From an uncultured Eubacterium sp. (GTDB lineage Bacteria; Bacillota; Clostridia; Oscillospirales; Acutalibacteraceae): DNA of 63,880 bases. Made by a program: the position numbers and the translations under genes. The notes below the pieces were generated by a model. That model saw only the letters and a list, made by a program, of their open reading frames with translations. It was not told the origin of the DNA and did no database searches. Below are positions 1-63,880 of this stretch, piece after piece; position 1 is the first letter of the stretch; each line of letters starts with the position of its first letter. The DNA is taken from assembly GCA_905233545.1 (NCBI GenBank), contig CAJOEV010000024.1, positions 1 through 63,880 on the forward strand, written 5' to 3'.

Positions 1-1
1 T

Positions 2-55
2 GTTAAGTACTATTCAGCATGGAGTGCTTCCAAGAACACAACAACTAAAAAATAA
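2..55 (+). CDS. C-terminal tail of a secreted Fn3-like protein (partial)
   Basis: Frame 2 is open from the window edge and ends at TAA 53-55, encoding the last 17 residues of a gene that starts outside the window. The tail reads YYSAWSASKNTTTKK. It resembles the end of the secreted protein at 22918-23664 (FYSKWSSKKTVKTK), where the motif closes a fibronectin type III-like domain. An intrinsic terminator follows 17 bases later, as expected for a real gene end. The function of the missing part cannot be judged. Confidence 0.5.
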   Translation, partial: VKYYSAWSASKNTTTKK

Positions 56-72
56 TAGCTTTTAACAAAAAA

Positions 73-99
73 GGCGTTGGAGAAATCCAACGTCTTTTT
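73..99 (+). terminator. Intrinsic terminator
   Basis: A 9-bp stem (ggcgttgga paired with tccaacgtc, one G-U) closes a GAAA loop and is followed by a T run at 95-99. It ends the partial gene at 2-55. Confidence 0.8.
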
Positions 100-115
100 G
101 TGTATTTGTTATCTG

Positions 116-901
116 TTATATTATTGCTTTTAGCCATTGTGCCCAGACACCGAAAACCTCACGGGTGAAGAAGGTGGGCTTTCCTCTCGGTGATGAAGGG
201 GCGGGGACGGACGAGGCTGTAAGACCGTTCTTTTTGCAAATCAGGGAAGCGCGGTATTCGTGATATTCGCTGGTGACGATTGCAACATTTGGGTCAATTT
301 TCTTTTCATCCATAATTCTTTTTGCATTTGCAATATTTTCATCCGTGCTTGCCGATTTGTCCTCAATTATAATTCTGCTCCCTTCAATTCCTTTTTCGGT
401 CATAAGATTATATATGCACTGCCCTTCGCTCAAATCCTCGTCGGCGCCCTGACCGCCTGCGGCAATTGCTATAGCGTTCGGATGTTCTTCAAGATATTTA
501 ACAGCCATATCAGAACGCTGAACAAGAGTCATCGACGGTACGCTTCCTCTTATCTGACAGCCGAGAACTATGACTGTGTTTTCATTTGTTGCAGTATAGT
601 TTGAATGGCTGATAACATTGCCGAGTGTTGCAAAAAAAGTTATCAAAAACACAAGTGCAACAGCAAGCAGAATAATAAGCGCTGTTATTGCGGGTTTGCC
701 CTTGTCTTTTATAAAATCAACTATTTTATTCAGCAGTAAACCGATTGCAATAAAACCTGTGCCGACTCCAAAGCCGAACAGGTTTCCCGCATTCAGAACT
801 CCGAGTGAAACAAGGGGCGGAATATATAAAAGAATAATTGCAATTCCAATAAGAATAAACAGCATTTTCAAAATCAAATTTATCACCTTTTTTGTTTTCA
901 T
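116..901 (-). CDS. DUF218 (YdcF/SanA-like) membrane protein
   Basis: A 261-aa protein with three predicted membrane segments (about residues 8-28, 35-56 and 72-95), then a DUF218 domain from about residue 105 to the end. Visible family features are the first strand TVIVLGCQIRG, the glycine-rich loop AAGGQGADEDLSEG, the segment EDKSASTDENIANAK and the strand VAIVTSEYHEYRA. The family includes YdcF and SanA, linked in E. coli to S-adenosylmethionine binding and envelope or vancomycin tolerance; the reaction in Clostridia is not established. The start has an AGGAGA site (909-914) and a good promoter (921-949) upstream. It is transcribed alone and divergently from the ABC exporter. Confidence 0.8.
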   Translation of the reverse strand: MKTKKVINLILKMLFILIGIAIILLYIPPLVSLGVLNAGNLFGFGVGTGFIAIGLLLNKIVDFIKDKGKPAITALIILLAVALVFLITFFATLGNVISHSNYTATNENTVIVLGCQIRGSVPSMTLVQRSDMAVKYLEEHPNAIAIAAGGQGADEDLSEGQCIYNLMTEKGIEGSRIIIEDKSASTDENIANAKRIMDEKKIDPNVAIVTSEYHEYRASLICKKNGLTASSVPAPSSPRGKPTFFTREVFGVWAQWLKAII

Positions 902-920
902 AACATTATCTCCTGTTCAT

Positions 921-949
921 ATTATAGAATAATACATTTGGTTATTCAA
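921..949 (-). promoter_or_regulatory. Promoter of the DUF218 gene
   Basis: On the minus strand TTGAAT (949-944), 17 bases, then TATAAT (926-921). The predicted transcript start lies near 914, within the ribosome site, so the leader would be very short. Confidence 0.6.
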
Positions 950-1037
950 TTCAATGAGTAAACAGTGAAATTTTTCTCTTTTTAGTAGAACGAACCAGAT
1001 GAATTCGCAATTATGTTAAATTATTAAAAAAAACAAA

Positions 1038-1066
1038 TTTACTTTCAAATTTTTATATGGTATTAT
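1038..1066 (+). promoter_or_regulatory. Promoter of the ABC exporter operon
   Basis: TTTACT (1038-1043), 17 bases, TATTAT (1061-1066) with an extended -10 TG at 1058-1059. It lies 31 bases before the start codon at 1098. Confidence 0.5.
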
Positions 1067-1097
1067 ATTTTTTAGTATCTTTTCGGAGGTGAGATAA

Positions 1098-2927
1098 ATG
1101 CCAAGGCATTGGAGACCTCTTCACGAGGACATTAAAGTCCCCGTTATGAAGAATATTCTCTTTGCTATAAAAATCTGCTTTAAGGCGGATAAATCGCTTA
1201 TGTTATCGGCGATTATAGCGCAGACTTCATATTTTGTTTTTGCACATTTTATTCAGGGTGTTCTGTTTTTAAAGGTTTTGCTTAATATAATTGAGAGGAA
1301 GGGAAGCTTTGAATACTTCTTTAAGATGCTTCTGGTTTTCCTCGGCATTGCCATTGTCAACGAGATTATAACCATAACCTGCGATTATCTTCAGAATGTC
1401 GGAATGAAGAAGGTCACAAAGGGGCTCAACGATTTGATTTTTGAAAAGGCGGCGAATGTTGACGTTTCCTGCTATGAGGACCCCGAATTTTACGATAAAT
1501 ATCAAAGGGCAACCGAAATTATCACCCACAGCTATTTCTTTATGTTCTGTATGGATATTTCAAATCTTATCGGTGCTGTTGTTTCGTTTGTTCTTGTTAT
1601 TGGCATTGTCACCTCGATTGACCCTGCATATCTCATCTTTTTATCGCCTGTGCTGTTTGTTTTTGTTTTTGAGATAATCAGAAGCAAGATTATGTATAAG
1701 CGCGATTATTCAATGACAACAAATAACCGTATTAAAAACTATTCTCAGAGAACGGTTTTCCTCAAGGATTTTTCAAAGGATATAAGAACCTCAAACATAT
1801 TTTCTGTTATTATCAACCGCTTCAGAAGGGCGGTTGAGGATAATGTAAGAATTATCAAAAAATACGGTTGGAAGCTTTTCACCTTCCATATGCTTTCATC
1901 ACTTTTCGGCGAGCTTTTCCCGATTGTCGGAACATATTCCTTTGCTTCCTACCAGTTCCTTAATGACAGCGGACTTGATATTTCGGGCTTTTCGGTTGTT
2001 CTCTCCTCAATCAATTCAGTAAGAGAAACAACAAGATACATTGCCGATTCGCTGTCCTCGCTTTCAAATGTTGCGCTTTATTTCCAGAACTTAAGAGATT
2101 TCTTCGACTATGAATCAAAGGTCGTTTCGGGAAATATTGAGGCAGAAGAATTTGAAAGTATCGAATTTAAAAATGTTTCATTCAAATATCCCTCGGCTGA
2201 AAAGTATTCGCTCAGAAATGTCAATATGAAAATCAACAAGGGCGAAACTGTTGCAATTGTCGGTGTCAACGGCGCGGGCAAAACAACCTTTGTTAAGCTG
2301 CTTTTAAGGTTTTATGACCCCCAAGAGGGCGAAATTCTCTATAACGGAATAAACATCAAGGACTATAATATTGAATCTCTTCACAGCCGTTTTGCAACGG
2401 TATTCCAGGACTACAAAACCTTTGCGCTTTCGGTCAATGAAAATGTTATTTGTCACGAGTGCAGTGATGAGGAAAAAGCCCTTGCCGAAAAGGCGCTGAA
2501 ACAGAGCGGTGTATATGACAAGATTACAACTCTTCCAAACGGTGCTGATACTGTTTTAACAAGAGAATTTGACGAAACGGGCGCAGGTCTTTCGGGCGGA
2601 GAAACCCAGAAAACTGCCGTTGCAAGAATGTTTGCAAAGAATTTTGATGTTGCAATTCTTGACGAGCCATCCTCAGCGCTTGACCCGATTGCCGAGTACA
2701 ATATGTATGAAAACTTAATCAAGGCAACGAAGAACAAAACCGTTATTTATATTTCTCACAGACTTTCTTCCGCTGTTTTAAGCGATAATATTTTCGTTTT
2801 GAAAAACGGAACGGTTATTGAAAGCGGAAACCATACCGAGCTTATGGAACTCGGCGGTGATTACTGCTCGATGTTCACCCTTCAGGCTTCAAGATACAAG
2901 GGAGAGGGGGAAGAGCATTATGCATGA
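1098..2927 (+). CDS. ABC exporter half-transporter, subunit 1
   Basis: A 609-aa fusion of a six-helix transmembrane domain (about residues 15-330) and an ABC ATPase (about 360-600). Walker A is GVNGAGKTT, the signature is LSGGETQKTA (Glu replacing the usual Gln), Walker B ends ILDEPSSALD with the catalytic Glu present, and the switch His is in YISHRLSS. The start is well supported by GGAGGTGAG 8-9 bases upstream. It overlaps the next gene, a paralogous half-transporter, by 8 bases, so the two are probably a heterodimeric exporter. No peptide or drug-resistance gene is adjacent, so the substrate (lipid, peptide or drug) is unknown. Confidence 0.88.
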   Translation: MPRHWRPLHEDIKVPVMKNILFAIKICFKADKSLMLSAIIAQTSYFVFAHFIQGVLFLKVLLNIIERKGSFEYFFKMLLVFLGIAIVNEIITITCDYLQNVGMKKVTKGLNDLIFEKAANVDVSCYEDPEFYDKYQRATEIITHSYFFMFCMDISNLIGAVVSFVLVIGIVTSIDPAYLIFLSPVLFVFVFEIIRSKIMYKRDYSMTTNNRIKNYSQRTVFLKDFSKDIRTSNIFSVIINRFRRAVEDNVRIIKKYGWKLFTFHMLSSLFGELFPIVGTYSFASYQFLNDSGLDISGFSVVLSSINSVRETTRYIADSLSSLSNVALYFQNLRDFFDYESKVVSGNIEAEEFESIEFKNVSFKYPSAEKYSLRNVNMKINKGETVAIVGVNGAGKTTFVKLLLRFYDPQEGEILYNGINIKDYNIESLHSRFATVFQDYKTFALSVNENVICHECSDEEKALAEKALKQSGVYDKITTLPNGADTVLTREFDETGAGLSGGETQKTAVARMFAKNFDVAILDEPSSALDPIAEYNMYENLIKATKNKTVIYISHRLSSAVLSDNIFVLKNGTVIESGNHTELMELGGDYCSMFTLQASRYKGEGEEHYA

Positions 2928-4716
2928 TTTTAGAAATGATAAATTAACTCATTCGATATTTTCAAACATATTCTATTTCATCAAAATAATGTTTAAAATA
3001 TCCCCGATGCTTGTTATCTGTGAATGCCTTTTCGGAGTTTTAACAAGGCTTCCTACAAGACTTGTTTCGGTTATCGGCGTTAAATATGTTATTGATGTTA
3101 TTTCAAACGGCGACGACAAGATGAAAATTGTTTATGCCGTTATTGCAATTGCTGCAATACTGCTTCTCAATGAGGTTGCAAATGCACTCTACCGTGAACT
3201 GTATTTCAGTGTTAATTTCGAAAAGCTCCAATCGGGAATTCTTGAAATGCTGTTTAAAAAGGCAAAGGAACTTGATTTGGAGAGCTATGATGACCCTGAT
3301 TTCTATAACAATTTCATTCTTGTTATTGACTCATCGGGAGGAAGAATAACAAGGGTATTAGGACTTGTTCAGGGCTATATAGGCGAGGTCTTTTCGCTTA
3401 TTGCAATCGGCTCAATCCTTTTTGCAATCGACCCGATTTGCCTTGTTATCATTCTTGCGGTTGTTGCGATTTTCACTCCCGTGAGCAAGAAAATCGGAAA
3501 CCTGCAGTCAAAAAGGCAGATTGAAAACAATAAGCTCCACAGAAGAGCCGATTATTTTGCAAGAGTTTTCTATCTACAGGACTATGCAAAAGAAGTTCGA
3601 ATGAACGGAATAAAGCCCCTTCTTCTCAGTAAATATGATGAGGCAGCCGACGCGGTTATTGAAAACCAGAGAAAATATGTCAGAAAAATTGACTTCATCT
3701 ATTTCTTCCAGGAAACGGGAGTTCAGATTGTCGGATTTATGTTTTTGCTTCCGCTCTATCTCGGCTACTGCGTTCTTAAAACCAAAACGCTTTCTGCAGG
3801 AGATTTTGTTGCAACCTTCAACGGCGCATTCTCGATTGCAACATCGTTTTCATTTTTAACAGTCGGCGTTGTGCGTAATTTCTCGGAGCAGGCAAAGCTC
3901 ATTGAGAAATACAGAGAATTTTTGTCACGCGACAAAAAGATTTTCGGCGGTGAACATGAAACAAAATCAGCCGAGCCGAAAACGATTGAAATTAAAAATG
4001 TTTCGTTCACATATCCGGGTAATAACGAGCCGACTCTCAAAAATATCAATTTAACCATTCATCCGAATGAAAAAATTGCACTTGTCGGATATAACGGTGC
4101 GGGCAAAACGACTCTCACAAACTTGCTTATGAGGCTTTATGATGTAAGCGACGGAGAGATTCTTATTGACGGAAAAAACATCAAGGAGGAAACACTCCAG
4201 TCGCACAAAGACCGTTTTGCCGCCGTGTTCCAGGACTTCCAGATTTTTGCCGCAACGATTGGCGAAAACGTTGCTCTTGATTACAAGGTTGATGAAGAGA
4301 GAGCAAGAAAGGCGCTTGATAACAGCGGATTTTCAAAAGAGCTTAGAAACGGCATGAAATCAAATCTGCTTCGTGAGTTTGATGACGACGGAATGATGAT
4401 GAGCGGCGGTGAAAGCCAGAAGGTTGCAATTTCAAGAGCTTTCTATAAGCACTGTCCCTACGTTATTCTTGATGAGCCCTCGGCAAATCTCGACCCGATT
4501 GCGGAATACAATCTCAACCAGGCAATGATGAGTGCCGCCGAGGATAAAACCGTTGTGTTCATCTCTCACAGGCTTTCAACAACTGTTAATGCCGATGTTA
4601 TCTATGTTATGGAAAACGGCGAGATAATTGAAAGAGGAAGCCATGAAGAACTGATGAAGCTCGGCGGAACATATGCATATATGTTTAATCTCCAGGCTGA
4701 GAAATATCAGCAGTAA
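2920..4716 (+). CDS. ABC exporter half-transporter, subunit 2
   Basis: A 598-aa paralogue of the preceding gene: transmembrane domain at about residues 15-330 and ATPase at 345-595. Walker A is GYNGAGKTT, the signature MSGGESQKVA, Walker B VILDEPSANLD, and the switch region FISHRLSTT. Both ATP sites look competent. ATG 2920 was chosen because GGAGAGGGGG lies just upstream and the start overlaps the preceding stop; an in-frame start about 100 bases upstream would sit deep inside subunit 1. A terminator shared with the convergent gene follows at 4726-4753. The substrate is unknown. Confidence 0.88.
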   Translation: MHDFRNDKLTHSIFSNIFYFIKIMFKISPMLVICECLFGVLTRLPTRLVSVIGVKYVIDVISNGDDKMKIVYAVIAIAAILLLNEVANALYRELYFSVNFEKLQSGILEMLFKKAKELDLESYDDPDFYNNFILVIDSSGGRITRVLGLVQGYIGEVFSLIAIGSILFAIDPICLVIILAVVAIFTPVSKKIGNLQSKRQIENNKLHRRADYFARVFYLQDYAKEVRMNGIKPLLLSKYDEAADAVIENQRKYVRKIDFIYFFQETGVQIVGFMFLLPLYLGYCVLKTKTLSAGDFVATFNGAFSIATSFSFLTVGVVRNFSEQAKLIEKYREFLSRDKKIFGGEHETKSAEPKTIEIKNVSFTYPGNNEPTLKNINLTIHPNEKIALVGYNGAGKTTLTNLLMRLYDVSDGEILIDGKNIKEETLQSHKDRFAAVFQDFQIFAATIGENVALDYKVDEERARKALDNSGFSKELRNGMKSNLLREFDDDGMMMSGGESQKVAISRAFYKHCPYVILDEPSANLDPIAEYNLNQAMMSAAEDKTVVFISHRLSTTVNADVIYVMENGEIIERGSHEELMKLGGTYAYMFNLQAEKYQQ

Positions 4717-4725
4717 TTAATAGTT

Positions 4726-4753
4726 AAAGCGGACACCGAAAGGTGCCCGCTTT
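4726..4753. terminator. Bidirectional terminator between convergent genes
   Basis: A 12-base stem (aaagcggacacc with ggtgcccgcttt, one A-C mismatch) lies between the exporter stop at 4716 and the minus-strand gene end at 4773. It is flanked by A/T tracts on both sides. Confidence 0.65.
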
Positions 4754-4772
4754 AATATTATGCTGTTAAATT

Positions 4773-7700
4773 TTATGCTTCCTGTGACCATTCTCCGTAA
4801 ACGATTTCGGTTTTGCCGATGAAATCTGCAAATAAGCCCGCATCCTTATAGTTGATTGTATTATCAGAACTTTCAAGATTTGCATATGCGTATTCACCGC
4901 TTGCGTCATTTCCTATCATATCAACGAAAATTGCCGCGTCTTTGTAGTTAATCAGATTATCGGATTTTACGTAGTTGCAGATAATGATGGGAATGTTAAG
5001 ATTTGAAATATCTGCATCACTTGTTACTGTTATTTCACGGTCAACGGTTGTGCTGCCGCTGACTGTCAGCGTTGACGTGCCTTTTGGAATTGATATTTCA
5101 AAGCTTCCGTCATCAGCAGAAACGGCAAGCTCTTTACCGTTTGAATCAAGTATGCTTATGCCTCCGATCCCTTTTGTTCCCGAAGTGCCTTCTCGGTTTT
5201 CGGAAATAGTTATAATGCCCGAGGCGGTTATACTTGATTCTTTTACTGAAACCGTTATTGTCAAATCTCCTGAAACCTTTGTGATGCGGTAGGTGTTTGC
5301 AATTCCCGTATCCGAGGATATGTCCTTGAGATTTTTATAGCTTCCTGAAACTTTGGGAGCGCCGTCAAGCTCATAACCGTCTGCAACAATGATTGTGAAG
5401 TTAATCTGACCGTCGCCGCTGATAACGGGATTTCCGCTTGATGAATCTCTTGCAACAGCACCTGAAGCGTTTGTTTCATCGGCGCTTTTGTAGTTCTGAG
5501 TGTAGTAAACATTTACTGTTGAATTGTCATCTGTAACAAACTCTGCAGTGTATGCATTTGCGCTTTTTGTATCTGTGTATTCAGTTCCGTTTACAGTGCA
5601 TACGGCGGTAAAGATAATTGTTTCTCCGTCCTCATCAAGTGCGCTTGAAACGGCTGCGTTATAATAAACAGTGTTACCGCAGTCAGTGCAGTCAAAGCTG
5701 AGGGTGGCGCTTGCATAATTGTCAGCCCATTTCCATACGGGATTTGAAATGTTTTCGTGTTCGCACTGAACAGTTGTAACCGTTATAGTTAAGGCGCTTG
5801 TTATCTTTGTAATACGGTAGGTATTTGCAATGCCCGCCTCAGCAGAAATATCCTTGATGTTTTTATAATTTCCCGAAACGCTCATGCTTGAAACGGTGTA
5901 TCCCGATTGGGGAACAACCGTGAAATTGAGCTGACCTTCACCCGTTGAATCGGCTTCACCTGTTGCGCTGTTCCGTGAAACTGCGCTTGTTACTCCTGTT
6001 TCACTTGCAGAGGAGTAGTCCTGAGCGTAGTAAATATTTACTGATGCACCGTCTGAAACATCAAATGTAATTGCATGACCTTCGTCAATTGTTTCTTCTT
6101 CATTTTCATGAGAGTCGCAGGCAAAACTGTCTGCACTGTAGTACTTAACAGTCTGTGTTTCGGTTGCACTGCAGCTTGTGCAGGTGAAGGTTTTAATTCC
6201 GTCTGACTCAGGCGTTGCTTCCTTGGTGATTACTCCGCTGTTCCAGGTGTGAACCCAGTCGTCGCTCTTGCAGGAATCAACATTTCCTCCCGTTGCAAGA
6301 GAAAATGAACTTCCCGTTGTGTTTGTGTAGAGGAGATAGTTGATGTTACGAAGCAGTTTGGTTGAATAAACAACGTTGCTGCCGCTGCTGATATTAATAA
6401 CCGTGTTTGCGCTTCTTTGGGTTGTTTGCTGAAGCTTTGCAGTGTTTTTCACTGTAACAGATTCGTTCATCGGGTTTGTTCCTGCAGCGAAAACAGTACC
6501 TCCGTCAACAACACATTCGCCGTCGGAGTCGAGGGGAGAGTTGTCTCCGCCCTTTGCCTGAGAAAATACGGTGGCAGTTCCGCCGTAGAGATAGAGTCCG
6601 CCGTTTGAATCTATTCCGTCGCCCGTGCAGTTAACATAAATGTTTCCGCCGTAGATATAGATGTTATAATCCGAGGTTGAAGATGAATTTCCGCCCGTAT
6701 TGCCTCCGCTATTTCCGCCGGGATTGAAGGGGTTCCATCCGCCTCCGCCTCCGGGACCTCCGCCTCCTGGATTAAATCCGTCGCCACCGCCCTGACCGGG
6801 GTCTGTTCCGTTTGAGCTTCCGCCTGCGGCGTTTATTCCGTCGTCGGAAGCAACAACATAATATCTTCCCTGATAGATGTAAATCGTTCCCGATTCAATA
6901 CCTTCGTAGCTCTGATTTACGGTTATATCGGGATCGCGGTCAATTGTGTTTCCTTCTTTTCCAAGGGTGAGTGTTGTGTCGGCATGAACACCGTCATCAC
7001 CCGTGTAGATGTCAAATGTTCCACCATAGATTTCGCAGTATGCGTCTGAATGAATTGCGTCATCGGCAGTGTTAAGATAGAATGAACCGCCGTTTATTTC
7101 AATATCGTTTTCAACATCCTCGCGGTTGCCCGAAGATTTTAAGCCCTTACAGCTCATTGTGCTTGAGTCAAATGAGGATGAGTTATATCCATTTAGGGTT
7201 GTTATCGAAAATGTTCCGTCGTTAATTTCAAGCTTTGTTTCAGCTTGAATGGCGTCGCCGTCGGAAGTTATTGTATATGTACCTCCGTTAATATATACCG
7301 AACCGATTGAATCCGTATCCGTTGCATCGGGAACAGCTTTGATACCGTCGTTAGCGGAATCAATGGTAAATGTTCCTGCATTGAAAGTAAGCGTTCCGTC
7401 AGATGCAATGCCGTTGTTAGCTGAGTTTATATTATATGTTCCGCTGTTAAAGGTGATTGATGAGGTTGCACCGCCTTTAATTCCGTTTTTAACCGATGAT
7501 GCTTCAATGTTCAGTGTGCCGTCTCCGCAGAAGGTTAAGGACGAAGCGCTTTTTACCTTTATTGCAGCGCCCTCAAAAGCTGCGGCAACAGCTTCATCAC
7601 TTGAGGTTTCATCATCGGGATTTTCAGCGTCGGTCAAAGTAGAACTTCCGTCCAGATGAATGGTTGCGGAGCATGACTTTTTAATTACTATCGGTGCTGT

Positions 7701-7991
7701 TGTTGATGAACTCAGCGTTAATCCGTCGAGCATCAAGGTAACATTGCTCACCGATGAGGCAACCTTAATGCTGCCCTCGGAACAGGAGCCCGTTATTTTG
7801 TATGTCCCCGCCGATGTCACGGTAAGAGCTGTTCCGTCGATGGTGTAGCCTTCCCCCGAAACAATTTCGGTAATACCGTTTTCGATAAAAATCAGGGTTG
7901 GTGTTGAGGCAGCCTCTGTTATAACGCTTGCACATAAAAATGAGAAAACAAGCAGAACCGCCACCAGAATTGATAATGCTTTTTTAAACAT
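4773..7991 (-). CDS. Secreted Cthe_2159-like carbohydrate-binding protein with dockerin-like end
   Basis: A 1072-aa exported protein. A signal peptide (about 1-28, ending SVITEAAS) precedes a long beta-helix region (about 30-540) with repeated motifs such as INGGTYTITSDGDAIQ and YGGTFDIYTGDDGVH, as in the DUF4353/Cthe_2159 family of cellulose- or pectin-binding surface proteins. A Gly/Asn/Pro-rich linker lies at about 395-440. Two near-identical modules follow (NIYYAQDYSSASETG and NVYYTQNYKSADETN), then a carboxypeptidase-regulatory-like module (GIGGISILDSNGKEL). Two degenerate dockerin-like repeats (DNLINYKDAAIFVDMIG, DNTINYKDAGLFADFIG) close the protein. The likely role is glycan binding or surface attachment. 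The start has GGAGGA 11 bases upstream. No catalytic domain was recognised. Confidence 0.8.
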   Translation of the reverse strand: MFKKALSILVAVLLVFSFLCASVITEAASTPTLIFIENGITEIVSGEGYTIDGTALTVTSAGTYKITGSCSEGSIKVASSVSNVTLMLDGLTLSSSTTAPIVIKKSCSATIHLDGSSTLTDAENPDDETSSDEAVAAAFEGAAIKVKSASSLTFCGDGTLNIEASSVKNGIKGGATSSITFNSGTYNINSANNGIASDGTLTFNAGTFTIDSANDGIKAVPDATDTDSIGSVYINGGTYTITSDGDAIQAETKLEINDGTFSITTLNGYNSSSFDSSTMSCKGLKSSGNREDVENDIEINGGSFYLNTADDAIHSDAYCEIYGGTFDIYTGDDGVHADTTLTLGKEGNTIDRDPDITVNQSYEGIESGTIYIYQGRYYVVASDDGINAAGGSSNGTDPGQGGGDGFNPGGGGPGGGGGWNPFNPGGNSGGNTGGNSSSTSDYNIYIYGGNIYVNCTGDGIDSNGGLYLYGGTATVFSQAKGGDNSPLDSDGECVVDGGTVFAAGTNPMNESVTVKNTAKLQQTTQRSANTVINISSGSNVVYSTKLLRNINYLLYTNTTGSSFSLATGGNVDSCKSDDWVHTWNSGVITKEATPESDGIKTFTCTSCSATETQTVKYYSADSFACDSHENEEETIDEGHAITFDVSDGASVNIYYAQDYSSASETGVTSAVSRNSATGEADSTGEGQLNFTVVPQSGYTVSSMSVSGNYKNIKDISAEAGIANTYRITKITSALTITVTTVQCEHENISNPVWKWADNYASATLSFDCTDCGNTVYYNAAVSSALDEDGETIIFTAVCTVNGTEYTDTKSANAYTAEFVTDDNSTVNVYYTQNYKSADETNASGAVARDSSSGNPVISGDGQINFTIIVADGYELDGAPKVSGSYKNLKDISSDTGIANTYRITKVSGDLTITVSVKESSITASGIITISENREGTSGTKGIGGISILDSNGKELAVSADDGSFEISIPKGTSTLTVSGSTTVDREITVTSDADISNLNIPIIICNYVKSDNLINYKDAAIFVDMIGNDASGEYAYANLESSDNTINYKDAGLFADFIGKTEIVYGEWSQEA

Positions 7992-8044
7992 AAATTATTC
8001 CTCCGTTTCTTGGCAGAATAAGTGTAATTCCCAAACATTAAACG

Positions 8045-8068
8045 AATGTTAAAGGTTATTTTAACATT
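8045..8068 (+). promoter_or_regulatory. Candidate operator upstream of feoAB
   Basis: A perfect 9-bp inverted repeat (aatgttaaa ... tttaacatt, 6-base spacer) covers the -35 element at 8061-8066. Another aacatt/aatgtt pair lies just upstream (about 8034-8050). The regulator is not known; a metal-sensing repressor is plausible from the downstream genes only. Confidence 0.4.
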
Positions 8069-8098
8069 GAAAAAGCCTCTGCATATAATGTGCAGAGG
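8061..8098 (+). promoter_or_regulatory. feoAB promoter with a stem-loop over the -10
   Basis: TTAACA (8061-8066), 17 bases, TATAAT (8084-8089). The -10 sits in the loop of a perfect 8-bp inverted repeat, cctctgca (8076-8083) and tgcagagg (8091-8098), whose right arm overlaps the ribosome site of feoA. The predicted leader is about 10 bases. Confidence 0.55.
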
Positions 8099-8105
8099 TG
8101 GTTTT

Positions 8106-8327
8106 ATGCTTTTGAGCGATATGAAAGAAATGCAAAAAGCTGTGGTATCGGAGAATACTATTTCAGGTGATTTCGGGAGACGGCTTCGGGATATGGGCTT
8201 TGTTAAAGGCGAAGAGGTTGTCTGCATCAGAAAAGCGGTTTTTTCGTCGCCGATTCTGTTTTTTGTTAAGGGAAACAGGGTTGCGCTGAGAAAAAAGGAT
8301 GCCGAAAAAATTGAGGCGGTTATATGA
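8106..8327 (+). CDS. feoA: Ferrous iron transport protein A (FeoA)
   Basis: A 73-aa SH3-like protein of the usual FeoA size. It carries the family pattern GRRLRDMGFVKGEEV followed by SPILFFVKGNRVALRKKDAEKIEAV. FeoA is a small cytoplasmic partner of the FeoB iron permease. ATG 8106 follows an AGAGGTGG site; a start 60 bases further upstream would add residues absent from the family and cross the promoter. The stop overlaps the feoB start by four bases (ATGA), so the two are translationally coupled. Confidence 0.88.
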   Translation: MLLSDMKEMQKAVVSENTISGDFGRRLRDMGFVKGEEVVCIRKAVFSSPILFFVKGNRVALRKKDAEKIEAVI

Positions 8328-10123
8328 GCCGCAGAACGATTGCGCTTACGGGGAATCCCAATGTCGGCAAAAGCACGGTTTTCAACGAGCTTACGGGAAT
8401 GCATCAGCACACGGGAAACTGGATTGGAAAAACCGTTGAAACCGCCTCATCTCATTTCTATTATAAATTTAATGACTATACCATTGTTGATTTGCCGGGG
8501 ACGTATTCACTCAGCGCCGCTTCAAAGGAGGAAGAGGTTGCACGTGATTTTCTGAAATCCTCAAAGCTTGACTGCACAATTTGCGTTATTGATTCAACGG
8601 TTCTTGAGCGCTCGCTTATTCTTGCCTTTCAGGTTATGAAGCTGACGGATAACGTTGTTATTCTTCTCAATTTAACCGATGAAGCAAAGAAAAAGGGAAT
8701 ATTTGTTGATTCCGATAAGTTGTCATCACTGCTCGGTGTTCCCGTTGTTAAATCAACTGCAAGGTCGGGAAGGGGAATAAACAGTCTGCTTGAAGAAATT
8801 CACCTTATTTCAACGGGTGCAAAAAAGCCGAAACCTAAAAAGGTTTTCGGTGATGAAGAGTTTTGTTATAAAACCGCAAAGCAGATTGCCCTTGCGGTTG
8901 TTTCTCAATCAAAGGAACAGGGCGAGAGCCTTTTTGATAGAATAATGCTTGGAAAATATACGTCGTTTTTTGCGCTTGTTCTTATTTTTGCATTTGTTTT
9001 GTATCTGACAGTTCGGCTTTCAAACTATCCGTCAATGCTGCTCAGGCAGGTGCTTGATTTTGTTGAACAGAAAATAGCGCAGGGACTTGTTTCATTGGGC
9101 ACTCCCGATTGGGCAATCAGTCTTTTTGTCTATGGAATGCTTCGGGTTTTGTTTTTTGTTGTTTCGGTTATGCTGCCGCCTATGGCAATATTCTTTCCGC
9201 TTTTTTCACTGCTTGAGGATTTCGGGTTGTTTCCGAGAATTGCCTTTAATCTTGATGCACCCTTTGAAAAATGCTCGTCCTGCGGAAAGCAGGCGCTTTG
9301 CTGCTGTATGGGTCTGGGCTGTAATGCCGTCGGTGTTACAGGTGCAAGAATAATTGACTCACCGCGTGAAAGGCTGATTGCAATAATCACAAATTCGCTG
9401 ACTCCCTGCAACGGGCGTTTTCCGCTTCTGATTGCAATAATAACAATGTTTTTCGCAAAAAATATGATTCAGTCAACTGTGCTTCTGATTTTTCTTCTGG
9501 GTCTATCCATGCTTATGACAATGCTTTCATCATCATTTCTCGGCAAAACGGTTTTGAGGGGCGTTAAAAGCTCGTTTGTTATGGAAATGCCGCCGCTTCG
9601 CAAACCGCAGTTTTTCAAAACGATTATTAATTCACTGCGCGAAAAGGTTGTTTTTGTTTTAATGCGAGCAGTTTGCGTTGCCGCGCCTGCGGGGCTTGTT
9701 ATATGGCTTCTTGCCAATATAAGAATCGGGGATATGAGCATACTTTCCCATATGGCAAATTCGCTCGATGCAGTTGGCAGAATAATGGGGCTTGACGGTG
9801 TTATACTGCTTGCTTTTATTCTCGGATTTCCTGCAAACGAAATCGTTCTGCCGATTGCGTTGATGACGTATCTTTCAACAGCAGAGCTTTCGGATTATTC
9901 CTCTTTAAGCTCACTTCATCAGCTTTTGATTAATAACGGCTGGACGGCAACAACTGCACGTTGCACCTGTGTTTTTTCGCTCTTTCATTTTCCGTGCGGA
10001 ACAACGCTTATAACAATTTTCAAAGAGACAAAAAGTATTAAATGGACACTGCTTTCGGTTGTGTTACCGCTGTCAATAGGGTTTGTTTTATGCTGTTTTA
10101 TTAATGCGTTTATTAAATTTTGA
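8324..10123 (+). CDS. feoB: Ferrous iron permease FeoB
   Basis: A 599-aa Fe(II) permease. The N-terminal G domain shows GNPNVGKST (P loop), DLPGTYSL (G3) and NLTD (G4). The membrane part carries the paired gate motifs, including CCMGLGCNAVGVTGARI and the later GFPANEIVLPIALM. It is shorter than the roughly 770-aa enterobacterial protein but within the range of compact clostridial FeoB proteins. It is cotranscribed with feoA. No Fur-type 19-bp box was recognised; candidate inverted repeats lie upstream of feoA. Confidence 0.93.
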   Translation: MSRRTIALTGNPNVGKSTVFNELTGMHQHTGNWIGKTVETASSHFYYKFNDYTIVDLPGTYSLSAASKEEEVARDFLKSSKLDCTICVIDSTVLERSLILAFQVMKLTDNVVILLNLTDEAKKKGIFVDSDKLSSLLGVPVVKSTARSGRGINSLLEEIHLISTGAKKPKPKKVFGDEEFCYKTAKQIALAVVSQSKEQGESLFDRIMLGKYTSFFALVLIFAFVLYLTVRLSNYPSMLLRQVLDFVEQKIAQGLVSLGTPDWAISLFVYGMLRVLFFVVSVMLPPMAIFFPLFSLLEDFGLFPRIAFNLDAPFEKCSSCGKQALCCCMGLGCNAVGVTGARIIDSPRERLIAIITNSLTPCNGRFPLLIAIITMFFAKNMIQSTVLLIFLLGLSMLMTMLSSSFLGKTVLRGVKSSFVMEMPPLRKPQFFKTIINSLREKVVFVLMRAVCVAAPAGLVIWLLANIRIGDMSILSHMANSLDAVGRIMGLDGVILLAFILGFPANEIVLPIALMTYLSTAELSDYSSLSSLHQLLINNGWTATTARCTCVFSLFHFPCGTTLITIFKETKSIKWTLLSVVLPLSIGFVLCCFINAFIKF

Positions 10124-10142
10124 ACAATAAAAAACTTATTTC

Positions 10143-10171
10143 TTGTATTAATACTCTTTTTCTGTTAAAAT
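10143..10171 (+). promoter_or_regulatory. Promoter of the sugar symporter gene
   Basis: TTGTAT (10143-10148), 17 bases, TAAAAT (10166-10171), followed by an AAAGGAG ribosome site at 10188-10194. Confidence 0.55.
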
Positions 10172-10201
10172 ATTAACATAAATCAGCAAAGGAGTATTAT
10201 T

Positions 10202-11854
10202 ATGAGTAATAAAACAGCGTACAATATTTCTGATAATACCTATACTAAAAAAGAGCTGTTCGGCTACTTAACAGGTATGTTCGGACAGAATGTTATCTAT
10301 CAGGTTATTGCAGCAGGTCTTGTAAGCGTTTATCTCGGAACGGTGCTTTATATTCCCGCTTCAGTTGTTGCAGTAATTCTTTTTGCAGCAAGAATCTGGG
10401 ACGCAATCAACGACCCGATGATGGGCACAATTGTTGACAGAACTCACACCAAATGGGGTAAGTGCAGACCCTATTTAATCATTTTTCCTGCAATTATCGG
10501 AGCAATGACAATTCTTTGCTTTGTCAACGGAATATACACAAATCCGGGCGCAAGCAAAGCGCTTATTATTGCATGGGCAGCAATTTCCTATATCGTATGG
10601 GGAATGCTTTTCACGGTTTGCGATATTCCTCTTTGGGGAATTACTTCTCTTATGACAGAGGATATGGACGACAGAGCGAAGATTCTCGGTCTTGCGCGTA
10701 TTGCAGCGGGAATAGGCGGAATCGGAACAGTTATTTCTTTTATCCCGGGCTTCCTCAAGGGTATGTTTGAGGGCAAGTATAACGCAATGGTTGATGGTGA
10801 AAACTTCACACAGCAGATGGCTAATAACTACACTGCAAGAGCTGCGTGGATTGCAACGGTTGTAATCATTACCGTTGTGGCAACAATCTGCTTTGAGATT
10901 GCGGGTCTTGTTGCAAAGGAAAGAGTTCCCGGTGATGCAGAGGACAAAAGAGGCATAATCGAAAACTTCAAGATTATGTGGAAATGCCTGCCCTTCCGTC
11001 AGATTCTTATCTCGGGCGTCATCCGTTCACCCCTCCAGCTCCTTATGATTATCGCAATGCCTCTCGTGCTTTATTACTACACAGATAATGCATTTGAAAA
11101 TGTCGGAAATCTTGACGGAGGAAAGAGAATTATCAAAATTGCAATAATCGGTCTTGCAGTTTTCATTCCTCAGTTTGTTTCAATGGCGATAACACCGAAT
11201 CTTGTTAAGAGATATGAAAACAAGAAGATTTATAATTTCTTCTCTGTTGCAGGTGCAGTTCCCTATGGACTTATCTTTGTCGGATATTTGCTTTCAAAAG
11301 GTAATCTTCTTTCATGGGGATGGGTTATTGCATCGGCTGTTTGCATTGGTTTTGCTTCTGCATCAATGGGCGGAATCAACGTTATGCAGTCAATTATGAT
11401 TGCCGACTGCGTTGACTATGAGGAATTCCACAACGGCTACCGTCCCGACGGTGTATTCTTCTCGGGACAGAGCTTTTTAACCAAACTTTCGGGAGGTATT
11501 GCAGCTCTTATTCAGGGACTTGTTTACACCATCGTTAAGTTCTCGGACCAGAATCTTGATAATATTAACTACCGTCTTGCTCAGGGCGAGCATTTCTATG
11601 AGCTCGACGGCGGAAAATACGCAGCTGCAATGTTCTTCCTTATCTCAGTACCGATTGCTGTAAGCATGCTTCTTTCGGCACTTCCGATGAAGAACTATGC
11701 AATGACTGATGACGAGCACAGAAAGATGCTTAATGCTCTTATCAAGAGAAGAACGGGCGAAACCGAAACGGCGTCTCAGCCCGATGTTGCAGCGCAGGCA
11801 CTCATTGACAATATGGATGAGATAGTTGACACAATAAACAAAATCGAAGAATAG
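10202..11854 (+). CDS. GPH-family sugar:cation symporter (MelB/YicJ-like MFS)
   Basis: A 550-aa polytopic membrane protein of the glycoside-pentoside-hexuronide:cation symporter family. The diagnostic early motif DRTHTKWGKCRPYLI and the preceding RIWDAINDPMMG are present, and the late segment DYEEFHNGYRPDGVFFS is typical of the family. It has about twelve predicted helices, with a hydrophilic C-terminal tail of about 50 residues. The family imports oligosaccharides or glycosides with Na+ or H+; the substrate cannot be read from the sequence and no glycosidase gene is adjacent. It is flanked by its own promoter and terminator, so it is monocistronic. Confidence 0.85.
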   Translation: MSNKTAYNISDNTYTKKELFGYLTGMFGQNVIYQVIAAGLVSVYLGTVLYIPASVVAVILFAARIWDAINDPMMGTIVDRTHTKWGKCRPYLIIFPAIIGAMTILCFVNGIYTNPGASKALIIAWAAISYIVWGMLFTVCDIPLWGITSLMTEDMDDRAKILGLARIAAGIGGIGTVISFIPGFLKGMFEGKYNAMVDGENFTQQMANNYTARAAWIATVVIITVVATICFEIAGLVAKERVPGDAEDKRGIIENFKIMWKCLPFRQILISGVIRSPLQLLMIIAMPLVLYYYTDNAFENVGNLDGGKRIIKIAIIGLAVFIPQFVSMAITPNLVKRYENKKIYNFFSVAGAVPYGLIFVGYLLSKGNLLSWGWVIASAVCIGFASASMGGINVMQSIMIADCVDYEEFHNGYRPDGVFFSGQSFLTKLSGGIAALIQGLVYTIVKFSDQNLDNINYRLAQGEHFYELDGGKYAAAMFFLISVPIAVSMLLSALPMKNYAMTDDEHRKMLNALIKRRTGETETASQPDVAAQALIDNMDEIVDTINKIEE

Positions 11855-11882
11855 ATTAATAAATTAACCGTTTGGTAAGAAC

Positions 11883-11924
11883 AAATGCCGAAGCGAAGGT
11901 TTTAAAGCTTTCGTTGCGGCATTT
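11883..11924 (+). terminator. Terminator of the sugar symporter gene
   Basis: An aaatgccg/cggcattt base stem (8 bp) extends inward through an imperfect aagcgaag/ctttcgtt helix. The T tail is weak (TTTCTTATT). Confidence 0.6.
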
Positions 11925-11934
11925 CTTATTAATA

Positions 11935-11964
11935 TTGACTTTTTTAATATATACATGTTATTAT
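11935..11964 (+). promoter_or_regulatory. Promoter of the phosphatase-STAS-NRPS operon
   Basis: TTGACT (11935-11940), 18 bases, TATTAT (11959-11964) with an extended -10 TG at 11956-11957. It sits 30 bases before the first start codon; no other strong promoter was seen before the NRPS gene. Confidence 0.55.
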
Positions 11965-11993
11965 TATGGTATTAATGATTTTAGAGGTTTAAA

Positions 11994-14000
11994 ATGCGAA
12001 AGTCTGTATTTTTTAAGTTTGCGCTGATTATTATTCCCATAGTGTTAATATTTGAAATGGCAGAAGTTTATTTTTCATATCGCACAATATATAATGAAAC
12101 TCTTGAAACAAGCAAAAAAACCGTTGTTAATATTGCAAAAGAAGCAGCGGATGAATTTATGTATTATAATCCCAATGACTCAAAGGACAGGGAAAATTGC
12201 AGTAAAGAATTTGATGATTTGTGCAAAACTCACGGAGTTACATACATCTTTGCAATTGAGCCTGATTTAGATACCAGAGATGAAAAATATATTGCTATCG
12301 GTTTCGGCGAAAATGCTTCGGAAAGAGCAAAGAAAACCAGGTACCCCGGAGTGATTGTTAAGGGTACTCTTTCAGATGATGAAATTAAGGTGTATAACGG
12401 CGTAAAACAGCACGCTGTTATTCACGAGGTCAATGAGTTTGACGATACATTAATATGCTATTATCCGGTTTCAAATTACTATGATTATTCGAATGATTCT
12501 TTTGTAACTTTTGATAAACCGATGCTGATTGGTGCGGAGATTTCACTTAAAACCATCAGTAAAAACACAGCCCAGAAGCTCAGCAGGACAGGCGCTATTC
12601 AGATTCTGTTTTCTTCTCTTACTCTTGCGCTGGTATTCTTTGTTTTGTATTTTAGAATCAGCGGACCTGTCAGGAAAATCAGCACGAGAATGAAAAACTT
12701 TGTTTCCGACAGAGACAAGGAGTTTGAAAAGCTTCCGGTCAAAGGCAGAGACGAGCTTGCCGAAATGTCGAATTCCTTTAATATAATGGCTGAGGAAATC
12801 GATAACTACATTGAGTCCATTGATAATTACACAAAAGAAAAACACAGGAATGAAGCGGAGCTTGATATCGCAAGAACAATTCAAAACGGACTTATTAAAC
12901 CGCCGCAGTACTGTGACGATGCAGTAAGCATTAACGCCTACATGCAAGCGGCAAAAAATGTTGGCGGCGATTTATACGAATATCAGATTCTTAAAGACGG
13001 CAGAGTGTACTTTGTTATTGCCGATGTATCGGGGAAGGGAATTATTGCTTCACTGTTTATGTCGCGTGCAATAACACTTCTTCATCAATATGCTCTTATG
13101 GAATATTCACCTGCAAAAATGCTTTACACATTCAACAACACGCTTGCGGAACAGAATCCAAAAGGATTGTTCATAACAGCATTTGCAGCAATTTATGACC
13201 CGGGCGCGGGCACTCTTACCTATTCCAATGCAGGGCACAACCGTCCTTACATTATTTCGGATAATGAGCTGATTATGCTCGACGGTGCAGCGGGTGTTGC
13301 TGCAGGAGTTTTCAGCGATAATGAATACACCCAGGAAACCGTTAAACTCAAACCCGACGATGTTATATTCCTTTATACGGACGGTGTTAATGAAGCCGAG
13401 AGCAATTCGGGCGAAATGTTTGGAACTGATAGGCTTGAAAACGAACTCAAAAAACATATCGGAAAAATATCGGACAATATTTGCGATGATGTTCTTGAAT
13501 CGGTCAAAGAATTCACCGAGGGTGCAGTTCAAAACGATGATATTACAGTTCTTGCTCTGCGTGTTAAACCAAAAGCGGAAAGCAAGAAAGTAACTTTTGA
13601 TGCTGACACAAAAAACCTTGTTCTTCTTAAAGATATGATAATGAACGAGCAGGGCATTCCCGAAGAAACAAAAGCCTTGCTTCGATTAATTGCCGAGGAG
13701 ATATTTGTTAACATTTGCTACTATGCTTATGACAATGGCGAGGGCGATATAACGGTTGAATTAAAGGTTAACTCTGACGGCGCAACAATCATCTTTACCG
13801 ATACGGGAAAGCCTTTTGACCCGACTGTCGATGTGGTTAAAATTGAAGAATATGACCACGAAAACAGTATAGGAGGACTCGGACGTTTTCTTGCCTTTGA
13901 AATGGCGGATGAGTCTTCATATGCTTATGAAGATAATAAAAATAAACTTACAATCACAAAATATTTTAACTCAAATCAGAATTATGGAGGTGCTTTATGA
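11994..14000 (+). CDS. Membrane SpoIIE-type PP2C phosphatase fused to an RsbW-type ATPase
   Basis: A 668-aa signalling protein. TM1 lies at about 8-28, an extracytoplasmic sensor region at 30-200, TM2 at about 200-220, then HAMP (about 222-275). A PP2C/SpoIIE domain (about 300-520) follows with GGDLYEY, ADVSGKG, SNAGHNRPY, LYTDGVNEAES and DDITVLAL. The C-terminal GHKL ATPase (about 540-665) has the N-box AEEIFVNICYYAY, FTDTGKPFDP and GGLGRFLAF. The PP2C domain should dephosphorylate a STAS-domain Ser/Thr, and the RsbW-like domain is the matching kinase or anti-sigma type. Having both in one chain makes a bifunctional switch. The next gene encodes the expected STAS substrate and overlaps it by four bases. 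The signal sensed is unknown. Confidence 0.88.
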   Translation: MRKSVFFKFALIIIPIVLIFEMAEVYFSYRTIYNETLETSKKTVVNIAKEAADEFMYYNPNDSKDRENCSKEFDDLCKTHGVTYIFAIEPDLDTRDEKYIAIGFGENASERAKKTRYPGVIVKGTLSDDEIKVYNGVKQHAVIHEVNEFDDTLICYYPVSNYYDYSNDSFVTFDKPMLIGAEISLKTISKNTAQKLSRTGAIQILFSSLTLALVFFVLYFRISGPVRKISTRMKNFVSDRDKEFEKLPVKGRDELAEMSNSFNIMAEEIDNYIESIDNYTKEKHRNEAELDIARTIQNGLIKPPQYCDDAVSINAYMQAAKNVGGDLYEYQILKDGRVYFVIADVSGKGIIASLFMSRAITLLHQYALMEYSPAKMLYTFNNTLAEQNPKGLFITAFAAIYDPGAGTLTYSNAGHNRPYIISDNELIMLDGAAGVAAGVFSDNEYTQETVKLKPDDVIFLYTDGVNEAESNSGEMFGTDRLENELKKHIGKISDNICDDVLESVKEFTEGAVQNDDITVLALRVKPKAESKKVTFDADTKNLVLLKDMIMNEQGIPEETKALLRLIAEEIFVNICYYAYDNGEGDITVELKVNSDGATIIFTDTGKPFDPTVDVVKIEEYDHENSIGGLGRFLAFEMADESSYAYEDNKNKLTITKYFNSNQNYGGAL

Positions 14001-14290
14001 AACTGAACACATCATTTGAAGAGAACATTTGCACAATTGCAATTGAAGGTCAGATTGACACATTAACTGCTCCCGAGCTTGAGCAGGCAGTGAATGATGC
14101 GGTGCCGAACTGCGAGAAAATGGTGTTTGATATGTCGCAGGTTGACTACATATCATCAGGCGGTATCAGAGTTGTTGTGGGAACAAGCCATATTCTCGGC
14201 AAGGATAATCTGACTCTTCGCGGATTGGCTCCGAATGTCTATGAGATATTCCGCCTTACAGGTTTTACTGCATTTTTAAATATTGAATAG
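13997..14290 (+). CDS. STAS-domain anti-sigma factor antagonist
   Basis: A 97-aa single STAS domain of SpoIIAA/RsbV type. The phosphoacceptor region reads DMSQVDYISSGGIRVV; one of the two serines is the expected phosphorylation site. It starts inside the stop of the phosphatase/kinase gene (ATGA), so both are made together and probably act as a pair. The NRPS start lies 39 bases downstream with no terminator between, consistent with one operon. The effector controlled by the switch is not encoded beside it; no sigma factor gene was seen in the window. Confidence 0.9.
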   Translation: MKLNTSFEENICTIAIEGQIDTLTAPELEQAVNDAVPNCEKMVFDMSQVDYISSGGIRVVVGTSHILGKDNLTLRGLAPNVYEIFRLTGFTAFLNIE

Positions 14291-14329
14291 ATTGCACATT
14301 GGTTTTAATAAGAATAATTGGTGAGTATT

Positions 14330-17300
14330 ATGAGTAAATTAATCTGCAAAATTAATGAAAGAATAAGTAGCAACCCTGATTTTACTGTTCTTGTCGATAC
14401 GGGCGAAAACAGCAGCTTTACATATGCACAGTTTGATTCCTATGCAAGAAAAATTGCGGGCAAGCTGAAGCGCTTCGGAGTTGAACAGGGCGATTTCGTT
14501 ACAATTGAACTTCCCAGATGCAAAGAATACATTGCTGCAATGTATGCAATCTGGCTTACAGGTGCTGCATATGCACCTCTTTCATCGGAATATCCTGCTG
14601 AACGCATTGAATACATACGTTCGGATTGCAAGGCAAAAACATACATTGATGAAAAGTTCCTCAGGGGAATTGAAGACGAGGAAGCATTCAGTGAGAATAT
14701 TGAAATCGGTGAGGAAAATCCTGCACTTCTGATTTATACTTCAGGCTCAACAGGAAAGCCGAAAGGCGTTTTCCATTCCCACGCAAGTATAAGCGATGCG
14801 GTGTTCAGATATAACGATTATTTCAATTTGCCTGAAGGCTGCCATACTGCACTTGCTGCGCCGTTTTCTTTTGTTGTATCAGTGCACGATATTTTTCTTC
14901 CGCTTACTATTGGTGCAACAGGCTATATTATGCCGACGGAGGTTATGCGTGACCCGATATTGCTGGCTGATTTTATTGACGACAATCAGATAAACCATAT
15001 CTTTATCAGCCCGAAAATGCTTAAGGTATTTAAACCAAAGGGTAATTCTCTTAAGACGGTATATACAGGAAGCGAAAGAGTCTCCGATACATACAGCGAA
15101 GATTTCGAGCTTGTTGTAATGTACGGTCAGTCAGAATGTGCAGCAACACTTGCCTTTAAGGTTGATAAAAAATACAACAACACTCCTATAGGAAAGCCCA
15201 TAGGAGAGGTTAAGGCATATGTTCTTGACGAAGACGGCAATCAGGCACAGGAGGGTGAACTCTGTCTTACAGGCCGTTTTGCAACCGAATATCTCAATCT
15301 TCCTGAACAAAGTGCAAAGACCTTCACTGCAAATCCATTCTACGATGAGGATAAAAGCGAAAAAATGCTTCGCACGGGTGATATTGTTAAACTCGGCGAG
15401 GACGGAAATATTATCTTCCTTAACCGTAAGGACTGGATGGTTAAAATCAACGGTCAGCGTGTTGAACCCGGTGAAATAGAAACCCTTATCAAAAACACTC
15501 CCGGTGTTCACGATGCAGTTATCAAGGATTTTAAAAACCAGTACGGTCAGGTTTACCTTGTTGCATATTATGTTGAAAAAAGCTCTACCGAGGCGGATGA
15601 AATAAAGCAGGAAATATCTAAAAATCTGCCTTCATATATGATACCTTCATTTTTCGTGAAACTCGATAAGCTTCCTGTTAACGCAAACGGAAAGCTTGAC
15701 AGAAGTGCGCTTAAGGCTCCCGAGGCATCAAGCTTTAAGAATGATTATATTGCGCCTGAAACAGATATGCAAAAAGCACTTTGCAAGGCGTATGAAAAAG
15801 TGCTCGGTGTTGAAAATGTCGGTGTTGATGACGATTTCTTTGCCCTCGGCGGTGATTCAATAAAATGCGCTATGGCTGCAAGCGAGTGCGCTCTTTACAA
15901 AATCAGCACAGCCGATATATTTGCGGGCAAAACTCCCCGTATGATTGAGCGTATGCTGATTAAGAAGGCTTCAAGAAAAGCGCTTGTTAAAAAGGCGAAA
16001 AAGCCGAGAATTTATCCGCTTACTCCTTTTGAAAGAGGAATGTACATTGAGCAGAAGCTGGACGAAAATTCAACCGTTTACAATCTCAATGTTGCAGCAA
16101 TTATAAACGGAGCGGACACTTCTTCGATTAAAGAGGCTTTGTGCAAAGTCATGAAAGCACACGAAGCATTCACTTCCTATTACGGTGAGGAAAACGGCTT
16201 GCCCGTACGAATTCTTACGGACAAGCTTCCCGAAATTGAGGTTAAGCAGGCAGAAACACGAGAAGAGGTTATTGATATTATTGATAACTACGCTGTTCCG
16301 TTTGACCTTAACAAGGGAATACCCGTCAGACCTACGGTTTACGAAGTCGGCGGTGAATGTATTCTTCATTTGGCGATACACCATATCGCTTTTGACGGCG
16401 GTTCTGCTGCAGAATTTGTTCGCGAACTGTCTGACGCATTATGCAAAAAAGAAATTCATACATCCGAACTCGACCTTTCCGATATTTATGACGCAGAGGA
16501 CAAATCCGAAAGCGGTATGTCTTTCTACCGTGAACTTTTTGCTGACGGCATACCCGTTAACGATATGCCTTTAAAGGGCAAGCGCCCGAAGGTTCATCCG
16601 CTTTCAGACAAGGAAATTGATTTCATCTGCGAAGGCGAAATGCTTGATTCCATCGGCAAAACAGCAAGGAAGTTTGAGGTAACGGAATTTGAGCTTATTT
16701 TCTCCGCTGTTTCAATGGCACTCGGAAAGTATACAACCTCCGAGGATGTTGTGTTGGGAATTCCTACAAATATGCGCCCCAACGGCGGCGAGGACATCAT
16801 CGGTATGTTTGTTAACACCGCCCCCGTTCGCGTTAAGCCTGTCAGAACAGCAGAGCTTCGCGATTATATTACCTCGTCTGCAGAGTCCGTCAGAAATGTT
16901 ACATACGGCGCATCTCTTCCGTTTGAAGAGGTTGTCGGCGAGTTTGTTAAGCAGCGCGACGAAAGCCGAAATCCGATATTCGATGTCTCTCTCAACTATA
17001 TGCTTTATCCGCCTGTTTGCGAGCAAAACGGAATAGGCATTGAGCTTTATGTTCCGCTTCAGAAAATGAGCAGGGATATCGGAATAGTAATCCGTAAAAC
17101 CGACGGAAAGCTTACCTTTATGGTTCAGTATTCCTCCGAACTTTTTGATGATACGGTTATCAACGGATTTGTTGAACAGATTCAACACACCTTAAAGCTC
17201 CTATCTGAAACGGATGTTACAACCGTTAGAGACGCTCTGGCGCTTCCGTCTGCTCAGCAGAAGATGATGGAAGAGTTCAGCAAAACAGAGACTGCAAAAA

Positions 17301-20257
17301 CTCCGATAACGCTTCTTCACAAGATGTTTGAAAAATCTGTGCAGGAGAATCCCGATAAAACGGCTCTTGTTGCTAAGGACAATGTTTACACATATAAAGA
17401 GCTAAATGAAAAAGCAAATATTGTTGCAAATAATCTTATTGACAGGGGAATTAAAACGGGTGACAGCATTGCGCTTCTTCTTCCGAGAAAGTCGTATTTC
17501 TTCAGCTGTCTGTTCGGTGTAAATAAAGCAGGCGCAGCGTTTATTCCCTGTGACCCGCAATATCCCGCCGACAGAATTAATCATATTATTGAGGACAGCG
17601 AAGCGGCGTTCATTATAACCACAAGTGAAAATCTTTCAGATTATCCTGCCGAAAAGGTTATCAATGTTGATGATATTATCAGCGGAAGCAATATCGAAAA
17701 TCCCGATGTTGAAATGAGCGATGAAGAGCTTTCGTATATGATTTACACCTCGGGCTCAACGGGTAAACCCAAGGGCGTTATGCTCCGCCACCGCGGTATT
17801 TGTAACTATTTAACCGACAATAAGTCGAATATTATTATTCACAACATCGTCAACCGCGTGAATACATATATCTCAGTAACGACTATCTCATTTGATATGT
17901 CGTTTAAAGAGCATACCGCCGCGCTTTGCAACGGCAAAACTCTTGTATTCACCGCTGAGGATGAAATGAATGACCCGAGAGCGCTTGCAGAGCTTATGAC
18001 AAAATACGGTGCAGACTGTATTAATGCAACGCCATCAAGATTAACACAGTATCTGGAATATGCCCCATTCGGTGAGGCGCTTGCAAAATGCCGTCTTATT
18101 CTTTGCGGCGGCGAAGCGTATCCGCTTTCACTCAGGGACAGCATCAAGGCTTGTGCAAAGGATGCGGTTATTCTTAACACCTACGGTCCTACGGAAATTA
18201 CGGTTTCTTCAAATGCCGCTGTTCTCAATGATGCAGAGTATATTTCCATCGGCAGACCGCTTACTAACTACACTGAATACATCGTTGATAAATTCGGTGA
18301 TATTGCGCCCTTTGGTGTAATCGGTGAGCTTTATATAGGCGGAGTCGGAGTTGCAAAGGGATATAAAAACCTGCCCGAAAAAACCGCTCAGGCGTTTATT
18401 AACTACAACGGCGCTGAAATGTACCGTTCAGGCGACTATGCAAAATGGGATAAAGACGGAAATGTTTTGATTCTCGGCAGACTTGATAATCAGGTTAAGC
18501 TCAGAGGTCTCAGAATTGAGCTCGGTGAAATTGAAGGACTTATTGCCGTTCAGCCGGGTATTAAAAAGGTTGCCGTAACAATCCGCAAGCTTAACGGCCA
18601 GGATAATCTCTGCGCTTATTTCACCGCTGAAAATCAGATTGATATAGATGCTTTGCGTGATGAACTTAAAAAGCATCTGACTCATTATATGGTGCCGACT
18701 GCATATCTTCAGATGAACGAGCTTCCGATGACCGCAAACGGCAAAACCGATATCAAGCATCTGCCCGAGCCGGTTCCCGTTTCACTCGGTGAGTATGTGG
18801 CACCTGCTAACAAGACGGAAGAATTCTTCTGCGAGACTTTCAAGAAAATACTTAAGCTCGATAAGGTCGGTGCAACGGACGATTTCTTTGAAATAGGCGG
18901 AACATCACTTGTTGTTACTTCCGTAGTGCTTGAAGCTTCCGAAAACGGATTTGATATCACATACGGAGATGTTTTCAAATGCACAACGCCGAGGGCGTTG
19001 GCGGCGTTCTTTGACAAGGATGAAGAAAAGAACAGTGAACAGCTGTTTGATTTTGAGGATTATGATTATTCAGCAATCAACAGCATTCTTGAAGAGAACA
19101 ATGTTGAAGAATTCCGAAAAGGCAAGTTCCGTGATATTGGCAATGTTCTTATAACGGGTGCAACAGGTTATATGGGTGCACATCTTTTAGCGCAGTACCT
19201 TGAAGAGGAAAAGGGTACGGCATACTGTATGCTTCGCAAAGGCAGGTTTGACAGCGCAAAAGACCGTATTCAGAATATGATGTACTACTATTTTGATAAC
19301 CGTTATGAGAAGGATATTAATGAAAGAGTTGAAGTTTTCGAAGGAGATGTAACGGATTATAAATCCTTTGAAATATACGAAAAAGAACCGATTAACACCG
19401 TTTTCAACTGTGCTGCAAATGTTAAGCATTTTTCAAGCGGAACAGATATTGAGGATATCAATGTGGGCGGTGCAGTAAACTGTGCAAAACTGTGCGAAAA
19501 AATCGGTGCAAGACTTATTCATTTCTCAACAGTATCCGTTTCGGGAACCGCAACCGAGGATACCAAACTGTTAAGAGAAAACCTCGACGAGCGTTCACTC
19601 TATTTCGGACAGGAGCTTGATAACAAGTACATCTCCTCAAAGCTGATGGCTGAAAGAATGGTGCTTGAAGCTGTTATAAACAGGGGACTGGATGCAAAAG
19701 TTATACGCGTCGGAACCCTGGCTGCAAGAGAGTCCGACGGTGAATTCCAGATTAATTTCTTAACCAATAACTTTGTGGGCAGACTGCGTTCATACAGTAT
19801 ACTCGGCTGTTTCCCGTACAGTATGATAGAAAACCAGATTTGTATGGGACCGATTGATACATCGTGTGCAGCATTCCTTAAGCTTGCCCGCACACCTGAA
19901 AAGTGCAGAGTATTCAACGCGGTAAACAATCATACGCTTCCGCTTGGCGATATTATACGCCGAATGAATGAAAACGGAATGAATATCACTTTTGTTGATG
20001 ATGAAGTTTTTGCAAAGGAATTGAATGAGGCTCAGCAGAATCCCGAAAAAGCCGCAATCCTTTCCAGTATGACCGCTTATATGAATATGGCGCACGGCAA
20101 GAAAGTTATTACCATACCTTGTGAATCCCACTACACAACCCAGATTTTAGCAAGAATGGATTTCTTCTGGAATGCAAGCAATGAGCGTTATGTTGATGAT
20201 TTCATAAATGTTCTTCGCGGATTTAGATTCTTTGAAAAGGATAATCTTAATAGATAA
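14330..20257 (+). CDS. Dimodular NRPS, A-T-C-A-T-reductase
   Basis: A 1975-aa nonribosomal peptide synthetase. Domains: A1 (about 1-470; TSGSTGKPKG at 137), T1 (GGDSIK, Ser510), C (about 560-975; HHIAFDG at 684), A2 (about 1000-1470; TSGSTGKPKG at 1140), T2 (IGGTSLV, Ser1526), and a C-terminal NAD(P)H thioester reductase (about 1600-1975; GATGYMG at 1610, YISSK with Tyr1767 and Lys1771). Reductive release would give an aldehyde or alcohol, or a pyrazinone after cyclisation if both building blocks are amino acids. A1 has YGQSE in place of YGPTE and seems to lack the Asp that binds an alpha-amine. ATG 14330 follows GGTGAG. No phosphopantetheinyl transferase or tailoring gene is nearby. The upstream genes suggest regulation by partner switching. 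Confidence 0.92.
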   Translation: MSKLICKINERISSNPDFTVLVDTGENSSFTYAQFDSYARKIAGKLKRFGVEQGDFVTIELPRCKEYIAAMYAIWLTGAAYAPLSSEYPAERIEYIRSDCKAKTYIDEKFLRGIEDEEAFSENIEIGEENPALLIYTSGSTGKPKGVFHSHASISDAVFRYNDYFNLPEGCHTALAAPFSFVVSVHDIFLPLTIGATGYIMPTEVMRDPILLADFIDDNQINHIFISPKMLKVFKPKGNSLKTVYTGSERVSDTYSEDFELVVMYGQSECAATLAFKVDKKYNNTPIGKPIGEVKAYVLDEDGNQAQEGELCLTGRFATEYLNLPEQSAKTFTANPFYDEDKSEKMLRTGDIVKLGEDGNIIFLNRKDWMVKINGQRVEPGEIETLIKNTPGVHDAVIKDFKNQYGQVYLVAYYVEKSSTEADEIKQEISKNLPSYMIPSFFVKLDKLPVNANGKLDRSALKAPEASSFKNDYIAPETDMQKALCKAYEKVLGVENVGVDDDFFALGGDSIKCAMAASECALYKISTADIFAGKTPRMIERMLIKKASRKALVKKAKKPRIYPLTPFERGMYIEQKLDENSTVYNLNVAAIINGADTSSIKEALCKVMKAHEAFTSYYGEENGLPVRILTDKLPEIEVKQAETREEVIDIIDNYAVPFDLNKGIPVRPTVYEVGGECILHLAIHHIAFDGGSAAEFVRELSDALCKKEIHTSELDLSDIYDAEDKSESGMSFYRELFADGIPVNDMPLKGKRPKVHPLSDKEIDFICEGEMLDSIGKTARKFEVTEFELIFSAVSMALGKYTTSEDVVLGIPTNMRPNGGEDIIGMFVNTAPVRVKPVRTAELRDYITSSAESVRNVTYGASLPFEEVVGEFVKQRDESRNPIFDVSLNYMLYPPVCEQNGIGIELYVPLQKMSRDIGIVIRKTDGKLTFMVQYSSELFDDTVINGFVEQIQHTLKLLSETDVTTVRDALALPSAQQKMMEEFSKTETAKTPITLLHKMFEKSVQENPDKTALVAKDNVYTYKELNEKANIVANNLIDRGIKTGDSIALLLPRKSYFFSCLFGVNKAGAAFIPCDPQYPADRINHIIEDSEAAFIITTSENLSDYPAEKVINVDDIISGSNIENPDVEMSDEELSYMIYTSGSTGKPKGVMLRHRGICNYLTDNKSNIIIHNIVNRVNTYISVTTISFDMSFKEHTAALCNGKTLVFTAEDEMNDPRALAELMTKYGADCINATPSRLTQYLEYAPFGEALAKCRLILCGGEAYPLSLRDSIKACAKDAVILNTYGPTEITVSSNAAVLNDAEYISIGRPLTNYTEYIVDKFGDIAPFGVIGELYIGGVGVAKGYKNLPEKTAQAFINYNGAEMYRSGDYAKWDKDGNVLILGRLDNQVKLRGLRIELGEIEGLIAVQPGIKKVAVTIRKLNGQDNLCAYFTAENQIDIDALRDELKKHLTHYMVPTAYLQMNELPMTANGKTDIKHLPEPVPVSLGEYVAPANKTEEFFCETFKKILKLDKVGATDDFFEIGGTSLVVTSVVLEASENGFDITYGDVFKCTTPRALAAFFDKDEEKNSEQLFDFEDYDYSAINSILEENNVEEFRKGKFRDIGNVLITGATGYMGAHLLAQYLEEEKGTAYCMLRKGRFDSAKDRIQNMMYYYFDNRYEKDINERVEVFEGDVTDYKSFEIYEKEPINTVFNCAANVKHFSSGTDIEDINVGGAVNCAKLCEKIGARLIHFSTVSVSGTATEDTKLLRENLDERSLYFGQELDNKYISSKLMAERMVLEAVINRGLDAKVIRVGTLAARESDGEFQINFLTNNFVGRLRSYSILGCFPYSMIENQICMGPIDTSCAAFLKLARTPEKCRVFNAVNNHTLPLGDIIRRMNENGMNITFVDDEVFAKELNEAQQNPEKAAILSSMTAYMNMAHGKKVITIPCESHYTTQILARMDFFWNASNERYVDDFINVLRGFRFFEKDNLNR

Positions 20258-20270
20258 CTACTAAAAAAAC

Positions 20271-20304
20271 AATCAGGGGCGAGCTGAGAAGCTCACCCCT
20301 GATT
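20271..20304 (+). terminator. Terminator of the NRPS operon
   Basis: A 15-base stem (aatcaggggcgagct with agctcacccctgatt, one C-A mismatch) with a GAGA loop, 14 bases after the NRPS stop. Confidence 0.75.
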
Positions 20305-20310
20305 ATTTAT

Positions 20311-20358
20311 GCTGTCATAAATCAAAACGGTCCGAGGCAAATGCCCCGAACCGACAGC
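20311..20358 (+). other. Hairpin of unknown role upstream of hpf
   Basis: A closing stem gctgt/acagc and an inner imperfect stem built on cggt/accg, with a single-stranded ATAAATCAAAA bulge on the left. It lies between the NRPS terminator and the hpf promoter. It might belong to the structured RNA elements reported near raiA/hpf genes in Clostridia, but I cannot test this. Confidence 0.3.
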
Positions 20359-20396
20359 ATTAATATTATATCAAAAAATAATTTATATTTCAATAC

Positions 20397-20425
20397 TTTT
20401 ATTAAGAGCTTTTTTGTCATATAAT
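20397..20425 (+). promoter_or_regulatory. hpf promoter
   Basis: A good TATAAT at 20420-20425 with a weak -35 (TTTTAT, 20397-20402) at 17-base spacing. The ribosome site AAGGAGGT lies at 20447-20454. Confidence 0.4.
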
Positions 20426-20463
20426 AAAATCAGAAAATAATATACCAAGGAGGTATTTTAATT

Positions 20464-21012
20464 ATGATTAACATCACTGCAAGAGGCTTTGAATTAAAGC
20501 AGGGCGCAAAAGACGGAATCGAAAAGGAGCTTAAAAGAATTGAAAAAATGCTCCCCGAAAACGCAACTTTTGACGTAACTCTTAAAAAAGAAAAGGAGGG
20601 CTACAGCTGCGATATAACAGTTAAGCATTTCGGCTCATTTATCAGAGGCGAATCCTTTGAAAGAAAAATCGAACCTGCAATTGACGCTGCCGTTGATGAT
20701 TTAAAGAGAAAGCTTCGCAAGCTGAAAACCTATTTTGTTGATAAAAAGCGTAAGGGCGGAATTGATGAAATCGCGCTTGCAATTGATGAACTCAGTGAAG
20801 AGGTTACAATGGATAACTTTGACGAGGCATATTTTGAGAGCGTTGATATAACAAGAAAAAAGACCATAACTCCGAACATGATGACCGATGATGAAGCAAT
20901 CGTCCAGATGGAAATGCTCGGACACAACTTCTTCATCTTCCTCGGAATCGACGGCGAAACAAAAGTTGTTTACAAAAGAAAGAAGGGCTACGGTCTTATC
21001 ATCTGCGAATAA
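20464..21012 (+). CDS. hpf: Ribosome hibernation promoting factor, long form
   Basis: A 182-aa long-form HPF (RaiA/YfiA family). The N-terminal S30AE domain (about 1-100) starts MINITARGFELKQGAKDGIEK. After a linker, the C-terminal dimerisation domain (about 125-182) carries the family pattern MTDDEAIVQMEMLGHNFFIF and ends VVYKRKKGYGLI. Long HPF binds the 30S subunit and pairs two ribosomes into inactive 100S particles in stationary phase. It is monocistronic, with an ideal Shine-Dalgarno site and a terminator just after the stop. Confidence 0.95.
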   Translation: MINITARGFELKQGAKDGIEKELKRIEKMLPENATFDVTLKKEKEGYSCDITVKHFGSFIRGESFERKIEPAIDAAVDDLKRKLRKLKTYFVDKKRKGGIDEIALAIDELSEEVTMDNFDEAYFESVDITRKKTITPNMMTDDEAIVQMEMLGHNFFIFLGIDGETKVVYKRKKGYGLIICE

Positions 21013-21020
21013 TATATTCA

Positions 21021-21045
21021 AGGGCTGCTGCGGCAGTCCTTTTTT
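21021..21045 (+). terminator. hpf terminator
   Basis: An 8-bp stem agggctgc/gcagtcct (one G-U) with a TGCG loop and T5. Nearly the same hairpin ends the gene at 25611. Confidence 0.85.
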
Positions 21046-21048
21046 AAT

Positions 21049-21076
21049 GCGGAATTCAGAATGCGGAATTCGGAAT
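21049..21076 (+). repeat. Heptamer array A (4 units)
   Basis: Four contiguous 7-base units: gcggaat, tcagaat, gcggaat, tcggaat. They begin four bases after the T run of the hpf terminator. Confidence 0.8.
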
Positions 21077-21104
21077 TATCAGGTGCTGCGCACGGTGTTA
21101 TTTT

Positions 21105-21130
21105 GTAGGGGAGGCTCTCCCGAGCCTCCC
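21105..21130 (+). repeat. GTAG-headed REP-like hairpin
   Basis: GTAG (21105-21108) is followed directly by a perfect 9-bp stem gggaggctc/gagcctccc with a TCCC loop. GTAG next to a hairpin is the recognition layout of REP-associated tyrosine transposases; such a gene lies at 57357. Confidence 0.65.
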
Positions 21131-21167
21131 AAATGTTTTTATGTCGCTTTTTGTCGAGAGATAATTC

Positions 21168-21196
21168 TTGACGGATTATTAATATAATGCTACAAT
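21168..21196 (+). promoter_or_regulatory. Strong promoter of a structured RNA
   Basis: TTGACG (21168-21173), 17 bases, TACAAT (21191-21196) with an extended -10 TG at 21188-21189. Confidence 0.65.
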
Positions 21197-21202
21197 TAAG
21201 GA

Positions 21203-21372
21203 GCCAAATAATTAACATTTTAATATTGCTGTATAGGAGTAGTCTGCAATTTGTAAAAAATGCAGGTTCGATAATATCATTCTGCTCTAATACAGCATTG
21301 ATGTTAATTGTTTGGCGACAGTTGAGCTTGCGTTTTTTGTGCGTAGCTTCGGCTGCGCACTTTTTTATTTTT
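21203..21372 (+). ncRNA. Candidate structured RNA or leader with its own terminator
   Basis: Downstream of the promoter, 21203-21218 pairs with 21301-21316 as a 16-bp helix with one G-U. An asymmetric internal loop (8 and 3 bases) leads to a second perfect helix, 21227-21234 with 21290-21297, enclosing about 55 bases. That inner part includes a 5-bp ctgca/tgcag hairpin. A terminator follows: gtgcgtagc, TTCG loop, gctgcgcac (21339-21360), then TTTTTTATTTTT. No open frame of note lies inside. An AGGAG site and TTG codon follow the terminator, so it may be a free RNA or a terminating leader for the small gene at 21386. I do not recognise it as 6S, SRP RNA or a known riboswitch. Confidence 0.6.
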
Positions 21373-21385
21373 AGGAGAATATAAA

Positions 21386-21681
21386 TTGAAATATAAAGAA
21401 AATGAAGTGATTGAAAACATAAAACTGTTATCTGCAAAGCGCTTGAAATTGAAGATGAAGAATTAGTAACAAATGTTAAAGTGAACTGCATATTGGAAGA
21501 GGCGAAACTGATTAAAGAAGGCTTAATCAGAAAAGGCTATTTTGACGATGTTCAAAAATACTACTTGCCGCATATTGCATTAATGCCAAAAGGCTTTTCA
21601 AAAATAATGCTGACAGAATCAGACAGCGAAGCACTGAATAATATGCTGAAGGCTTTTTTGGAATATAAAAAGAACGTATAA
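21386..21681 (+). pseudogene. Small hypothetical gene, probably frameshifted
   Basis: A TTG at 21386 with AGGAG 8 bases upstream opens a frame reading MKYKENEVIENIK, which would stop at 21464. The neighbouring frame continues naturally from about 21425 as TVICKALEIEDEEL, then VNCILEEAKLIKEGLIRKGY, to the stop at 21679-21681. Joined across one frame change the product is about 97 aa, acidic and helical, with no family recognised. The alternative is that only the 66-aa frame from GTG 21481 is translated. It sits directly after the terminator of the structured RNA, suggesting attenuation control if the gene is active. Confidence 0.45.
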
Positions 21682-21710
21682 GGGATTAGCCCCTTATACG
21701 GCATGAATAA

Positions 21711-21929
21711 TTATTTATATGATTTGGGTATATCCGTTAAACCTGCAATATAGTCAATTGAAACATTATAAAGCTTTGCCAGTTTAACAATGAGTTCAAA
21801 TGGCGGTTCACGCTTGCCTTGTTCATAATTTGTATATGTTGTTTTGTGCATTTTTAGTATCTTAACAAGTTCATCCTGAGTTAAATCTTTGTCTTCGCGC
21901 AAATCCCTTAATCGTGGATAGTATTGCAT
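21711..21929 (-). CDS. XRE-family HTH repressor
   Basis: A 72-aa single-domain Cro/CI-type regulator: LRDLREDKDLTQDELVKILKMHKTTYTNYEQGKREPPFELIVKLAKLYNVSIDYIAGLT. The recognition helix lies around HKTTYTNYEQG. The start has GAGGTG upstream on the minus strand. It is transcribed divergently from the secreted-protein genes at 22127 and 22918, and the shared intergenic space holds a perfect 16-bp inverted repeat over a consensus promoter. The likely role is repressor of that promoter, with possible autoregulation. Confidence 0.85.
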   Translation of the reverse strand: MQYYPRLRDLREDKDLTQDELVKILKMHKTTYTNYEQGKREPPFELIVKLAKLYNVSIDYIAGLTDIPKSYK

Positions 21930-21972
21930 AATAACACCTCAGTAATATTATTGCACAATACATCAAACGACA

Positions 21973-22001
21973 TTGACAAAATACAACATATGATGTATAA
22001 T
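21973..22001 (+). promoter_or_regulatory. Perfect consensus promoter for the 22127 gene
   Basis: TTGACA (21973-21978), exactly 17 bases, TATAAT (21996-22001). It is overlapped by the left half of the operator at 21981-22024. A leader of about 120 bases precedes the 22127 start. Confidence 0.8.
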
Positions 22002-22024
22002 AAGACGAACATCATATGTTGTAT
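21981..22024 (+). promoter_or_regulatory. Operator: perfect 16-bp inverted repeat
   Basis: atacaacatatgatgt (21981-21996) is repeated in exact inverted form at 22009-22024, 12 bases apart. The left arm fills the promoter spacer up to the -10; the right arm covers roughly +2 to +17. This arrangement fits repression by the divergent XRE protein. Confidence 0.7.
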
Positions 22025-22126
22025 TTTTTGCAAAAGAGTTTTATCAATTTAAAGACATAGTAAATAATTGGGTATCTTTTTGCAGGAATAAATAAGATGT
22101 ATCTTTATTATTAATGAGGGATTATT

Positions 22127-22855
22127 ATGAAAAAGATTATTAGTTCATTATTATCAATTGTAATGCTTGTAGGCGCACTTTCAGTTAGTTTTAATTCATT
22201 AGCGGCAAGTCCTGTAACATTCACAAACTATTCTATTCTCGAAAGAAATACTAATTATGTAAAAATCAGTTACAGGATTAATAATCCAAACAAAAAGTCG
22301 ATTACAAAAATCCTACATACAATCAGGAAAAAAGGTGATAGTTCAACATTAAAATCCTACAAAAACGATGTTTCTTATAGCAGGAATGTAAATGTTACAA
22401 GAACTATAGGAAGCGGAAAGAATATAAAATATGAATTGCAACCCGGAACAGAGTATGAGATCAAATTTGGTGTCGAAATTAACGGAACCAGGTACTACTC
22501 ATCTTACTATAGTTTTACTACAAAAGCTGAAGAGAATTCTGTAACATTTACAAATTATACTATTCTCGAAAAACAAACAAATTATGTAAAAATCAGTTAC
22601 AGGATTAATAATCCAAATAAAAAGTTGATTACAAAACTCCTGTATACAATAAGAAAAAAAGGTGATAGTTCAACAGTAAAATACTACAAAAAAGATGTTT
22701 CTTATAGCAGAAATGTAAATGTTACAAAAACTATAGGAAGCGGAAAGAATATAAATTATGAATTGCAACCCGGAACAGAGTATGAGATCAAATTTGGTGT
22801 CGAAATTAACGGAACCAGGTACTACTCGTCTTACTATAGTTTTAGAACAAATTGA
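22127..22855 (+). CDS. Secreted protein with two near-identical Fn3-like repeats
   Basis: A 242-aa exported protein. A signal peptide (about 1-27, SIVMLVGALSVSFNSLAA) is followed by two tandem domains of about 105 residues (30-137 and 138-242). Both begin VTFTNY(S/T)ILE and share PGTEYEIKFGVEINGTRYYS, a beta-sandwich pattern like fibronectin type III. The two halves are almost identical at DNA level too, indicating a recent internal duplication. No catalytic residues are evident; a cell-surface or extracellular binding role is a guess. GAGGGATT precedes the ATG. It is followed by a gene with nearly the same signal peptide, probably in one operon under the operator at 21981. Confidence 0.7.
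   Translation: MKKIISSLLSIVMLVGALSVSFNSLAASPVTFTNYSILERNTNYVKISYRINNPNKKSITKILHTIRKKGDSSTLKSYKNDVSYSRNVNVTRTIGSGKNIKYELQPGTEYEIKFGVEINGTRYYSSYYSFTTKAEENSVTFTNYTILEKQTNYVKISYRINNPNKKLITKLLYTIRKKGDSSTVKYYKKDVSYSRNVNVTKTIGSGKNINYELQPGTEYEIKFGVEINGTRYYSSYYSFRTN
22213..22847 (+). repeat. Tandem intragenic duplication of about 325 bp
   Basis: The segment from about 22213 to 22520 recurs from about 22540 to 22847 with few differences. Long stretches match exactly, for example around 22437-22497 and 22758-22818. It encodes the two domains of the 22127 product. Confidence 0.75.
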
Positions 22856-22917
22856 GTTATAATTCCTTATAATACGGCTAATAAATATTTTTAAGTAAAT
22901 AAATTATGGAGATTATT

Positions 22918-23664
22918 ATGAAAAAGATTATTAGTTTATTATTGTCAATCGTTATGCTTGTTAGTGCATTATCAGCAACTGTTAATGCTTTTGCGGCAGG
23001 ATGGGCATCAAACGCAGAGTCAATTAATTTAAATACATGGTACAATGATTATATTGGTTCTCAAGGATATTATGATTCTAATACATGTTATTATGCTAAT
23101 TCATATAAAATGTATTTACCTTCAAAAGGAAAAATTACAATAAGAACTCAAAATGAAAGAACATATTTTTGGTTAGATGAAGTAAAAATATACAAAACCA
23201 GCAATATAGATTCTTCCTTGGACTATTATTCGCGCGATTATGGTTATTCATCCGGAGGCGGTTATTATTGGAATGAGGATACATATAATCTATCCCAAGG
23301 ATACTATTATATTGTTTTGCAAAAAGATTACAATGTGGACTTTGATTTTAAAGTTTCATACAAGCCAATCTTCAGCAGCACTTCATTAACTAAAGTAAGT
23401 GCAAAGGATAATGCTTTTTTTGCAAAATGGAATAAATGCTCAAATATTTCTGGTTATCAATTGCAATACAGTACAAACAGTAATATGAGCAGTTCAAAAA
23501 AAGTAAAAATTGGAAGCAAGTATTCAAGCAAAACTGTTAAATCATTGAAAAACAAGAAAAAATACTATGTTCGAGTACGAACTTACAAAACAGTTAGTGT
23601 TAATGGCGTGAATAAAACATTTTATAGCAAATGGTCAAGCAAAAAAACCGTTAAAACTAAATAA
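22918..23664 (+). CDS. Secreted protein with N-terminal beta domain and C-terminal Fn3-like domain
   Basis: A 248-aa exported protein. The signal peptide MKKIISLLLSIVMLVSALSA is nearly the same as that of the preceding gene. Residues about 30-155 form a Tyr/Ser/Asn-rich region resembling a bacterial pre-peptidase or jelly-roll domain (KMYLPSKGKITIRTQNERTY). Residues about 160-248 form an Fn3-like domain (GYQLQYSTNSNMSSSKKVKI, then KKYYVRVRTYKTV). ATG 22918 was preferred over the ATG 12 bases upstream because GGAG (22908-22911) is then correctly spaced and the N terminus matches its neighbour. Its C-terminal motif is shared with the fragment at 2-55. The role is unknown; it is likely extracellular. 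Confidence 0.68.
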   Translation: MKKIISLLLSIVMLVSALSATVNAFAAGWASNAESINLNTWYNDYIGSQGYYDSNTCYYANSYKMYLPSKGKITIRTQNERTYFWLDEVKIYKTSNIDSSLDYYSRDYGYSSGGGYYWNEDTYNLSQGYYYIVLQKDYNVDFDFKVSYKPIFSSTSLTKVSAKDNAFFAKWNKCSNISGYQLQYSTNSNMSSSKKVKIGSKYSSKTVKSLKNKKKYYVRVRTYKTVSVNGVNKTFYSKWSSKKTVKTK

Positions 23665-23683
23665 TTAAATACAAAAAACACAA

Positions 23684-23722
23684 AAGCTGTCTCGTTTTTA
23701 ATTGTGAGGCAGCTTAGTATTG
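23684..23722 (+). terminator. Terminator after the secreted-protein pair
   Basis: A 10-bp stem aagctgtctc/gaggcagctt (one G-U) around a 12-base loop, followed by a weak T-rich tail. Confidence 0.55.
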
Positions 23723-23843
23723 TTTTATATAATCGAGTTATGTTTTGCTCGGCTAATAATATTAATAAATGAAACATTACAGCTCTTGGAGTGATGTAAG
23801 ATCAATAAAGAAAATATAAAAAACAAAAGAGGAGAGTATTACT

Positions 23844-24710
23844 ATGAAACAATCAAACACAAAAAAACTTTACATTCTGGCAATTGTAGCACTTGTTGCT
23901 GCTGTAATAATCGCAGTTTGCACCTTTGCATTAAGGGGAAACGACAAAACCGCTTCAGAATCCGAACCTGAAACAACCGTTGCTGAGGAAGTCGTTGAAG
24001 ACGAGGAAGAAGCAGAGGAGGAAGAAACAGAATCAATTTCTGAAATTGAAAAAATGATTGTTGGCAGAAAACTTGAAGACTTGGGAGTGAAGTTTGGGAC
24101 ACTTGGCGAGTGTTCACTTTACTTGGAGTTTTCAAGAGGAAATGTCGTTTATAGTTATTCAAATATTGGAGAAGATTTTTCAACTGTAACTAAGTATTCG
24201 CTGTCCGGAGAAACTGTTTCATTTCATGTTGATGAGAATTTATCAGTAGGAAGTTCAGAAAAAGACTATACGCTTTCTTTTTTAAACAATTCCTCAATTA
24301 TTGTTGCAGAATGTAAAAACACATATAATGAAGACGGTAAAGAGAAAACAGAAGAGTATAAAACCTATTTTGCGCCTGAGTTTGAAGAAAAATGGGGAGA
24401 TGGAAGCATATTCAAAGAAATCAGCGATAAGACTTGGATTTCAAAAAACTCCGATTCAGATAATAGCATTGATGCCGAGATGAAAATTTCAGTTAAAGAA
24501 GATGAATACGGGAAACATTTTACCGGAAAAGCAAGAATAAATAATGAATCTTCTGACTTATCCGGAGATGCGTGCGGAAATAATATTGGAACTTTTTATT
24601 GTGGTGATAAAGATTTTATTCTTGAATCTTACAAAGGGAATGTTAACGCATACTTCTACGATATGAACGATGGAACATTTACAAAAGTAGCACTTGAAGA
24701 GAAAAAATAA
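23844..24710 (+). CDS. Membrane-anchored extracytoplasmic protein, paralogue 1
   Basis: A 288-aa protein. A short basic N terminus and one hydrophobic segment (about 9-30, LAIVALVAAVIIAVCTFAL) act as an anchor; there is no clear lipobox. An acidic linker (about 40-65, rich in Glu) leads to two beta-rich segments, the first containing GNVVYSYSN, SLSGETVSFHV and SSIIVAECKNTYNEDGK. The pattern recalls lipocalin-like YxFxxxG modules but I cannot assign a family. The next gene is a paralogue with almost the same first 55 codons. Function unknown; an extracytoplasmic sensor or binding role is a guess. Confidence 0.6.
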   Translation: MKQSNTKKLYILAIVALVAAVIIAVCTFALRGNDKTASESEPETTVAEEVVEDEEEAEEEETESISEIEKMIVGRKLEDLGVKFGTLGECSLYLEFSRGNVVYSYSNIGEDFSTVTKYSLSGETVSFHVDENLSVGSSEKDYTLSFLNNSSIIVAECKNTYNEDGKEKTEEYKTYFAPEFEEKWGDGSIFKEISDKTWISKNSDSDNSIDAEMKISVKEDEYGKHFTGKARINNESSDLSGDACGNNIGTFYCGDKDFILESYKGNVNAYFYDMNDGTFTKVALEEKK

Positions 24711-24738
24711 ATAACTGCTAATATGAAAAGAGGTTAAA

Positions 24739-25611
24739 ATGATGAAACAATCAAACACAAAAAAACTTTACATTCTGGCAATTGTTGCACTTGCAGCAGC
24801 TGTAATTATCGCAGTTTGCACCTTTGCATTCGGCGGTAACGACAAAACTGCTTCCGAACCCGAGCCCGAAACAACTGCTTCTGAGGAAGTTGTTGAAGAT
24901 GAGGAAGAATCAGAGGAAGAAACAGAGCTACAGTCCGAAATTGAAAAAATGCTTGTTGGTAAAACACTTAACGATGTTATAATGAGGTTCGGTACTTACG
25001 GAGAAATGGAACGAGATATAAAAATTTTGGGCGATGGCAGTGCTGAGTATATATACATTAATCAGGTTGAGGAAAACAAATCGTATGCACATTATACCGT
25101 AGAGGGTGATTCAATTATAGTTGATGTTCCTCATTCTTCGCTTGAAGAAGCGGCAAGCACTTTTAAACTATCACTTCTTGATGATTCTTCAATTGTTGTT
25201 GCAGAGTGCAAATGTGAGTATACTGAGGATGGAAAAGACAAAACCGATGAATACAAAACCTATTTTGTACCAATAGACAATGAAGAAAGAGGAACCGAAA
25301 AAATATATGATGAGTTAGCAAACAAAACTTTTGTTTCCAAATACCTTGCCGAAAAAAGCAAGAGTGATGAAGCTCTGATAAAGATTACACTCAATGGAAA
25401 AGGAGAAGAGAAACGCTTTGACGGAAATGTATTGACAAATGAAAGCTCTTCGGAATATTTTGACGGACAAGCATTAGGAAACAATATTGCAACTTTCCGT
25501 GAAGATGACTGTTATTTTATTGTTGAAATTCAAAATGGAAAACCCATTGCATATTTCTACAATCAGAAAGACGATACACTTACAAAAGAGGTACTTAAAG
25601 AAGCTAATTAA
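24739..25611 (+). CDS. Membrane-anchored extracytoplasmic protein, paralogue 2
   Basis: A 290-aa paralogue of the preceding gene. Its anchor and acidic linker (residues 1-65) are nearly identical at DNA level, and the later part is more diverged (SSIVVAECKCEYTEDGKDKTD is shared in pattern). Either of the two adjacent ATG codons (24739, 24742) could be used; AGAGGTT lies upstream. The pair is separated by 28 bases and is probably cotranscribed. A strong terminator follows at 25617. The differing divergence suggests duplication, then sequence change in the exposed domain while the anchor was conserved or gene-converted. Function unknown. Confidence 0.6.
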   Translation: MMKQSNTKKLYILAIVALAAAVIIAVCTFAFGGNDKTASEPEPETTASEEVVEDEEESEEETELQSEIEKMLVGKTLNDVIMRFGTYGEMERDIKILGDGSAEYIYINQVEENKSYAHYTVEGDSIIVDVPHSSLEEAASTFKLSLLDDSSIVVAECKCEYTEDGKDKTDEYKTYFVPIDNEERGTEKIYDELANKTFVSKYLAEKSKSDEALIKITLNGKGEEKRFDGNVLTNESSSEYFDGQALGNNIATFREDDCYFIVEIQNGKPIAYFYNQKDDTLTKEVLKEAN

Positions 25612-25616
25612 CGATG

Positions 25617-25642
25617 AGGGCTGCTGCGGCAGCCCTTTTTTC
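25617..25642 (+). terminator. Terminator after paralogue 2
   Basis: A perfect 8-bp stem agggctgc/gcagccct with a TGCG loop and T6. Its sequence almost equals the hpf terminator at 21021. Confidence 0.9.
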
Positions 25643-25718
25643 AGTTTGGAGAGTGGAGTTCAGGGGTCCGTCCCCTGAGCGATTGGTTTTTCCTGATACC
25701 TAACACCTAAAACCTATT
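25641..25718 (+). repeat. Heptamer element B with central hairpin
   Basis: Left units tcagttt, ggagagt, ggagttc (25641-25661); a 7-bp hairpin tcagggg/cccctga (25660-25678); right units tcctgat, acctaac, acctaaa, acctatt (25691-25718). Confidence 0.65.
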
Positions 25719-25730
25719 TTTTACATTACT

Positions 25731-25746
25731 ATTACAAATTTGTAAT
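25731..25746. promoter_or_regulatory. 16-bp palindrome upstream of trmH
   Basis: attacaaatttgtaat is perfectly self-complementary and lies 8 bases before the proposed -35. It resembles the TACA(N)TGTA sites of winged-helix repressors, but no such regulator is adjacent. Confidence 0.35.
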
Positions 25747-25754
25747 TTGAAAAA

Positions 25755-25783
25755 TTAACTATTGAAATTCAATCCAATATAAT
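25755..25783 (+). promoter_or_regulatory. Promoter of trmH-dprA
   Basis: TTAACT (25755-25760), 17 bases, TATAAT (25778-25783). The leader to the ATG at 25887 is about 95 bases. Confidence 0.5.
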
Positions 25784-25886
25784 GTATATTATTAAAAAAA
25801 TAAATAAAGACAGTCGTGATTTCTTTAAACGAATAAGGGGTTAATTCTTTGAATTAATTCGAAAAAAAGCACGCGCGGAGATGTGT

Positions 25887-26657
25887 ATGGAAAAAATCAC
25901 AAGCAAAAATAATGATATTGTTAAGGACACAAAAAAGCTTATAACCTCATCAAAGGCGAGGGTGCAAAACCGTGCGTTTGTTCTTGAGGGAGCGAGGCTT
26001 TGTTTTGATGTCCTTAATTCTGTTTATACGGTTAAAACGCTTTTCATAACCGAAAAGTTTTTTGAAAAATATCCGCTTGAAATTTCGGCAATGCTTGAAA
26101 GATGTGATGATTCATATCTCATCAGCGAAGAGGTTTCAAAAAAACTCAGCGACACCGAAAATCCCCAGGGAATATTTGCTGTTTGCAGTATGAAGGATGA
26201 AAATGCTTTTTCAAAGTCCGAAAAGATAATTGCGCTTGATAATGTTCAGGATCCTTCAAATGTCGGAGCAATAATCAGAACTGCGGAAGCTCTGGGTATT
26301 GAGAGTATTATTGCATATAACTGCTGTGATATTTACAACCCGAAGGTTTTGCGAGCTTCAATGGGCTCGGTTTTAAGAGAGAATGTTTATATCTGCTCTT
26401 CTCTTGAAGAAACGCTGAAAAGCCTGAAGGGCGAATACATGATTTATTCATCCGTTCCGGACAGCAGTGCAAAGAGAATAACTGATATTGATTTTTCAAA
26501 ACCGTCAATCTGCGTTATCGGCAACGAAGCAAATGGCGTTGAAGAGAATATCAAGGCGCTTTCCGATAAGCTCATAACAATCCCGATGCTTGGCAATGCA
26601 GAGAGTCTTAATGCGTCTGCGGCAGCTTCAATTATTATGTGGGAGATGCTCAGATGA
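25887..26657 (+). CDS. TrmH/SpoU-family RNA 2'-O-methyltransferase
   Basis: A 256-aa protein. The N-terminal substrate-binding domain (about 1-100, with SSKARVQNRAFVLEGARL) is joined to a knotted SpoU methyltransferase domain (about 105-256). The three SpoU motifs are visible: NVQDPSNVGAIIRTAEALG, ASMGSVLRE with VIGNEANGV, and SLNASAAASIIMWEML. The family uses S-adenosylmethionine to methylate the ribose of rRNA or tRNA; the target here is unknown. ATG 25887 is preferred over 25881 because GGAG (25877-25880) would abut the earlier codon. Its stop overlaps the dprA start by four bases. Confidence 0.85.
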   Translation: MEKITSKNNDIVKDTKKLITSSKARVQNRAFVLEGARLCFDVLNSVYTVKTLFITEKFFEKYPLEISAMLERCDDSYLISEEVSKKLSDTENPQGIFAVCSMKDENAFSKSEKIIALDNVQDPSNVGAIIRTAEALGIESIIAYNCCDIYNPKVLRASMGSVLRENVYICSSLEETLKSLKGEYMIYSSVPDSSAKRITDIDFSKPSICVIGNEANGVEENIKALSDKLITIPMLGNAESLNASAAASIIMWEMLR

Positions 26658-27853
26658 CGGATAAAAGATATTGGATATGGCTTTCAAAATGTCTTGGCGA
26701 AGGCGCAAAGTTCAAAGAGATAATCGAGGATTTCGGCTCGGTTGAAAAACTCTATGAAAGCAATATTCTCGAGTGGAGAATGAGCCCTGCGCTGAACGCA
26801 AAACAGATTGAAAAGCTTTCAAAGCTCAAGCTTGATATAAGCGATGAAATAATCGAGGAGTGCAAACAAAATTTCTGGAGCATAATAACATATGACGACG
26901 AAGCATATCCTCAGAGGCTCAGAGAGATTTCAAATCCTCCGGCAGTGCTTTATGTTGAAGGTGAGATAGGCGATATTGAAAACACTGCCGCCGTTGCAAT
27001 AGTCGGAACAAGAAGAGCCTCAACATATGCGCTCAAGGCTGCACATATTATGGCAAAGGGAATAGCTCTTTGCTCATGCGCCGTAATAAGCGGCGGAGCA
27101 ATCGGCGTTGATTCCGCTTCACACAGAGGTGCGCTTGAAGCAGGTGGCAAAACTTATGCGGTTCTCGGCTGCGGACTCGGAGCTGATTATCTTCGCGAAA
27201 ATGAAGACCTTCGCAGAGAAATAGTGAGCTCGGGCGGTGCGCTGATAACCGAATACCCTCCGCACACTCCCGCAACAAAATTCACCTTCCCGATGCGAAA
27301 CAGAATTATTAGCGGTCTTTCTCTCGGAACGCTTGTTGTTGAAGCGGGCGAAAAAAGCGGTTCTCTTATAACCGCAAATTTTGCTGCTGAGCAGGATAGG
27401 GACATTTTTGCAATTCCCGCCTCGATATTTGATTCGAATTTTCTCGGAACAAATCTTCTTATTAACGACGGTGCGATTGTTGCAACAAGCCCGTCGGTGA
27501 TTGTGAATCAGTACGCTGAAAGGTACGGTCTCGATGAGAGCAAGGCACTCAGTGTTAAAGAACTCGCCGAGATTGGCAAGAAGCAGAAGGAAAACACTCC
27601 TAAAAAAGACCAGATTTCCTTTGACACAATGCCTCAGGACAGAGTTAAAAGGGTTGACCTTTCAAAAAAAGCACTTGATTTGCCCGATAATGAAAAGGCG
27701 GTTTTTAATGCTCTTTCAGATGAACTTCAGGTGATTGAAGCAATCGCCGAAAAAGCAAATATGAATATAAACGAGGTGCTTGCCTCGTTAACTCTGCTCG
27801 AAATGAAGGGGCTGATTATCAGCGCCTCGGGCAGAAGATATAAAATACGATAA
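26654..27853 (+). CDS. dprA: DNA-processing protein DprA
   Basis: A 399-aa DprA/Smf protein. A helical N-terminal domain (about 1-75) precedes the Rossmann-like DprA domain (about 80-290) with VAIVGTRRAS, GGAIGVDSASHRGAL, FPMRNRIISGLS and EAGEKSGSLITA. A C-terminal winged helix (about 335-399) ends SGRRYKIR. DprA loads RecA on incoming single-stranded DNA during natural transformation and is widely conserved. ATG 26654 overlaps the trmH stop and has GGGAG 8 bases upstream. The dprA-topA order is typical of Firmicutes. Confidence 0.95.
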   Translation: MTDKRYWIWLSKCLGEGAKFKEIIEDFGSVEKLYESNILEWRMSPALNAKQIEKLSKLKLDISDEIIEECKQNFWSIITYDDEAYPQRLREISNPPAVLYVEGEIGDIENTAAVAIVGTRRASTYALKAAHIMAKGIALCSCAVISGGAIGVDSASHRGALEAGGKTYAVLGCGLGADYLRENEDLRREIVSSGGALITEYPPHTPATKFTFPMRNRIISGLSLGTLVVEAGEKSGSLITANFAAEQDRDIFAIPASIFDSNFLGTNLLINDGAIVATSPSVIVNQYAERYGLDESKALSVKELAEIGKKQKENTPKKDQISFDTMPQDRVKRVDLSKKALDLPDNEKAVFNALSDELQVIEAIAEKANMNINEVLASLTLLEMKGLIISASGRRYKIR

Positions 27854-27871
27854 CCGAAAGGATTAAAACAT

Positions 27872-29926
27872 ATGTCAAAACTTGTTATTGTTGAGTCGCC
27901 TGCAAAGGCAAAAAACATTAAAGGATATCTCGGAAGGGGATATGATGTTGTTGCATCAATGGGTCATGTGCGCGATTTGCCTGCGGCAAGACTCAGTGTT
28001 GATGTAAACAATGATTTTGCACCTAAATATGCAGTTATTAAGGGCAAGGAAAGCTTTGTTGAGGATTTGAAAAAGAAAGCCGATAAAGCTGATTATGTCT
28101 ATCTTGCAACCGACCCCGACCGTGAAGGAGAGGCTATTTCGTGGCATCTTGCATATCTTCTTGGTCTTAATCTCAGCGAACAAAACAGAGTAACCTTCAA
28201 CGAGATAACAAAATCAGGCGTTCAAAAGGGTATGGCAAGTCCCAGAGCGATTGATATCGATTTGGTTAATGCTCAGCAGGCACGCCGTATTCTCGACAGA
28301 CTTATCGGCTATAAGCTTTCTCCGTTTGTAAGCCAGAAAATAAGAAGAGGTCTTTCGGCAGGACGCGTTCAGTCAGTTGCACTTCGTCTTGTTGTTGACA
28401 GAGAGAACGAAATCAGAGCATTTGTTCCCGAGGAATATTGGTCAATTGATGCAAAGTTCACCAATCCTCCCGAAAGAAAGGCATTTGGCGCTGTTCTTAT
28501 AAGCGACCCCGACGGCAAAAAGCTCAAGCTTGGCGAAAAAAATATTGCAAACAAGGAAATGAGCGATAAAATTCTTGCCGACCTTGAGGGTGCTGAATAT
28601 GTTGTTAATTCGGTTAAGAAGGGAACAAGAACAAAGAAGCCGACTCCTCCGTTTATAACCTCAACACTTCAGCAGGAGGCTTCCCGCCGTCTTTCATTCC
28701 CTGCAAGAAAAACAATGAAGCTTGCACAGGAACTCTATGAAGGTGTTGATGTTAATGGAATGGGCACTGTCGGTCTTATCACCTATATGAGAACCGACTC
28801 GCTCAGAATCTCAGAAGAGGCTCGTGCAGCAGGCACAAAGTATATCAGAGATACCTACGGCGATAAATATCTTCCCTCAAAGCCGAGATACTTTAAAACA
28901 AAGGGTAATGCTCAGGACGGTCACGAAGCTATCAGACCCTCAATGCCCGATGTTACCCCCGAAAGAGTTAAGGATTCATTAACTGCTGACCAGTTTAAAA
29001 TATACAAGCTTGTATGGGAGCGCTTTATCGCTTCACTTATGGAAAGCTGTCAGCAGGAAACTATAAAAATTGAAATCGACGCAAAGGGCTACACTTTCAG
29101 CGCAACGGGCTACAGTGTCAAGTTCGACGGTTTCACGGTTCTTTATGAAGAGAAAACCGACGATTCATCAAAGGGTGATGCAGAAGCTCCGCTTCCGCCT
29201 GTTGCGAAAGGTGATGTTTTAAGACTTAAATCACTTCTCGGCAACCAGCACTTTACTCAGCCCCCTGCAAGGTATACCGAAGCTTCCCTCATTAAAGCAC
29301 TTGAGGAAAACGGCGTCGGCAGACCTTCCACATATGTAACAATTACCTCAACAATTCTTTCAAAGGAATATGTTGAAAGAAAGGGCAAGCAGTTTGTTCC
29401 TACCGAGCTTGGTGAGGCTGTAACAAATCTCCTAAAAGAAACCCTTCCCAATATTGTTAATGTTAAATACACTTCAAAGATGGAGGACGACCTCGATAAA
29501 ATCGACTCGGGAGATAAGGACTATATCGATATGATTAGGCTTTATTTCAACGATTTTGAAGAGCCTCTTGAAAAAGCAAAGAAGGATATGCAGGGCGTTA
29601 AGATTAAGCTCACCGAAGAAGAAACCGACGTTGTCTGTGATAAATGCGGAAGAAATATGGTAATCAAGGTCGGAAGATTCGGAAAATTCCTTGCTTGTCC
29701 CGGTTATCCCGAATGTAAGAATACAAAGCCCCTTATTCTCAAAACAAATGCAAAATCGTTTTACGGCTGTGCAAATTATCCCGAATGTAACTTTATGACA
29801 TGGGATATGCCAACTGATGAGGTTTGTGAAAAATGCGGAAAATCGCTGTTTAAGAAGAAGGGCGGAGTTCTCTACTGTCCCGATACCGAAGGCTGCGGTT
29901 TTACAAAATCATCAAAAAAGAAATAA
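27872..29926 (+). CDS. topA: DNA topoisomerase I
   Basis: A 684-aa type IA topoisomerase. A Toprim domain at the N terminus (MSKLVIVESPAKAKNIKGYL, then DPDREGEAISWHL with the metal-binding acidic residues) leads into the gate domains. The active-site tyrosine is in LITYMRTDSLRIS. Two Cys4 zinc ribbons close the protein (CDKCGRNMVIKVGRFGKFL and CEKCGKSLFKKKGG). It relaxes negative supercoils. It starts 18 bases after dprA with a GAAAGGA site, so the two are likely cotranscribed. Confidence 0.97.
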   Translation: MSKLVIVESPAKAKNIKGYLGRGYDVVASMGHVRDLPAARLSVDVNNDFAPKYAVIKGKESFVEDLKKKADKADYVYLATDPDREGEAISWHLAYLLGLNLSEQNRVTFNEITKSGVQKGMASPRAIDIDLVNAQQARRILDRLIGYKLSPFVSQKIRRGLSAGRVQSVALRLVVDRENEIRAFVPEEYWSIDAKFTNPPERKAFGAVLISDPDGKKLKLGEKNIANKEMSDKILADLEGAEYVVNSVKKGTRTKKPTPPFITSTLQQEASRRLSFPARKTMKLAQELYEGVDVNGMGTVGLITYMRTDSLRISEEARAAGTKYIRDTYGDKYLPSKPRYFKTKGNAQDGHEAIRPSMPDVTPERVKDSLTADQFKIYKLVWERFIASLMESCQQETIKIEIDAKGYTFSATGYSVKFDGFTVLYEEKTDDSSKGDAEAPLPPVAKGDVLRLKSLLGNQHFTQPPARYTEASLIKALEENGVGRPSTYVTITSTILSKEYVERKGKQFVPTELGEAVTNLLKETLPNIVNVKYTSKMEDDLDKIDSGDKDYIDMIRLYFNDFEEPLEKAKKDMQGVKIKLTEEETDVVCDKCGRNMVIKVGRFGKFLACPGYPECKNTKPLILKTNAKSFYGCANYPECNFMTWDMPTDEVCEKCGKSLFKKKGGVLYCPDTEGCGFTKSSKKK

Positions 29927-29944
29927 GATAATTAAGTTTAAGAT

Positions 29945-31237
29945 ATGAAGTTTACCGTTGTCGGCGCAGGGCTTGCAGGCGTTGAAGCTTCCTGGCAGAT
30001 TGCAAATGCAGGATATAAGGTCCGCCTTATTGAAATGAAGCCCGTCAGATTTTCGCCCGCTCACAAAAGTGAATATTTTGCAGAGCTTGTCTGCTCAAAT
30101 TCTCTCAAAGCGTCGAGAATTGAAAGCGCCGCAGGACTTCTTAAAGAAGAAATGCACCGTCTCGGCTCCCTTACTGTTGACACGGCAAGGGAATACTCGG
30201 TTCCTGCAGGCGGAGCACTTGCGGTGGACAGAACTCTGTTTTCAAAAGCAATAACCGAAAAGATAAATAATCATCCGAACATCGAAATTGAAAACCGCGT
30301 TTATGATAAAATTGAAAAGGACGAGGATGAGATTCTTATAATAGCAACGGGTCCGCTGACCGACGGGGGACTCTTTGATGAAATAAAGAAACTTTGCGGA
30401 GACTATCTTTCGTTTTATGACGCTGCAGCTCCGATTGTTACTGCTGAAAGCGTTGATATGCAAAAAGCATTTTCAGCCTCCAGATACGACAGGGGCGGTG
30501 AGGATGATTATATCAACTGCCCGTTTAACAAGGAACAGTACGAAGCCTTCATTGAGGAACTTATTAACGCCGAGGGCGCGGTTGTTCATGACTTTGATGT
30601 TTATGAGGGCTGTATGCCGATTGAAAAGCTTGCAAAAAGAGGCAAGGACGCTCCGCGCTTCGGACCTATGAAGCCTGTCGGACTTGTTGACCCGAATACG
30701 GGGCACAGACCATGGGCGTGCGTTCAGCTAAGACGCGAAAACAGCAAGGGCACAATGTTTAATCTTGTCGGCTTTCAGACAAATCTTAAGTTCGGTGAGC
30801 AGAAAAGAGTTTTCTCAATGATACCGGGGCTTGAAAACGCCGAATTTGTTCGCTATGGGGTTATGCACAGAAATTCGTTTATAAACTCCCCAAAGCTTCT
30901 TAGCAGTGATTATTCACTTAAAGCAAATGACAGAATTTTCTTTGCAGGTCAGATAACCGGTGTTGAGGGTTATATGGAATCCGCAGCGTCGGGAATTATG
31001 GCAGGAATAAATGCAGTGAGAAAAGCTCAGGGAAAAGAAAGTCTTGTTCTCAGCGAAAACACTATGATTGGCGCGCTTGCGGGCTATATCAGCGACGAGA
31101 GTGTATCATACTTTCAGCCGATGGGTGCAAACTTCGGAATCCTTCCGCCAATCGAGCCGAAAATAAGAGATAAAAAAGAACGCTATGCGGCGCTTGCAAT
31201 GCGTTCACTGAATGAATTGAATGAGATAATCAAATGA
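29945..31237 (+). CDS. trmFO: tRNA uracil-54 methyltransferase TrmFO
   Basis: A 430-aa folate- and FAD-dependent methyltransferase that makes 5-methyluridine at tRNA position 54. The FAD-binding start VVGAGLAGVEASWQIA, the family block SEYFAELVCSNSLKAS and the C-terminal GQITGVEGYMESAASG are present. It lies directly after topA, as in many Firmicutes (the gene was once called gid). Its stop overlaps the plsX start (ATGA), indicating coupling. Confidence 0.96.
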   Translation: MKFTVVGAGLAGVEASWQIANAGYKVRLIEMKPVRFSPAHKSEYFAELVCSNSLKASRIESAAGLLKEEMHRLGSLTVDTAREYSVPAGGALAVDRTLFSKAITEKINNHPNIEIENRVYDKIEKDEDEILIIATGPLTDGGLFDEIKKLCGDYLSFYDAAAPIVTAESVDMQKAFSASRYDRGGEDDYINCPFNKEQYEAFIEELINAEGAVVHDFDVYEGCMPIEKLAKRGKDAPRFGPMKPVGLVDPNTGHRPWACVQLRRENSKGTMFNLVGFQTNLKFGEQKRVFSMIPGLENAEFVRYGVMHRNSFINSPKLLSSDYSLKANDRIFFAGQITGVEGYMESAASGIMAGINAVRKAQGKESLVLSENTMIGALAGYISDESVSYFQPMGANFGILPPIEPKIRDKKERYAALAMRSLNELNEIIK

Positions 31238-32223
31238 AAATTATAGTTGATGCAATGGGAGGGGACAATGCTCCTCTTGAAATAATAAAAGGCGCAATGC
31301 TTGCAGTTGATGAATTCGGTATAGACGAAATTATTCTTGTCGGCAATGAAGAAAAAATAAACGCCTGCGTAAAAGAGAATAATATTCAGCTGAAGAATTC
31401 AAGAATTGTTCACTGCACTGATGAAATATCAATGTGTGATGAGCCCACCTCGGTACTAAAGTAAAAACCCGATTCATCAATGGCAATCGGTTTCAGACTC
31501 CTTAATGAAGGCGAGGGCGACGCATTTGTCAGCGCGGGCAATACGGGTGCAATAACCGTTGGCGCAACGCTTATAACAAAGAGAATAAAGGGCGTCAAAA
31601 GACCTGCTATTGCTTCAATAATGCCCAGCGCAAACAAGCCGTTTCTGATGATGGACTGCGGTGCAAATGCCGAGTGCAGAGCTGAGTTTTTATATCAGTT
31701 CGGACTCATGGGCTCGATATATATGAAAAACATAATGAAATACGATAATCCCGGCGTTGCCCTTGCAAACAACGGAACAGAGGAAACAAAGGGAAATCCT
31801 CTTGTTAAAGAGGCGTATGCCCTTATGAAAGACGCCCCGTATAATTTTATCGGTAATATTGAGGGCAGACAGATACCCTTTGGCGACGCGGATGTTGTTG
31901 TTGCCGACGGCTTTACGGGTAATCTGATACTCAAAACCTATGAGGGCGTTGCAAAGGTTCTCATGAACGGAATAAAAAATGCGTTTTACAAAAACACTCT
32001 TTCAAAACTTTCCTATCTCGGAGTTAAAAACGGAATTGATGAGATGAAAACGCAGTTTGATTATAAGGAATACGGCGGCGCGGTTATGCTCGGAGTCAAA
32101 AAGCCCGTTATCAAGGCTCACGGCTCGGCGGACGCGCGAACATTTAAAAATGCAATCAAGCAGGCGGTCTGGTTTTTGCAGACCGACCTGATAAAAAAGA
32201 TAGAAGAAGAGTTTAGTAAGTGA
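31234..32223 (+). pseudogene. plsX: Phosphate acyltransferase PlsX, interrupted by an in-frame TAA
   Basis: The full reading frame would give about 329 aa: MKIIVDAMGGDNAPLEIIKG at the start, SAGNTGAITVGA and DGFTGNLILKTYEG later. At codon 77 (31462-31464) a TAA interrupts the conserved stretch EPTSVLK-stop-KPDSSM. Family members carry a basic residue there, and the frame continues without shift. PlsX converts acyl-ACP to acyl-phosphate for phospholipid synthesis and is usually essential with PlsY. Downstream translation could restart at ATG 31480 but would lack the N-terminal strands. The cause may be a sequencing error, a real nonsense mutation or readthrough. The acpP gene often found between plsX and rnc is absent here. 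Confidence 0.85.
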
Positions 32224-32224
32224 T

Positions 32225-32902
32225 ATGAAAAAGCTTCAGGAAAAAATTGAATACAGCTTTAAGAACATTTCATTTCTTGAAGAAGCGCTGACTCATTCAA
32301 GCTATGCCAATGAACAGCAGGGCAATGTGCCGTATAACGAGAGAATGGAATTTCTCGGCGATGCAGTTCTGTCCTTTGTTTCGGCGCAGTATCTTTACGA
32401 AAAATATCCCGATATGCCCGAGGGCAGACTTTCAAAGCTTCGCTCATCACTGGTTTGCACTCAATCCCTTTCTTCCTTTGCAAAGGAAATTGATTTGGGA
32501 AGCTGTTTAAGAATGGGCAAGGGCGAAACCGCTTCGGGCGGTGCTTCAAGACCTTCTGTTTTAGAGGATGCGTTCGAAGCACTTATTGCTGCGATTTATC
32601 TTGACGGCGGAATTGATGAGGCTAAGAAATTCATTTTGCGCTTTTTATCGCGCGAGGTTGAAAATCACCACACAAATTTCAAAGATTATAAATCGCTTCT
32701 GCAGGAAATCATTCAGCAGAATCCCGATGAACGTCTCAGCTATGCTGTTGTAAATACAAGCGGTCCCGACCACGATAAACGCTTTGAGGTTGAGCTCAGG
32801 CTCAATTCAAACATAATCGGAAAAGGAATCGGAACAAGCAAGAAAAACGCCGAGCAGGAAGCAGCAAAGCAGGCGCTCGAACTTATGGGAGTTCAGATAT
32901 GA
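32225..32902 (+). CDS. rnc: Ribonuclease III
   Basis: A 225-aa RNase III. The catalytic signature NERMEFLGDAVLSF lies at about 36-49, with the second acidic cluster in VLEDAFEALIAAIYLDGG (about 108-125). A C-terminal double-stranded RNA-binding domain (about 150-225) contains GIGTSKKNAEQEAAKQAL. The enzyme cuts double-stranded RNA in rRNA maturation and mRNA decay. It begins two bases after the plsX stop, and its stop overlaps the next start by four bases. Confidence 0.96.
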   Translation: MKKLQEKIEYSFKNISFLEEALTHSSYANEQQGNVPYNERMEFLGDAVLSFVSAQYLYEKYPDMPEGRLSKLRSSLVCTQSLSSFAKEIDLGSCLRMGKGETASGGASRPSVLEDAFEALIAAIYLDGGIDEAKKFILRFLSREVENHHTNFKDYKSLLQEIIQQNPDERLSYAVVNTSGPDHDKRFEVELRLNSNIIGKGIGTSKKNAEQEAAKQALELMGVQI

Positions 32903-33876
32903 AAAAAGGAAATATCAGCATTTTTGTGCCCCATCTCGGCTGCCCCCGGCAATGTTCCTTCTGCAATCAAAAAACAATAACGGGCAGGGAAAAACAGCCC
33001 ACACCCGATGATGTTAAAACAGCAGTTGAAACAGCTCTTAAACGAAAGGGCTATGAATATGAAATCGCTTTTTTCGGCGGCTCGTTCACTGCAATAGACA
33101 GGGAGTATATGAAAAGCCTGCTTGAAGCAGCGTATGAGTATGTGAAAAACGGCAGTGTTAATGGTATTCGCATTTCAACCCGTCCCGATTTCATTGATGA
33201 GGAAATTCTTGATATCCTTAAATCATACGGAGTAACTTCAATTGAACTCGGAGCACAGAGTATGGATGATGAGGTACTCAGCGCAAATCTAAGAGGGCAT
33301 ACCGCAAAGGATGTTGAAAACGCTTCAAAGCTGATTAAAGATTACGGTTTTGAGCTCGGACTGCAGATGATGACGGGGCTGTATAAGGACACAGACGAAA
33401 AGGCAATCCAAACTGCAAAAAAGCTGATTGCACTTGAACCTGAAACGGTGAGAATATATCCGACGGTTGTACTTAAAAACACCTATCTTGCCGAGCTTTA
33501 TGAAAAAGAGATTTATGTCCCTCAGAATGTTGATGATGCGGCGGAGCTTTGTACAAAACTCCTTCCGATGTTTGAAGAGGCAGGCGTAAAGGTAATCCGT
33601 CTCGGACTTCACGCCTCGGATGATATAAAGAAAAATATGGTTGCGGGAGCTTACCACGATTCGTTCGGCGAAATCGTTGAATCGAGAAAAATGCTCAACA
33701 AAATTCTTAAGTATCCCCCTGCGAGCTACGAAATTCTTGTTAATCCAAGAAGCGTATCAAAGCTCAAGGGAAATCAGAAAAGGAATATCTACTTTCTCAT
33801 TGAGGAAGGTTATAATATAAAAATCACACAAAACGACAAAATAAGTATTGATGAAATCAAGATAATAAAAAGGTAG
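32899..33876 (+). CDS. Elp3-like radical SAM protein
   Basis: A 325-aa radical S-adenosylmethionine protein. The cluster motif is CPRQCSFC (Cys-x3-Cys-x2-Cys, about residues 16-23), followed by [14 protein letters not shown] and the barrel strands [10 protein letters not shown] and [14 protein letters not shown]. It lacks the acetyltransferase half of true Elp3. Homologues of this size are common between rnc and smc in Clostridia but their reaction is not established; tRNA modification is a possibility by family resemblance only. It is translationally coupled to rnc by an ATGA overlap. Confidence 0.85.
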
Positions 33877-33883
33877 TGTACAT

Positions 33884-36800
33884 ATGCTTTTAAGAACACT
33901 TGAAATGCAGGGGTTTAAATCCTTCCCCGACAGAACTGAATTGAATTTCGGAAAGGGAATAACGGCTGTTGTCGGACCCAACGGCTCGGGAAAAAGTAAT
34001 ATTTCCGACGAGGCTCAAAGATGGAGGATGTCATTTTCGGCGGAACCTCTACAAGAAAGCCCCTGGGCTTTGCGCAGGTTGTTTTAACCCTTGATAATTC
34101 CGACGGCTCGCTCAAAGATAAGGGCGAAATTGTAACTGTTTCGCGCCGTTACTACAGAAGCGGTGAAAGCGAATACAAGATTGACGGCGAAACTGTTCGC
34201 CGTAAGGATATTCACGAGCTGTTTATGGATACTGGTCTCGGTGCCGACGGTTATTCAATGGTCGGTCAGGGAAGAATTGACTCGATTATTTCAGCTAAAA
34301 ACGAGGACCGCCGTGAGCTCTTTGAAGAAGCTGCGGGCATTTCGCGCTTCCGTCACAAAAGACGCGACAGCGAAAGAAGACTTGAGCAGGCGCAGGAGAA
34401 TTTAGTTCGTTTGCTCGATATCCTCGGCGAGCTTGAGAGCCGTGTGAAGCCCCTTAAGACACAGAGCGAAAAGGCAAAGAAATTCCTTGAATTCAGCGAG
34501 GAGAAAAAGACACTTGAAATTGGTGTATGGCTCAATAAAATAAACGCCTTCACAAATAATTTAAGAGAGCAGGAGCACAAGCTCGACGCTGCAGGCGCTT
34601 CATATGAAATCTGCGAAAAGGAAATTGAAAAGCTTGAGCAGGATGCACAGGAGCTCTATAACAAAACAGCGGAGATAAACACTGTTATTGAAGAATGCCG
34701 TGAAGGCTCGGCTCATTTCGAGGAGGAAGCTCTTAAAAAGGACGGCGAAATCAATGTTCTTTTAACAACTCTGAATCATAATAACGAAACAATCGAAAGA
34801 CTTCAGAGCGAAATAACCTCGAGCGATGACACAAGCGCTTCCTTTGATGATATGATTGATGAGAAAAACACATTCATCATCGAAAGTGAAAGCAAGATTG
34901 AAACCAAGAGAAAAGAGCTTGAAGCCGTTGCACTTGAAATAGAAAAGGTTCAAAGCGACAACGAGGAAATCAGCCAGAAAAACATTGAGCTCAATCAGAA
35001 GATTGCAGAGCTCACTCTCGCTCTTTCCGACTGTAAGGTTAGATGCTCCCAGGCGCTTTCCTCAATTGAAGAGATAAAAGCGCGCAGAGATACTATTGAT
35101 GAAAGCATTGAAGAGTGCGAAAAGGAAATAGAACAGACCGAAAACGCCAAAAAGGAAAGTGAAGAAAACATCAACTTCCTGAATGAGCGTATTGAGGAAT
35201 ACGATAACGCAGTTCAGGGCTATCAGCTTAAACTCAAAACAAAAACCGAAAAAGCCGAAAAGCTCAGAAATGATGTTGAAGCGCTTGAAAGAAAGCTCAG
35301 CGAAAAGCAGTCAAAGGCAAGAATGCTTTCTGACCTTGAGAAGAATATGGAGGGATATTCGGGTGCCGTTAAGGCTGTTATAAGACAGTCGGACGCTAAG
35401 GCGCTTTCGGGAATCCACGGTGTTCTTTCAAAACTTATAAGCGTTGATAATGAATATTCAAACGCTGTTGAGGTTGCGCTCGGTGCGGCAATGCAGAATG
35501 TTGTTGTTTCAACTGAAAGCGACGCTAAACGGGCAATCAATTTCCTCAAGCAGAACAATTCGGGACGCGCAACCTTCCTTCCGATTGCTGCAATCAAGCC
35601 GAGGAATATTGATGAGAATGACCTCGATGATAATTTCGGCTTTGTTGACATTGCTTCAAATCTTGTTGAGTGCGATTCTCAGTATAAGGATATTATTTCA
35701 AATCTTCTCGGCAGAGTTATTATTGCTGAGGATATCGACTGTGCAATCGGCATTTCAAAAAGATATAAAAACAGATATAAAATTGTTACTCTCGACGGTC
35801 AGGTTATGAACCCCGGCGGTTCAATGACGGGCGGAAGCCGTTCAAAGGGCGCTGGCATTTTGTCGCGTGCAAATATGATTGAAGAGCTTAATGCCGAAGC
35901 CGATAAGATTTCAGCTGAGCTTGACGAGCTTTCAAAAACGCTCAAAACAGCCATTGAGGATGCAAACAAATCCGCTGCTGATTTACAGGGCTCGGATGCC
36001 GACCTCAGAAATGCAAAAGAGGATTTAATCCGCGCGCAGGGTGACGATAAGCTTCTCGGCGACAGAATCAATTCTTTAACCGAGCAGAAAAACGCTCTTG
36101 TTGCAGAAAAAGAGAATTCCGATTCAAGAATTCTTCTCTTTGAAGAGGCAAACAAAAAAGCCTCCGAAGAGGCTGAAGAAATTCATAAGAATATTGATTC
36201 TGCAGAGGAGGAGATTTCGAAGATTTCCTGGGGTGCGGACGAGCTCAACGAAAAGCGCGAGCAATTCAGAAACAGAAGCAGCGAAATCAATCTTGAACTT
36301 GTTACTCTTGCAAAGGATTGTGAGGCTGCGAAGCTTGCTATTGAAGAGCTTGAACTCAGAAAAAATACCCAGTCCGACAGAATTGCAACAATTTCCCTTG
36401 AAATTGAAGAAATCAATAAGAAAAATGATGCTCTCAAGCTTTCAATTGCCGATATTGAAAAAGAGGCAAACGATTTAAGAGAGCGCGCAAAGGGAACAAA
36501 CGATTCAATTAACGACCTTATTTCAAGCAGAAACGAGCTTGAAAAGAAGAGCGCTGAGCTCAGAGAGCTTGAAAAAACCAAGCTTTCAGATAAAGAAAAC
36601 TTATCCTCAGAGCTTGTTCGTCTTGAAGAGCGCAAGAACGCAATGACAAGGGAATACGACGAGCTTAATAATATGCTCTTTGAGCAGTATGAATTAACCA
36701 AGGTTGAGGCTCAGGCACTCGGAATTGTTATTGAGGATATGTCTGCTGCAAAGAGAAGATTAATCGATATCAAAGCTTCAATCAGAGCTCTGGGTTCGGT

Positions 36801-37410
36801 CAATGTCGGCGCTATTGAAGAATATAAAGAGGTATCCGAAAGATACGAATTTCTCAAGGAGCAGATTTCCGACATTGAAAAATCAAAAGCCGAGCTTCTC
36901 AGCATAATTCAGGATTTAACCGCTTCAATGAGCGAAAAGTTTATGGCAAGCTTCAGGAGAATCAACGAAGAATTCAAGATTTCGTTTGCCGATTTCTTCG
37001 GAGGAGGAAAGGGCGAGCTTGTTCTTGAAAATCCCGATGACTGTCTTGAATCACCGATTGAAATCAAAATTCAGCCACCCGGAAAATCAGTTCAGAACAT
37101 CAATCTTTTCTCGGGCGGTGAAAAATCGCTTGCCGCAATGGCACTGTTGTTCAGCGTACTGAAAGTTACTCCATCACCGTTTTGTATTTACGATGAGGTT
37201 GAGGCTGCGCTTGATGATGTTAATGTTGAACGCTTTGCAAAGTATATGAGAAAAATGACAAACAAAACTCAGTTCATTTCCATAACTCACAGACGCGGAA
37301 CAATGGAGGAGGCAGATATCCTCTACGGCGTAACAATGCAGGAAAAGGGCGTTTCAAAGCTTCTTGAACTGCAGAGTGCAGAGCTTGCGGAAAAGATGGG
37401 ACTTGAATAA
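33884..37410 (+). pseudogene. smc: Chromosome segregation protein SMC, frameshifted by a short deletion
   Basis: Residues 1-42 are a normal SMC N terminus ([16 protein letters not shown], Walker [13 protein letters not shown]). At 34009 the frame breaks. The downstream frame resumes with [18 protein letters not shown] and runs to 37410 through coiled coil, hinge (about 35330-35860), second coiled coil, LFSGGEKSLAAMAL and YDEVEAALDD. The normally universal block that follows SNISDA and ends in GEQSAKSLRG is missing; comparison with the family implies a 43-nt deletion. SMC organises and segregates chromosomes with ScpAB. As sequenced, no full-length protein can be made. Confidence 0.88.
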
Positions 37411-37430
37411 AATCCAAATGGATTTTATTC
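37405..37430 (+). terminator. Hairpin over the smc stop codon
   Basis: A perfect 11-bp stem gaataaaatcc/ggattttattc with an AAAT loop begins inside the last smc codons. There is no T run, so it may serve mRNA stability more than termination. Confidence 0.4.
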
Positions 37431-37431
37431 A

Positions 37432-37480
37432 GTGAAGAGTGAAAAGTGAAGAGTTAAGAATTTCGGGCAGGCATTGCCCA
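37432..37480 (+). repeat. Heptamer element C
   Basis: Four units gtgaaga, gtgaaaa, gtgaaga, gttaaga (37432-37459), then atttcgg and a small hairpin gggca/tgccc (37465-37479). It lies between smc and ftsY, immediately after the hairpin at 37405. Confidence 0.75.
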
Positions 37481-37506
37481 CACCCGATTATAAAGGAGAA
37501 AGAGTT

Positions 37507-38475
37507 TTGGGACTTTTTGATAAATTCAGAAAGGGTTTGAAGAAAACCCGTGACGAGGGAATAACCGCTCAGATGGATGAGGTTATTCAGTCATATGAAA
37601 AAATTGATGACGAGCTCTTTGATGAGCTTGAAGAGGTTTTGATAATGGGCGACGTCGGAATGCCGACCGCTGAAAGAGTTATCCGCGACCTCAAAGCAAA
37701 AATTGCAAATGATAACATTACCTCGGTTTCTCAGGTGAGAGAAACAATGAAGGATATTGTTGCAGGTGTTGTCTGGGGCGGTTCCTATCTTAAAATAAGA
37801 ACAAAACCCTCCGTTATACTTGTTATCGGAGTTAACGGAGTCGGCAAAACAACAACAATCGGAAAGCTTGCCCTTCGCCTTAAAAATATGGGAAGAAGCG
37901 TTATTCTCGGCGCTGCCGACACCTTCAGAGCCGCTGCAATCGAACAGCTTCAGGTATGGGCTGACAGAGCGGATGTCGATTTGATTAAGCACGCTGAGGG
38001 AAGCGACCCTGCAGCTGTTGTTTACGACACAATTCAGGCAGGTAAGGCAAGGGGTGCAGATGTTATAATTATCGACACTGCGGGCAGACTTCACAACAAG
38101 AAAAACCTTATGGATGAGCTGAACAAAATCAGCCGTGTTATCGACAGAGAACTTCCCGACTGCTCAAGAGAAACACTTCTTGTTCTCGATGCGACAACGG
38201 GTCAGAATGCAGTTAATCAGGCAAAGGACTTCAAGGATGCAGCAGGCATAACGGGAATTATTCTCACAAAGCTTGACGGAACCGCAAGAGGCGGTGTTGT
38301 TCTTGCAATCAACAACGAACTTGATGTTCCCGTAAAATTCGTCGGAGTAGGCGAGCAGATAGACGATTTACAGCCATTTGATGCGGACGCATTTGCTTCG
38401 GCACTCTTCGATATGAAACCAAGCAATGAGGATGATGAAAGCATTGCTCAGTTTATTGAAAACAGCGAGGAATAA
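37507..38475 (+). CDS. ftsY: Signal recognition particle receptor FtsY
   Basis: A 322-aa SRP-type GTPase without a long acidic N-terminal domain. An N domain (about 1-95) precedes the G domain with [15 protein letters not shown] (P loop), [16 protein letters not shown] and [10 protein letters not shown]. It docks the SRP-ribosome complex at the membrane. TTG 37507 is chosen because GGAG (37495-37498) is 8 bases upstream and the protein then begins [11 protein letters not shown]; an in-frame extension further upstream would be translated from repeat element C. It follows smc, as in many Firmicutes. Confidence 0.93.
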
Positions 38476-38558
38476 CAGTGCATAGCGCATAGTTAATAAA
38501 AATCGGAGCGAAGCGACCCGAAAACTCGGAACTCGGGGCTCGGAACTCAGGACTGTTC
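38476..38558 (+). repeat. Heptamer element D with central hairpin module
   Basis: Left units cagtgca, tagcgca, tagttaa (38476-38496); the module tcggagcgaagcgacccga (38503-38521), which is the reverse complement of the module in elements E and F; right units actcgga, actcggg, gctcgga, actcagg, actgttc (38524-38558). Confidence 0.8.
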
Positions 38559-38571
38559 ACGGAGTGAATTT

Positions 38572-39153
38572 ATGGATTTTATTTTAGCGTCAAATAATAA
38601 GAAAAAACTCGGTGAGATGCAAAGAATTCTCTCACCCCTCGGTATAAATGTTGTGACCGCAAAAATGCTCGGCATAACGCTTGATGACGTTGTTGAGGAT
38701 GCAGACAGTTTTGAGGGCAATGCAAAAATCAAAGCCCATGCAGCCTGTAAAGCAACAAATATGCCTGCAATTGCCGATGACAGCGGAATCTGCGTTGATT
38801 ATCTCGGCGGTGCTCCGGGTGTTTATTCTGCAAGATTTTCAGGCGGTGACGACGAGGATAACAACGACCTTCTGCTTGAAAAGCTAAAGGGTGTTCCAAT
38901 GGAGCAAAGGGGCGCGCACTATGCCTGCGCCATCTGCTGTACTTTTCCCGACGGAAAGGAAATCAATGTTCAGGGCGAATGCTACGGATATATCGGATTT
39001 GAGCGCGACGGAAATGAAGGCTTCGGATATGACCCGCTGTTTTTAGTTGACGGGAGAGCCTTCGGCAGATACTCCCCGGAAGAAAAAGACAGAATTTCTC
39101 ACCGCGGAAACGCACTGAGAAAATTAGTTAATGAATTGGAGAAAATACTATGA
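38572..39153 (+). CDS. rdgB: XTP/dITP pyrophosphatase (RdgB/HAM1)
   Basis: A 193-aa non-canonical purine NTP pyrophosphatase that removes XTP, ITP and dITP from the nucleotide pool. Family motifs: LASNNKKKLGEM at the N terminus, SFEGNAKIKA, ADDSGICVDYLGGAPGVYSA and GFGYDPLFL. It ends with SHRGNALRKL. It overlaps the next gene by four bases, starting a tightly packed run of four genes. Confidence 0.95.
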   Translation: MDFILASNNKKKLGEMQRILSPLGINVVTAKMLGITLDDVVEDADSFEGNAKIKAHAACKATNMPAIADDSGICVDYLGGAPGVYSARFSGGDDEDNNDLLLEKLKGVPMEQRGAHYACAICCTFPDGKEINVQGECYGYIGFERDGNEGFGYDPLFLVDGRAFGRYSPEEKDRISHRGNALRKLVNELEKIL

Positions 39154-39599
39154 CCTCAAAAGAAAGAGCAGCTTTGAGAGCTAAGGCGAATCCGCTTGAG
39201 CCGATTATTCAGATTGGCAAAGAGGGAATAACCGATAATCTCATTTCTCAGATAGATGACACTCTTGATGTGCGCGAGCTTATAAAAGTGCGCATTCATC
39301 TTGAAACTGCACCGAGCACTCCGAAAGAGTTTGCAAACGAACTCGGAGAAAAACTCGGCGCTGAAGTTATTCAGGTTATCGGCGGTGTAATCGTTTTATA
39401 CCGTGAAGCCGACGAAGAAAGAATTGCGGAGAAAAAGAAAAAAAGAGGCTCGGGCACTGCAAAGGCAACCGCAAAGAAGAAAACAAAAATCAAGGGAATG
39501 AGAGCACGCCAGAGAGAAAAGGAAGCTAAAAATCCCTATGCGAAATATGACCGCCCGAGATATAAAAACGACAGAGAAAAGAAGCAGGGGCGCTCATAA
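39150..39599 (+). CDS. yhbY: YhbY-type CRM-domain RNA-binding protein
   Basis: A 149-aa protein. A CRM domain (about 1-95) carries ALRAKANPLEPIIQIGKEGI and a later VIQVIGGVIVLYRE. A Lys/Arg-rich C-terminal tail (about 100-149) extends beyond the usual 97-aa YhbY size. CRM proteins bind the large-subunit rRNA precursor during ribosome assembly. The basic tail may add nonspecific RNA binding; that is inference. It is coupled to rdgB (ATGA) and nadD (TAATG). Confidence 0.88.
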   Translation: MTSKERAALRAKANPLEPIIQIGKEGITDNLISQIDDTLDVRELIKVRIHLETAPSTPKEFANELGEKLGAEVIQVIGGVIVLYREADEERIAEKKKKRGSGTAKATAKKKTKIKGMRARQREKEAKNPYAKYDRPRYKNDREKKQGRS

Positions 39600-40192
39600 T
39601 GAAAATCGGAATTTTCGGCGGAGCATTCAATCCCGTTCATACGGGGCATATAAGACTTGCTCAGAATTATCTTAAGGCGTTGGAGCTTGACAGAATTATT
39701 TTTATTCCAACTGCTGTTGCGCCTCATAAAAGTTCGGGAGAATTTGTTTCAGCTTCGGACAGATTTAATATGCTCTCTCTTGCAACCCGAGGTATGAGCG
39801 AGTTTGAAATATCGGATATTGAGTTTAAAAGAGAGGGAAAAAGCTACACATATGACACCTTATGTGAGCTTAAAGAGCTTTACAGTGATGATGAACTGTA
39901 TTTGATTATGGGCTCTGACCAGTTTTTGTCATTCGCCTCTTGGTATAATCCCGAAAAAATTGCAAATATGGCAACTCTCTGTACAGCTTCAAGAAACGAT
40001 GAGGACTATGAAAAGCTGCTGGAGTATAAAAAGCAAAACAGCTATTTAAAGGATGCTGTAATAACCGATTTTGCCGTTTTCGAGATTTCCTCATCAAAGC
40101 TCAGGGCTATGATTAAAAACGGCGAGGACATCAGTAAATTTGTACCCAAAGCGGTTGAAGAATACATTAAGGAAAGGGAGCTTTATGTATAA
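39599..40192 (+). CDS. nadD: Nicotinate-nucleotide adenylyltransferase
   Basis: A 197-aa NaMN adenylyltransferase of NAD synthesis. The nucleotidyltransferase motifs GIFGGAFNPVHTGHI and ISSSKLRAMI (the ISSxxIR motif) are clear, as is LIMGSDQFLSF. The start shares one base with the yhbY stop (TAATG). Its stop overlaps yqeK by 8 bases. The nadD-yqeK-rsfS order is standard in Firmicutes. Confidence 0.95.
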   Translation: MKIGIFGGAFNPVHTGHIRLAQNYLKALELDRIIFIPTAVAPHKSSGEFVSASDRFNMLSLATRGMSEFEISDIEFKREGKSYTYDTLCELKELYSDDELYLIMGSDQFLSFASWYNPEKIANMATLCTASRNDEDYEKLLEYKKQNSYLKDAVITDFAVFEISSSKLRAMIKNGEDISKFVPKAVEEYIKERELYV

Positions 40193-40757
40193 TACTGAAG
40201 AATATATTAAGCTGATAAAAGAAACCCTTTCGCCATATCGTTTTAACCACAGCATCTGTGTTGCAAAAAGGGCAAAAGAGCTAGCTGAAAAGCATGGAAT
40301 TGATGAAGAAAAGGCGTATGTTGCAGGAATCCTTCACGATATTACAAAGGAAATGCCAAATGATGAACAGATAAAGCTCATTGAAGAAAACGGACATAAA
40401 CTTGCATATTATGAAGCGGGCAACCACAGAATTTTTCACCAGATGAGCGGTGAGGCATATGTTAAAAATGTTTTGAAAATTGCGGATAAGGATATTCTTT
40501 CGGGCATTCGATATCACACAACGGGAAGAGAAAATATGACTCTTTTTGAAATGATTATCTATCTTGCGGATTTCACTTCGGCGGACAGAAATTACCCCGA
40601 CGTTGATATAATGCGCGAGAAAACAGATAAAAATCTGCTTGACGGAATGCTTTATTCGTTGCAATATACTATTAAGGATGTCGTATCAAAAGGAAGAATA
40701 CTTCATCCCGACACGCTTAGCTGTTATAATTGGACAATAAAAGAACTAAGCGGATAG
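40185..40757 (+). CDS. yqeK: YqeK-type HD phosphohydrolase
   Basis: A 190-aa HD-domain hydrolase. Metal-binding residues are visible in RFNHSICVAKRAKEL, VAGILHDITKE, NHRIFHQMSGE and IRYHTTGRENMT. YqeK proteins cleave diadenosine tetraphosphate symmetrically to ADP. ATG 40185 follows AAAGGGAG; a start 45 bases upstream would overlap nadD more deeply and add non-family residues. Confidence 0.93.
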   Translation: MYNTEEYIKLIKETLSPYRFNHSICVAKRAKELAEKHGIDEEKAYVAGILHDITKEMPNDEQIKLIEENGHKLAYYEAGNHRIFHQMSGEAYVKNVLKIADKDILSGIRYHTTGRENMTLFEMIIYLADFTSADRNYPDVDIMREKTDKNLLDGMLYSLQYTIKDVVSKGRILHPDTLSCYNWTIKELSG

Positions 40758-40774
40758 TCAGCGGGTTTTGTACA

Positions 40775-40802
40775 CACCTAAAACCTAAAACCTAACACCA
40801 GG
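40775..40802 (+). repeat. Heptamer array H
   Basis: Units acaccta, aaaccta, aaaccta and acaccag lie between yqeK and rsfS. The last unit runs into the ribosome site AGGAG of rsfS. The sequence matches the right arm of element B (acctaac, acctaaa). Confidence 0.75.
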
Positions 40803-40811
40803 AGAATAAAT

Positions 40812-41174
40812 ATGGAAAACTATAAAGATATTGTTGAAATCGCAGTTAAGGCAATAGACAGCAAAAGAGGATTTGATATTGATGTTATCAAAGTAACCGA
40901 TTTAACTGTTTTAACGGATTATTTCGTTATTGCAAGCGTAAGCTCAAACACTCAGTTAAAGGCAATTGCCGATGAGGTTGAATATAAGCTCAGCGAGGCG
41001 GGATATGAGCCCCACCATATCGAAGGCAAAGCTTCCGACTGGATTTGCCTTGATTATATCGGCGTTGTTATTCATATTCTGTTTAAGGAGCAGAGAGGAT
41101 TTTATCAGATTGAACGCCTCTGGAATGACGGAGAGAGCGTTGATATAAGTGAATTTATTGTTAAAGAAAATTAA
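40812..41174 (+). CDS. rsfS: Ribosome silencing factor RsfS
   Basis: A 120-aa protein of the Iojap/RsfS family. Motifs: DIDVIKVTDLTVLTDYFVIA, SNTQLKAIADEVE, HHIEGKASDWICLDYIGVVI and FYQIERLWNDGE. It binds L14 (uL14) on the 50S subunit and blocks subunit joining in slow growth. The ATG has AGGAG at the end of the heptamer array upstream. Confidence 0.95.
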   Translation: MENYKDIVEIAVKAIDSKRGFDIDVIKVTDLTVLTDYFVIASVSSNTQLKAIADEVEYKLSEAGYEPHHIEGKASDWICLDYIGVVIHILFKEQRGFYQIERLWNDGESVDISEFIVKEN

Positions 41175-41294
41175 TAAGTTAAGAGTTAAGAATTAAGAGT
41201 TAAGAGTGTCGGGTCGCTTTGCTCCGATTTATAATTGGGTGTGGGCAATGCCCACCATAAATTCTTCACTTTTCATTTTTCACTCTTCACTTAA
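41174..41294 (+). repeat. Heptamer element E, the most complete copy
   Basis: Left arm of five units (ataagtt, aagagtt, aagaatt, aagagtt, aagagtg; 41174-41208); module tcgggtcgctttgctccga (41209-41227); hairpin gtgggc/gcccac (41241-41255); right arm of five units (aattctt, cactttt, cattttt, cactctt, cacttaa; 41260-41294). The arms are roughly inverted relative to each other. Confidence 0.85.
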
Positions 41295-41312
41295 TAACCG
41301 GAGGTTATTTAT

Positions 41313-43681
41313 ATGGATTATAATTTTAAAGAAATTGAGAAAAAATGGCAGGACATCTGGGATGAGAAGGGAACCTTCAATGCCGTTGACGGCAGCGATA
41401 AGGAAAAATTCTATGCCCTTGTTGAATTCCCGTATCCATCGGGTGCAGGTATGCATGTCGGTCACATAAAGGCTTATTCGGGTCTTGAGGTTGTTTCGCG
41501 CAAAAGAAGACTCCAGGGCTACAATGTTTTGTTTCCGATAGGCTTTGATGCATACGGACTGCCGACTGAAAACTATGCTATCAAAACAGGCATTCATCCG
41601 AGAAAAGTTACGGATATGAATATTGAAAAGTTCACATCTCAGCTCAAGAGAGTAGGCTTTTCTTTCGACTGGAGCAGAGTTATTGACACAACCGATGAAA
41701 ACTACTATAAGTGGACTCAGTGGATTTTCCTCAAGATGTTTGAAAACGGACTTGCATTCAGGGATAAAACACTTGTAAACTACTGTCCCTCCTGTAAGGT
41801 TGTTCTTTCGAATGAGGACTCCCAGGGCGGAAAGTGCGATATCTGCCACAGCGATGTTGTTCAGAAGTCAAAGGATGTTTGGTATCTTCGCATAACCGAA
41901 TATGCCGACAAGCTTCTTGAAGGACTTGAGGAGGTTGACTATCTTCCGAATGTCAAGCTCCAGCAGATTAACTGGATTGGTAAATCACGCGGTGCATTCG
42001 TTAATTTCAGCGTTAATGAGGTTGATGAACAGCTCAGAATATACACAACCCGTCCCGACACACTTTTTGGTGTTACCTTTATGGTTATTGCTCCCGAGCA
42101 TCCGCTTATCGATAAGTATGCCGACAAGATTGAGAACATGGACGCTATCGAGGACTACCGCAAGGAATGTGCAAAGAAAACCGAATTTGAGCGCACACAG
42201 CTTGTTAAGGATAAAACGGGTGTTGAAATCAAGGGCTTAACCGCTAAGAATCCCGTTAACGGCAAGGATATTCAACGGGCGCAATTATGGCTGTTCCTGC
42301 TCACGACCAGAGAGACTGGGAATTTGCAAAGAAATTCGGAATTGATATTATCGAGGTTATCAAGGGCGGAGATATCGAAGTTGAAGCATACACCGGTGAC
42401 GGCGAAATGGTAAATTCGGGCTTCCTCAACGGACTTGATAACAAAAAGGATTCAATTGCAAAGATGACCCACTTCCTCGCTGAAAAAGGCATGGGCGAAG
42501 GCGGAGTTCAGTATAAGATGAAGGACTGGGCGTTCAACCGTCAGCGCTACTGGGGCGAGCCGATTCCGATTGTTCATTGTCCCGATTGCGGACTTGTTGC
42601 TGTTCCTTATGAAGAGCTTCCCTTAAGACTTCCCGAGGTTGAGAACTTCGAGCCGGGTCAGGACGGAGAAAGTCCGCTTGCAAAGATTGATTCATTCGTA
42701 AACTGCAAGTGCCCGAAATGCGGAAAGGATGCAAAGAGAGAAACCGATACAATGCCTCAGTGGGCAGGCTCATCTTGGTACTTCCTCAGATATATCGACC
42801 CGCATAATGATGAAGCGCTTGCCGATATGGATAAGCTTAAGTATTGGGGTCCCGTTGACTGGTACAACGGCGGTATGGAGCACGTAACAAGACATATGAT
42901 TTATTCTCGCTTCTGGCATCGCTTCCTCTATGATATCGGCGCAGTTCCGTTCAAGGAGCCCTATCTCAAGAGAACTGCCCAGGGTCTTATCTTAGGTCCC
43001 GACGGCGTTAAGATGAGTAAGTCAAGAGGTAATGTTATCGACCCGAATGAGGTTGTTGATGTTTACGGTGCAGATGTACTGAGAACCTATGTTCTCTTTA
43101 TGGGTGACTACGAGCAGGCAGCTCCATGGAGTGAGTCAAGCGTTAAGGGCTGTAAGAGATTTATCGACAGACTCTGGAAGCTTCAGGATATGACAACCGA
43201 CGGGGAAGAGTATTCCTCCGAGCTTTCAAGCGCAATGCATAAAACAATCAAGAAGGTCAGCGAAGATATTGAAGCAATGAAGTTCAACACTGCGATTGCC
43301 GCTGTTATGACTCTTCTCAATCAGATTTATGACAAGGGCTCAATCAACAGAGCTGAGCTCAGAGACCTTCTTTTAATTGTTAATCCGTTTGCTCCTCATG
43401 TAACCGAAGAAATCTGGCAGAATATGAGTTTCGGCGGAATGCTCAATGAAGCTGAGTGGCCGAGCTTTGATGAAGCTAAAACAGTTGATGATACTGTTGA
43501 AATTGTTCTTCAGGTTATGGGCAAGGTTCGTTCAAGAATGGTCATTCCCGTTGATATGGCAAAGGACGAGGTTCTTGCTCTTGCAAAAGAGGATGAAAAA
43601 ATCAAAGAGCTTATCGACGGAAAACAGATTAAAAAAGAAATCTATGTTCCCGGAAAGCTTGTTAATATCGTTGCAATCTGA
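41313..43681 (+). pseudogene. leuS: Leucyl-tRNA synthetase, frameshifted by a short deletion
   Basis: The first part (41313-42272) is a normal class I LeuRS: EFPYPSGAGMHVGHIKAYS with the HIGH-type motif, CPSCKVVLSNEDSQGGKCDIC, and the start of the editing domain through NPVNGKDI. At about 42273 the frame breaks. The second part resumes as TGAIMAVPAHDQRDWEFAKK in another frame and continues with DGVKMSKSRGNVI (KMSKS) to the C terminus. The family block between GKDI and TGAIMAVP (PVWIADYVL-like) is missing, implying a 37-nt deletion inside the editing domain. LeuRS is essential, so either the assembly is wrong or another copy exists. Confidence 0.88.
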
Positions 43682-43684
43682 AAA

Positions 43685-43713
43685 TTGCCCCGCACGAGCG
43701 GGGCGATTTTTTT
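43685..43713 (+). terminator. leuS terminator
   Basis: A perfect 7-bp GC-rich stem gccccgc/gcggggc (43687-43704) with an ACGA loop, then TTTTTTT. Confidence 0.9.
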
Positions 43714-43714
43714 A

Positions 43715-43926
43715 ATGAAGAATGAAAAATGAAGAGTGAAGAATTTCGGGTCGCTTCGCTCCGATTGTATTCGTAATGCGTTTCGGCGAACAACCGTAGG
43801 GCGCGCCCCCCCTGGACGCGCCGTTGTAATAACACTCCCGATACAATAACGAAAAATGAAACGAATGCAAATTATTCGGCGCATTTCCGCGACCCGAAAT
43901 TCTCAATTCTTAAATCTTAAATCTTA
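43715..43926 (+). repeat. Heptamer element F carrying an internal REP hairpin
   Basis: Left units atgaaga, atgaaaa, atgaaga, gtgaaga (43715-43742); module tcgggtcgcttcgctccga (43746-43764); a GTAG-headed hairpin (43796-43822); a partial inverted module near 43888-43898 (cgcgacccgaa); right units attctca, attctta, aatctta, aatctta (43899-43926). It follows the leuS terminator directly. Confidence 0.8.
43796..43822 (+). repeat. GTAG-headed REP-like hairpin
   Basis: GTAG (43796-43799) borders a ggcgcg/cgcgcc stem with an 11-base loop, inside element F. Confidence 0.6.
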
Positions 43927-43997
43927 ATTTTATAGAAACACACGGAGGCGTTGTTTCTTTATTTTTTTGACTTGTTAAAAATTTACAAAAAAAGGTG

Positions 43998-44026
43998 TTG
44001 ACTTATTGTTTTTCATAGTTTATAAT
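43998..44026 (+). promoter_or_regulatory. rpoBC promoter
   Basis: TTGACT (43998-44003), 17 bases, TATAAT (44021-44026). A leader of about 130 bases follows, with a ctgcc/ggcag hairpin at 44053-44067; I see no recognisable riboswitch in it. No rplJL genes precede rpoB here. Confidence 0.75.
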
Positions 44027-44162
44027 GCTTATCACCATTAAAATGGAGTTATCTGCCTTATAGGCAGTTTGACGGTATTTTTCGGTCACAAATTATTTAC
44101 ATTTTTTGCCCCGAAAAACCGCTTCAACTCTTGATTTTTAGGCGAATTTTTAAGGAAACGGA

Positions 44163-47100
44163 GTGAATACCTTTATGGTGAATGTGAAGGATGTTAAGCT
44201 CGGAACAACAACGCGCAAAAGCTTTGCGAAAATCAATGAGGTTATGCAGATGCCTAATCTTATTGAAGTTCAGAAGAAATCATATCAGTGGTTTCTTGAC
44301 GAAGGCTTGAAAGAGGTTTTCCGTGATATCGGCTCAATTACCGACTACACAGGAAATCTTATTCTCGATTTCATTGATTATTCAATGGATGATGAGCCCA
44401 AGTATTCTATTGCTCAGTGTAAGGCGCGTGACGTTACTTATGCAAAACCTCTGAAGGTAAGAGCAAGACTTCAGAATAAGGAAACAGGCGAGGTTAAGGA
44501 AAACACAATCTACATGGGCGATTTTCCGCTTATGACGGATGCAGGAACATTCGTTATCAACGGTGCCGAAAGATGTATTGTATCTCAGCTCGTCAGGTCT
44601 CCGGGCGTTTACTATCATATGGAGCATGATAAGACAGGTAAGGAATTATACACCAACACTGTTATTCCCAACCGCGGTGCATGGCTTGAATATGAAACAG
44701 ACGCAAACGATTTATTCTATGTAAGAATAGATAAAAACAGAAAAATATATATAACAACTTTCCTTCGGTCACTCGGTCTTTCAAGTGATGCCGATATAAG
44801 AGAATTCTTCGGCGACGATGAAAGAATCGAAGCAACGATTGAAAAGGATACAACAAAGAATCAGGAAGAAGCGCTTCTTGAAGTATATAAGAAGCTTCGT
44901 CCGGGCGAGCCTCCGACACTTGAAACAGCTCAGGCTCATCTTGACGCTCTCTTCTTTGATGCTCACCGCTACGACCTTTCAAGAGTCGGCAGATATAAGT
45001 ACAACAAAAAGCTCGGCATGGTTGACAGACTTAACGGTCAGGTTCTTTCTCAGCCTGTTATTTCGCCTCAGGGTGAGCTCCTTGCAGACGCAGGAGAAAA
45101 GATTGACGCTGCAAAGGCTGCCGAGATTGAAAATGCAGGCGTTATGTTTGCATATGTTAAGCTTGAGAGCGGAAAAGAAATCAAAATCGTTTCAAACGGT
45201 ATGGTTGACTTTGAAGCATTCTGCCCCGATATCGACAAGAAGGCTTTCGGTATCAACGAAAAGGTTTCATTCAGAGTTTTAAATGAAATTCTTGAAAAAT
45301 GCGGCGACGATAAGGACGCTCTTGAAGAAGAACTCAGAATCAAGCACGACGACCTTATTCCCAATCATATTATTGTTGACGATATTTTCGCAACAGTATC
45401 CTATCTTATTAATGTTGCAAACGGCGTTGGTTCAACAGATGATATCGACCATCTCGGAAACCGCCGTATCCGTGCAGTCGGCGAACTTCTTCAGAATCAG
45501 TTCAGAATCGGCTTTACAAGAATGGAAAGAGGTATTCGTGAAAGAATGACTCTTCAGGCACAGGACGACGAGGAATCAATCACTCCTCAGGCACTTATCA
45601 ACATCCGTCCCGTATTTGCCGCAATCCGTGAGTTCTTCGGTTCATCTCCGCTTTCACAGTTCATGGACCAGAACAACCCGCTTGCAGAATTAACTCACAA
45701 GAGACGTCTTTCGGCTCTCGGTCCCGGCGGACTTTCAAGAGACCGTGCAGGCTTCGAGGTTCGTGACGTTCACTATACTCACTACGGAAGAATGTGTCCC
45801 ATCGAGACTCCCGAAGGTCCCAACATCGGACTTATCTCCTACCTTGCATGCTATTCAAGACTTAACGAGTACGGCTTCATTGAGGCTCCCTACCGTAAGA
45901 TTGACAAGGAAACAGGCGTTGTAACCGATGAGGTTGTTTATATGACAGCCGATATGGAGGACGAATTTGTTGTTGCTCAGGCAAACGAGCCCCTCGATGA
46001 AAACGGAAGATTCGCAAACAACAGAGTAACCTGCCGCTACAGAGATGAGTTCTTAACTCTTCCTCCCGACAGAGTTGACTATATGGACGTTTCTCCGAAG
46101 ATGGTTGTATCAGTTGCAACCGCAATGATTCCGTTCCTTGAAAACGACGACGCAAACCGTGCTCTTATGGGTGCTAACATGCAGCGTCAGGCTGTACCGC
46201 TTCTTAAGACTGAGGCTCCCGTTGTCGGAACAGGTATGGAATACAAGGCTGCATACGACTCGGGCGTTGTTGTTCCCGCTAAGAGAGGCGGAACAGTTGT
46301 TGCCCTTGATGCAGACACAATTGAAATCAAAACCAAGTCAGGCGAAATAGATAAGTATAATCTTATCAAGTTCGCAGGCTCAAACCAGGGAACATGCATT
46401 AACCAGAGACCGATTGTTTCACTTCATCAGGAAATTGAGGACGGACAGGTTATTGCAGACGGTCCCGCAACCCACGGCGGTGAAATTTCACTCGGTAAGA
46501 ATGCTCTTATCGGATTTATGACCTGGGAAGGTTATAACTATGAGGACGCTGTTCTTATCAATGAAAAGATAGTTCGTGATGATGTATACACATCAATTCA
46601 CATTATTGAACACGACCAGGAAGCAAGAGATACCAAGCTCGGTCCCGAAGAAATAACAAGGGATATCCCCAATGTCGGTGAGGATGCTCTTAAAGACCTT
46701 GATGAAGACGGAATTATCCGTATCGGCGCAGAGGTTAAGAGCGGCGACATCCTTGTCGGTAAGGTAACACCCAAGGGTGAAACAGAGCTTACAAGTGAGG
46801 AAAGACTTCTCCGCGCGATCTTCGGTGAGAAGGCAAGGGAAGTAAGAGATACCTCTCTCAAGGTACCCCACGGTGAATACGGTATCGTTGTTGACGTTAA
46901 GGTGTTCACAAGAGCTAACTCCGATGAGCTCAACCCGGGCGTAAACAAGGTTGTCCGCGTTTATATCGCTCAGAAGAGAAAGATTCAGGCAGGCGACAAG
47001 ATGGCTGGTCGTCACGGAAACAAGGGTGTTGTTTCAAGAGTTCTTCCCCAGGAAGATATGCCCTTCCTTCCCGATGGCAGACCGCTTGATATCGTTCTTA

Positions 47101-47963
47101 ATCCTCTCGGTGTACCTTCTCGTATGAACATCGGTCAGGTGCTTGAAGTTCATCTCGGCTATGCTGCAAAGGCTCTCGGCTGGAAGATGATGACTCCCGT
47201 ATTCGACGGCGCTCACGAGGAAGATATCCGCGAATGCTTAAAGGCTGCCGACATCGGATACTATGTTGATGAAAACGGAAACAAGGTCTACGACGGTAAG
47301 ACAAAGCTTATCGACGGAAGAACGGGTGAGCCTTTTGATAACCGTATAACAGTAGGTTATATGTATTACCTTAAGCTCCATCACCTTGTTGACGATAAGA
47401 TGCACGCACGTTCAACAGGACCTTACAGTCTTGTTACCCAGCAGCCTCTCGGCGGTAAAGCGCAGTTCGGCGGACAGCGTTTCGGTGAGATGGAGGTTTG
47501 GGCGCTTGAAGCATACGGCGCTGCATACACTCTTCAGGAAATCATAACTGTTAAGTCGGATGATGTTGTCGGAAGAGTTAACACCTATGAATCAATTGTC
47601 AAGGGCGAGAATATTCCTCCCGCAGGAACTCCCGAGGCATTCAAGGTTCTTTACAAAGAGTTCCAGGCTCTCGGACTCGACACCACTCTCTTTGACAGAA
47701 ACGGTGAAGAGGTTGAGATTAAGCAGGATCTCGATGACGACGGAATTCAGCCGCTTCCGGCTGATGACGAAGCTTTCCAGACGGTTAACGATGTTGAAGG
47801 CTCAGAGGGCTGGGGCGTTGTTAATCCCGATGAAGAGCAAGAGGAAGCAGATCAAGGCAGTGCAGATTTATTTGCAAGCTTTGCAGATGCACTTGCAAGT
47901 GCAGAGGACGATGATTACATCGGCGATCTCGGTTTTGCAAGCGATGAAGATGACGAGTTTTAA
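44163..47963 (+). CDS. rpoB: RNA polymerase beta subunit
   Basis: A 1266-aa beta subunit, intact throughout. Landmarks include the rifampicin region ([20 protein letters not shown], then [13 protein letters not shown]), the active-site block [27 protein letters not shown], and [17 protein letters not shown]. An acidic C-terminal tail of about 60 residues follows the last conserved block. The GTG at 44163 has AAGGA 6 bases upstream; an alternative ATG lies at 44175. It is cotranscribed with rpoC. Confidence 0.98.
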
Positions 47964-48027
47964 CTCTCAGCTGCTTTGAAAACTTACCTAATTATATACA
48001 TTATATAGAAAAGGAGTGCTTCCATTT

Positions 48028-51000
48028 ATGAATACTAATTCAACAAATGATTTCAGTTCAATCAGAATCGGACTTGCATCACCTGAACGTATCCGCGAAT
48101 GGTCATACGGCGAGGTAACAAAGCCCGAAACTATAAACTACAGAACACTTAAACCCGAGCGCGACGGACTTTTCTGCGAAAAGATTTTCGGTCCCATGAA
48201 GGACTGGGAATGCCACTGCGGAAAGTATAAAAGAGTTCGCTACAAGGGTAAGGTTTGTGAGCGCTGCGGAGTTGAAATCACCCGCGCTAAGGTGCGCCGC
48301 GAACGTATGGGACATATTGAGCTTGCTGCTCCCGTATCACACATCTGGTACTTCAAGGGAATTCCCAGCAGACTCGGTCTTGTTCTTGACATCAGCCCGA
48401 GATATCTTGAAAAGGTTCTCTATTTTGCGCTTTACATCGTAACAGACCCAGGCGATACTCCGCTTGAGAAAATGCAGATTCTCAACGAAAAAGAGTATGC
48501 TGAAATGCGCGAGAGATATGAGGACGACTTCGAGGCAGGAATGGGTGCAGAAGCTATCAAAAAGCTTCTTCAGGACATTGATATTGTTGCTCTTCGTGAT
48601 GAGCTCACTGCTGAGCTTGAGGGCGCAACTGGTCAGAAGAGAGTTAAGCTTCTCAAGAGACTTGACGTTGTTGACGCTTTCTACAACAGCGGAAACAAGC
48701 TCGAGTGGATGATTCTCGATGTTATCCCCGTTATTCCTCCCGATATCCGTCCCATGGTTCAGCTCGACGGCGGACGTTTTGCAACGAGCGACCTTAACGA
48801 CCTTTACAGAAGAGTTATCAACAGAAATAACAGACTTAAGAGACTTATTGAGCTCAACGCTCCCGATATTATCGTAAGAAACGAAAAGAGAATGCTTCAG
48901 GAATCTGTTGACGCCCTTATCGATAACGGCAGACGCGGACGCCCTGTTACAGGACCTAACAACCGTCCTCTCAAATCTCTTTCGGATATGCTTAAAGGTA
49001 AGCAGGGACGTTTCCGTCAGAACCTTCTCGGAAAGCGTGTTGACTACTCAGGACGTTCGGTTATCGTTGTCGGTCCCGAACTCAAGATGTATCAGTGCGG
49101 TCTTCCCAAGGAGATGGCAATTGAGCTCTTCAAGCCCTTCATTATGAAGCGTCTTGTTGAAATCGGCAAAGCTTCAAACATCAAATCTGCAAGAAAGATG
49201 GTTGAAAAGGCTGAAAAGGCTGAAGTATGGGATGCTCTTGAAGTTGTAATCAAGGACCACCCCGTAATGCTCAACCGTGCTCCCACGCTTCACAGACTCG
49301 GTATTCAGGCATTCGAGCCCGTTCTCGTAGAGGGAAGAGCAATAAAGCTTCATCCCCTTGCTTGTACCGCATTTAACGCCGACTTCGACGGTGACCAGAT
49401 GGCTGTTCACGTTCCTCTTTCAGCAGAGGCTCAGGCAGAGGCAAGAATGCTCATGCTTGCTGCAAACAACCTTCTTAAGCCCTCGGACGGTAAGCCCGTT
49501 GCTGTTCCCACTCAGGATATGGTTATCGGTTCCTACTACTTAACAATGGTTAAGGATGGTGAGCCCGGTGCTCCCAGAGTTGAAACAATAAACGGCGAAG
49601 AAATAACTAAATATAATGTTTACCGCGACAAGGATGAGGCTATGATGGCATTCCAGGAAGGCTCACTCGGTCTTCACAGCGAGTGCTTAATCCGCTTCTC
49701 AAAGGAAGTTGACGGTGAAGTTAAATCAAAGCTTGTTAAAACAACAATCGGAAGAGTTATCTTCAATAACCCCGTTCCTCAGGATTTGGGATTTGTTGAC
49801 AGAACAAACCCCGAAAGCGAATTCGACCTTGAAATCGATTTCGTTGTCAAGAAGGGCGGACTCGGTAAGATTGTTGATAAGTGCATAAGAAAGCACGGCG
49901 TTTCAATCGCATCAAAGATGCTTGATGAGCTTAAGGCTCAGGGTTATAAGTATTCAACAATTTCGGGAACAACCGTTGCCGTTATCGATGCTCTCATCCC
50001 CGATAAGAAGAAGGGATATCTCGAAGAAGCAGAGGCAAAGGTTGACGAAATCACAATGCACTATAACTTCGGTGAAATCACCAACGAAGAGCGCAGCGAG
50101 GCTGTTATCAAGGCTTGGGAGGTTTGCACAAACAAGGTATCCGACGAGCTTACAAATAACTTCGACGGAACTCATAACCCGATTCATATGATGGTTGACT
50201 CAGGAGCCCGTGGTTCTATTTCACAGCTTCGTCAGCTTGCAGGTATGAGAGGACTTATTGCAAACACCTCGGGTAAAACAATCGAGGTTCCCATCAGAGC
50301 TAACTACCGTGAAGGTCTTAATATTCTTGAATACTTCATTTCTTCGCGTGGTGCGCGTAAGGGATTAACCGATACCGCGCTTCGTACAGCTGACTCGGGT
50401 TACTTAACCCGCCGTCTTGTTGATGTTTCTCAGGATGTTATCATCCGTGATAACGACTGCGGATGCCACGACGGTATTGAGGTTTACGCTATTATGGACG
50501 GTAAGCGTGTTCTTGAAAGCGTTGAAGAAAGACTTGTCGGAAGATATGTTGTTGACCCCGTTGTTCATCCTGAAACAGGCGAAGTTCTTATGGACACCGA
50601 CAGAATTATGACCGAAGAGGATGCTCAGCGCATTGTTGATGCAGGCATAACTTCAGTTAAAATTCGTTCACTTATCACATGTAAGTCAAGAAACGGCGTT
50701 TGCTGCAAGTGCTACGGTTCAAACCTTGCATTCAACGAGCCCGTTCAGGTTGGTGAAGCAGTCGGAACAATCGCTGCTCAGTCAATCGGTGAACCGGGTA
50801 CACAGCTTACAATGCGTACCTTCCACACCGGCGGTGTTGCAGGCGGTGAAGACATCACACAGGGTCTTCCCAGAGTCGAAGAGCTCTTTGAGGCAAGAAA
50901 GCCCAAGCAGCTTGCAATCCTCTCTGAAATCGAAGGTGATATGCGTTTCGAGGAAATCAAGAAGTCACGCCATGTTGTTGTTTATAATTCTGAAACCGCA

Positions 51001-51678
51001 GAGGAAAAGAAATATCTCATTCCTTACGGCGCAAGACTTCATGAGAATATTGTTGACGGCGCACACATCGAAAAGGGTCAGGAACTCACAGTGGGTGCAA
51101 AGAACCCCCACGACGTTCTTGCAATTCTCGGTAAAGAAGCTGTTTATAACTATCTTATCAAAGAAGTTCAGTTTGCATACCGTACCCAGGGTGTTGATAT
51201 CAACGATAAGCACATTGAGGTTATCGTTCGTCAGATGCTCAAGAAGTGCACTGTTGACGATGCAGGAAGCACCGACCTTATCTCGGGAACAATGGTTGAT
51301 GTTTCTGAGGTTGACGCTGCAAACGATAAGGTTGAAGCAAGAATCAATGCAGGCGAAGATGGACTTACCTTTGCAACCTACATTCCGATTCTTATGGGTA
51401 TCACCAAAGCTTCCCTTGCAACCGATTCGTTCCTGTCAGCGGCTTCCTTCCAGGAAACAACCCGTGTTCTTACAGACGCTGCAATCAAAGGAAAGAGCGA
51501 TAAGCTTCTCGGTCTTAAGGAGAACGTTCTTATCGGTAAGCTCATTCCTGCAGGAACAGGTATGGAAGTTTTCAAGGATGTTGATATTGTTCCGAGTTAT
51601 TTCAGCGCTGAAGGCTCGGAGGAAATCCTCAATCTTGAACAGCTTCAGGAGCTTTTAACAAATAGTATGTCAGAATAA
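48028..51678 (+). CDS. rpoC: RNA polymerase beta' subunit
   Basis: A 1216-aa beta' subunit. The N-terminal zinc site is [20 protein letters not shown], the catalytic Mg loop [12 protein letters not shown], and the second zinc site spans CGCHDG to VCCKCYG. The trigger-loop region [18 protein letters not shown] is present. ATG 48028 is preferred over the in-frame GTG at 48016, which overlaps the AAGGAG ribosome site itself. Confidence 0.97.
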
Positions 51679-51686
51679 TAATTTTC

Positions 51687-51716
51687 TTGACAAATGCAGG
51701 TTCAGGGTGATATAAT
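51687..51716 (+). promoter_or_regulatory. rpsL: Promoter of rpsL
   Basis: TTGACA (51687-51692), 18 bases, TATAAT (51711-51716). The leader of about 300 bases to rpsL contains the hairpin at 51782 and repeat element G. Confidence 0.65.
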
Positions 51717-51781
51717 ACTAACTTGCTACAGTACGAATTTCGTTATTCTGCATAAAATTTAAATATCTGATTTGTACAAAT

Positions 51782-51816
51782 CGCTGATGGAGTGCACTTC
51801 GGTGCACTCCGCAGCG
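51782..51816 (+). terminator. UUCG hairpin in the rpsL leader
   Basis: A 9-bp perfect stem ggagtgcac/gtgcactcc with a TTCG loop (51789-51810), closed outside by cgctg/cagcg. No T run follows, so it may be an RNA structure in the leader and not a full terminator. Confidence 0.45.
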
Positions 51817-51989
51817 TGCGTATACAAAGCCTCTTTGACGCTTTTGCAGTGAAGAATGAAAAGTGAAAAGTGAAGAGTTACGGGTGCTGTGCACGGCGAT
51901 TATAAAACGGGTGCGGGTGTCCCGCCATAAACTTTTAACTCTTAACTCTTTATTCTTAACTGCCTCAAAGATGTTTTGTATGCGCATGC
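51814..51989 (+). repeat. Heptamer element G nested in 27-bp terminal inverted repeats
   Basis: Outer arms 51814-51840 and 51963-51989 are inverted copies (22 of 27 positions match). Inside are left units agtgaag, aatgaaa, agtgaaa, agtgaag (51848-51875), a gcggg/cccgc hairpin (51913-51925), and right units aactttt, aactctt, aactctt, tattctt (51930-51957). The 176-bp whole looks like a small MITE. Confidence 0.7.
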
Positions 51990-52019
51990 GCATAAAATTT
52001 ACAGAAAGGAGATAAACTA

Positions 52020-52439
52020 TTGCCTACCTTTAATCAGCTCGTCAGAACAGGACGTAAGTCACTTGAAAAGAAGGCAAAGGCACCTGCGCTTTTAAAGGGT
52101 CTCAACACAAAGAAGAACGTTATGACAGATAACGCTTCTCCCCAGAAGCGCGGCGTTTGCACTGCAGTTAAAACCGCAACACCTAAGAAGCCTAACTCAG
52201 CACTTCGTAAGATTGCCAGAGTTCGTCTTACAAACGGTATGGAAGTTTCTGCTTACATTCCGGGTGTTGGCCATAACCTTCAGGAGCACTCCGTTGTTAT
52301 GGTTCGCGGCGGCAGAGTTAAGGACCTTCCCGGTGTTCGTTACCACATCATCCGCGGAACTCTTGATACTCAGGGCGTAACAGGCAGAATGCAGAGCCGT
52401 TCAAAATACGGTGCTAAGAAGCCCAAAGTTAAGAAGTAA
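52020..52439 (+). CDS. rpsL: 30S ribosomal protein S12
   Basis: A 139-aa S12. The family blocks [20 protein letters not shown] and [17 protein letters not shown] are present, including the lysines where streptomycin resistance arises (wild-type Lys). The start is TTG 52020 with AAGGAG 8 bases upstream, giving [13 protein letters not shown] as expected. Confidence 0.97.
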
Positions 52440-52454
52440 TTAACAGCCGATTTC

Positions 52455-52505
52455 GCAAATTTAAATGTTGTTTAATTGCAAATTTGCCCGTTTTTTAACT
52501 TGACA
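52455..52505 (+). promoter_or_regulatory. Terminator and -35 element in the rpsL-rpsG gap
   Basis: The 302-base gap (52440-52741) holds a terminator (gcaaattt at 52455-52462 with aaatttgc at 52480-52487, then TTTTTT at 52491) and directly after it TTGACA (52500-52505). The matching -10 is weak (ATTAAA near 52523). A catac/gtatg inverted repeat lies in the spacer. The rest, to the AAGGAGGG site of rpsG, shows no gene. Confidence 0.45.
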
Positions 52506-52741
52506 TACGACAGTATGCCTGCATTAAAGAAACGGTCAAATTCATCAATTCTCCAAACATTTTATCTTTGCTAAATCAACTATTAATCACTTCAAGAAGT
52601 AATTTAGTAAAATTTGAATTACAATCTAAGGAAACCGACAATAGTTTATACCTTATTATATAGGCGTTGACTGATTGTTGGCTCCACGGAAAAACCGAGT
52701 ACCTATGAACTCATCAATAATAATGAAGGAGGGAAGCGAAG

Positions 52742-53212
52742 ATGCCAAGAAGAGGTCAAATCGCTAAGCGTGACGTTTTACCGGATCCGCTTTATAACTC
52801 AAAGGTTGTAACTCGTCTTATCAATAACATCATGCTCGACGGAAAGAAGGGTGTTGCCCAGAAAATCGTTTACGGGGCATTCGATATTATCCAGGAGAAG
52901 ACAGGTAAAGAACCCCTTGAAGTTTTTGAAGAGGCTATGGAACACGTTATGCCTGTTCTCGAGGTAAAGGCTCGCCGTATCGGCGGTGCAACTTACCAGG
53001 TTCCGCTTGAAGTTCGTCCTGAAAGAAGACAGACACTTGGTCTTAGATGGATAACTTCATTCGCTCGTGCAAGAAGCGAGAGAACAATGAAGGAACGTCT
53101 TGCAGCAGAGATTATGGATGCTGCAAACTCAACAGGCGGAGCAGTTAAAAAGTGTGACGATACACACAGAATGGCTGAAGCTAACAAGGCTTTTGCACAC
53201 TTCAGATATTAA
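52742..53212 (+). CDS. rpsG: 30S ribosomal protein S7
   Basis: A 156-aa S7, beginning [20 protein letters not shown] and containing the 16S-binding block [29 protein letters not shown] lies upstream. It is the usual neighbour of rpsL and fusA; here a terminator and a 302-base gap separate it from rpsL. Confidence 0.97.
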
Positions 53213-53269
53213 TATCTGTTTATACAAACTATTTGTACTAATTTGTATTTTTGAAACTTTAGAAAGGCT

Positions 53270-55390
53270 ATGGACAAAGAAATGCCAAGAAAAGTATCAC
53301 TTCAACAAACAAGAAACATTGGTATTATGGCTCACATTGACGCAGGTAAGACTACGACCACAGAGCGTATTCTTTTCTACACGGGTATCAACCACAAAAT
53401 CGGTGAAACCCATGAAGGTGCTGCAACAATGGACTGGATGGAACAGGAGCAGGAAAGAGGTATCACAATCACTTCTGCGGCTACAACCTGTTTCTGGAGA
53501 GACCATAGAATCAATATCATTGATACTCCGGGCCACGTTGACTTTACAGTTGAAGTTCAGCGTTCTCTTCGTGTACTTGACGGTTCTGTAACCGTTCTTT
53601 GTGCAAAGGGCGGCGTTGAGCCTCAGTCTGAAACAGTTTGGCGTCAGGCTGATGAATACAAGGTTCCCAGAATGATCTTCGTAAACAAGATGGATATTAT
53701 GGGCGCTGATTTCTATAATGTTCTTGATATGGTTCTCGACCGTTTCAAGTGCAATGCGCTCCCGATTCAGCTTCCGATTGGTCAGGAGGAAACCTTTGAA
53801 GGTATTATCGACCTTATCAATAACAATGAAATTGTTTATATCGATCCTGCAGGAAACAAAGGACAGGTTTTCGAAGTAAGAGAAATCCGTGATGAACTCA
53901 AGGAGCAGGCTGCTGAATACAGAACAAACCTCATTGAGCACATCGTTGAGCAGGACGAAGAGCTTATGGAGAAGTATTTCGAAGAGGGTGAAGAAGCAAT
54001 CACCGTTGACGAAATCAAAGATATGATCCGTAAGTCAACCATCGCAGGTGAGATGGTTCCTGTATGCTGCGGAACAGCATACAGAAATATGGGCGTTCAG
54101 CCTCTCCTCGATGCTATAGTTGATTTTATGCCCGCACCGACTGATGTTGAGTCAATCAAGGGCACAAATCCCGATACAGACGAAGAGGAAGACCGTCACT
54201 CATCTGATGACGAGCCGTTCTCAGCTCTTGCATTCAAGATTGCAACCGACCCGTATGTCGGAAAGATTTGCTATTTCCGTGTTTATTCGGGTACTGTTGA
54301 ATCAGGTTCTGCGGTTTATAACTCTGTTAAGGGTCATAAAGAGAGAATGGGTCGAATTCTTCAGATGCACGCAAACCACAGAGAAGATATTCCTGTTTGC
54401 TATGCAGGTGATATTGCCGCAGCTGTTGGTCTTAAGAACACAACAACAGGTGACACACTCTGTGATGAAAATCATCCCGTAATCCTTGAATCAATGAACT
54501 TCCCGGATCCCGTTATCCGTGTTGCTATAGAGCCCAAGACAAAGGCAGGTCAGGAAAAGATGGGCGTTGCTCTTGCAAAGCTCGCTGAAGAGGACCCGAC
54601 CTTCAAGGCTTACACAGATGAAGAAACAGGACAGACTATTATTGCAGGTATGGGTGAGCTCCATCTTGAGATTATCGTAGACCGTTTGCTTCGTGAATTT
54701 AAGGTTGAAGCAAATGTCGGCGCTCCTCAGGTTGCTTACAAAGAAACCGTTCAGGCAGAAAGTATGTCCGACCTCAAATATAAGAAACAATCAGGTGGTT
54801 CAGGTCAGTACGGTCACGTTAAAATCAGAATGTTCCCGAATCTTGATGAAAACGGAATCGGCAAGGGCTATGAATTCACAAACCAGATTGTCGGCGGTGC
54901 TATTCCCAAGGAATACATTCCCGCTGTTGACGCAGGTATCCAGGCTGCTATGAAGAGCGGTATTGTTGCAGGATATCCCGTTGTTGACATCAGAGTTGAG
55001 CTTTACGACGGTTCATATCATGAAGTTGACTCATCAGAAATGGCATTCAAGATTGCAGGTTCAATGGCATTCAAGGATGCAGCAAAGAAGGCTAATCCGA
55101 TTATCCTTGAGCCTATGATGAAGGTAACAGTAATCGTTCCCGAAGATTATATGGGCGACGTTATCGGCGACCTTAACTCCCGCCGCGGACAGATTCAGGG
55201 TATGGAGGACAGAAACGGAGCTAAGCAGATTAACTCAAGAGTTCCTCTTTCAGAGATGTTCGGCTACGTTAACGACCTTCGTTCAAAGACTCAGGGACGC
55301 GGTCAGTACACAATGGAACCCGACGGATATGAGCCCGTTCCGAAGTCAATTTCTGAAGCAATCATCAATGAACGCTCAAAGAGAGACTAA
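53270..55390 (+). CDS. fusA: Elongation factor G
   Basis: A 706-aa translocase GTPase. G1 is [13 protein letters not shown], switch [12 protein letters not shown]3 DTPGHVDF and G4 NKMD; domains II-V follow, with the domain IV block [11 protein letters not shown] and the domain V end SLRS-like [18 protein letters not shown] 53270 is closest to the ribosome site, though spacing is tight; ATG 53282 would give [14 protein letters not shown], more like relatives. Confidence 0.97.
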
Positions 55391-55409
55391 TTATTAATTA
55401 AAAAAATGC

Positions 55410-55438
55410 TTGATATTTGAAATCATTTTTGGTAAAAT
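55410..55438 (+). promoter_or_regulatory. tuf: tuf promoter
   Basis: TTGATA (55410-55415), 17 bases, TAAAAT (55433-55438), followed by an AAGGAGG site at 55470-55476. Confidence 0.65.
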
Positions 55439-55483
55439 ATCATTGCACAATTTTCTATTGTATATTTTAAGGAGGAAATTCCA

Positions 55484-56680
55484 ATGGCAAAAGAACATTT
55501 TAACCGTACCAAACCCCATGTAAATATTGGTACAATCGGTCACGTTGACCATGGTAAGACAACTCTTACTGCTGCTATCACAAAGTATCTTGCTAACAAG
55601 GGCTATGCAAAGTTTGAGGACTATGCTGATATCGATAAGGCTCCTGAAGAAAGAGAACGTGGTATCACAATCAACACTGCTCACGTTGAGTACGAAACAG
55701 ACGCTCGTCACTATGCACACGTTGACTGCCCCGGCCATGCTGACTATATCAAGAACATGATCACCGGTGCTGCTCAGATGGACGGCGCTATCCTTGTTAT
55801 CGCTGCTACAGACGGACCTATGGCTCAGACTAAGGAGCACCTTCTCCTTGCTCGCCAGGTTGGTGTACCGGCAATCATCGTATTCCTTAACAAGACTGAC
55901 CAGGTTGACGACGAAGAGCTTCTTGAGCTCGTAGAAATGGAAGTTCGTGATACTCTTGCTGAGTATGAATTCGATGAGGACTGCCCGATCATCAAGGGTT
56001 CTGCTCTTCTTGCTCTTAACGCAGCTTCAAACGACGATCCTGCTTGCGCTTGCATCGAAGAACTCATGAACGCAGTTGACGAGTATATTCCTACTCCTGA
56101 CCGTAAGGCAGACCTTCCCTTCCTTATGCCTGTTGAGGACGTTTTCACAATCACCGGTCGTGGAACAGTTGCTACAGGTAGAGTTGAAAGAGGTCAGCTC
56201 AAGACAAACGATACAGTAGAGATGGTTGGTCTTGAAGACGAAATCAAGTCAACAGTATGTACTGGTATCGAAATGTTCAGAAAGATTCTTGACTACGCTG
56301 AGGCTGGAGATAACATTGGTTGTCTTCTTCGTGGTGTTCAGAGAACAGAGATTAAGAGAGGCCAGGTTCTCGCTGCTCCCGGTTCAATCAAGCCCCACAC
56401 CAAGTTCACAGGTCAGGTTTACGTTCTTTCTAAGGAAGAAGGCGGACGTCATACTCCTTTCTTCAACAACTACAGACCTCAGTTCTATTTCAGAACAACT
56501 GACGTTACAGGCGTTATCTCTCTTCCCGAAGGAACAGAGATGTGTATGCCCGGCGATAACGTTGATATGAACGTTGAACTCATCACTCCTATCGCTATCG
56601 AAAACGGACTTCGTTTCGCTATTCGTGAAGGTGGTAGAACAGTTGGTTCAGGCGTTGTTATCGCAATCGACGAGGACTAA
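55484..56680 (+). CDS. tuf: Elongation factor Tu
   Basis: A 398-aa EF-Tu. G1 is [13 protein letters not shown], then [24 protein letters not shown] (G3) and NKTD (G4). Domains II and III follow with the C-terminal [10 protein letters not shown]. It has its own promoter after fusA and a strong terminator. Codon use is highly biased, as expected for a very highly expressed gene. Confidence 0.98.
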
Positions 56681-56694
56681 TTTAATCCAAAATT

Positions 56695-56722
56695 AAAGGA
56701 CTGCTTCGGCAGTCCTTTTTAT
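56695..56722 (+). terminator. tuf terminator
   Basis: A perfect 10-bp stem aaaggactgc/gcagtccttt with a TTCG loop and a T run. Confidence 0.95.
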
Positions 56723-56774
56723 TATTAAGCAAAATCAATCTCCGATTAATTTTATCGCTTTCTTCAACCTGCTG

Positions 56775-56803
56775 TTGACAAGTATACTTGTCGGTGATAT
56801 AAT
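56775..56803 (+). promoter_or_regulatory. Promoter with palindromic operator for the DUF6442-XRE operon
   Basis: TTGACA (56775-56780), 17 bases, TATAAT (56798-56803) with extended -10 TG. The perfect 16-bp palindrome gacaagtatacttgtc (56777-56792) overlaps the -35 and spacer. A second partial site, aaacttgtc, lies at about 56817-56825 before the ribosome site. Confidence 0.8.
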
Positions 56804-56840
56804 TAATTTGCAAAGTAAACTTGTCAAAGGAGTGTTTTTT

Positions 56841-57149
56841 ATGGATAAAGATGAAATACTGGAGAAAAGCAGAAAAGAAAACAACGGTACATATGACGAA
56901 CAGGAAAAAAATATTGTTGTTAAAGGAAATGCTATCGGGATGGCAGTCGGTATTCTTGCATGTTCTGTATTGTATCTTATAGAGCGCAACATAGTATATT
57001 TTATGATTTGGTTTTCCATGTTTTTAGTGTCAAATTTATACACAGCCATTAAAACAAAAAAAGTTATCTATATATTCCTGACTATCATAATGGGGATTGC
57101 ATTAGCGTTGATGCTTGCTGTGTATTTATCTGATAGAGGTGTATTTTAA
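56841..57149 (+). CDS. DUF6442-like small membrane protein
   Basis: A 102-aa protein. A charged N terminus (MDKDEILEKSRKENNGTYDE) is followed by three hydrophobic segments (about 32-50, 53-70 and 78-96). Proteins of this form are commonly paired with a small XRE regulator in Firmicutes, as here, where the regulator starts at the stop codon. ATG 56841 has AAAGGAG upstream; a start 66 bases earlier would overlap the promoter. Function unknown; a membrane sensor or stress protein under the partner repressor is a guess. Confidence 0.7.
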   Translation: MDKDEILEKSRKENNGTYDEQEKNIVVKGNAIGMAVGILACSVLYLIERNIVYFMIWFSMFLVSNLYTAIKTKKVIYIFLTIIMGIALALMLAVYLSDRGVF

Positions 57150-57355
57150 TGAATGATAAATTAATTCTGAAAAATAACCTTAAAGAAGTTCGAACTGCTC
57201 ACGGTTTTTCACAGCAAGCCCTTGCCAATATGGTCGGAGTTTCAAGAAATACAATAAGCTCTATCGAAACACTTCAATATTGTCCAACCGCAAAGCTCGC
57301 CCTCGTTATCTGCATAGCTCTTGATATTAAATTCGAGGATATGTTTTATTTTTGA
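57149..57355 (+). CDS. XRE-family HTH regulator
   Basis: A 68-aa Cro/CI-type regulator: LKEVRTAHGFSQQALANMVGVSRNTISSIETLQY, with the recognition helix in SRNTISSIE, ending KLALVICIALDIKFEDMFYF. It overlaps the DUF6442-like gene stop by one base. By context it should bind the gacaagtatacttgtc palindrome and autoregulate the operon. The REP transposase gene begins one base after its stop. Confidence 0.88.
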   Translation: MNDKLILKNNLKEVRTAHGFSQQALANMVGVSRNTISSIETLQYCPTAKLALVICIALDIKFEDMFYF

Positions 57356-57356
57356 T

Positions 57357-57848
57357 ATGAAAAAAAACAGAAAACTACCAAGATTAAAAGATTATAATTA
57401 TTCATCAAAGGGAAAGTATTTTGTTACTATTTGTGTTATGGATATGAAATGTGTTCTCTCATCAATTGTAGGGAGCGGCGACCTCGACGCTCCACAGCTG
57501 CATCTTTCAAGATTAGGAAGAATTGTTGAGAATAACATTCTTGAAATGAACAAAAGATATGACGAAATCAAGTTTGAAGAATTTGTAATAATGCCAAATC
57601 ATATCCATTTAATTGTCGATATAAACAACAATGGAGCGTCGGGGTCGCCGCTCCCTACAAATTCGTTGCTTTCAAGGCATATTGGAACCTTAAAGCGCTT
57701 TTGCAACAAAGAAATCGGTAAGAACATTTGGCAAACAGTTTTTTTCGATCATATAATCCGTAACGAAGAAGATTATATTTACCACTTGCAGTATATTCAG
57801 GAAAATCCGAGAAAGTGGTTGATTGGTAAGGATGAATACTATGCATAA
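57357..57848 (+). CDS. REP-associated tyrosine transposase (RAYT, IS200-like)
   Basis: A 163-aa Y1 (HUH) transposase of the RAYT type. The N-terminal beta strand YFVTICVMD, the HUH motif MPNHIHLIVDI (about residues 79-89) and the C-terminal EEDYIYHLQYIQENPRKW with the candidate catalytic Tyr are present. RAYTs are single-copy domesticated enzymes that cut and join at REP hairpins headed by GTAG. The coding sequence itself holds two inverted GTAG hairpins (57466-57494 and 57632-57660). The start lies one base after the xre stop with little ribosome site, suggesting coupled translation from the upstream operon. Confidence 0.85.
   Translation: MKKNRKLPRLKDYNYSSKGKYFVTICVMDMKCVLSSIVGSGDLDAPQLHLSRLGRIVENNILEMNKRYDEIKFEEFVIMPNHIHLIVDINNNGASGSPLPTNSLLSRHIGTLKRFCNKEIGKNIWQTVFFDHIIRNEEDYIYHLQYIQENPRKWLIGKDEYYA
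57466..57494 (+). repeat. REP-like hairpin inside the RAYT gene, copy 1
   Basis: TTGTAG then a hairpin: ggagcg, G-A mismatch, cg, ACCT loop, cg, cgctcc. It matches copy 2 (57632-57660, opposite orientation) at 28 of 29 positions. Confidence 0.8.
57632..57660 (-). repeat. REP-like hairpin inside the RAYT gene, copy 2
   Basis: The inverted copy of 57466-57494, one mismatch in 29. The two together could fold the 137-base interval of the mRNA into a long hairpin. Confidence 0.8.
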
Positions 57849-57875
57849 TCAATAAAGCGAATATTGCGCAAAGCG

Positions 57876-57930
57876 TAATGTGATATATTTTGTTAACAAA
57901 ATGCGATATATTTTGCGTTGCAAAATGTGC
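57876..57930 (+). repeat. AT-rich direct repeats before recD2
   Basis: Two units sharing gatatattttg (57881-57891 and 57905-57915), each framed by aatg...g(c)gatatattttg...c, and a third partial unit aaaatgtg (57922-57929). The -35 of recD2 lies at the end of the second. Confidence 0.6.
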
Positions 57931-57945
57931 CTATTATGATATAAT
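57918..57945 (+). promoter_or_regulatory. recD2 promoter, possibly leaderless
   Basis: TTGCAA (57918-57923), 16 bases, TATAAT (57940-57945) with extended -10 TG (57937-57938). The predicted start of transcription (about 57952) practically coincides with the ATG at 57953. Confidence 0.5.
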
Positions 57946-57952
57946 AAAACCT

Positions 57953-60166
57953 ATGGAAAATGAAATGCTTGAAAAGTTAATCGGAACGGTTGAGGAGGTA
58001 TCCTTTTATAATGAGGATACCGGTTTTTGTGTTGCGCTGATTAATACGGGACGCGAGGGCATAACCGTTGTCGGTGCTGTTGGCGAAATTGTTATCGGAG
58101 CAGAGATTGAATGCGAAGGAAGATGGGATATGCATCCCTCCTTCGGCAGGCAGTTCCGCGCTTCTGTTATTCATCAGACGCTTCCTGCCGACGCATCGGG
58201 AATACTGCGCTATCTCTCATCGGGCATTATAAAAGGCATAAGGGAATCAACCGCACAGAAGATTGTTGAAGCCTTTGGCGCAGATGCGTTTGAAGTTATT
58301 GAAAACGAGCCCGAGCGCCTTGCTCAGATTAAAGGAATAAGCATTTCAAAAGCAAGACAGATAAGTGATGATTTCAAAAGCAAATTCGCATCCCGCGAAA
58401 CAGTTGTTGAGCTTACGGCACTGGGACTTACCCAGCATCAGGCGCTTAAGGCGTACAAGCTTTTTAAATCCGATACGATTGATTTAATCAAGGCAAATCC
58501 ATATGCTTTTATCGGCTCAACAATGGGCATAACCTTTGATAAAGCGGATGAAATTGCCGATAATCTTGATGAAAAGCCGCCCTATGATTACAGGGCTCAG
58601 GCGGCGGTTGTTCATATTGTGCGCCATAATCTTTCAAACGGTCACACCTGCATCCCGAGGGATAAAATATTTGTTCCTGCGTGTGATTTTCTGGGCTGTG
58701 AGAATGACTATGTTGATATTGCAATCGACAATGCAATTGAAAACAAAATGCTTGTTCAAAAGGATATCGAGGGAAGGGATTTTCTTTTTATTCCCGAAAT
58801 TTATGCTGCCGAAAGCTCAATAGCGCAGAGAATTAACATAATGGTTCACTATCCGCCGCGCGAAAATGAAATCTTTTCGTCCGAGGTTTACGCATTTGAA
58901 GAGGCAAACGGAATATCCTTTGATGAAAAACAGCGCCGCGCTATTGAAATAGCAGTTGAAAAGGGACTGCTAATACTGACTGGCGGACCGGGAACGGGTA
59001 AAACAACAACCCTTAAAGGTATTATCAGCCTTATGAAAAACAGAGGACTGCGAGTTGCATTAACCGCGCCCACGGGCAGAGCAGCTCAGCGAATGGAAGA
59101 ACTCTGCGGATATGAGGCAAAAACAATCCACCGTTTGCTTGAGGTTGAATATACCGAGGGGAGCGACACTCCCGATTTCGTTCACAACCTGAAAAATCCG
59201 CTTGATTTTGACGCGGTTATAGTTGACGAGCTTTCAATGGTTGATGTAACGCTGTTTTCAGCACTGCTTGACGCACTTCCGCTTCACTGCAGGCTTATTA
59301 TGGTAGGCGATAAAAATCAGCTTCCTCCCGTAGGCGCAGGAAATGTGCTTTCGGACTTGATTGAAAGCAAGCTGATTGATGTTATAACCCTTGATAAAAT
59401 CTTCCGTCAGGCAATGGAGAGCAGAATTGTTACCAACGCCCATAAAGTTGTTAAGGGCGAAATGCCGACTATTGATAACAGCATGGATTCGGACTTCTTT
59501 TTGCTTAAAGAGGACAGCCGATATAACGCACCGAAAAAAATACTCAATTTGGTAACTTCGCGCCTGCCTGCATCATATGGCTTTGACCCTATGAGTGATA
59601 TTCAGGTTTTGTGTCCGAGCAGGATGGGGGAATGCGGAACGCAGAATATTAACGCCATTCTTCAGGCAAGGCTCAATCCTCCGTCAAAGGAAAAAAAGGA
59701 GCTTCGCTATCAGGGCTATATTCTCCGTGAAGGCGACAGAGTTATGCAGATAAAAAATAACTATGATGTTCCGTGGTTTAAATCGGATGAAAACGGTCAG
59801 GGAGTTTTTAACGGCGATATCGGTATTCTGACACGAATTGACCTCGGCAATGATATTATCAATGTTAAGTTTGACGATAAAGAGGCAATGTATTCGCTCG
59901 AGAATGTCAAGGAAATCGAGCTTGCATATGCAATGACGGTACACAAGAGCCAGGGCAGTGAGTTTGACGCGGTTATTATGCCCGTTCTTGCAACACCGCC
60001 GAAGCTTGCATACAGAAATCTTTTCTATACCGCGCTGACCAGAGCCAAGGAGCTTATTGTTCTTGTCGGCAATGAAGGCGCAATAAAAACAATGGTTGAA
60101 AACGATAAAAAGTCAAAAAGGTTTTCGGCATTGAAATTTTTTATTGAAACAGATAGTGATATATAA
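57953..60166 (+). CDS. recD2: RecD2-type ATP-dependent helicase
   Basis: A 737-aa SF1B helicase of the RecD2 (stand-alone RecD) family. The N-terminal region (about 1-300) includes an OB-like start GTVEEVSFYNEDTGFCVAL and helix-hairpin-helix-like GIKGIRESTAQKIVEAFG. Helicase motifs: GGPGTGKTTTLKG (I), DELSMVD (II), GDKNQLPPVGAG (III), VHKSQGSEFDAVI (V) and YTALTRAKELIVLVG (VI). It unwinds DNA 5'-3' in repair or recombination. ATG 57953 is chosen because relatives start near MEKLIGTVE; an upstream extension would read through the promoter. Confidence 0.93.
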   Translation: MENEMLEKLIGTVEEVSFYNEDTGFCVALINTGREGITVVGAVGEIVIGAEIECEGRWDMHPSFGRQFRASVIHQTLPADASGILRYLSSGIIKGIRESTAQKIVEAFGADAFEVIENEPERLAQIKGISISKARQISDDFKSKFASRETVVELTALGLTQHQALKAYKLFKSDTIDLIKANPYAFIGSTMGITFDKADEIADNLDEKPPYDYRAQAAVVHIVRHNLSNGHTCIPRDKIFVPACDFLGCENDYVDIAIDNAIENKMLVQKDIEGRDFLFIPEIYAAESSIAQRINIMVHYPPRENEIFSSEVYAFEEANGISFDEKQRRAIEIAVEKGLLILTGGPGTGKTTTLKGIISLMKNRGLRVALTAPTGRAAQRMEELCGYEAKTIHRLLEVEYTEGSDTPDFVHNLKNPLDFDAVIVDELSMVDVTLFSALLDALPLHCRLIMVGDKNQLPPVGAGNVLSDLIESKLIDVITLDKIFRQAMESRIVTNAHKVVKGEMPTIDNSMDSDFFLLKEDSRYNAPKKILNLVTSRLPASYGFDPMSDIQVLCPSRMGECGTQNINAILQARLNPPSKEKKELRYQGYILREGDRVMQIKNNYDVPWFKSDENGQGVFNGDIGILTRIDLGNDIINVKFDDKEAMYSLENVKEIELAYAMTVHKSQGSEFDAVIMPVLATPPKLAYRNLFYTALTRAKELIVLVGNEGAIKTMVENDKKSKRFSALKFFIETDSDI

Positions 60167-60172
60167 TATAAT
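60144..60172 (+). promoter_or_regulatory. Promoter of the mreB homologue
   Basis: TTGAAA (60144-60149, inside the recD2 end), 17 bases, TATAAT (60167-60172). Confidence 0.5.
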
Positions 60173-60201
60173 AATACCAAGAAAAAATTATTGGTGAGAA
60201 T

Positions 60202-61230
60202 ATGTTCGGATTTGATTTAGGATTGGATTTGGGAACAAACAATGTCGTTATTTCCGTTCCTTCAAAGGGAGTGGTTTTAAACGAGCCATGTTATGTTGCC
60301 TATGATATTGAAACAGATAAAATACTCTATTCGGGAAGGCGTGCCTACTATCTTGAGGGCAGGGAGCCCAAGGGCGTTGCTGTTGTTCAGCCCATTGAAA
60401 GAGGCGTTATAAGCAACTATGCGCTCACTCAGCAGATGCTTCGCTTTTTCATCAACAGAGTTATAAAAAATGACATTTTCAGACCGAGAGTTGTTGCAAG
60501 TGTTCCTGCTCTTGCAACCGATGTTGAAAAAAGAACAATCGTTTCGGTTATAATTTCTGCAGGCGCAAGGTCGGTTTGTCTTGTTGAATCACCGCTGTGC
60601 GCTGCTTTCGGCTCGGGCGTTGATCCGCTTCAGCCAAACGGAGTTTTTGTTGTTGATGTCGGCGCAGGAAGTTCGGATATGGCGGTTGTTTCCCAGGGCT
60701 CAATGAACCAGACTGAAACCGTAAAAATTGCGGGAAATGATTTCGACCGCGAAATAGTTAAATATTTCAAAGAAAAATATGACCTTCTTGTCGGAGTGAG
60801 AACTGCCGAGGATATTAAAAAAATGATTGGCTGCGCTGTTCCGAGAGAAGAAATAGTAACAATGACCGCAAGGGGAAGAAATGCCGAAGACGGAATGCCG
60901 AAAACGGTTGATGTTTCGTCCCAGGAAATCTATGAATGCCTAAAACCGCTTCTGTCGGAAATAACTGCCGCTGCAAAGGCAATGTTTGAAAGAACGTCGC
61001 CTCAGCTTGTTGCAGATATTGTTGCGGGCGAGGTTCTTCTTACGGGCGGTTCGGCGGAGCTTTACGGACTTGATAAGCTTCTCGGCGAAGCTCTTAACCT
61101 CGGCGTTAAGGTTGTAACTCAGCCTGCGCTCTGCGTTTCAAAGGGCGCTTGTGTTGCGCTGAACAAAATGCATATTCTTGATAACTACGGCTATCAGTTC
61201 AAGACTAAAGAAGATGTTCGAATAAGATAA
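60202..61230 (+). CDS. MreB/Mbl-family cell-shape protein
   Basis: A 342-aa bacterial actin. Phosphate 1 motif DLGLDLGTNNVVI, phosphate 2 VVDVGAGSSDMAVV, and the adenosine motif LLTGGSAELYGLDKLL are visible. MreB paralogues guide peptidoglycan synthesis along the cell cylinder; which paralogue (MreB, Mbl, MreBH) this is cannot be decided. GGTGAGAAT precedes the ATG. It is not next to mreCD, so it is a dispersed copy. Confidence 0.9.
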   Translation: MFGFDLGLDLGTNNVVISVPSKGVVLNEPCYVAYDIETDKILYSGRRAYYLEGREPKGVAVVQPIERGVISNYALTQQMLRFFINRVIKNDIFRPRVVASVPALATDVEKRTIVSVIISAGARSVCLVESPLCAAFGSGVDPLQPNGVFVVDVGAGSSDMAVVSQGSMNQTETVKIAGNDFDREIVKYFKEKYDLLVGVRTAEDIKKMIGCAVPREEIVTMTARGRNAEDGMPKTVDVSSQEIYECLKPLLSEITAAAKAMFERTSPQLVADIVAGEVLLTGGSAELYGLDKLLGEALNLGVKVVTQPALCVSKGACVALNKMHILDNYGYQFKTKEDVRIR

Positions 61231-61235
61231 ATTCA

Positions 61236-61257
61236 GGGCGGGCGGAGAAGCCCGCCC
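61236..61257 (+). repeat. GC-rich hairpin between the mreB homologue and ecfT
   Basis: A perfect 8-bp stem gggcgggc/gcccgccc with a 6-base loop, six bases after the stop. There is no T run and no GTAG; it resembles the cores of the REP elements. Confidence 0.6.
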
Positions 61258-61284
61258 ATACGATTTTAAAAGAGGGGGGAGAGA

Positions 61285-62151
61285 ATGAACAGGTTTTCAA
61301 AACTGCATCCGATTTTGCATCTGATTTTCTATGTTTTTTCGCTGATGTTTGTTTTAGTTGTTTCAAATCCGTTTTATTCATTTGCTTCCCTCGTTTGCGC
61401 TTTGCTTTATAACGGTGTGATATACCCGAAGCGCATCAGGAAAAACATTGTTTTTTCAATAATAATAATTCTGTTCGTTTCATTTTTTAATATGCTTTTC
61501 GCTCACTACGGAGCGGATGTTTTATTTTTAATAGGTCACACGGAATTCACGCTTGAAGCGCTTTTTTACGGATTTAACCAGGGGCTTGTTTTCTCGGCGG
61601 TTGTTATGTGGTTTACTGCGCTTAGCTTTAATTCCGACGGTGACAGAGTTTTATATATTTTCTCGTTTGCGCCGAAGCTATCTTTGATGTTTTCAATGAT
61701 TCTCGGCTTTATTCCGAGGTTTACAAAAAAGCTCGGTGAAATCCGCGACGCACAAAAAGCACTTCTGGGCGGTGAGAGCCCTCAGGGTATAAAAAACAAG
61801 TTCAAATCGGAAGTGAACATCCTTTCAGCGCTGATAACCTACAGCCTTGAAAGCAGTATCATAACTGCGGATTCAATGAACGCAAGGGGATATAAAAAAG
61901 GCGCGCTTAGTGTTAAAAGATATAAAATCTGTGTCCAGGATATTTTGTTTTCGGTGATTATTCTTATTGCAGCGATTTATCTGATTTATTCAAAGGCCGC
62001 CGGAAATATCACATTCATTTTTGAGCCTGTTATCTATTCAAAGTCATTCAGCATCGGCGCTTTTGCAGTTTTCTGCGTTGCCGAAGGAATACCCTTTATT
62101 GCTGAAATGTGGGAGGAAATGCTATGGAAGCTGTCAAATTCAAAGGCGTAA
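61285..62151 (+). CDS. ecfT: ECF transporter transmembrane (T) component
   Basis: A 288-aa EcfT/CbiQ-like membrane protein with about five or six helices. The coupling-helix motif Ala-Arg-Gly that grips the ATPases is seen in SMNARGYKKG. It forms the scaffold that links substrate-binding S components to the ATPases for vitamin or metal uptake. AGAGGGGGGAG precedes the ATG, and it overlaps the ATPase gene by 28 bases. Confidence 0.88.
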   Translation: MNRFSKLHPILHLIFYVFSLMFVLVVSNPFYSFASLVCALLYNGVIYPKRIRKNIVFSIIIILFVSFFNMLFAHYGADVLFLIGHTEFTLEALFYGFNQGLVFSAVVMWFTALSFNSDGDRVLYIFSFAPKLSLMFSMILGFIPRFTKKLGEIRDAQKALLGGESPQGIKNKFKSEVNILSALITYSLESSIITADSMNARGYKKGALSVKRYKICVQDILFSVIILIAAIYLIYSKAAGNITFIFEPVIYSKSFSIGAFAVFCVAEGIPFIAEMWEEMLWKLSNSKA

Positions 62152-63605
62152 GCTTTACATATCCAAACAGCGCACAGCCTGCGCTGAGAGATATTTCTTT
62201 CTCCATAGAAAGCGGAGAGCTCTGTGTTGTTATGGGAAAGTCGGCTTCGGGCAAATCAACCCTTTTAAAGCTGATGAAAAAGGAAATTGCGCCCTTCGGA
62301 ACACTTGAGGGTGATATTGAAGTGAACGGCAAAGCGGGCTATGTTGCTCAGAATGTTGATGAAAGCATTGTTTGCAGCAAAGTTCGGGCTGAGCTTTCTT
62401 TTGCACTTGCAAACGAGGGCAAAAGCGAGGATGAAATCGAGCTTGCGGTTGCGGAAACTGCTTCATATTTCAATCTTGAAAGAAAGCTTGACTGTGATAT
62501 TTCAACTCTTTCAGGCGGCGAAAAGCAGATACTCAACCTTGCCTCAGTTATGATAATGAAGCCCGATATTCTCATCCTTGATGAGCCTGCTTCATCCCTT
62601 GACCCCGTTTGGGCTCAGCGTTTTGCCGACGTTATAAGGAAAATGCACAGGGATTTTTCAACAACAATTATTATTGCCGAGCACAATGCGGATTCTTTGT
62701 TTGATGAAGCGCAGAGCATTATTATTCTTGAAGACGCAAAGCTTCTGATTAAATCAAACGGTGAAAATGTTGTTCGTTATCTCAAAGAAAACAATAACGG
62801 TATGCTCGGTGCGATTCCGCTTCAAATGAGTCTTTTCAGAGGTGCAAAAACCGTTAGGGAATGCAGTGGGATTTTTCAGAGCAAAAGCATAAAAAAGCTT
62901 GAAAAAGAAGCTATGCCAGAAGAGATTGCAGTAGAGATTAAGAACTTATATTTTGCATATGAAAAAGGCAGCGATGTTTTATCAGGGCTGAGTCTTAAGG
63001 TATACAAAGGAAAAATCAATGCTGTTCTCGGTGCAAACTCGAGCGGAAAAACAACGCTGTTAAAGGCAGTTGCAGGTGTTCACAAGGCATACCGCGGAAA
63101 AATAAAAGCAAATGGCAGGGTTTCAATGCTCTCTCAGAATGCTTTTGATTTGTTCACAAAAGAAACCTGCGGTGAAGAAGCAAATATGGAAAAATACGGC
63201 GATTTTCTTGAGATTAATGATATCAAAGACCGCCATCCCTATGACATTTCGGGCGGTCAGGCGCAGAGACTTGCTCTTGCTAAGGTGCTTGAGCAGAATG
63301 CCGATATCATTCTTCTTGATGAGCCTACAAAGGGCTTTGACTGCATCTTAAAGGATAAGCTTGCACATATATTAAAAGAACTCTGTGCTCAGGGAAAAAC
63401 CGTTTTAATTGTTACTCACGATATTGATTTCATTTCAAGATACTGCGATACCGCTTCATTCATTTCAAGGGGCAGAATTGTTGCAACAAAACCGAGAAGA
63501 GAGTTCTTTTCTTCCCTCAGTTTCTATACGAGCACGGTTGCAACAATAACAAAAACCGATATTGTCAGCATTGAAGATTTAAAGGAGTGCGGGGCATATG
63601 ATTAA
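62124..63605 (+). CDS. ECF transporter ATPase, two fused ABC domains
   Basis: A 493-aa protein with two ABC ATPase domains in one chain. Domain 1 (about 1-225): Walker A GKSASGKST, signature LSGGEKQILNLA, Walker B ILILDEPASSLD. Domain 2 (about 275-493): GANSSGKTT, ISGGQAQRLALA, IILLDEPTKGFD. It replaces the usual EcfA1/EcfA2 pair. ATG 62124 follows GGGAGGAAA; a start 15 bases upstream lies within that site. Its stop overlaps the next start by 8 bases. Confidence 0.9.
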   Translation: MEAVKFKGVSFTYPNSAQPALRDISFSIESGELCVVMGKSASGKSTLLKLMKKEIAPFGTLEGDIEVNGKAGYVAQNVDESIVCSKVRAELSFALANEGKSEDEIELAVAETASYFNLERKLDCDISTLSGGEKQILNLASVMIMKPDILILDEPASSLDPVWAQRFADVIRKMHRDFSTTIIIAEHNADSLFDEAQSIIILEDAKLLIKSNGENVVRYLKENNNGMLGAIPLQMSLFRGAKTVRECSGIFQSKSIKKLEKEAMPEEIAVEIKNLYFAYEKGSDVLSGLSLKVYKGKINAVLGANSSGKTTLLKAVAGVHKAYRGKIKANGRVSMLSQNAFDLFTKETCGEEANMEKYGDFLEINDIKDRHPYDISGGQAQRLALAKVLEQNADIILLDEPTKGFDCILKDKLAHILKELCAQGKTVLIVTHDIDFISRYCDTASFISRGRIVATKPRREFFSSLSFYTSTVATITKTDIVSIEDLKECGAYD

Positions 63606-63753
63606 AAAAGCTTTGTTTCCTGTATTAATCGTATTGACGCTTGTGCTGACGGTTATATGGCAGATTTTATTTGCCGAGAAAATCAATTTCTATATTGTTT
63701 CGGCAGTGCTGTTGGTTATCTCAATGAGCATTGCAATATCCCTATTCGCATGA
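63598..63753 (+). pseudogene. ECF S-component-like gene, truncated at its 5' end region
   Basis: The frame gives MIKKALFPVLIVLTLVLTVI and then an amphipathic and hydrophobic stretch, as in the first helices of large S components that usually follow ecfT-ecfA. It stops after 51 aa, at a point where the DNA changes to a different coding frame (see 63732-63880). The overlap with the ATPase gene and the operon position support an S component. The substrate is unknown and most of the protein is missing. Confidence 0.55.
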
Positions 63754-63880
63754 GCAGCGGCGAGGGTGGTATGCCTGTTAAACTTCTCAAGTCCGACTAT
63801 CTCAAGTACTTCATCATTCAGATTGCCTCCGGTCACTTCGGCTGGAACAGGATTATCAAGGCAATGCCGCATATGGTGAC
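63732..63880 (+). CDS. Glutamate synthase-like (GltB domain) fragment, partial both ends
   Basis: In a different frame from the S component, the last about 150 bases encode NIPIRMSSGEGGMPVKLLKS, then YFIIQIASGHFGWNRIIKAM, running off the window. This pattern matches the FMN-binding synthase domain of archaeal/clostridial-type glutamate synthase-related proteins, where IRMSSGEGG and QIASGHFGW are conserved. There is no start codon or ribosome site upstream, and codon use (many C-ending codons) is unlike the neighbouring genes. It is most likely an assembly chimera or a rearrangement joint near 63730. Confidence 0.5.

Follow-up and report, generated by a model that had tools for sequence, protein, structure and literature searches.

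A candidate REPIN-like element family ended by seven-base repeat arrays in an uncultured Eubacterium sp.

At eight intergenic loci of the window, the whole 63,880-nucleotide stretch of DNA analyzed here, degenerate heptamers stand in contiguous arrays. What holds the period at exactly seven while the unit sequence changes from locus to locus, and to what structure do the arrays belong?

Period-7 arrays in the window and beyond

The initial annotation had listed these loci from the sequence, and a period-7 array was confirmed at 8 of 8 (score 8-18). Dinucleotide shuffles (500 per locus) matched the observed score 0, 1, 0, 4, 0, 0, 0 and 0 times in locus order, and periods 4-6 and 8-12 reached at most 6 anywhere at these loci. 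The weakest were 25641 and 38476, with arrays detected at 25698-25716 and 38523-38543. The genome sample combined the window with the first 20 kb of 20 contigs (463,880 bases, about a quarter of the genome), 37,585 bases being intergenic according to a simple ORF caller. In these spacers 34 period-7 arrays scored at least 12, where shuffles gave 0.05; each of the periods 4-6 and 8-13 gave 0-2 arrays, and periods 14 and 21 appeared as harmonics. A larger sample of 577,880 bases held 67 arrays (score at least 10, at least 20 nt), or 11.6 per 100 kb. The sampled quarter of the genome thus has the period-7 excess over shuffles whose absence was to count against the claim; the period is real and almost exclusive, and it stays at 7 while units vary among loci, as had been proposed. 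A length of 31-32 nt is favored (41 of 118 arrays).

The distribution is narrow, covering this gut-type bacterium and several of its close relatives. The core module that accompanies arrays is present in 18 of 80 genomes of one genus, and one hairpin core, H2, has 12-23 copies in each of six array-rich genomes. Sampling of 20 genomes from other genera of the family gave zero period-7 arrays at score 11 in 32,560 intergenic bases.

Arrays as the ends of a dispersed element

The arrays do not stand free as microsatellites; they form the ends of a dispersed element of about 85-130 bp, in which a core of 48-69 nt bearing two small hairpins lies between a ~31-nt array and a second, inverted array (Table 1). 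Orientation was inverted in 21 of 21 array pairs lying 40-75 nt apart, again with cores of 48-69 nt, and half-elements were also found singly, without a partner. Among 307 dispersed alignments, end points are most frequent at the outer edges of arrays, and in 139 both ends fall within 8 nt of these edges, a count in which each pair enters in both directions, at least one orthologous pair (site D) is included, and array similarity itself helps alignments to stop at array edges.

Table 1. Array arms, hairpin cores and tagged palindromes in the window.
Positions	Strand	Feature	Basis
21049..21079	+	Array of AATGCGG/AATTCAG/AATTCGG units (detected core 21052-21077), then ggtgctgcgcac hairpin half-core	Array detection
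21105..21130	+	GTAG-tagged palindrome gtaggggaggctctcccgagcctccc, adjoining the half-element; separate REP-like family	Sequence
25643..25716	.	Weak array agtttggagagtggagttcag and, beyond hairpin gggtccgtcccc, array ACCTAACACCTAAAACCTA (25698-25716)	Array detection
37431..37461	+	Single arm, AGTGAAG units, between SMC gene and SRP54-type GTPase gene (probably ftsY)	
37462..37493	+	Half-core hairpin ttcgggcaggcattgcccacacccgattataa, same half-element as arm 37431..37461	
38478..38494	+	Weak left arm gtgcatagcgcatagtt	Reading
38503..38521	-	Hairpin module H1 TCGGGTCGCTTCGCTCCGA, 12 exact genome copies	
38523..38554	-	Arm, AACTCGG units (toward hairpin: CGAGTTC type)	Array detection
40776..40799	-	Array, ACCTAAA units, before gene read as rsfS	Array detection
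41177..41207	+	Left arm (31 nt) of two-armed element, AGTTAAG units; flanking genes read as rsfS and leuS	
41208..41260	.	Core: two hairpins (H1-type tcgggtcgctttgctccga, and gtgggcaatgcccac) around AT-rich spacer	
41261..41291	-	Right arm, inverted, TCTTCAC units; pairs with left arm 41177..41207, ~1 mismatch per heptamer	
43714..43744	+	Left arm, AATGAAG units	Array detection
43746..43764	+	Hairpin module H1	
43796..43822	+	GTAG-tagged palindrome gtagggcgcgccccccctggacgcgcc inside core of 43714-43929 element	Sequence
43898..43929	-	Right arm, AATTCTT units	Array detection
51848..51879	+	Left arm, AGTGAAG/AATGAAA units; spacer after gene read as rpoC	
51880..51929	.	Core: ggtgctgtgcac hairpin, AT spacer, gcgggtgtcccgc hairpin	
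51930..51961	-	Right arm, inverted, AACTCTT units	Array detection

It had been noticed that arrays flank hairpin cores on both sides and that some start beside a hairpin, which the counts bear out. A hairpin started within 12 nt outside 10 of 34 oriented arrays, compared with 144 of 1580 control positions (p = 0.0008), and within 75 nt the rates were alike (11/34 and 466/1580). Five loci had been described as two-sided; three are clearly so (41177/41261, 43714/43898 and 51848/51930), while 25641 and 38476 have one good arm and one that is weak by reading. The module tcgggtcgcttcgctccga, pointed out as shared, has 12 exact copies in the genome and 0 in a backward control.

When folded as single-stranded DNA, two two-armed elements were more stable than shuffles (z = -3.0 and -3.8); the one-armed copy at 37425 was less clear (z = -2.1) and 38476 was at chance level (z = -0.2). 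The arms pair in this fold with about one mismatch per heptamer; compared with arms taken from different elements of the same genome, the two arms of an element showed no significantly closer match (p ~0.10). The inverted arms correspond to the terminal inverted repeats of MITEs, and two inverted half-units with hairpins around a spacer, dispersed in high copy through intergenic DNA, correspond to REPINs. On one contig (G002:C87), four H2 hairpins follow each other at 127-bp spacing. No consistent target-site duplication was seen at borders read by eye, and no filled/empty pair with exact borders was established among the between-species comparisons.

These shared-site comparisons, all between species, show arrays in which units change, 7 or 14 bp are gained or lost (sites C and B), the hairpin type is swapped, or the element is inverted. 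At sites A and E an entire half was exchanged, hairpin included, and at site D the element lies inverted between the same flanks. Units at some shared sites differ wholesale with the period kept: relatives G038, G051 and G002 have a hairpin similar to that at 37462..37493 at the same position, with different units. Another pair of arrays (L286 in G002, L224 in G051) is almost unchanged across species, with one base different. Close species also differ in whether a spacer contains the element at all, several relatives being without it. From the dispersal and these presence/absence differences, the elements appear to be mobile. In this compact bacterial genome the family's repeat ends turn over, with gain and loss of units, swaps of halves and inversion visible between close species.

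A RARYKNN skeleton in phase with the hairpins

The hairpin-anchored unit reads R-A-R-Y-K-N-N and is phased with the hairpin to 1-2 nt. This was established with 95 copies of H2 (TTACTCGCNNNGCTC...) from six genomes, 54 of which have an upstream period-7 array (score at least 8) and none an array of any of periods 4-6 or 8-12. Template-free alignment of the 54 arrays, which were preselected for period 7, gave about 0.6, 1.1, 0.8, 0.9, 0.9, 0.1 and 0.1 bits per position, and 50 of them sit at one of two neighboring offsets from the hairpin. Four other hairpin types have period-7 arms with the same skeleton (31/42, 14/28, 21/23 and 13/15) and none of the other tested periods; H4 is phased more loosely than the other types. 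Across arrays 14 of the 16 NN dinucleotides were seen. Mismatch at the two N positions was 0.76/0.74 between distinct consensus units and 0.32/0.09 within arrays, also preselected for period 7, with the phase fitted by a RARYK template over three shifts. The uniformity within arrays is mainly that of the second N, because the first is the most variable position there too (0.32).

The skeleton outlasts repeat identity: RARYK arms exceeded the 99% shuffle null at 68 of 95 H2 hairpins, including 23 of the 41 without a detectable period-7 repeat (the other 18 also lack the skeleton). A simple slippage repeat has no constraint beyond the repeat itself, whereas here RARYK is phased and is kept where periodicity is undetectable. 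The idea in the initial annotation of a mechanism copying by sevens has partial support: arrays do change by whole units (7 and 14 bp between species), but the mechanism is not supported in the form proposed. The arrays are element termini, and their units, far from arbitrary, follow RARYKNN in phase with a hairpin. Whole-unit change explains the uniformity within arrays, but neither the skeleton nor the favored length.

Our preferred reading, with a probability of about 0.55, is that the arrays form the arms at the termini of non-autonomous dispersed elements of a REPIN-like family. A half-element typically consists of ~4.4 tandem RARYKNN heptamers that point at a small hairpin and keep phase with it. 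In the ~85-130 bp unit, two such halves, whose hairpin types often differ, meet head to head at an AT-rich spacer, and the whole can fold as a long stem bearing two hairpins; halves found singly persist as remnants or simple copies. The fixed rhythm and partial pattern in seven-base units point to a factor that reads DNA in steps of seven. Each RARYK may be one contact of this end-recognizing factor, putatively small DNA-binding subunits assembled as a lattice, or else a transposase with several contacts on one strand. NN would not be read and would drift, and whole-unit slippage and exchange between copies could keep NN less varied inside an array and to some extent common to a genome. The putative factor would move halves or exchange them, somewhat favoring sites next to hairpins already present. 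A further idea, which we consider unlikely, is that an undescribed factor reads DNA or ssDNA by strict sevens via RARYK, with NN as an array-specific label that selects which halves pair, exchange or move together; if so, NN would be a rewritable two-letter code at mobile-element ends.

Ordinary microsatellites, made and homogenized in spacers by polymerase slippage that favors 7-nt steps, are a rather unlikely explanation. The reported excess of heptanucleotide SSRs in many bacteria and a proposed 7-nt polymerase contact (PMC4679880, PMC4692102), together with the likeness of units within arrays and the 7- and 14-bp differences at sites C and B, agree with slippage. Against it stand the association of the arrays with five hairpin types and their inverted placement around the core, a five-position skeleton common to 14 NN types, the favored length of 31-32 nt, the persistence of the skeleton, and the absence of arrays from the other-genus samples.

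Candidate movers and binders, and known systems

Neither of the protein families searched, RAYT and RHH_1, contains a mover or binder that tracks the arrays. The second bears on a host binding or segregation site, on which RHH-type dimers would polymerize along heptads for nucleoid organization or regulation rather than for the spread of the DNA itself. For ParB/omega of pSM19035, one dimer binds per 7-bp WATCACW and at least four contiguous repeats are needed for full activity (PMC9499535), and here five of seven positions are constrained in typically ~4.4 repeats. Such a site is nevertheless improbable: RHH_1 (PF01402) had no match at E <= 0.01 in array-rich G002, G033, G051 and G049, with a single match below the Pfam cut-off in G000; close species differ in whether a given spacer has the element; and paired hairpins with inverted arms, dispersed as whole copies, look mobile.

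An RNA element in operon spacers, whose arms pair and whose hairpins set mRNA processing, stability or translation coupling, is quite improbable. The arms do pair in the ssDNA fold, co-directional genes flank 38 of 46 array-bearing gaps, and a similar role has been suggested for cyanobacterial STRRs (PMC2670836), but co-directional gaps are not significantly favored over divergent ones (38/190 and 4/36, p = 0.25). The inversion at site D, the many single halves, the relatives without the element at the same spacer and a search of Rfam with no match over gathering scores also argue against it.

It is very unlikely that the elements are true REPINs moved by the RAYT transposases of the genome. 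The transposase search covered Y1 families and gave eight RAYT-type matches in G000, one of them an opposite-strand overlap; one gene (G000:C21:4117-4614) is preceded by a TAGGTTT-class array and followed by inverted words. A GTAG class of REPs has been described (PMC3733652), and GTAG-tagged palindromes adjoin or lie inside some of the elements. Against this, GTAG occurs in or within 8 nt of only 1 of 95 H2 hairpins and 0 of 79 array-preceded H1, H3, H4 and H5 hairpins, and CGTC at none of either set; CTAC occurs in 16 H2 hairpins, 15 of which were read as a loop variant. True REPINs would be expected to have a cognate RAYT in every repeat-bearing genome, but RAYT-A had no match in array-rich G038 and G033 (the latter 87% complete, so that a gene may be missed), and it does occur in two genomes without a hit to the H2 pattern, G030 and G031. 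A longer Y1 type occurs in G038, G051, G002 and G049, with no match in G033 and G000. Among 27 listed RAYT-A loci, one is flanked by arrays and another, L160, has an array ~100 nt upstream.

Extremely unlikely is an enzyme of the kind implied by the initial annotation, telomerase-like, that would add or copy DNA by sevens and write new units, since the wholesale unit differences at constant period, with unit similarity (of 7) of 4.30 at the same junction and 4.28 at different junctions of different genomes and 4.96 within one genome, are countered by whole-half swaps that include the hairpin (A, E), by nearly stable arrays (L286/L224) and by the RARYK kept in anchored units.

The closest known systems resemble the family in part. 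REPIN/REP sequences with RAYT in Pseudomonas and enterobacteria are also dispersed and intergenic, with two inverted hairpin half-units around a spacer, and occur as singlets and tandem clusters too (PMC3116915), comparable to the cluster on G002:C87. The present elements differ in their arms of ~4.4 degenerate heptamers with fixed skeleton and free NN, in hairpins without a GTAG tag, in the several hairpin types per element and in that no tracking RAYT was found. ParB/omega parS shares contiguous 7-bp sites, at least four of which are contiguous here as well, but WATCACW is not RARYKNN, and parS as described marks plasmid partition sites with no mobile hairpin core; RHH_1, moreover, does not track the arrays.

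The STRRs of cyanobacteria and the TAACTGA repeats of Beggiatoaceae are likewise seven-base tandem units in spacers, their function being reported as unknown (PMC4679880, PMC2670836), and a hairpin-capable STRR has been described (PMC2670836). The initial comparison with STRRs is fair for the period. STRRs use one or a few fixed units (three in Calothrix, as cited in PMC4692102), whereas many units are found here, with 14 NN types sharing one skeleton, and they accompany hairpins and lie in inverted orientation on the two sides of a core. Geobacter metallireducens has elements present in multiple copies and built from four (GGACCGG) or five (MTYCTGA) heptanucleotides in tandem, regarded as putative global regulatory elements or sites (PMC2700814). 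Rotated to GAMTYCT, the latter partly fits RARYKNN, possibly by chance; each Geobacter family, as described, has a fixed consensus, and a phased hairpin or NN variation does not figure in the account given there. In Xanthomonas and Nostoc, the intergenic heptamers GGGAATC and GGGGA(T/C)T vary in length and sequence between related strains at the same gene pairs (PMC4692102), but are described as G-rich, quadruplex-type and of one kind of unit. That bacterial spacers hold an excess of seven-base repeats has been on record since 2007 or earlier, a link to polymerase slippage being only suggested (PMC4692102). In the present family the period is accompanied by a strict partial pattern, a hairpin phase and a mobile-element context, and the question of why seven therefore becomes testable.

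Seven-base arrays and the repeat they bound

The window, 63,880 bases long, is an entire contig of a 2.23-Mb draft genome (G000). The initial annotation had reported intergenic arrays with a seven-base period at eight loci, and a period-7 array was present at all of them. The excess over chance also held in a sample of the genome: in 463,880 bases, of which 37,585 were intergenic, 34 arrays reached score 12 against 0.05 in shuffled sequence. Periods 4-6 and 8-13 gave 0-2 arrays each in the same sample, and periods 14 and 21 appeared as harmonics of 7. At score 10 the sample listed 57 arrays, ten of them mostly within predicted ORFs. Several such ORFs are probably spurious, because the window arrays at 21052, 43714, 51850 and 51930 fall inside them.

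The arrays form inverted pairs around a core. All 21 pairs lying 40-75 nt apart were inverted and none was direct (pairs from a duplicated stretch of the fetched sequence L084 excluded). The core between such pairs measured 48-69 nt, mostly 51-63 nt, and consists of two small hairpins of few types (H1-H5, see table) with an AT-rich spacer between them. Among 118 arrays with a score of at least 11, a length of at least 22 nt and 40 nt available on either side, the favoured length was 31-32 nt (41/118), i.e., four units with a remainder of three or four bases; 18 measured 24-25 nt, and some arrays of other classes extended up to 53 nt. One-hairpin halves also occur alone, in the window and as many H2 copies.

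We aligned 35 paired elements of 85-129 nt, including flanks of 100 nt, with one another. While 79 of 386 element alignments extended into the flanks, the ends of the other 307 peaked, on either side, at the outer edges of the arrays, and 139 of these had both ends no more than 8 nt from those edges (each pair counted in both directions, a few pairs being orthologous). The arrays therefore are the termini of a dispersed unit. Some preference for sites immediately adjoining hairpins is also supported: a hairpin started within 12 nt of 10 of the 34 oriented arrays, i.e., those with a recognisable inner side, compared with 144 of 1580 control positions. A bias toward co-directional spacers was not significant.

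Folded as single-stranded DNA, two window elements did better than shuffles and a third did not (see table); the fold of a one-armed copy was weaker (z -2.1). Co-variation between the arms of an element was weak: within genomes p was about 0.10, and the purine-selected subset (22 pairs) gave p values of 0.13 by identity and 0.54 by energy. Rfam gave nothing above gathering scores in the window or in the fetched stretches L229, L219, L277 and L292. In several elements a similar terminal module, TTTCGACYGAARGGAGAAA, stands right before a start codon (junctions from L081, L083, L084, L085, L089 and L091), and the repeat may thus supply a ribosome-binding site.

Core hairpins, window elements and accompanying features (G000, the window's own genome; G002, a relative)
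Feature	Position	Sequence or remark
H1 core hairpin		GGGTCGCTTCGCTCC
H2 core hairpin		GGTTACTCGCNNNGCTC
H3 core hairpin		GGTGCTGCGCAC
H4 core hairpin		GTGGGCNNNGCCCAC
H5 core hairpin		GGCGGGNNNCCCGC
Solitary one-hairpin half	window 37431
Element	window 38476	ssDNA fold not above chance, z -0.2 vs shuffles
Element	window 41170	ssDNA fold z -3.0; arm pairing leaves about one mismatch in each heptamer
Element	window 51842	ssDNA fold z -3.8
Four tandem H2 hairpins (L281)	G002:C87 41773-42172	127-bp spacing, as if the whole element were repeated
Large non-ribosomal peptide synthetase	window 14318-20257	best NCBIfam model aureusimine synthetase AusA, 1023 bits, below cut-off 2500
ORF, 242 aa	window 22127-22855	holds a 327-bp tandem duplication, 92% matches
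RAYT-type transposase gene	window 57321-57848	NF047646 61.8 bits (cut-off 80); PF01797 20.8 (cut-off 23)
Two inverted GTAG-tagged palindrome copies	window 57466-57494, 57632-57660	inside the RAYT-type frame, read in frame
Paralogue of the RAYT-type gene	G000:C21:4117-4614	peptide segments match the palindrome segments of the window gene
TAGGTTT/TAGGTGT heptamer array directly before RAYT gene (L111)	G000:C21 4117-4649	downstream of the gene, a terminator-like hairpin and inverted words CCTAACACCTAAAACC

Constrained and free positions of the heptamer

Arms were sampled by anchoring on the hairpin, which avoids selection by the repeat. The deduplicated H2 set comprised 95 hairpins that had 45 nt or more upstream, drawn from six genomes: 13 loci out of 24 hits of a looser pattern in G000 and, among the relatives, 20 of 23 hits in G051, 19 of 20 in G033, 17 of 17 in G057, 10 of 12 in G038 and 16 distinct loci from 17 fetched, of 19 hits, in G002. 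A period-7 array lay within 48 nt upstream of 54 hairpins (42 at a stricter score), and periods 4-6 and 8-12 occurred at 0/95. Template-free alignment of the 54 arms yielded RARYKNN, with five constrained and two free positions, and the unit was in phase with the hairpin in 50 of 54 at either of two neighbouring offsets. An identical skeleton was found at the four other hairpin types, which had period-7 arms in 31/42, 14/28, 21/23 and 13/15 cases (duplicates removed only inside each type) and no arms with any other tested period. The offset between array and hairpin was tight for H3 and H5 and looser for H4; with H1 it mostly took one or two values.

The NN positions used 14 of 16 dinucleotides. 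With the phase fitted using the template over three shifts, their mismatch was 0.76 and 0.74 between distinct units, as for random letters, and 0.32 and 0.09 within arrays, where the first N again was the most variable position. The skeleton exceeded the 99% shuffle null at 68 of the 95 H2 hairpins, 23 of which belong to the 41 without detectable period 7; some of the remaining hairpins, on reading, carry another repeat in place of the array. Thus, RARYK acts as a constraint, and the NN letters act as neutral ones that are kept alike inside one array. For TAGGTKT-type arrays next to GTAGGGG palindromes the match to the skeleton is only partial, and these arrays may be a separate class. A telomere likeness of TTAGGTG/TTTTAGG units is probably coincidental.

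Occurrence among relatives and turnover at shared sites

Relatives were found with one protein that we read as RsfS; rsfS, leuS, rdgB, nadD, yqeK, rpoB and rpoC are presumed names, given on reading the translations, and the SMC and SRP54-type GTPase genes were identified by family search. The search returned Eubacterium coprostanoligenes ATCC 51222 and MAGs, several of them from ruminants, labelled Eubacterium sp., Oscillospiraceae, Eubacteriales or uncultured Clostridia. Of 80 genomes in the genus, 18 had the H2 core pattern, including G000 (12 hits), with most hits in G051 (23), G033 (20), G002 (19), G057 (17) and G038 (12); its backward control gave 0 hits in all 80. Four or more hits each were obtained in G000, G002, G006, G009, G033, G038, G049, G051, G057, G063 and G071. 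In a draw of 300 family genomes that counts G000 and holds only four other genus members, a related pattern had 24 hits in G000 and one in one other genome. At score 11 outside ORFs, six array-positive genus members had 34 period-7 arrays in 104,793 bases and fourteen others had 1 in 257,665 bases. Samples of 20 genomes from other genera had none in 308,422 bases, and one array each at periods 6, 8 and 10.

The initial annotation had named old, conserved regulatory sequence as a refuting outcome. The answer is mixed: some sites are common to several species, but the units, and even the hairpin types, turn over. In the spacer between SMC and the SRP54-type gene, hairpin and flanks are common to G000, G038 and G051, and the units differ (AGTGAAG, AATTAAG and AATTACG, respectively). 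Site C (G000/G038) has the same element with one arm one unit longer, site B (G038/G051) shows a 14-bp difference, and L286/L224 (G002/G051) differ by a single base in the array. At site D (G000/G051) the same hairpin-type pair is inverted between the same flanks, and at sites A and E both hairpin type and units are replaced with the border, judged by eye, the same within a few nt. In the spacer between the presumed rdgB and the next gene, an element is present in G038 and G051 and absent from G000, G033 and G005. In the rsfS region, units from junctions within a single genome had a similarity of 4.96 of 7. Between different genomes the value was 4.30 for one and the same junction and 4.28 for differing junctions, and shuffled units gave 3.99. 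At the genome level, units in this region change in concert, although there are exceptions.

Possible mechanism and comparison with known systems

The simplest reading of a RARYK every seven bases, phased with the hairpin, would be contact by a putative factor with a seven-base step. Sections of PMC9499535 give a precedent for lattices with such a step in omega of pSM19035. For NN letters alike within arrays and free between them, unit slippage and exchange among copies would suffice, slippage showing as 7- and 14-bp differences between species.

REP-associated transposases (RAYTs) were searched with PF01797 and a RAYT-A protein, and flanks were read at 27 of the 30 RAYT-A loci returned. They are present, but their occurrence does not follow the arrays, and a RAYT was therefore rejected as the driver. 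RHH_1 (PF01402) as binder is unsupported for that Pfam family, which does not track the arrays.

In the relative G057 (L253-L269), GTAGGG-type palindromes stand close behind several H2 halves, as if H2 were the insertion site of that repeat. Another type of Y1 transposase, longer at about 235-290 aa, occurs near GGGGAC-type palindromes (L112, L113, L114, L115, L116 and L117); it resembles the TIR-flanked tyrosine transposases in parts of PMC3733652, where GGGGWSAS motifs are mentioned.

The open-licence literature searched yielded no description of RARYKNN arms or heptamer-armed repeats in this bacterial group. REPINs have the architecture in common with these elements, whose hairpins lack the GTAG tag and whose occurrence the RAYTs searched do not follow. 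STRRs and Beggiatoaceae TAACTGA repeats (portions of PMC4679880, PMC2670836 and PMC4692102) and the heptanucleotide elements of Geobacter metallireducens (portions of PMC2700814) share the period, but have fixed units there. Because tag and cognate transposase fail, and the heptamer repeats compared have fixed units in those portions, we filed the elements as a variant of REPIN-like elements rather than as REPIN members.
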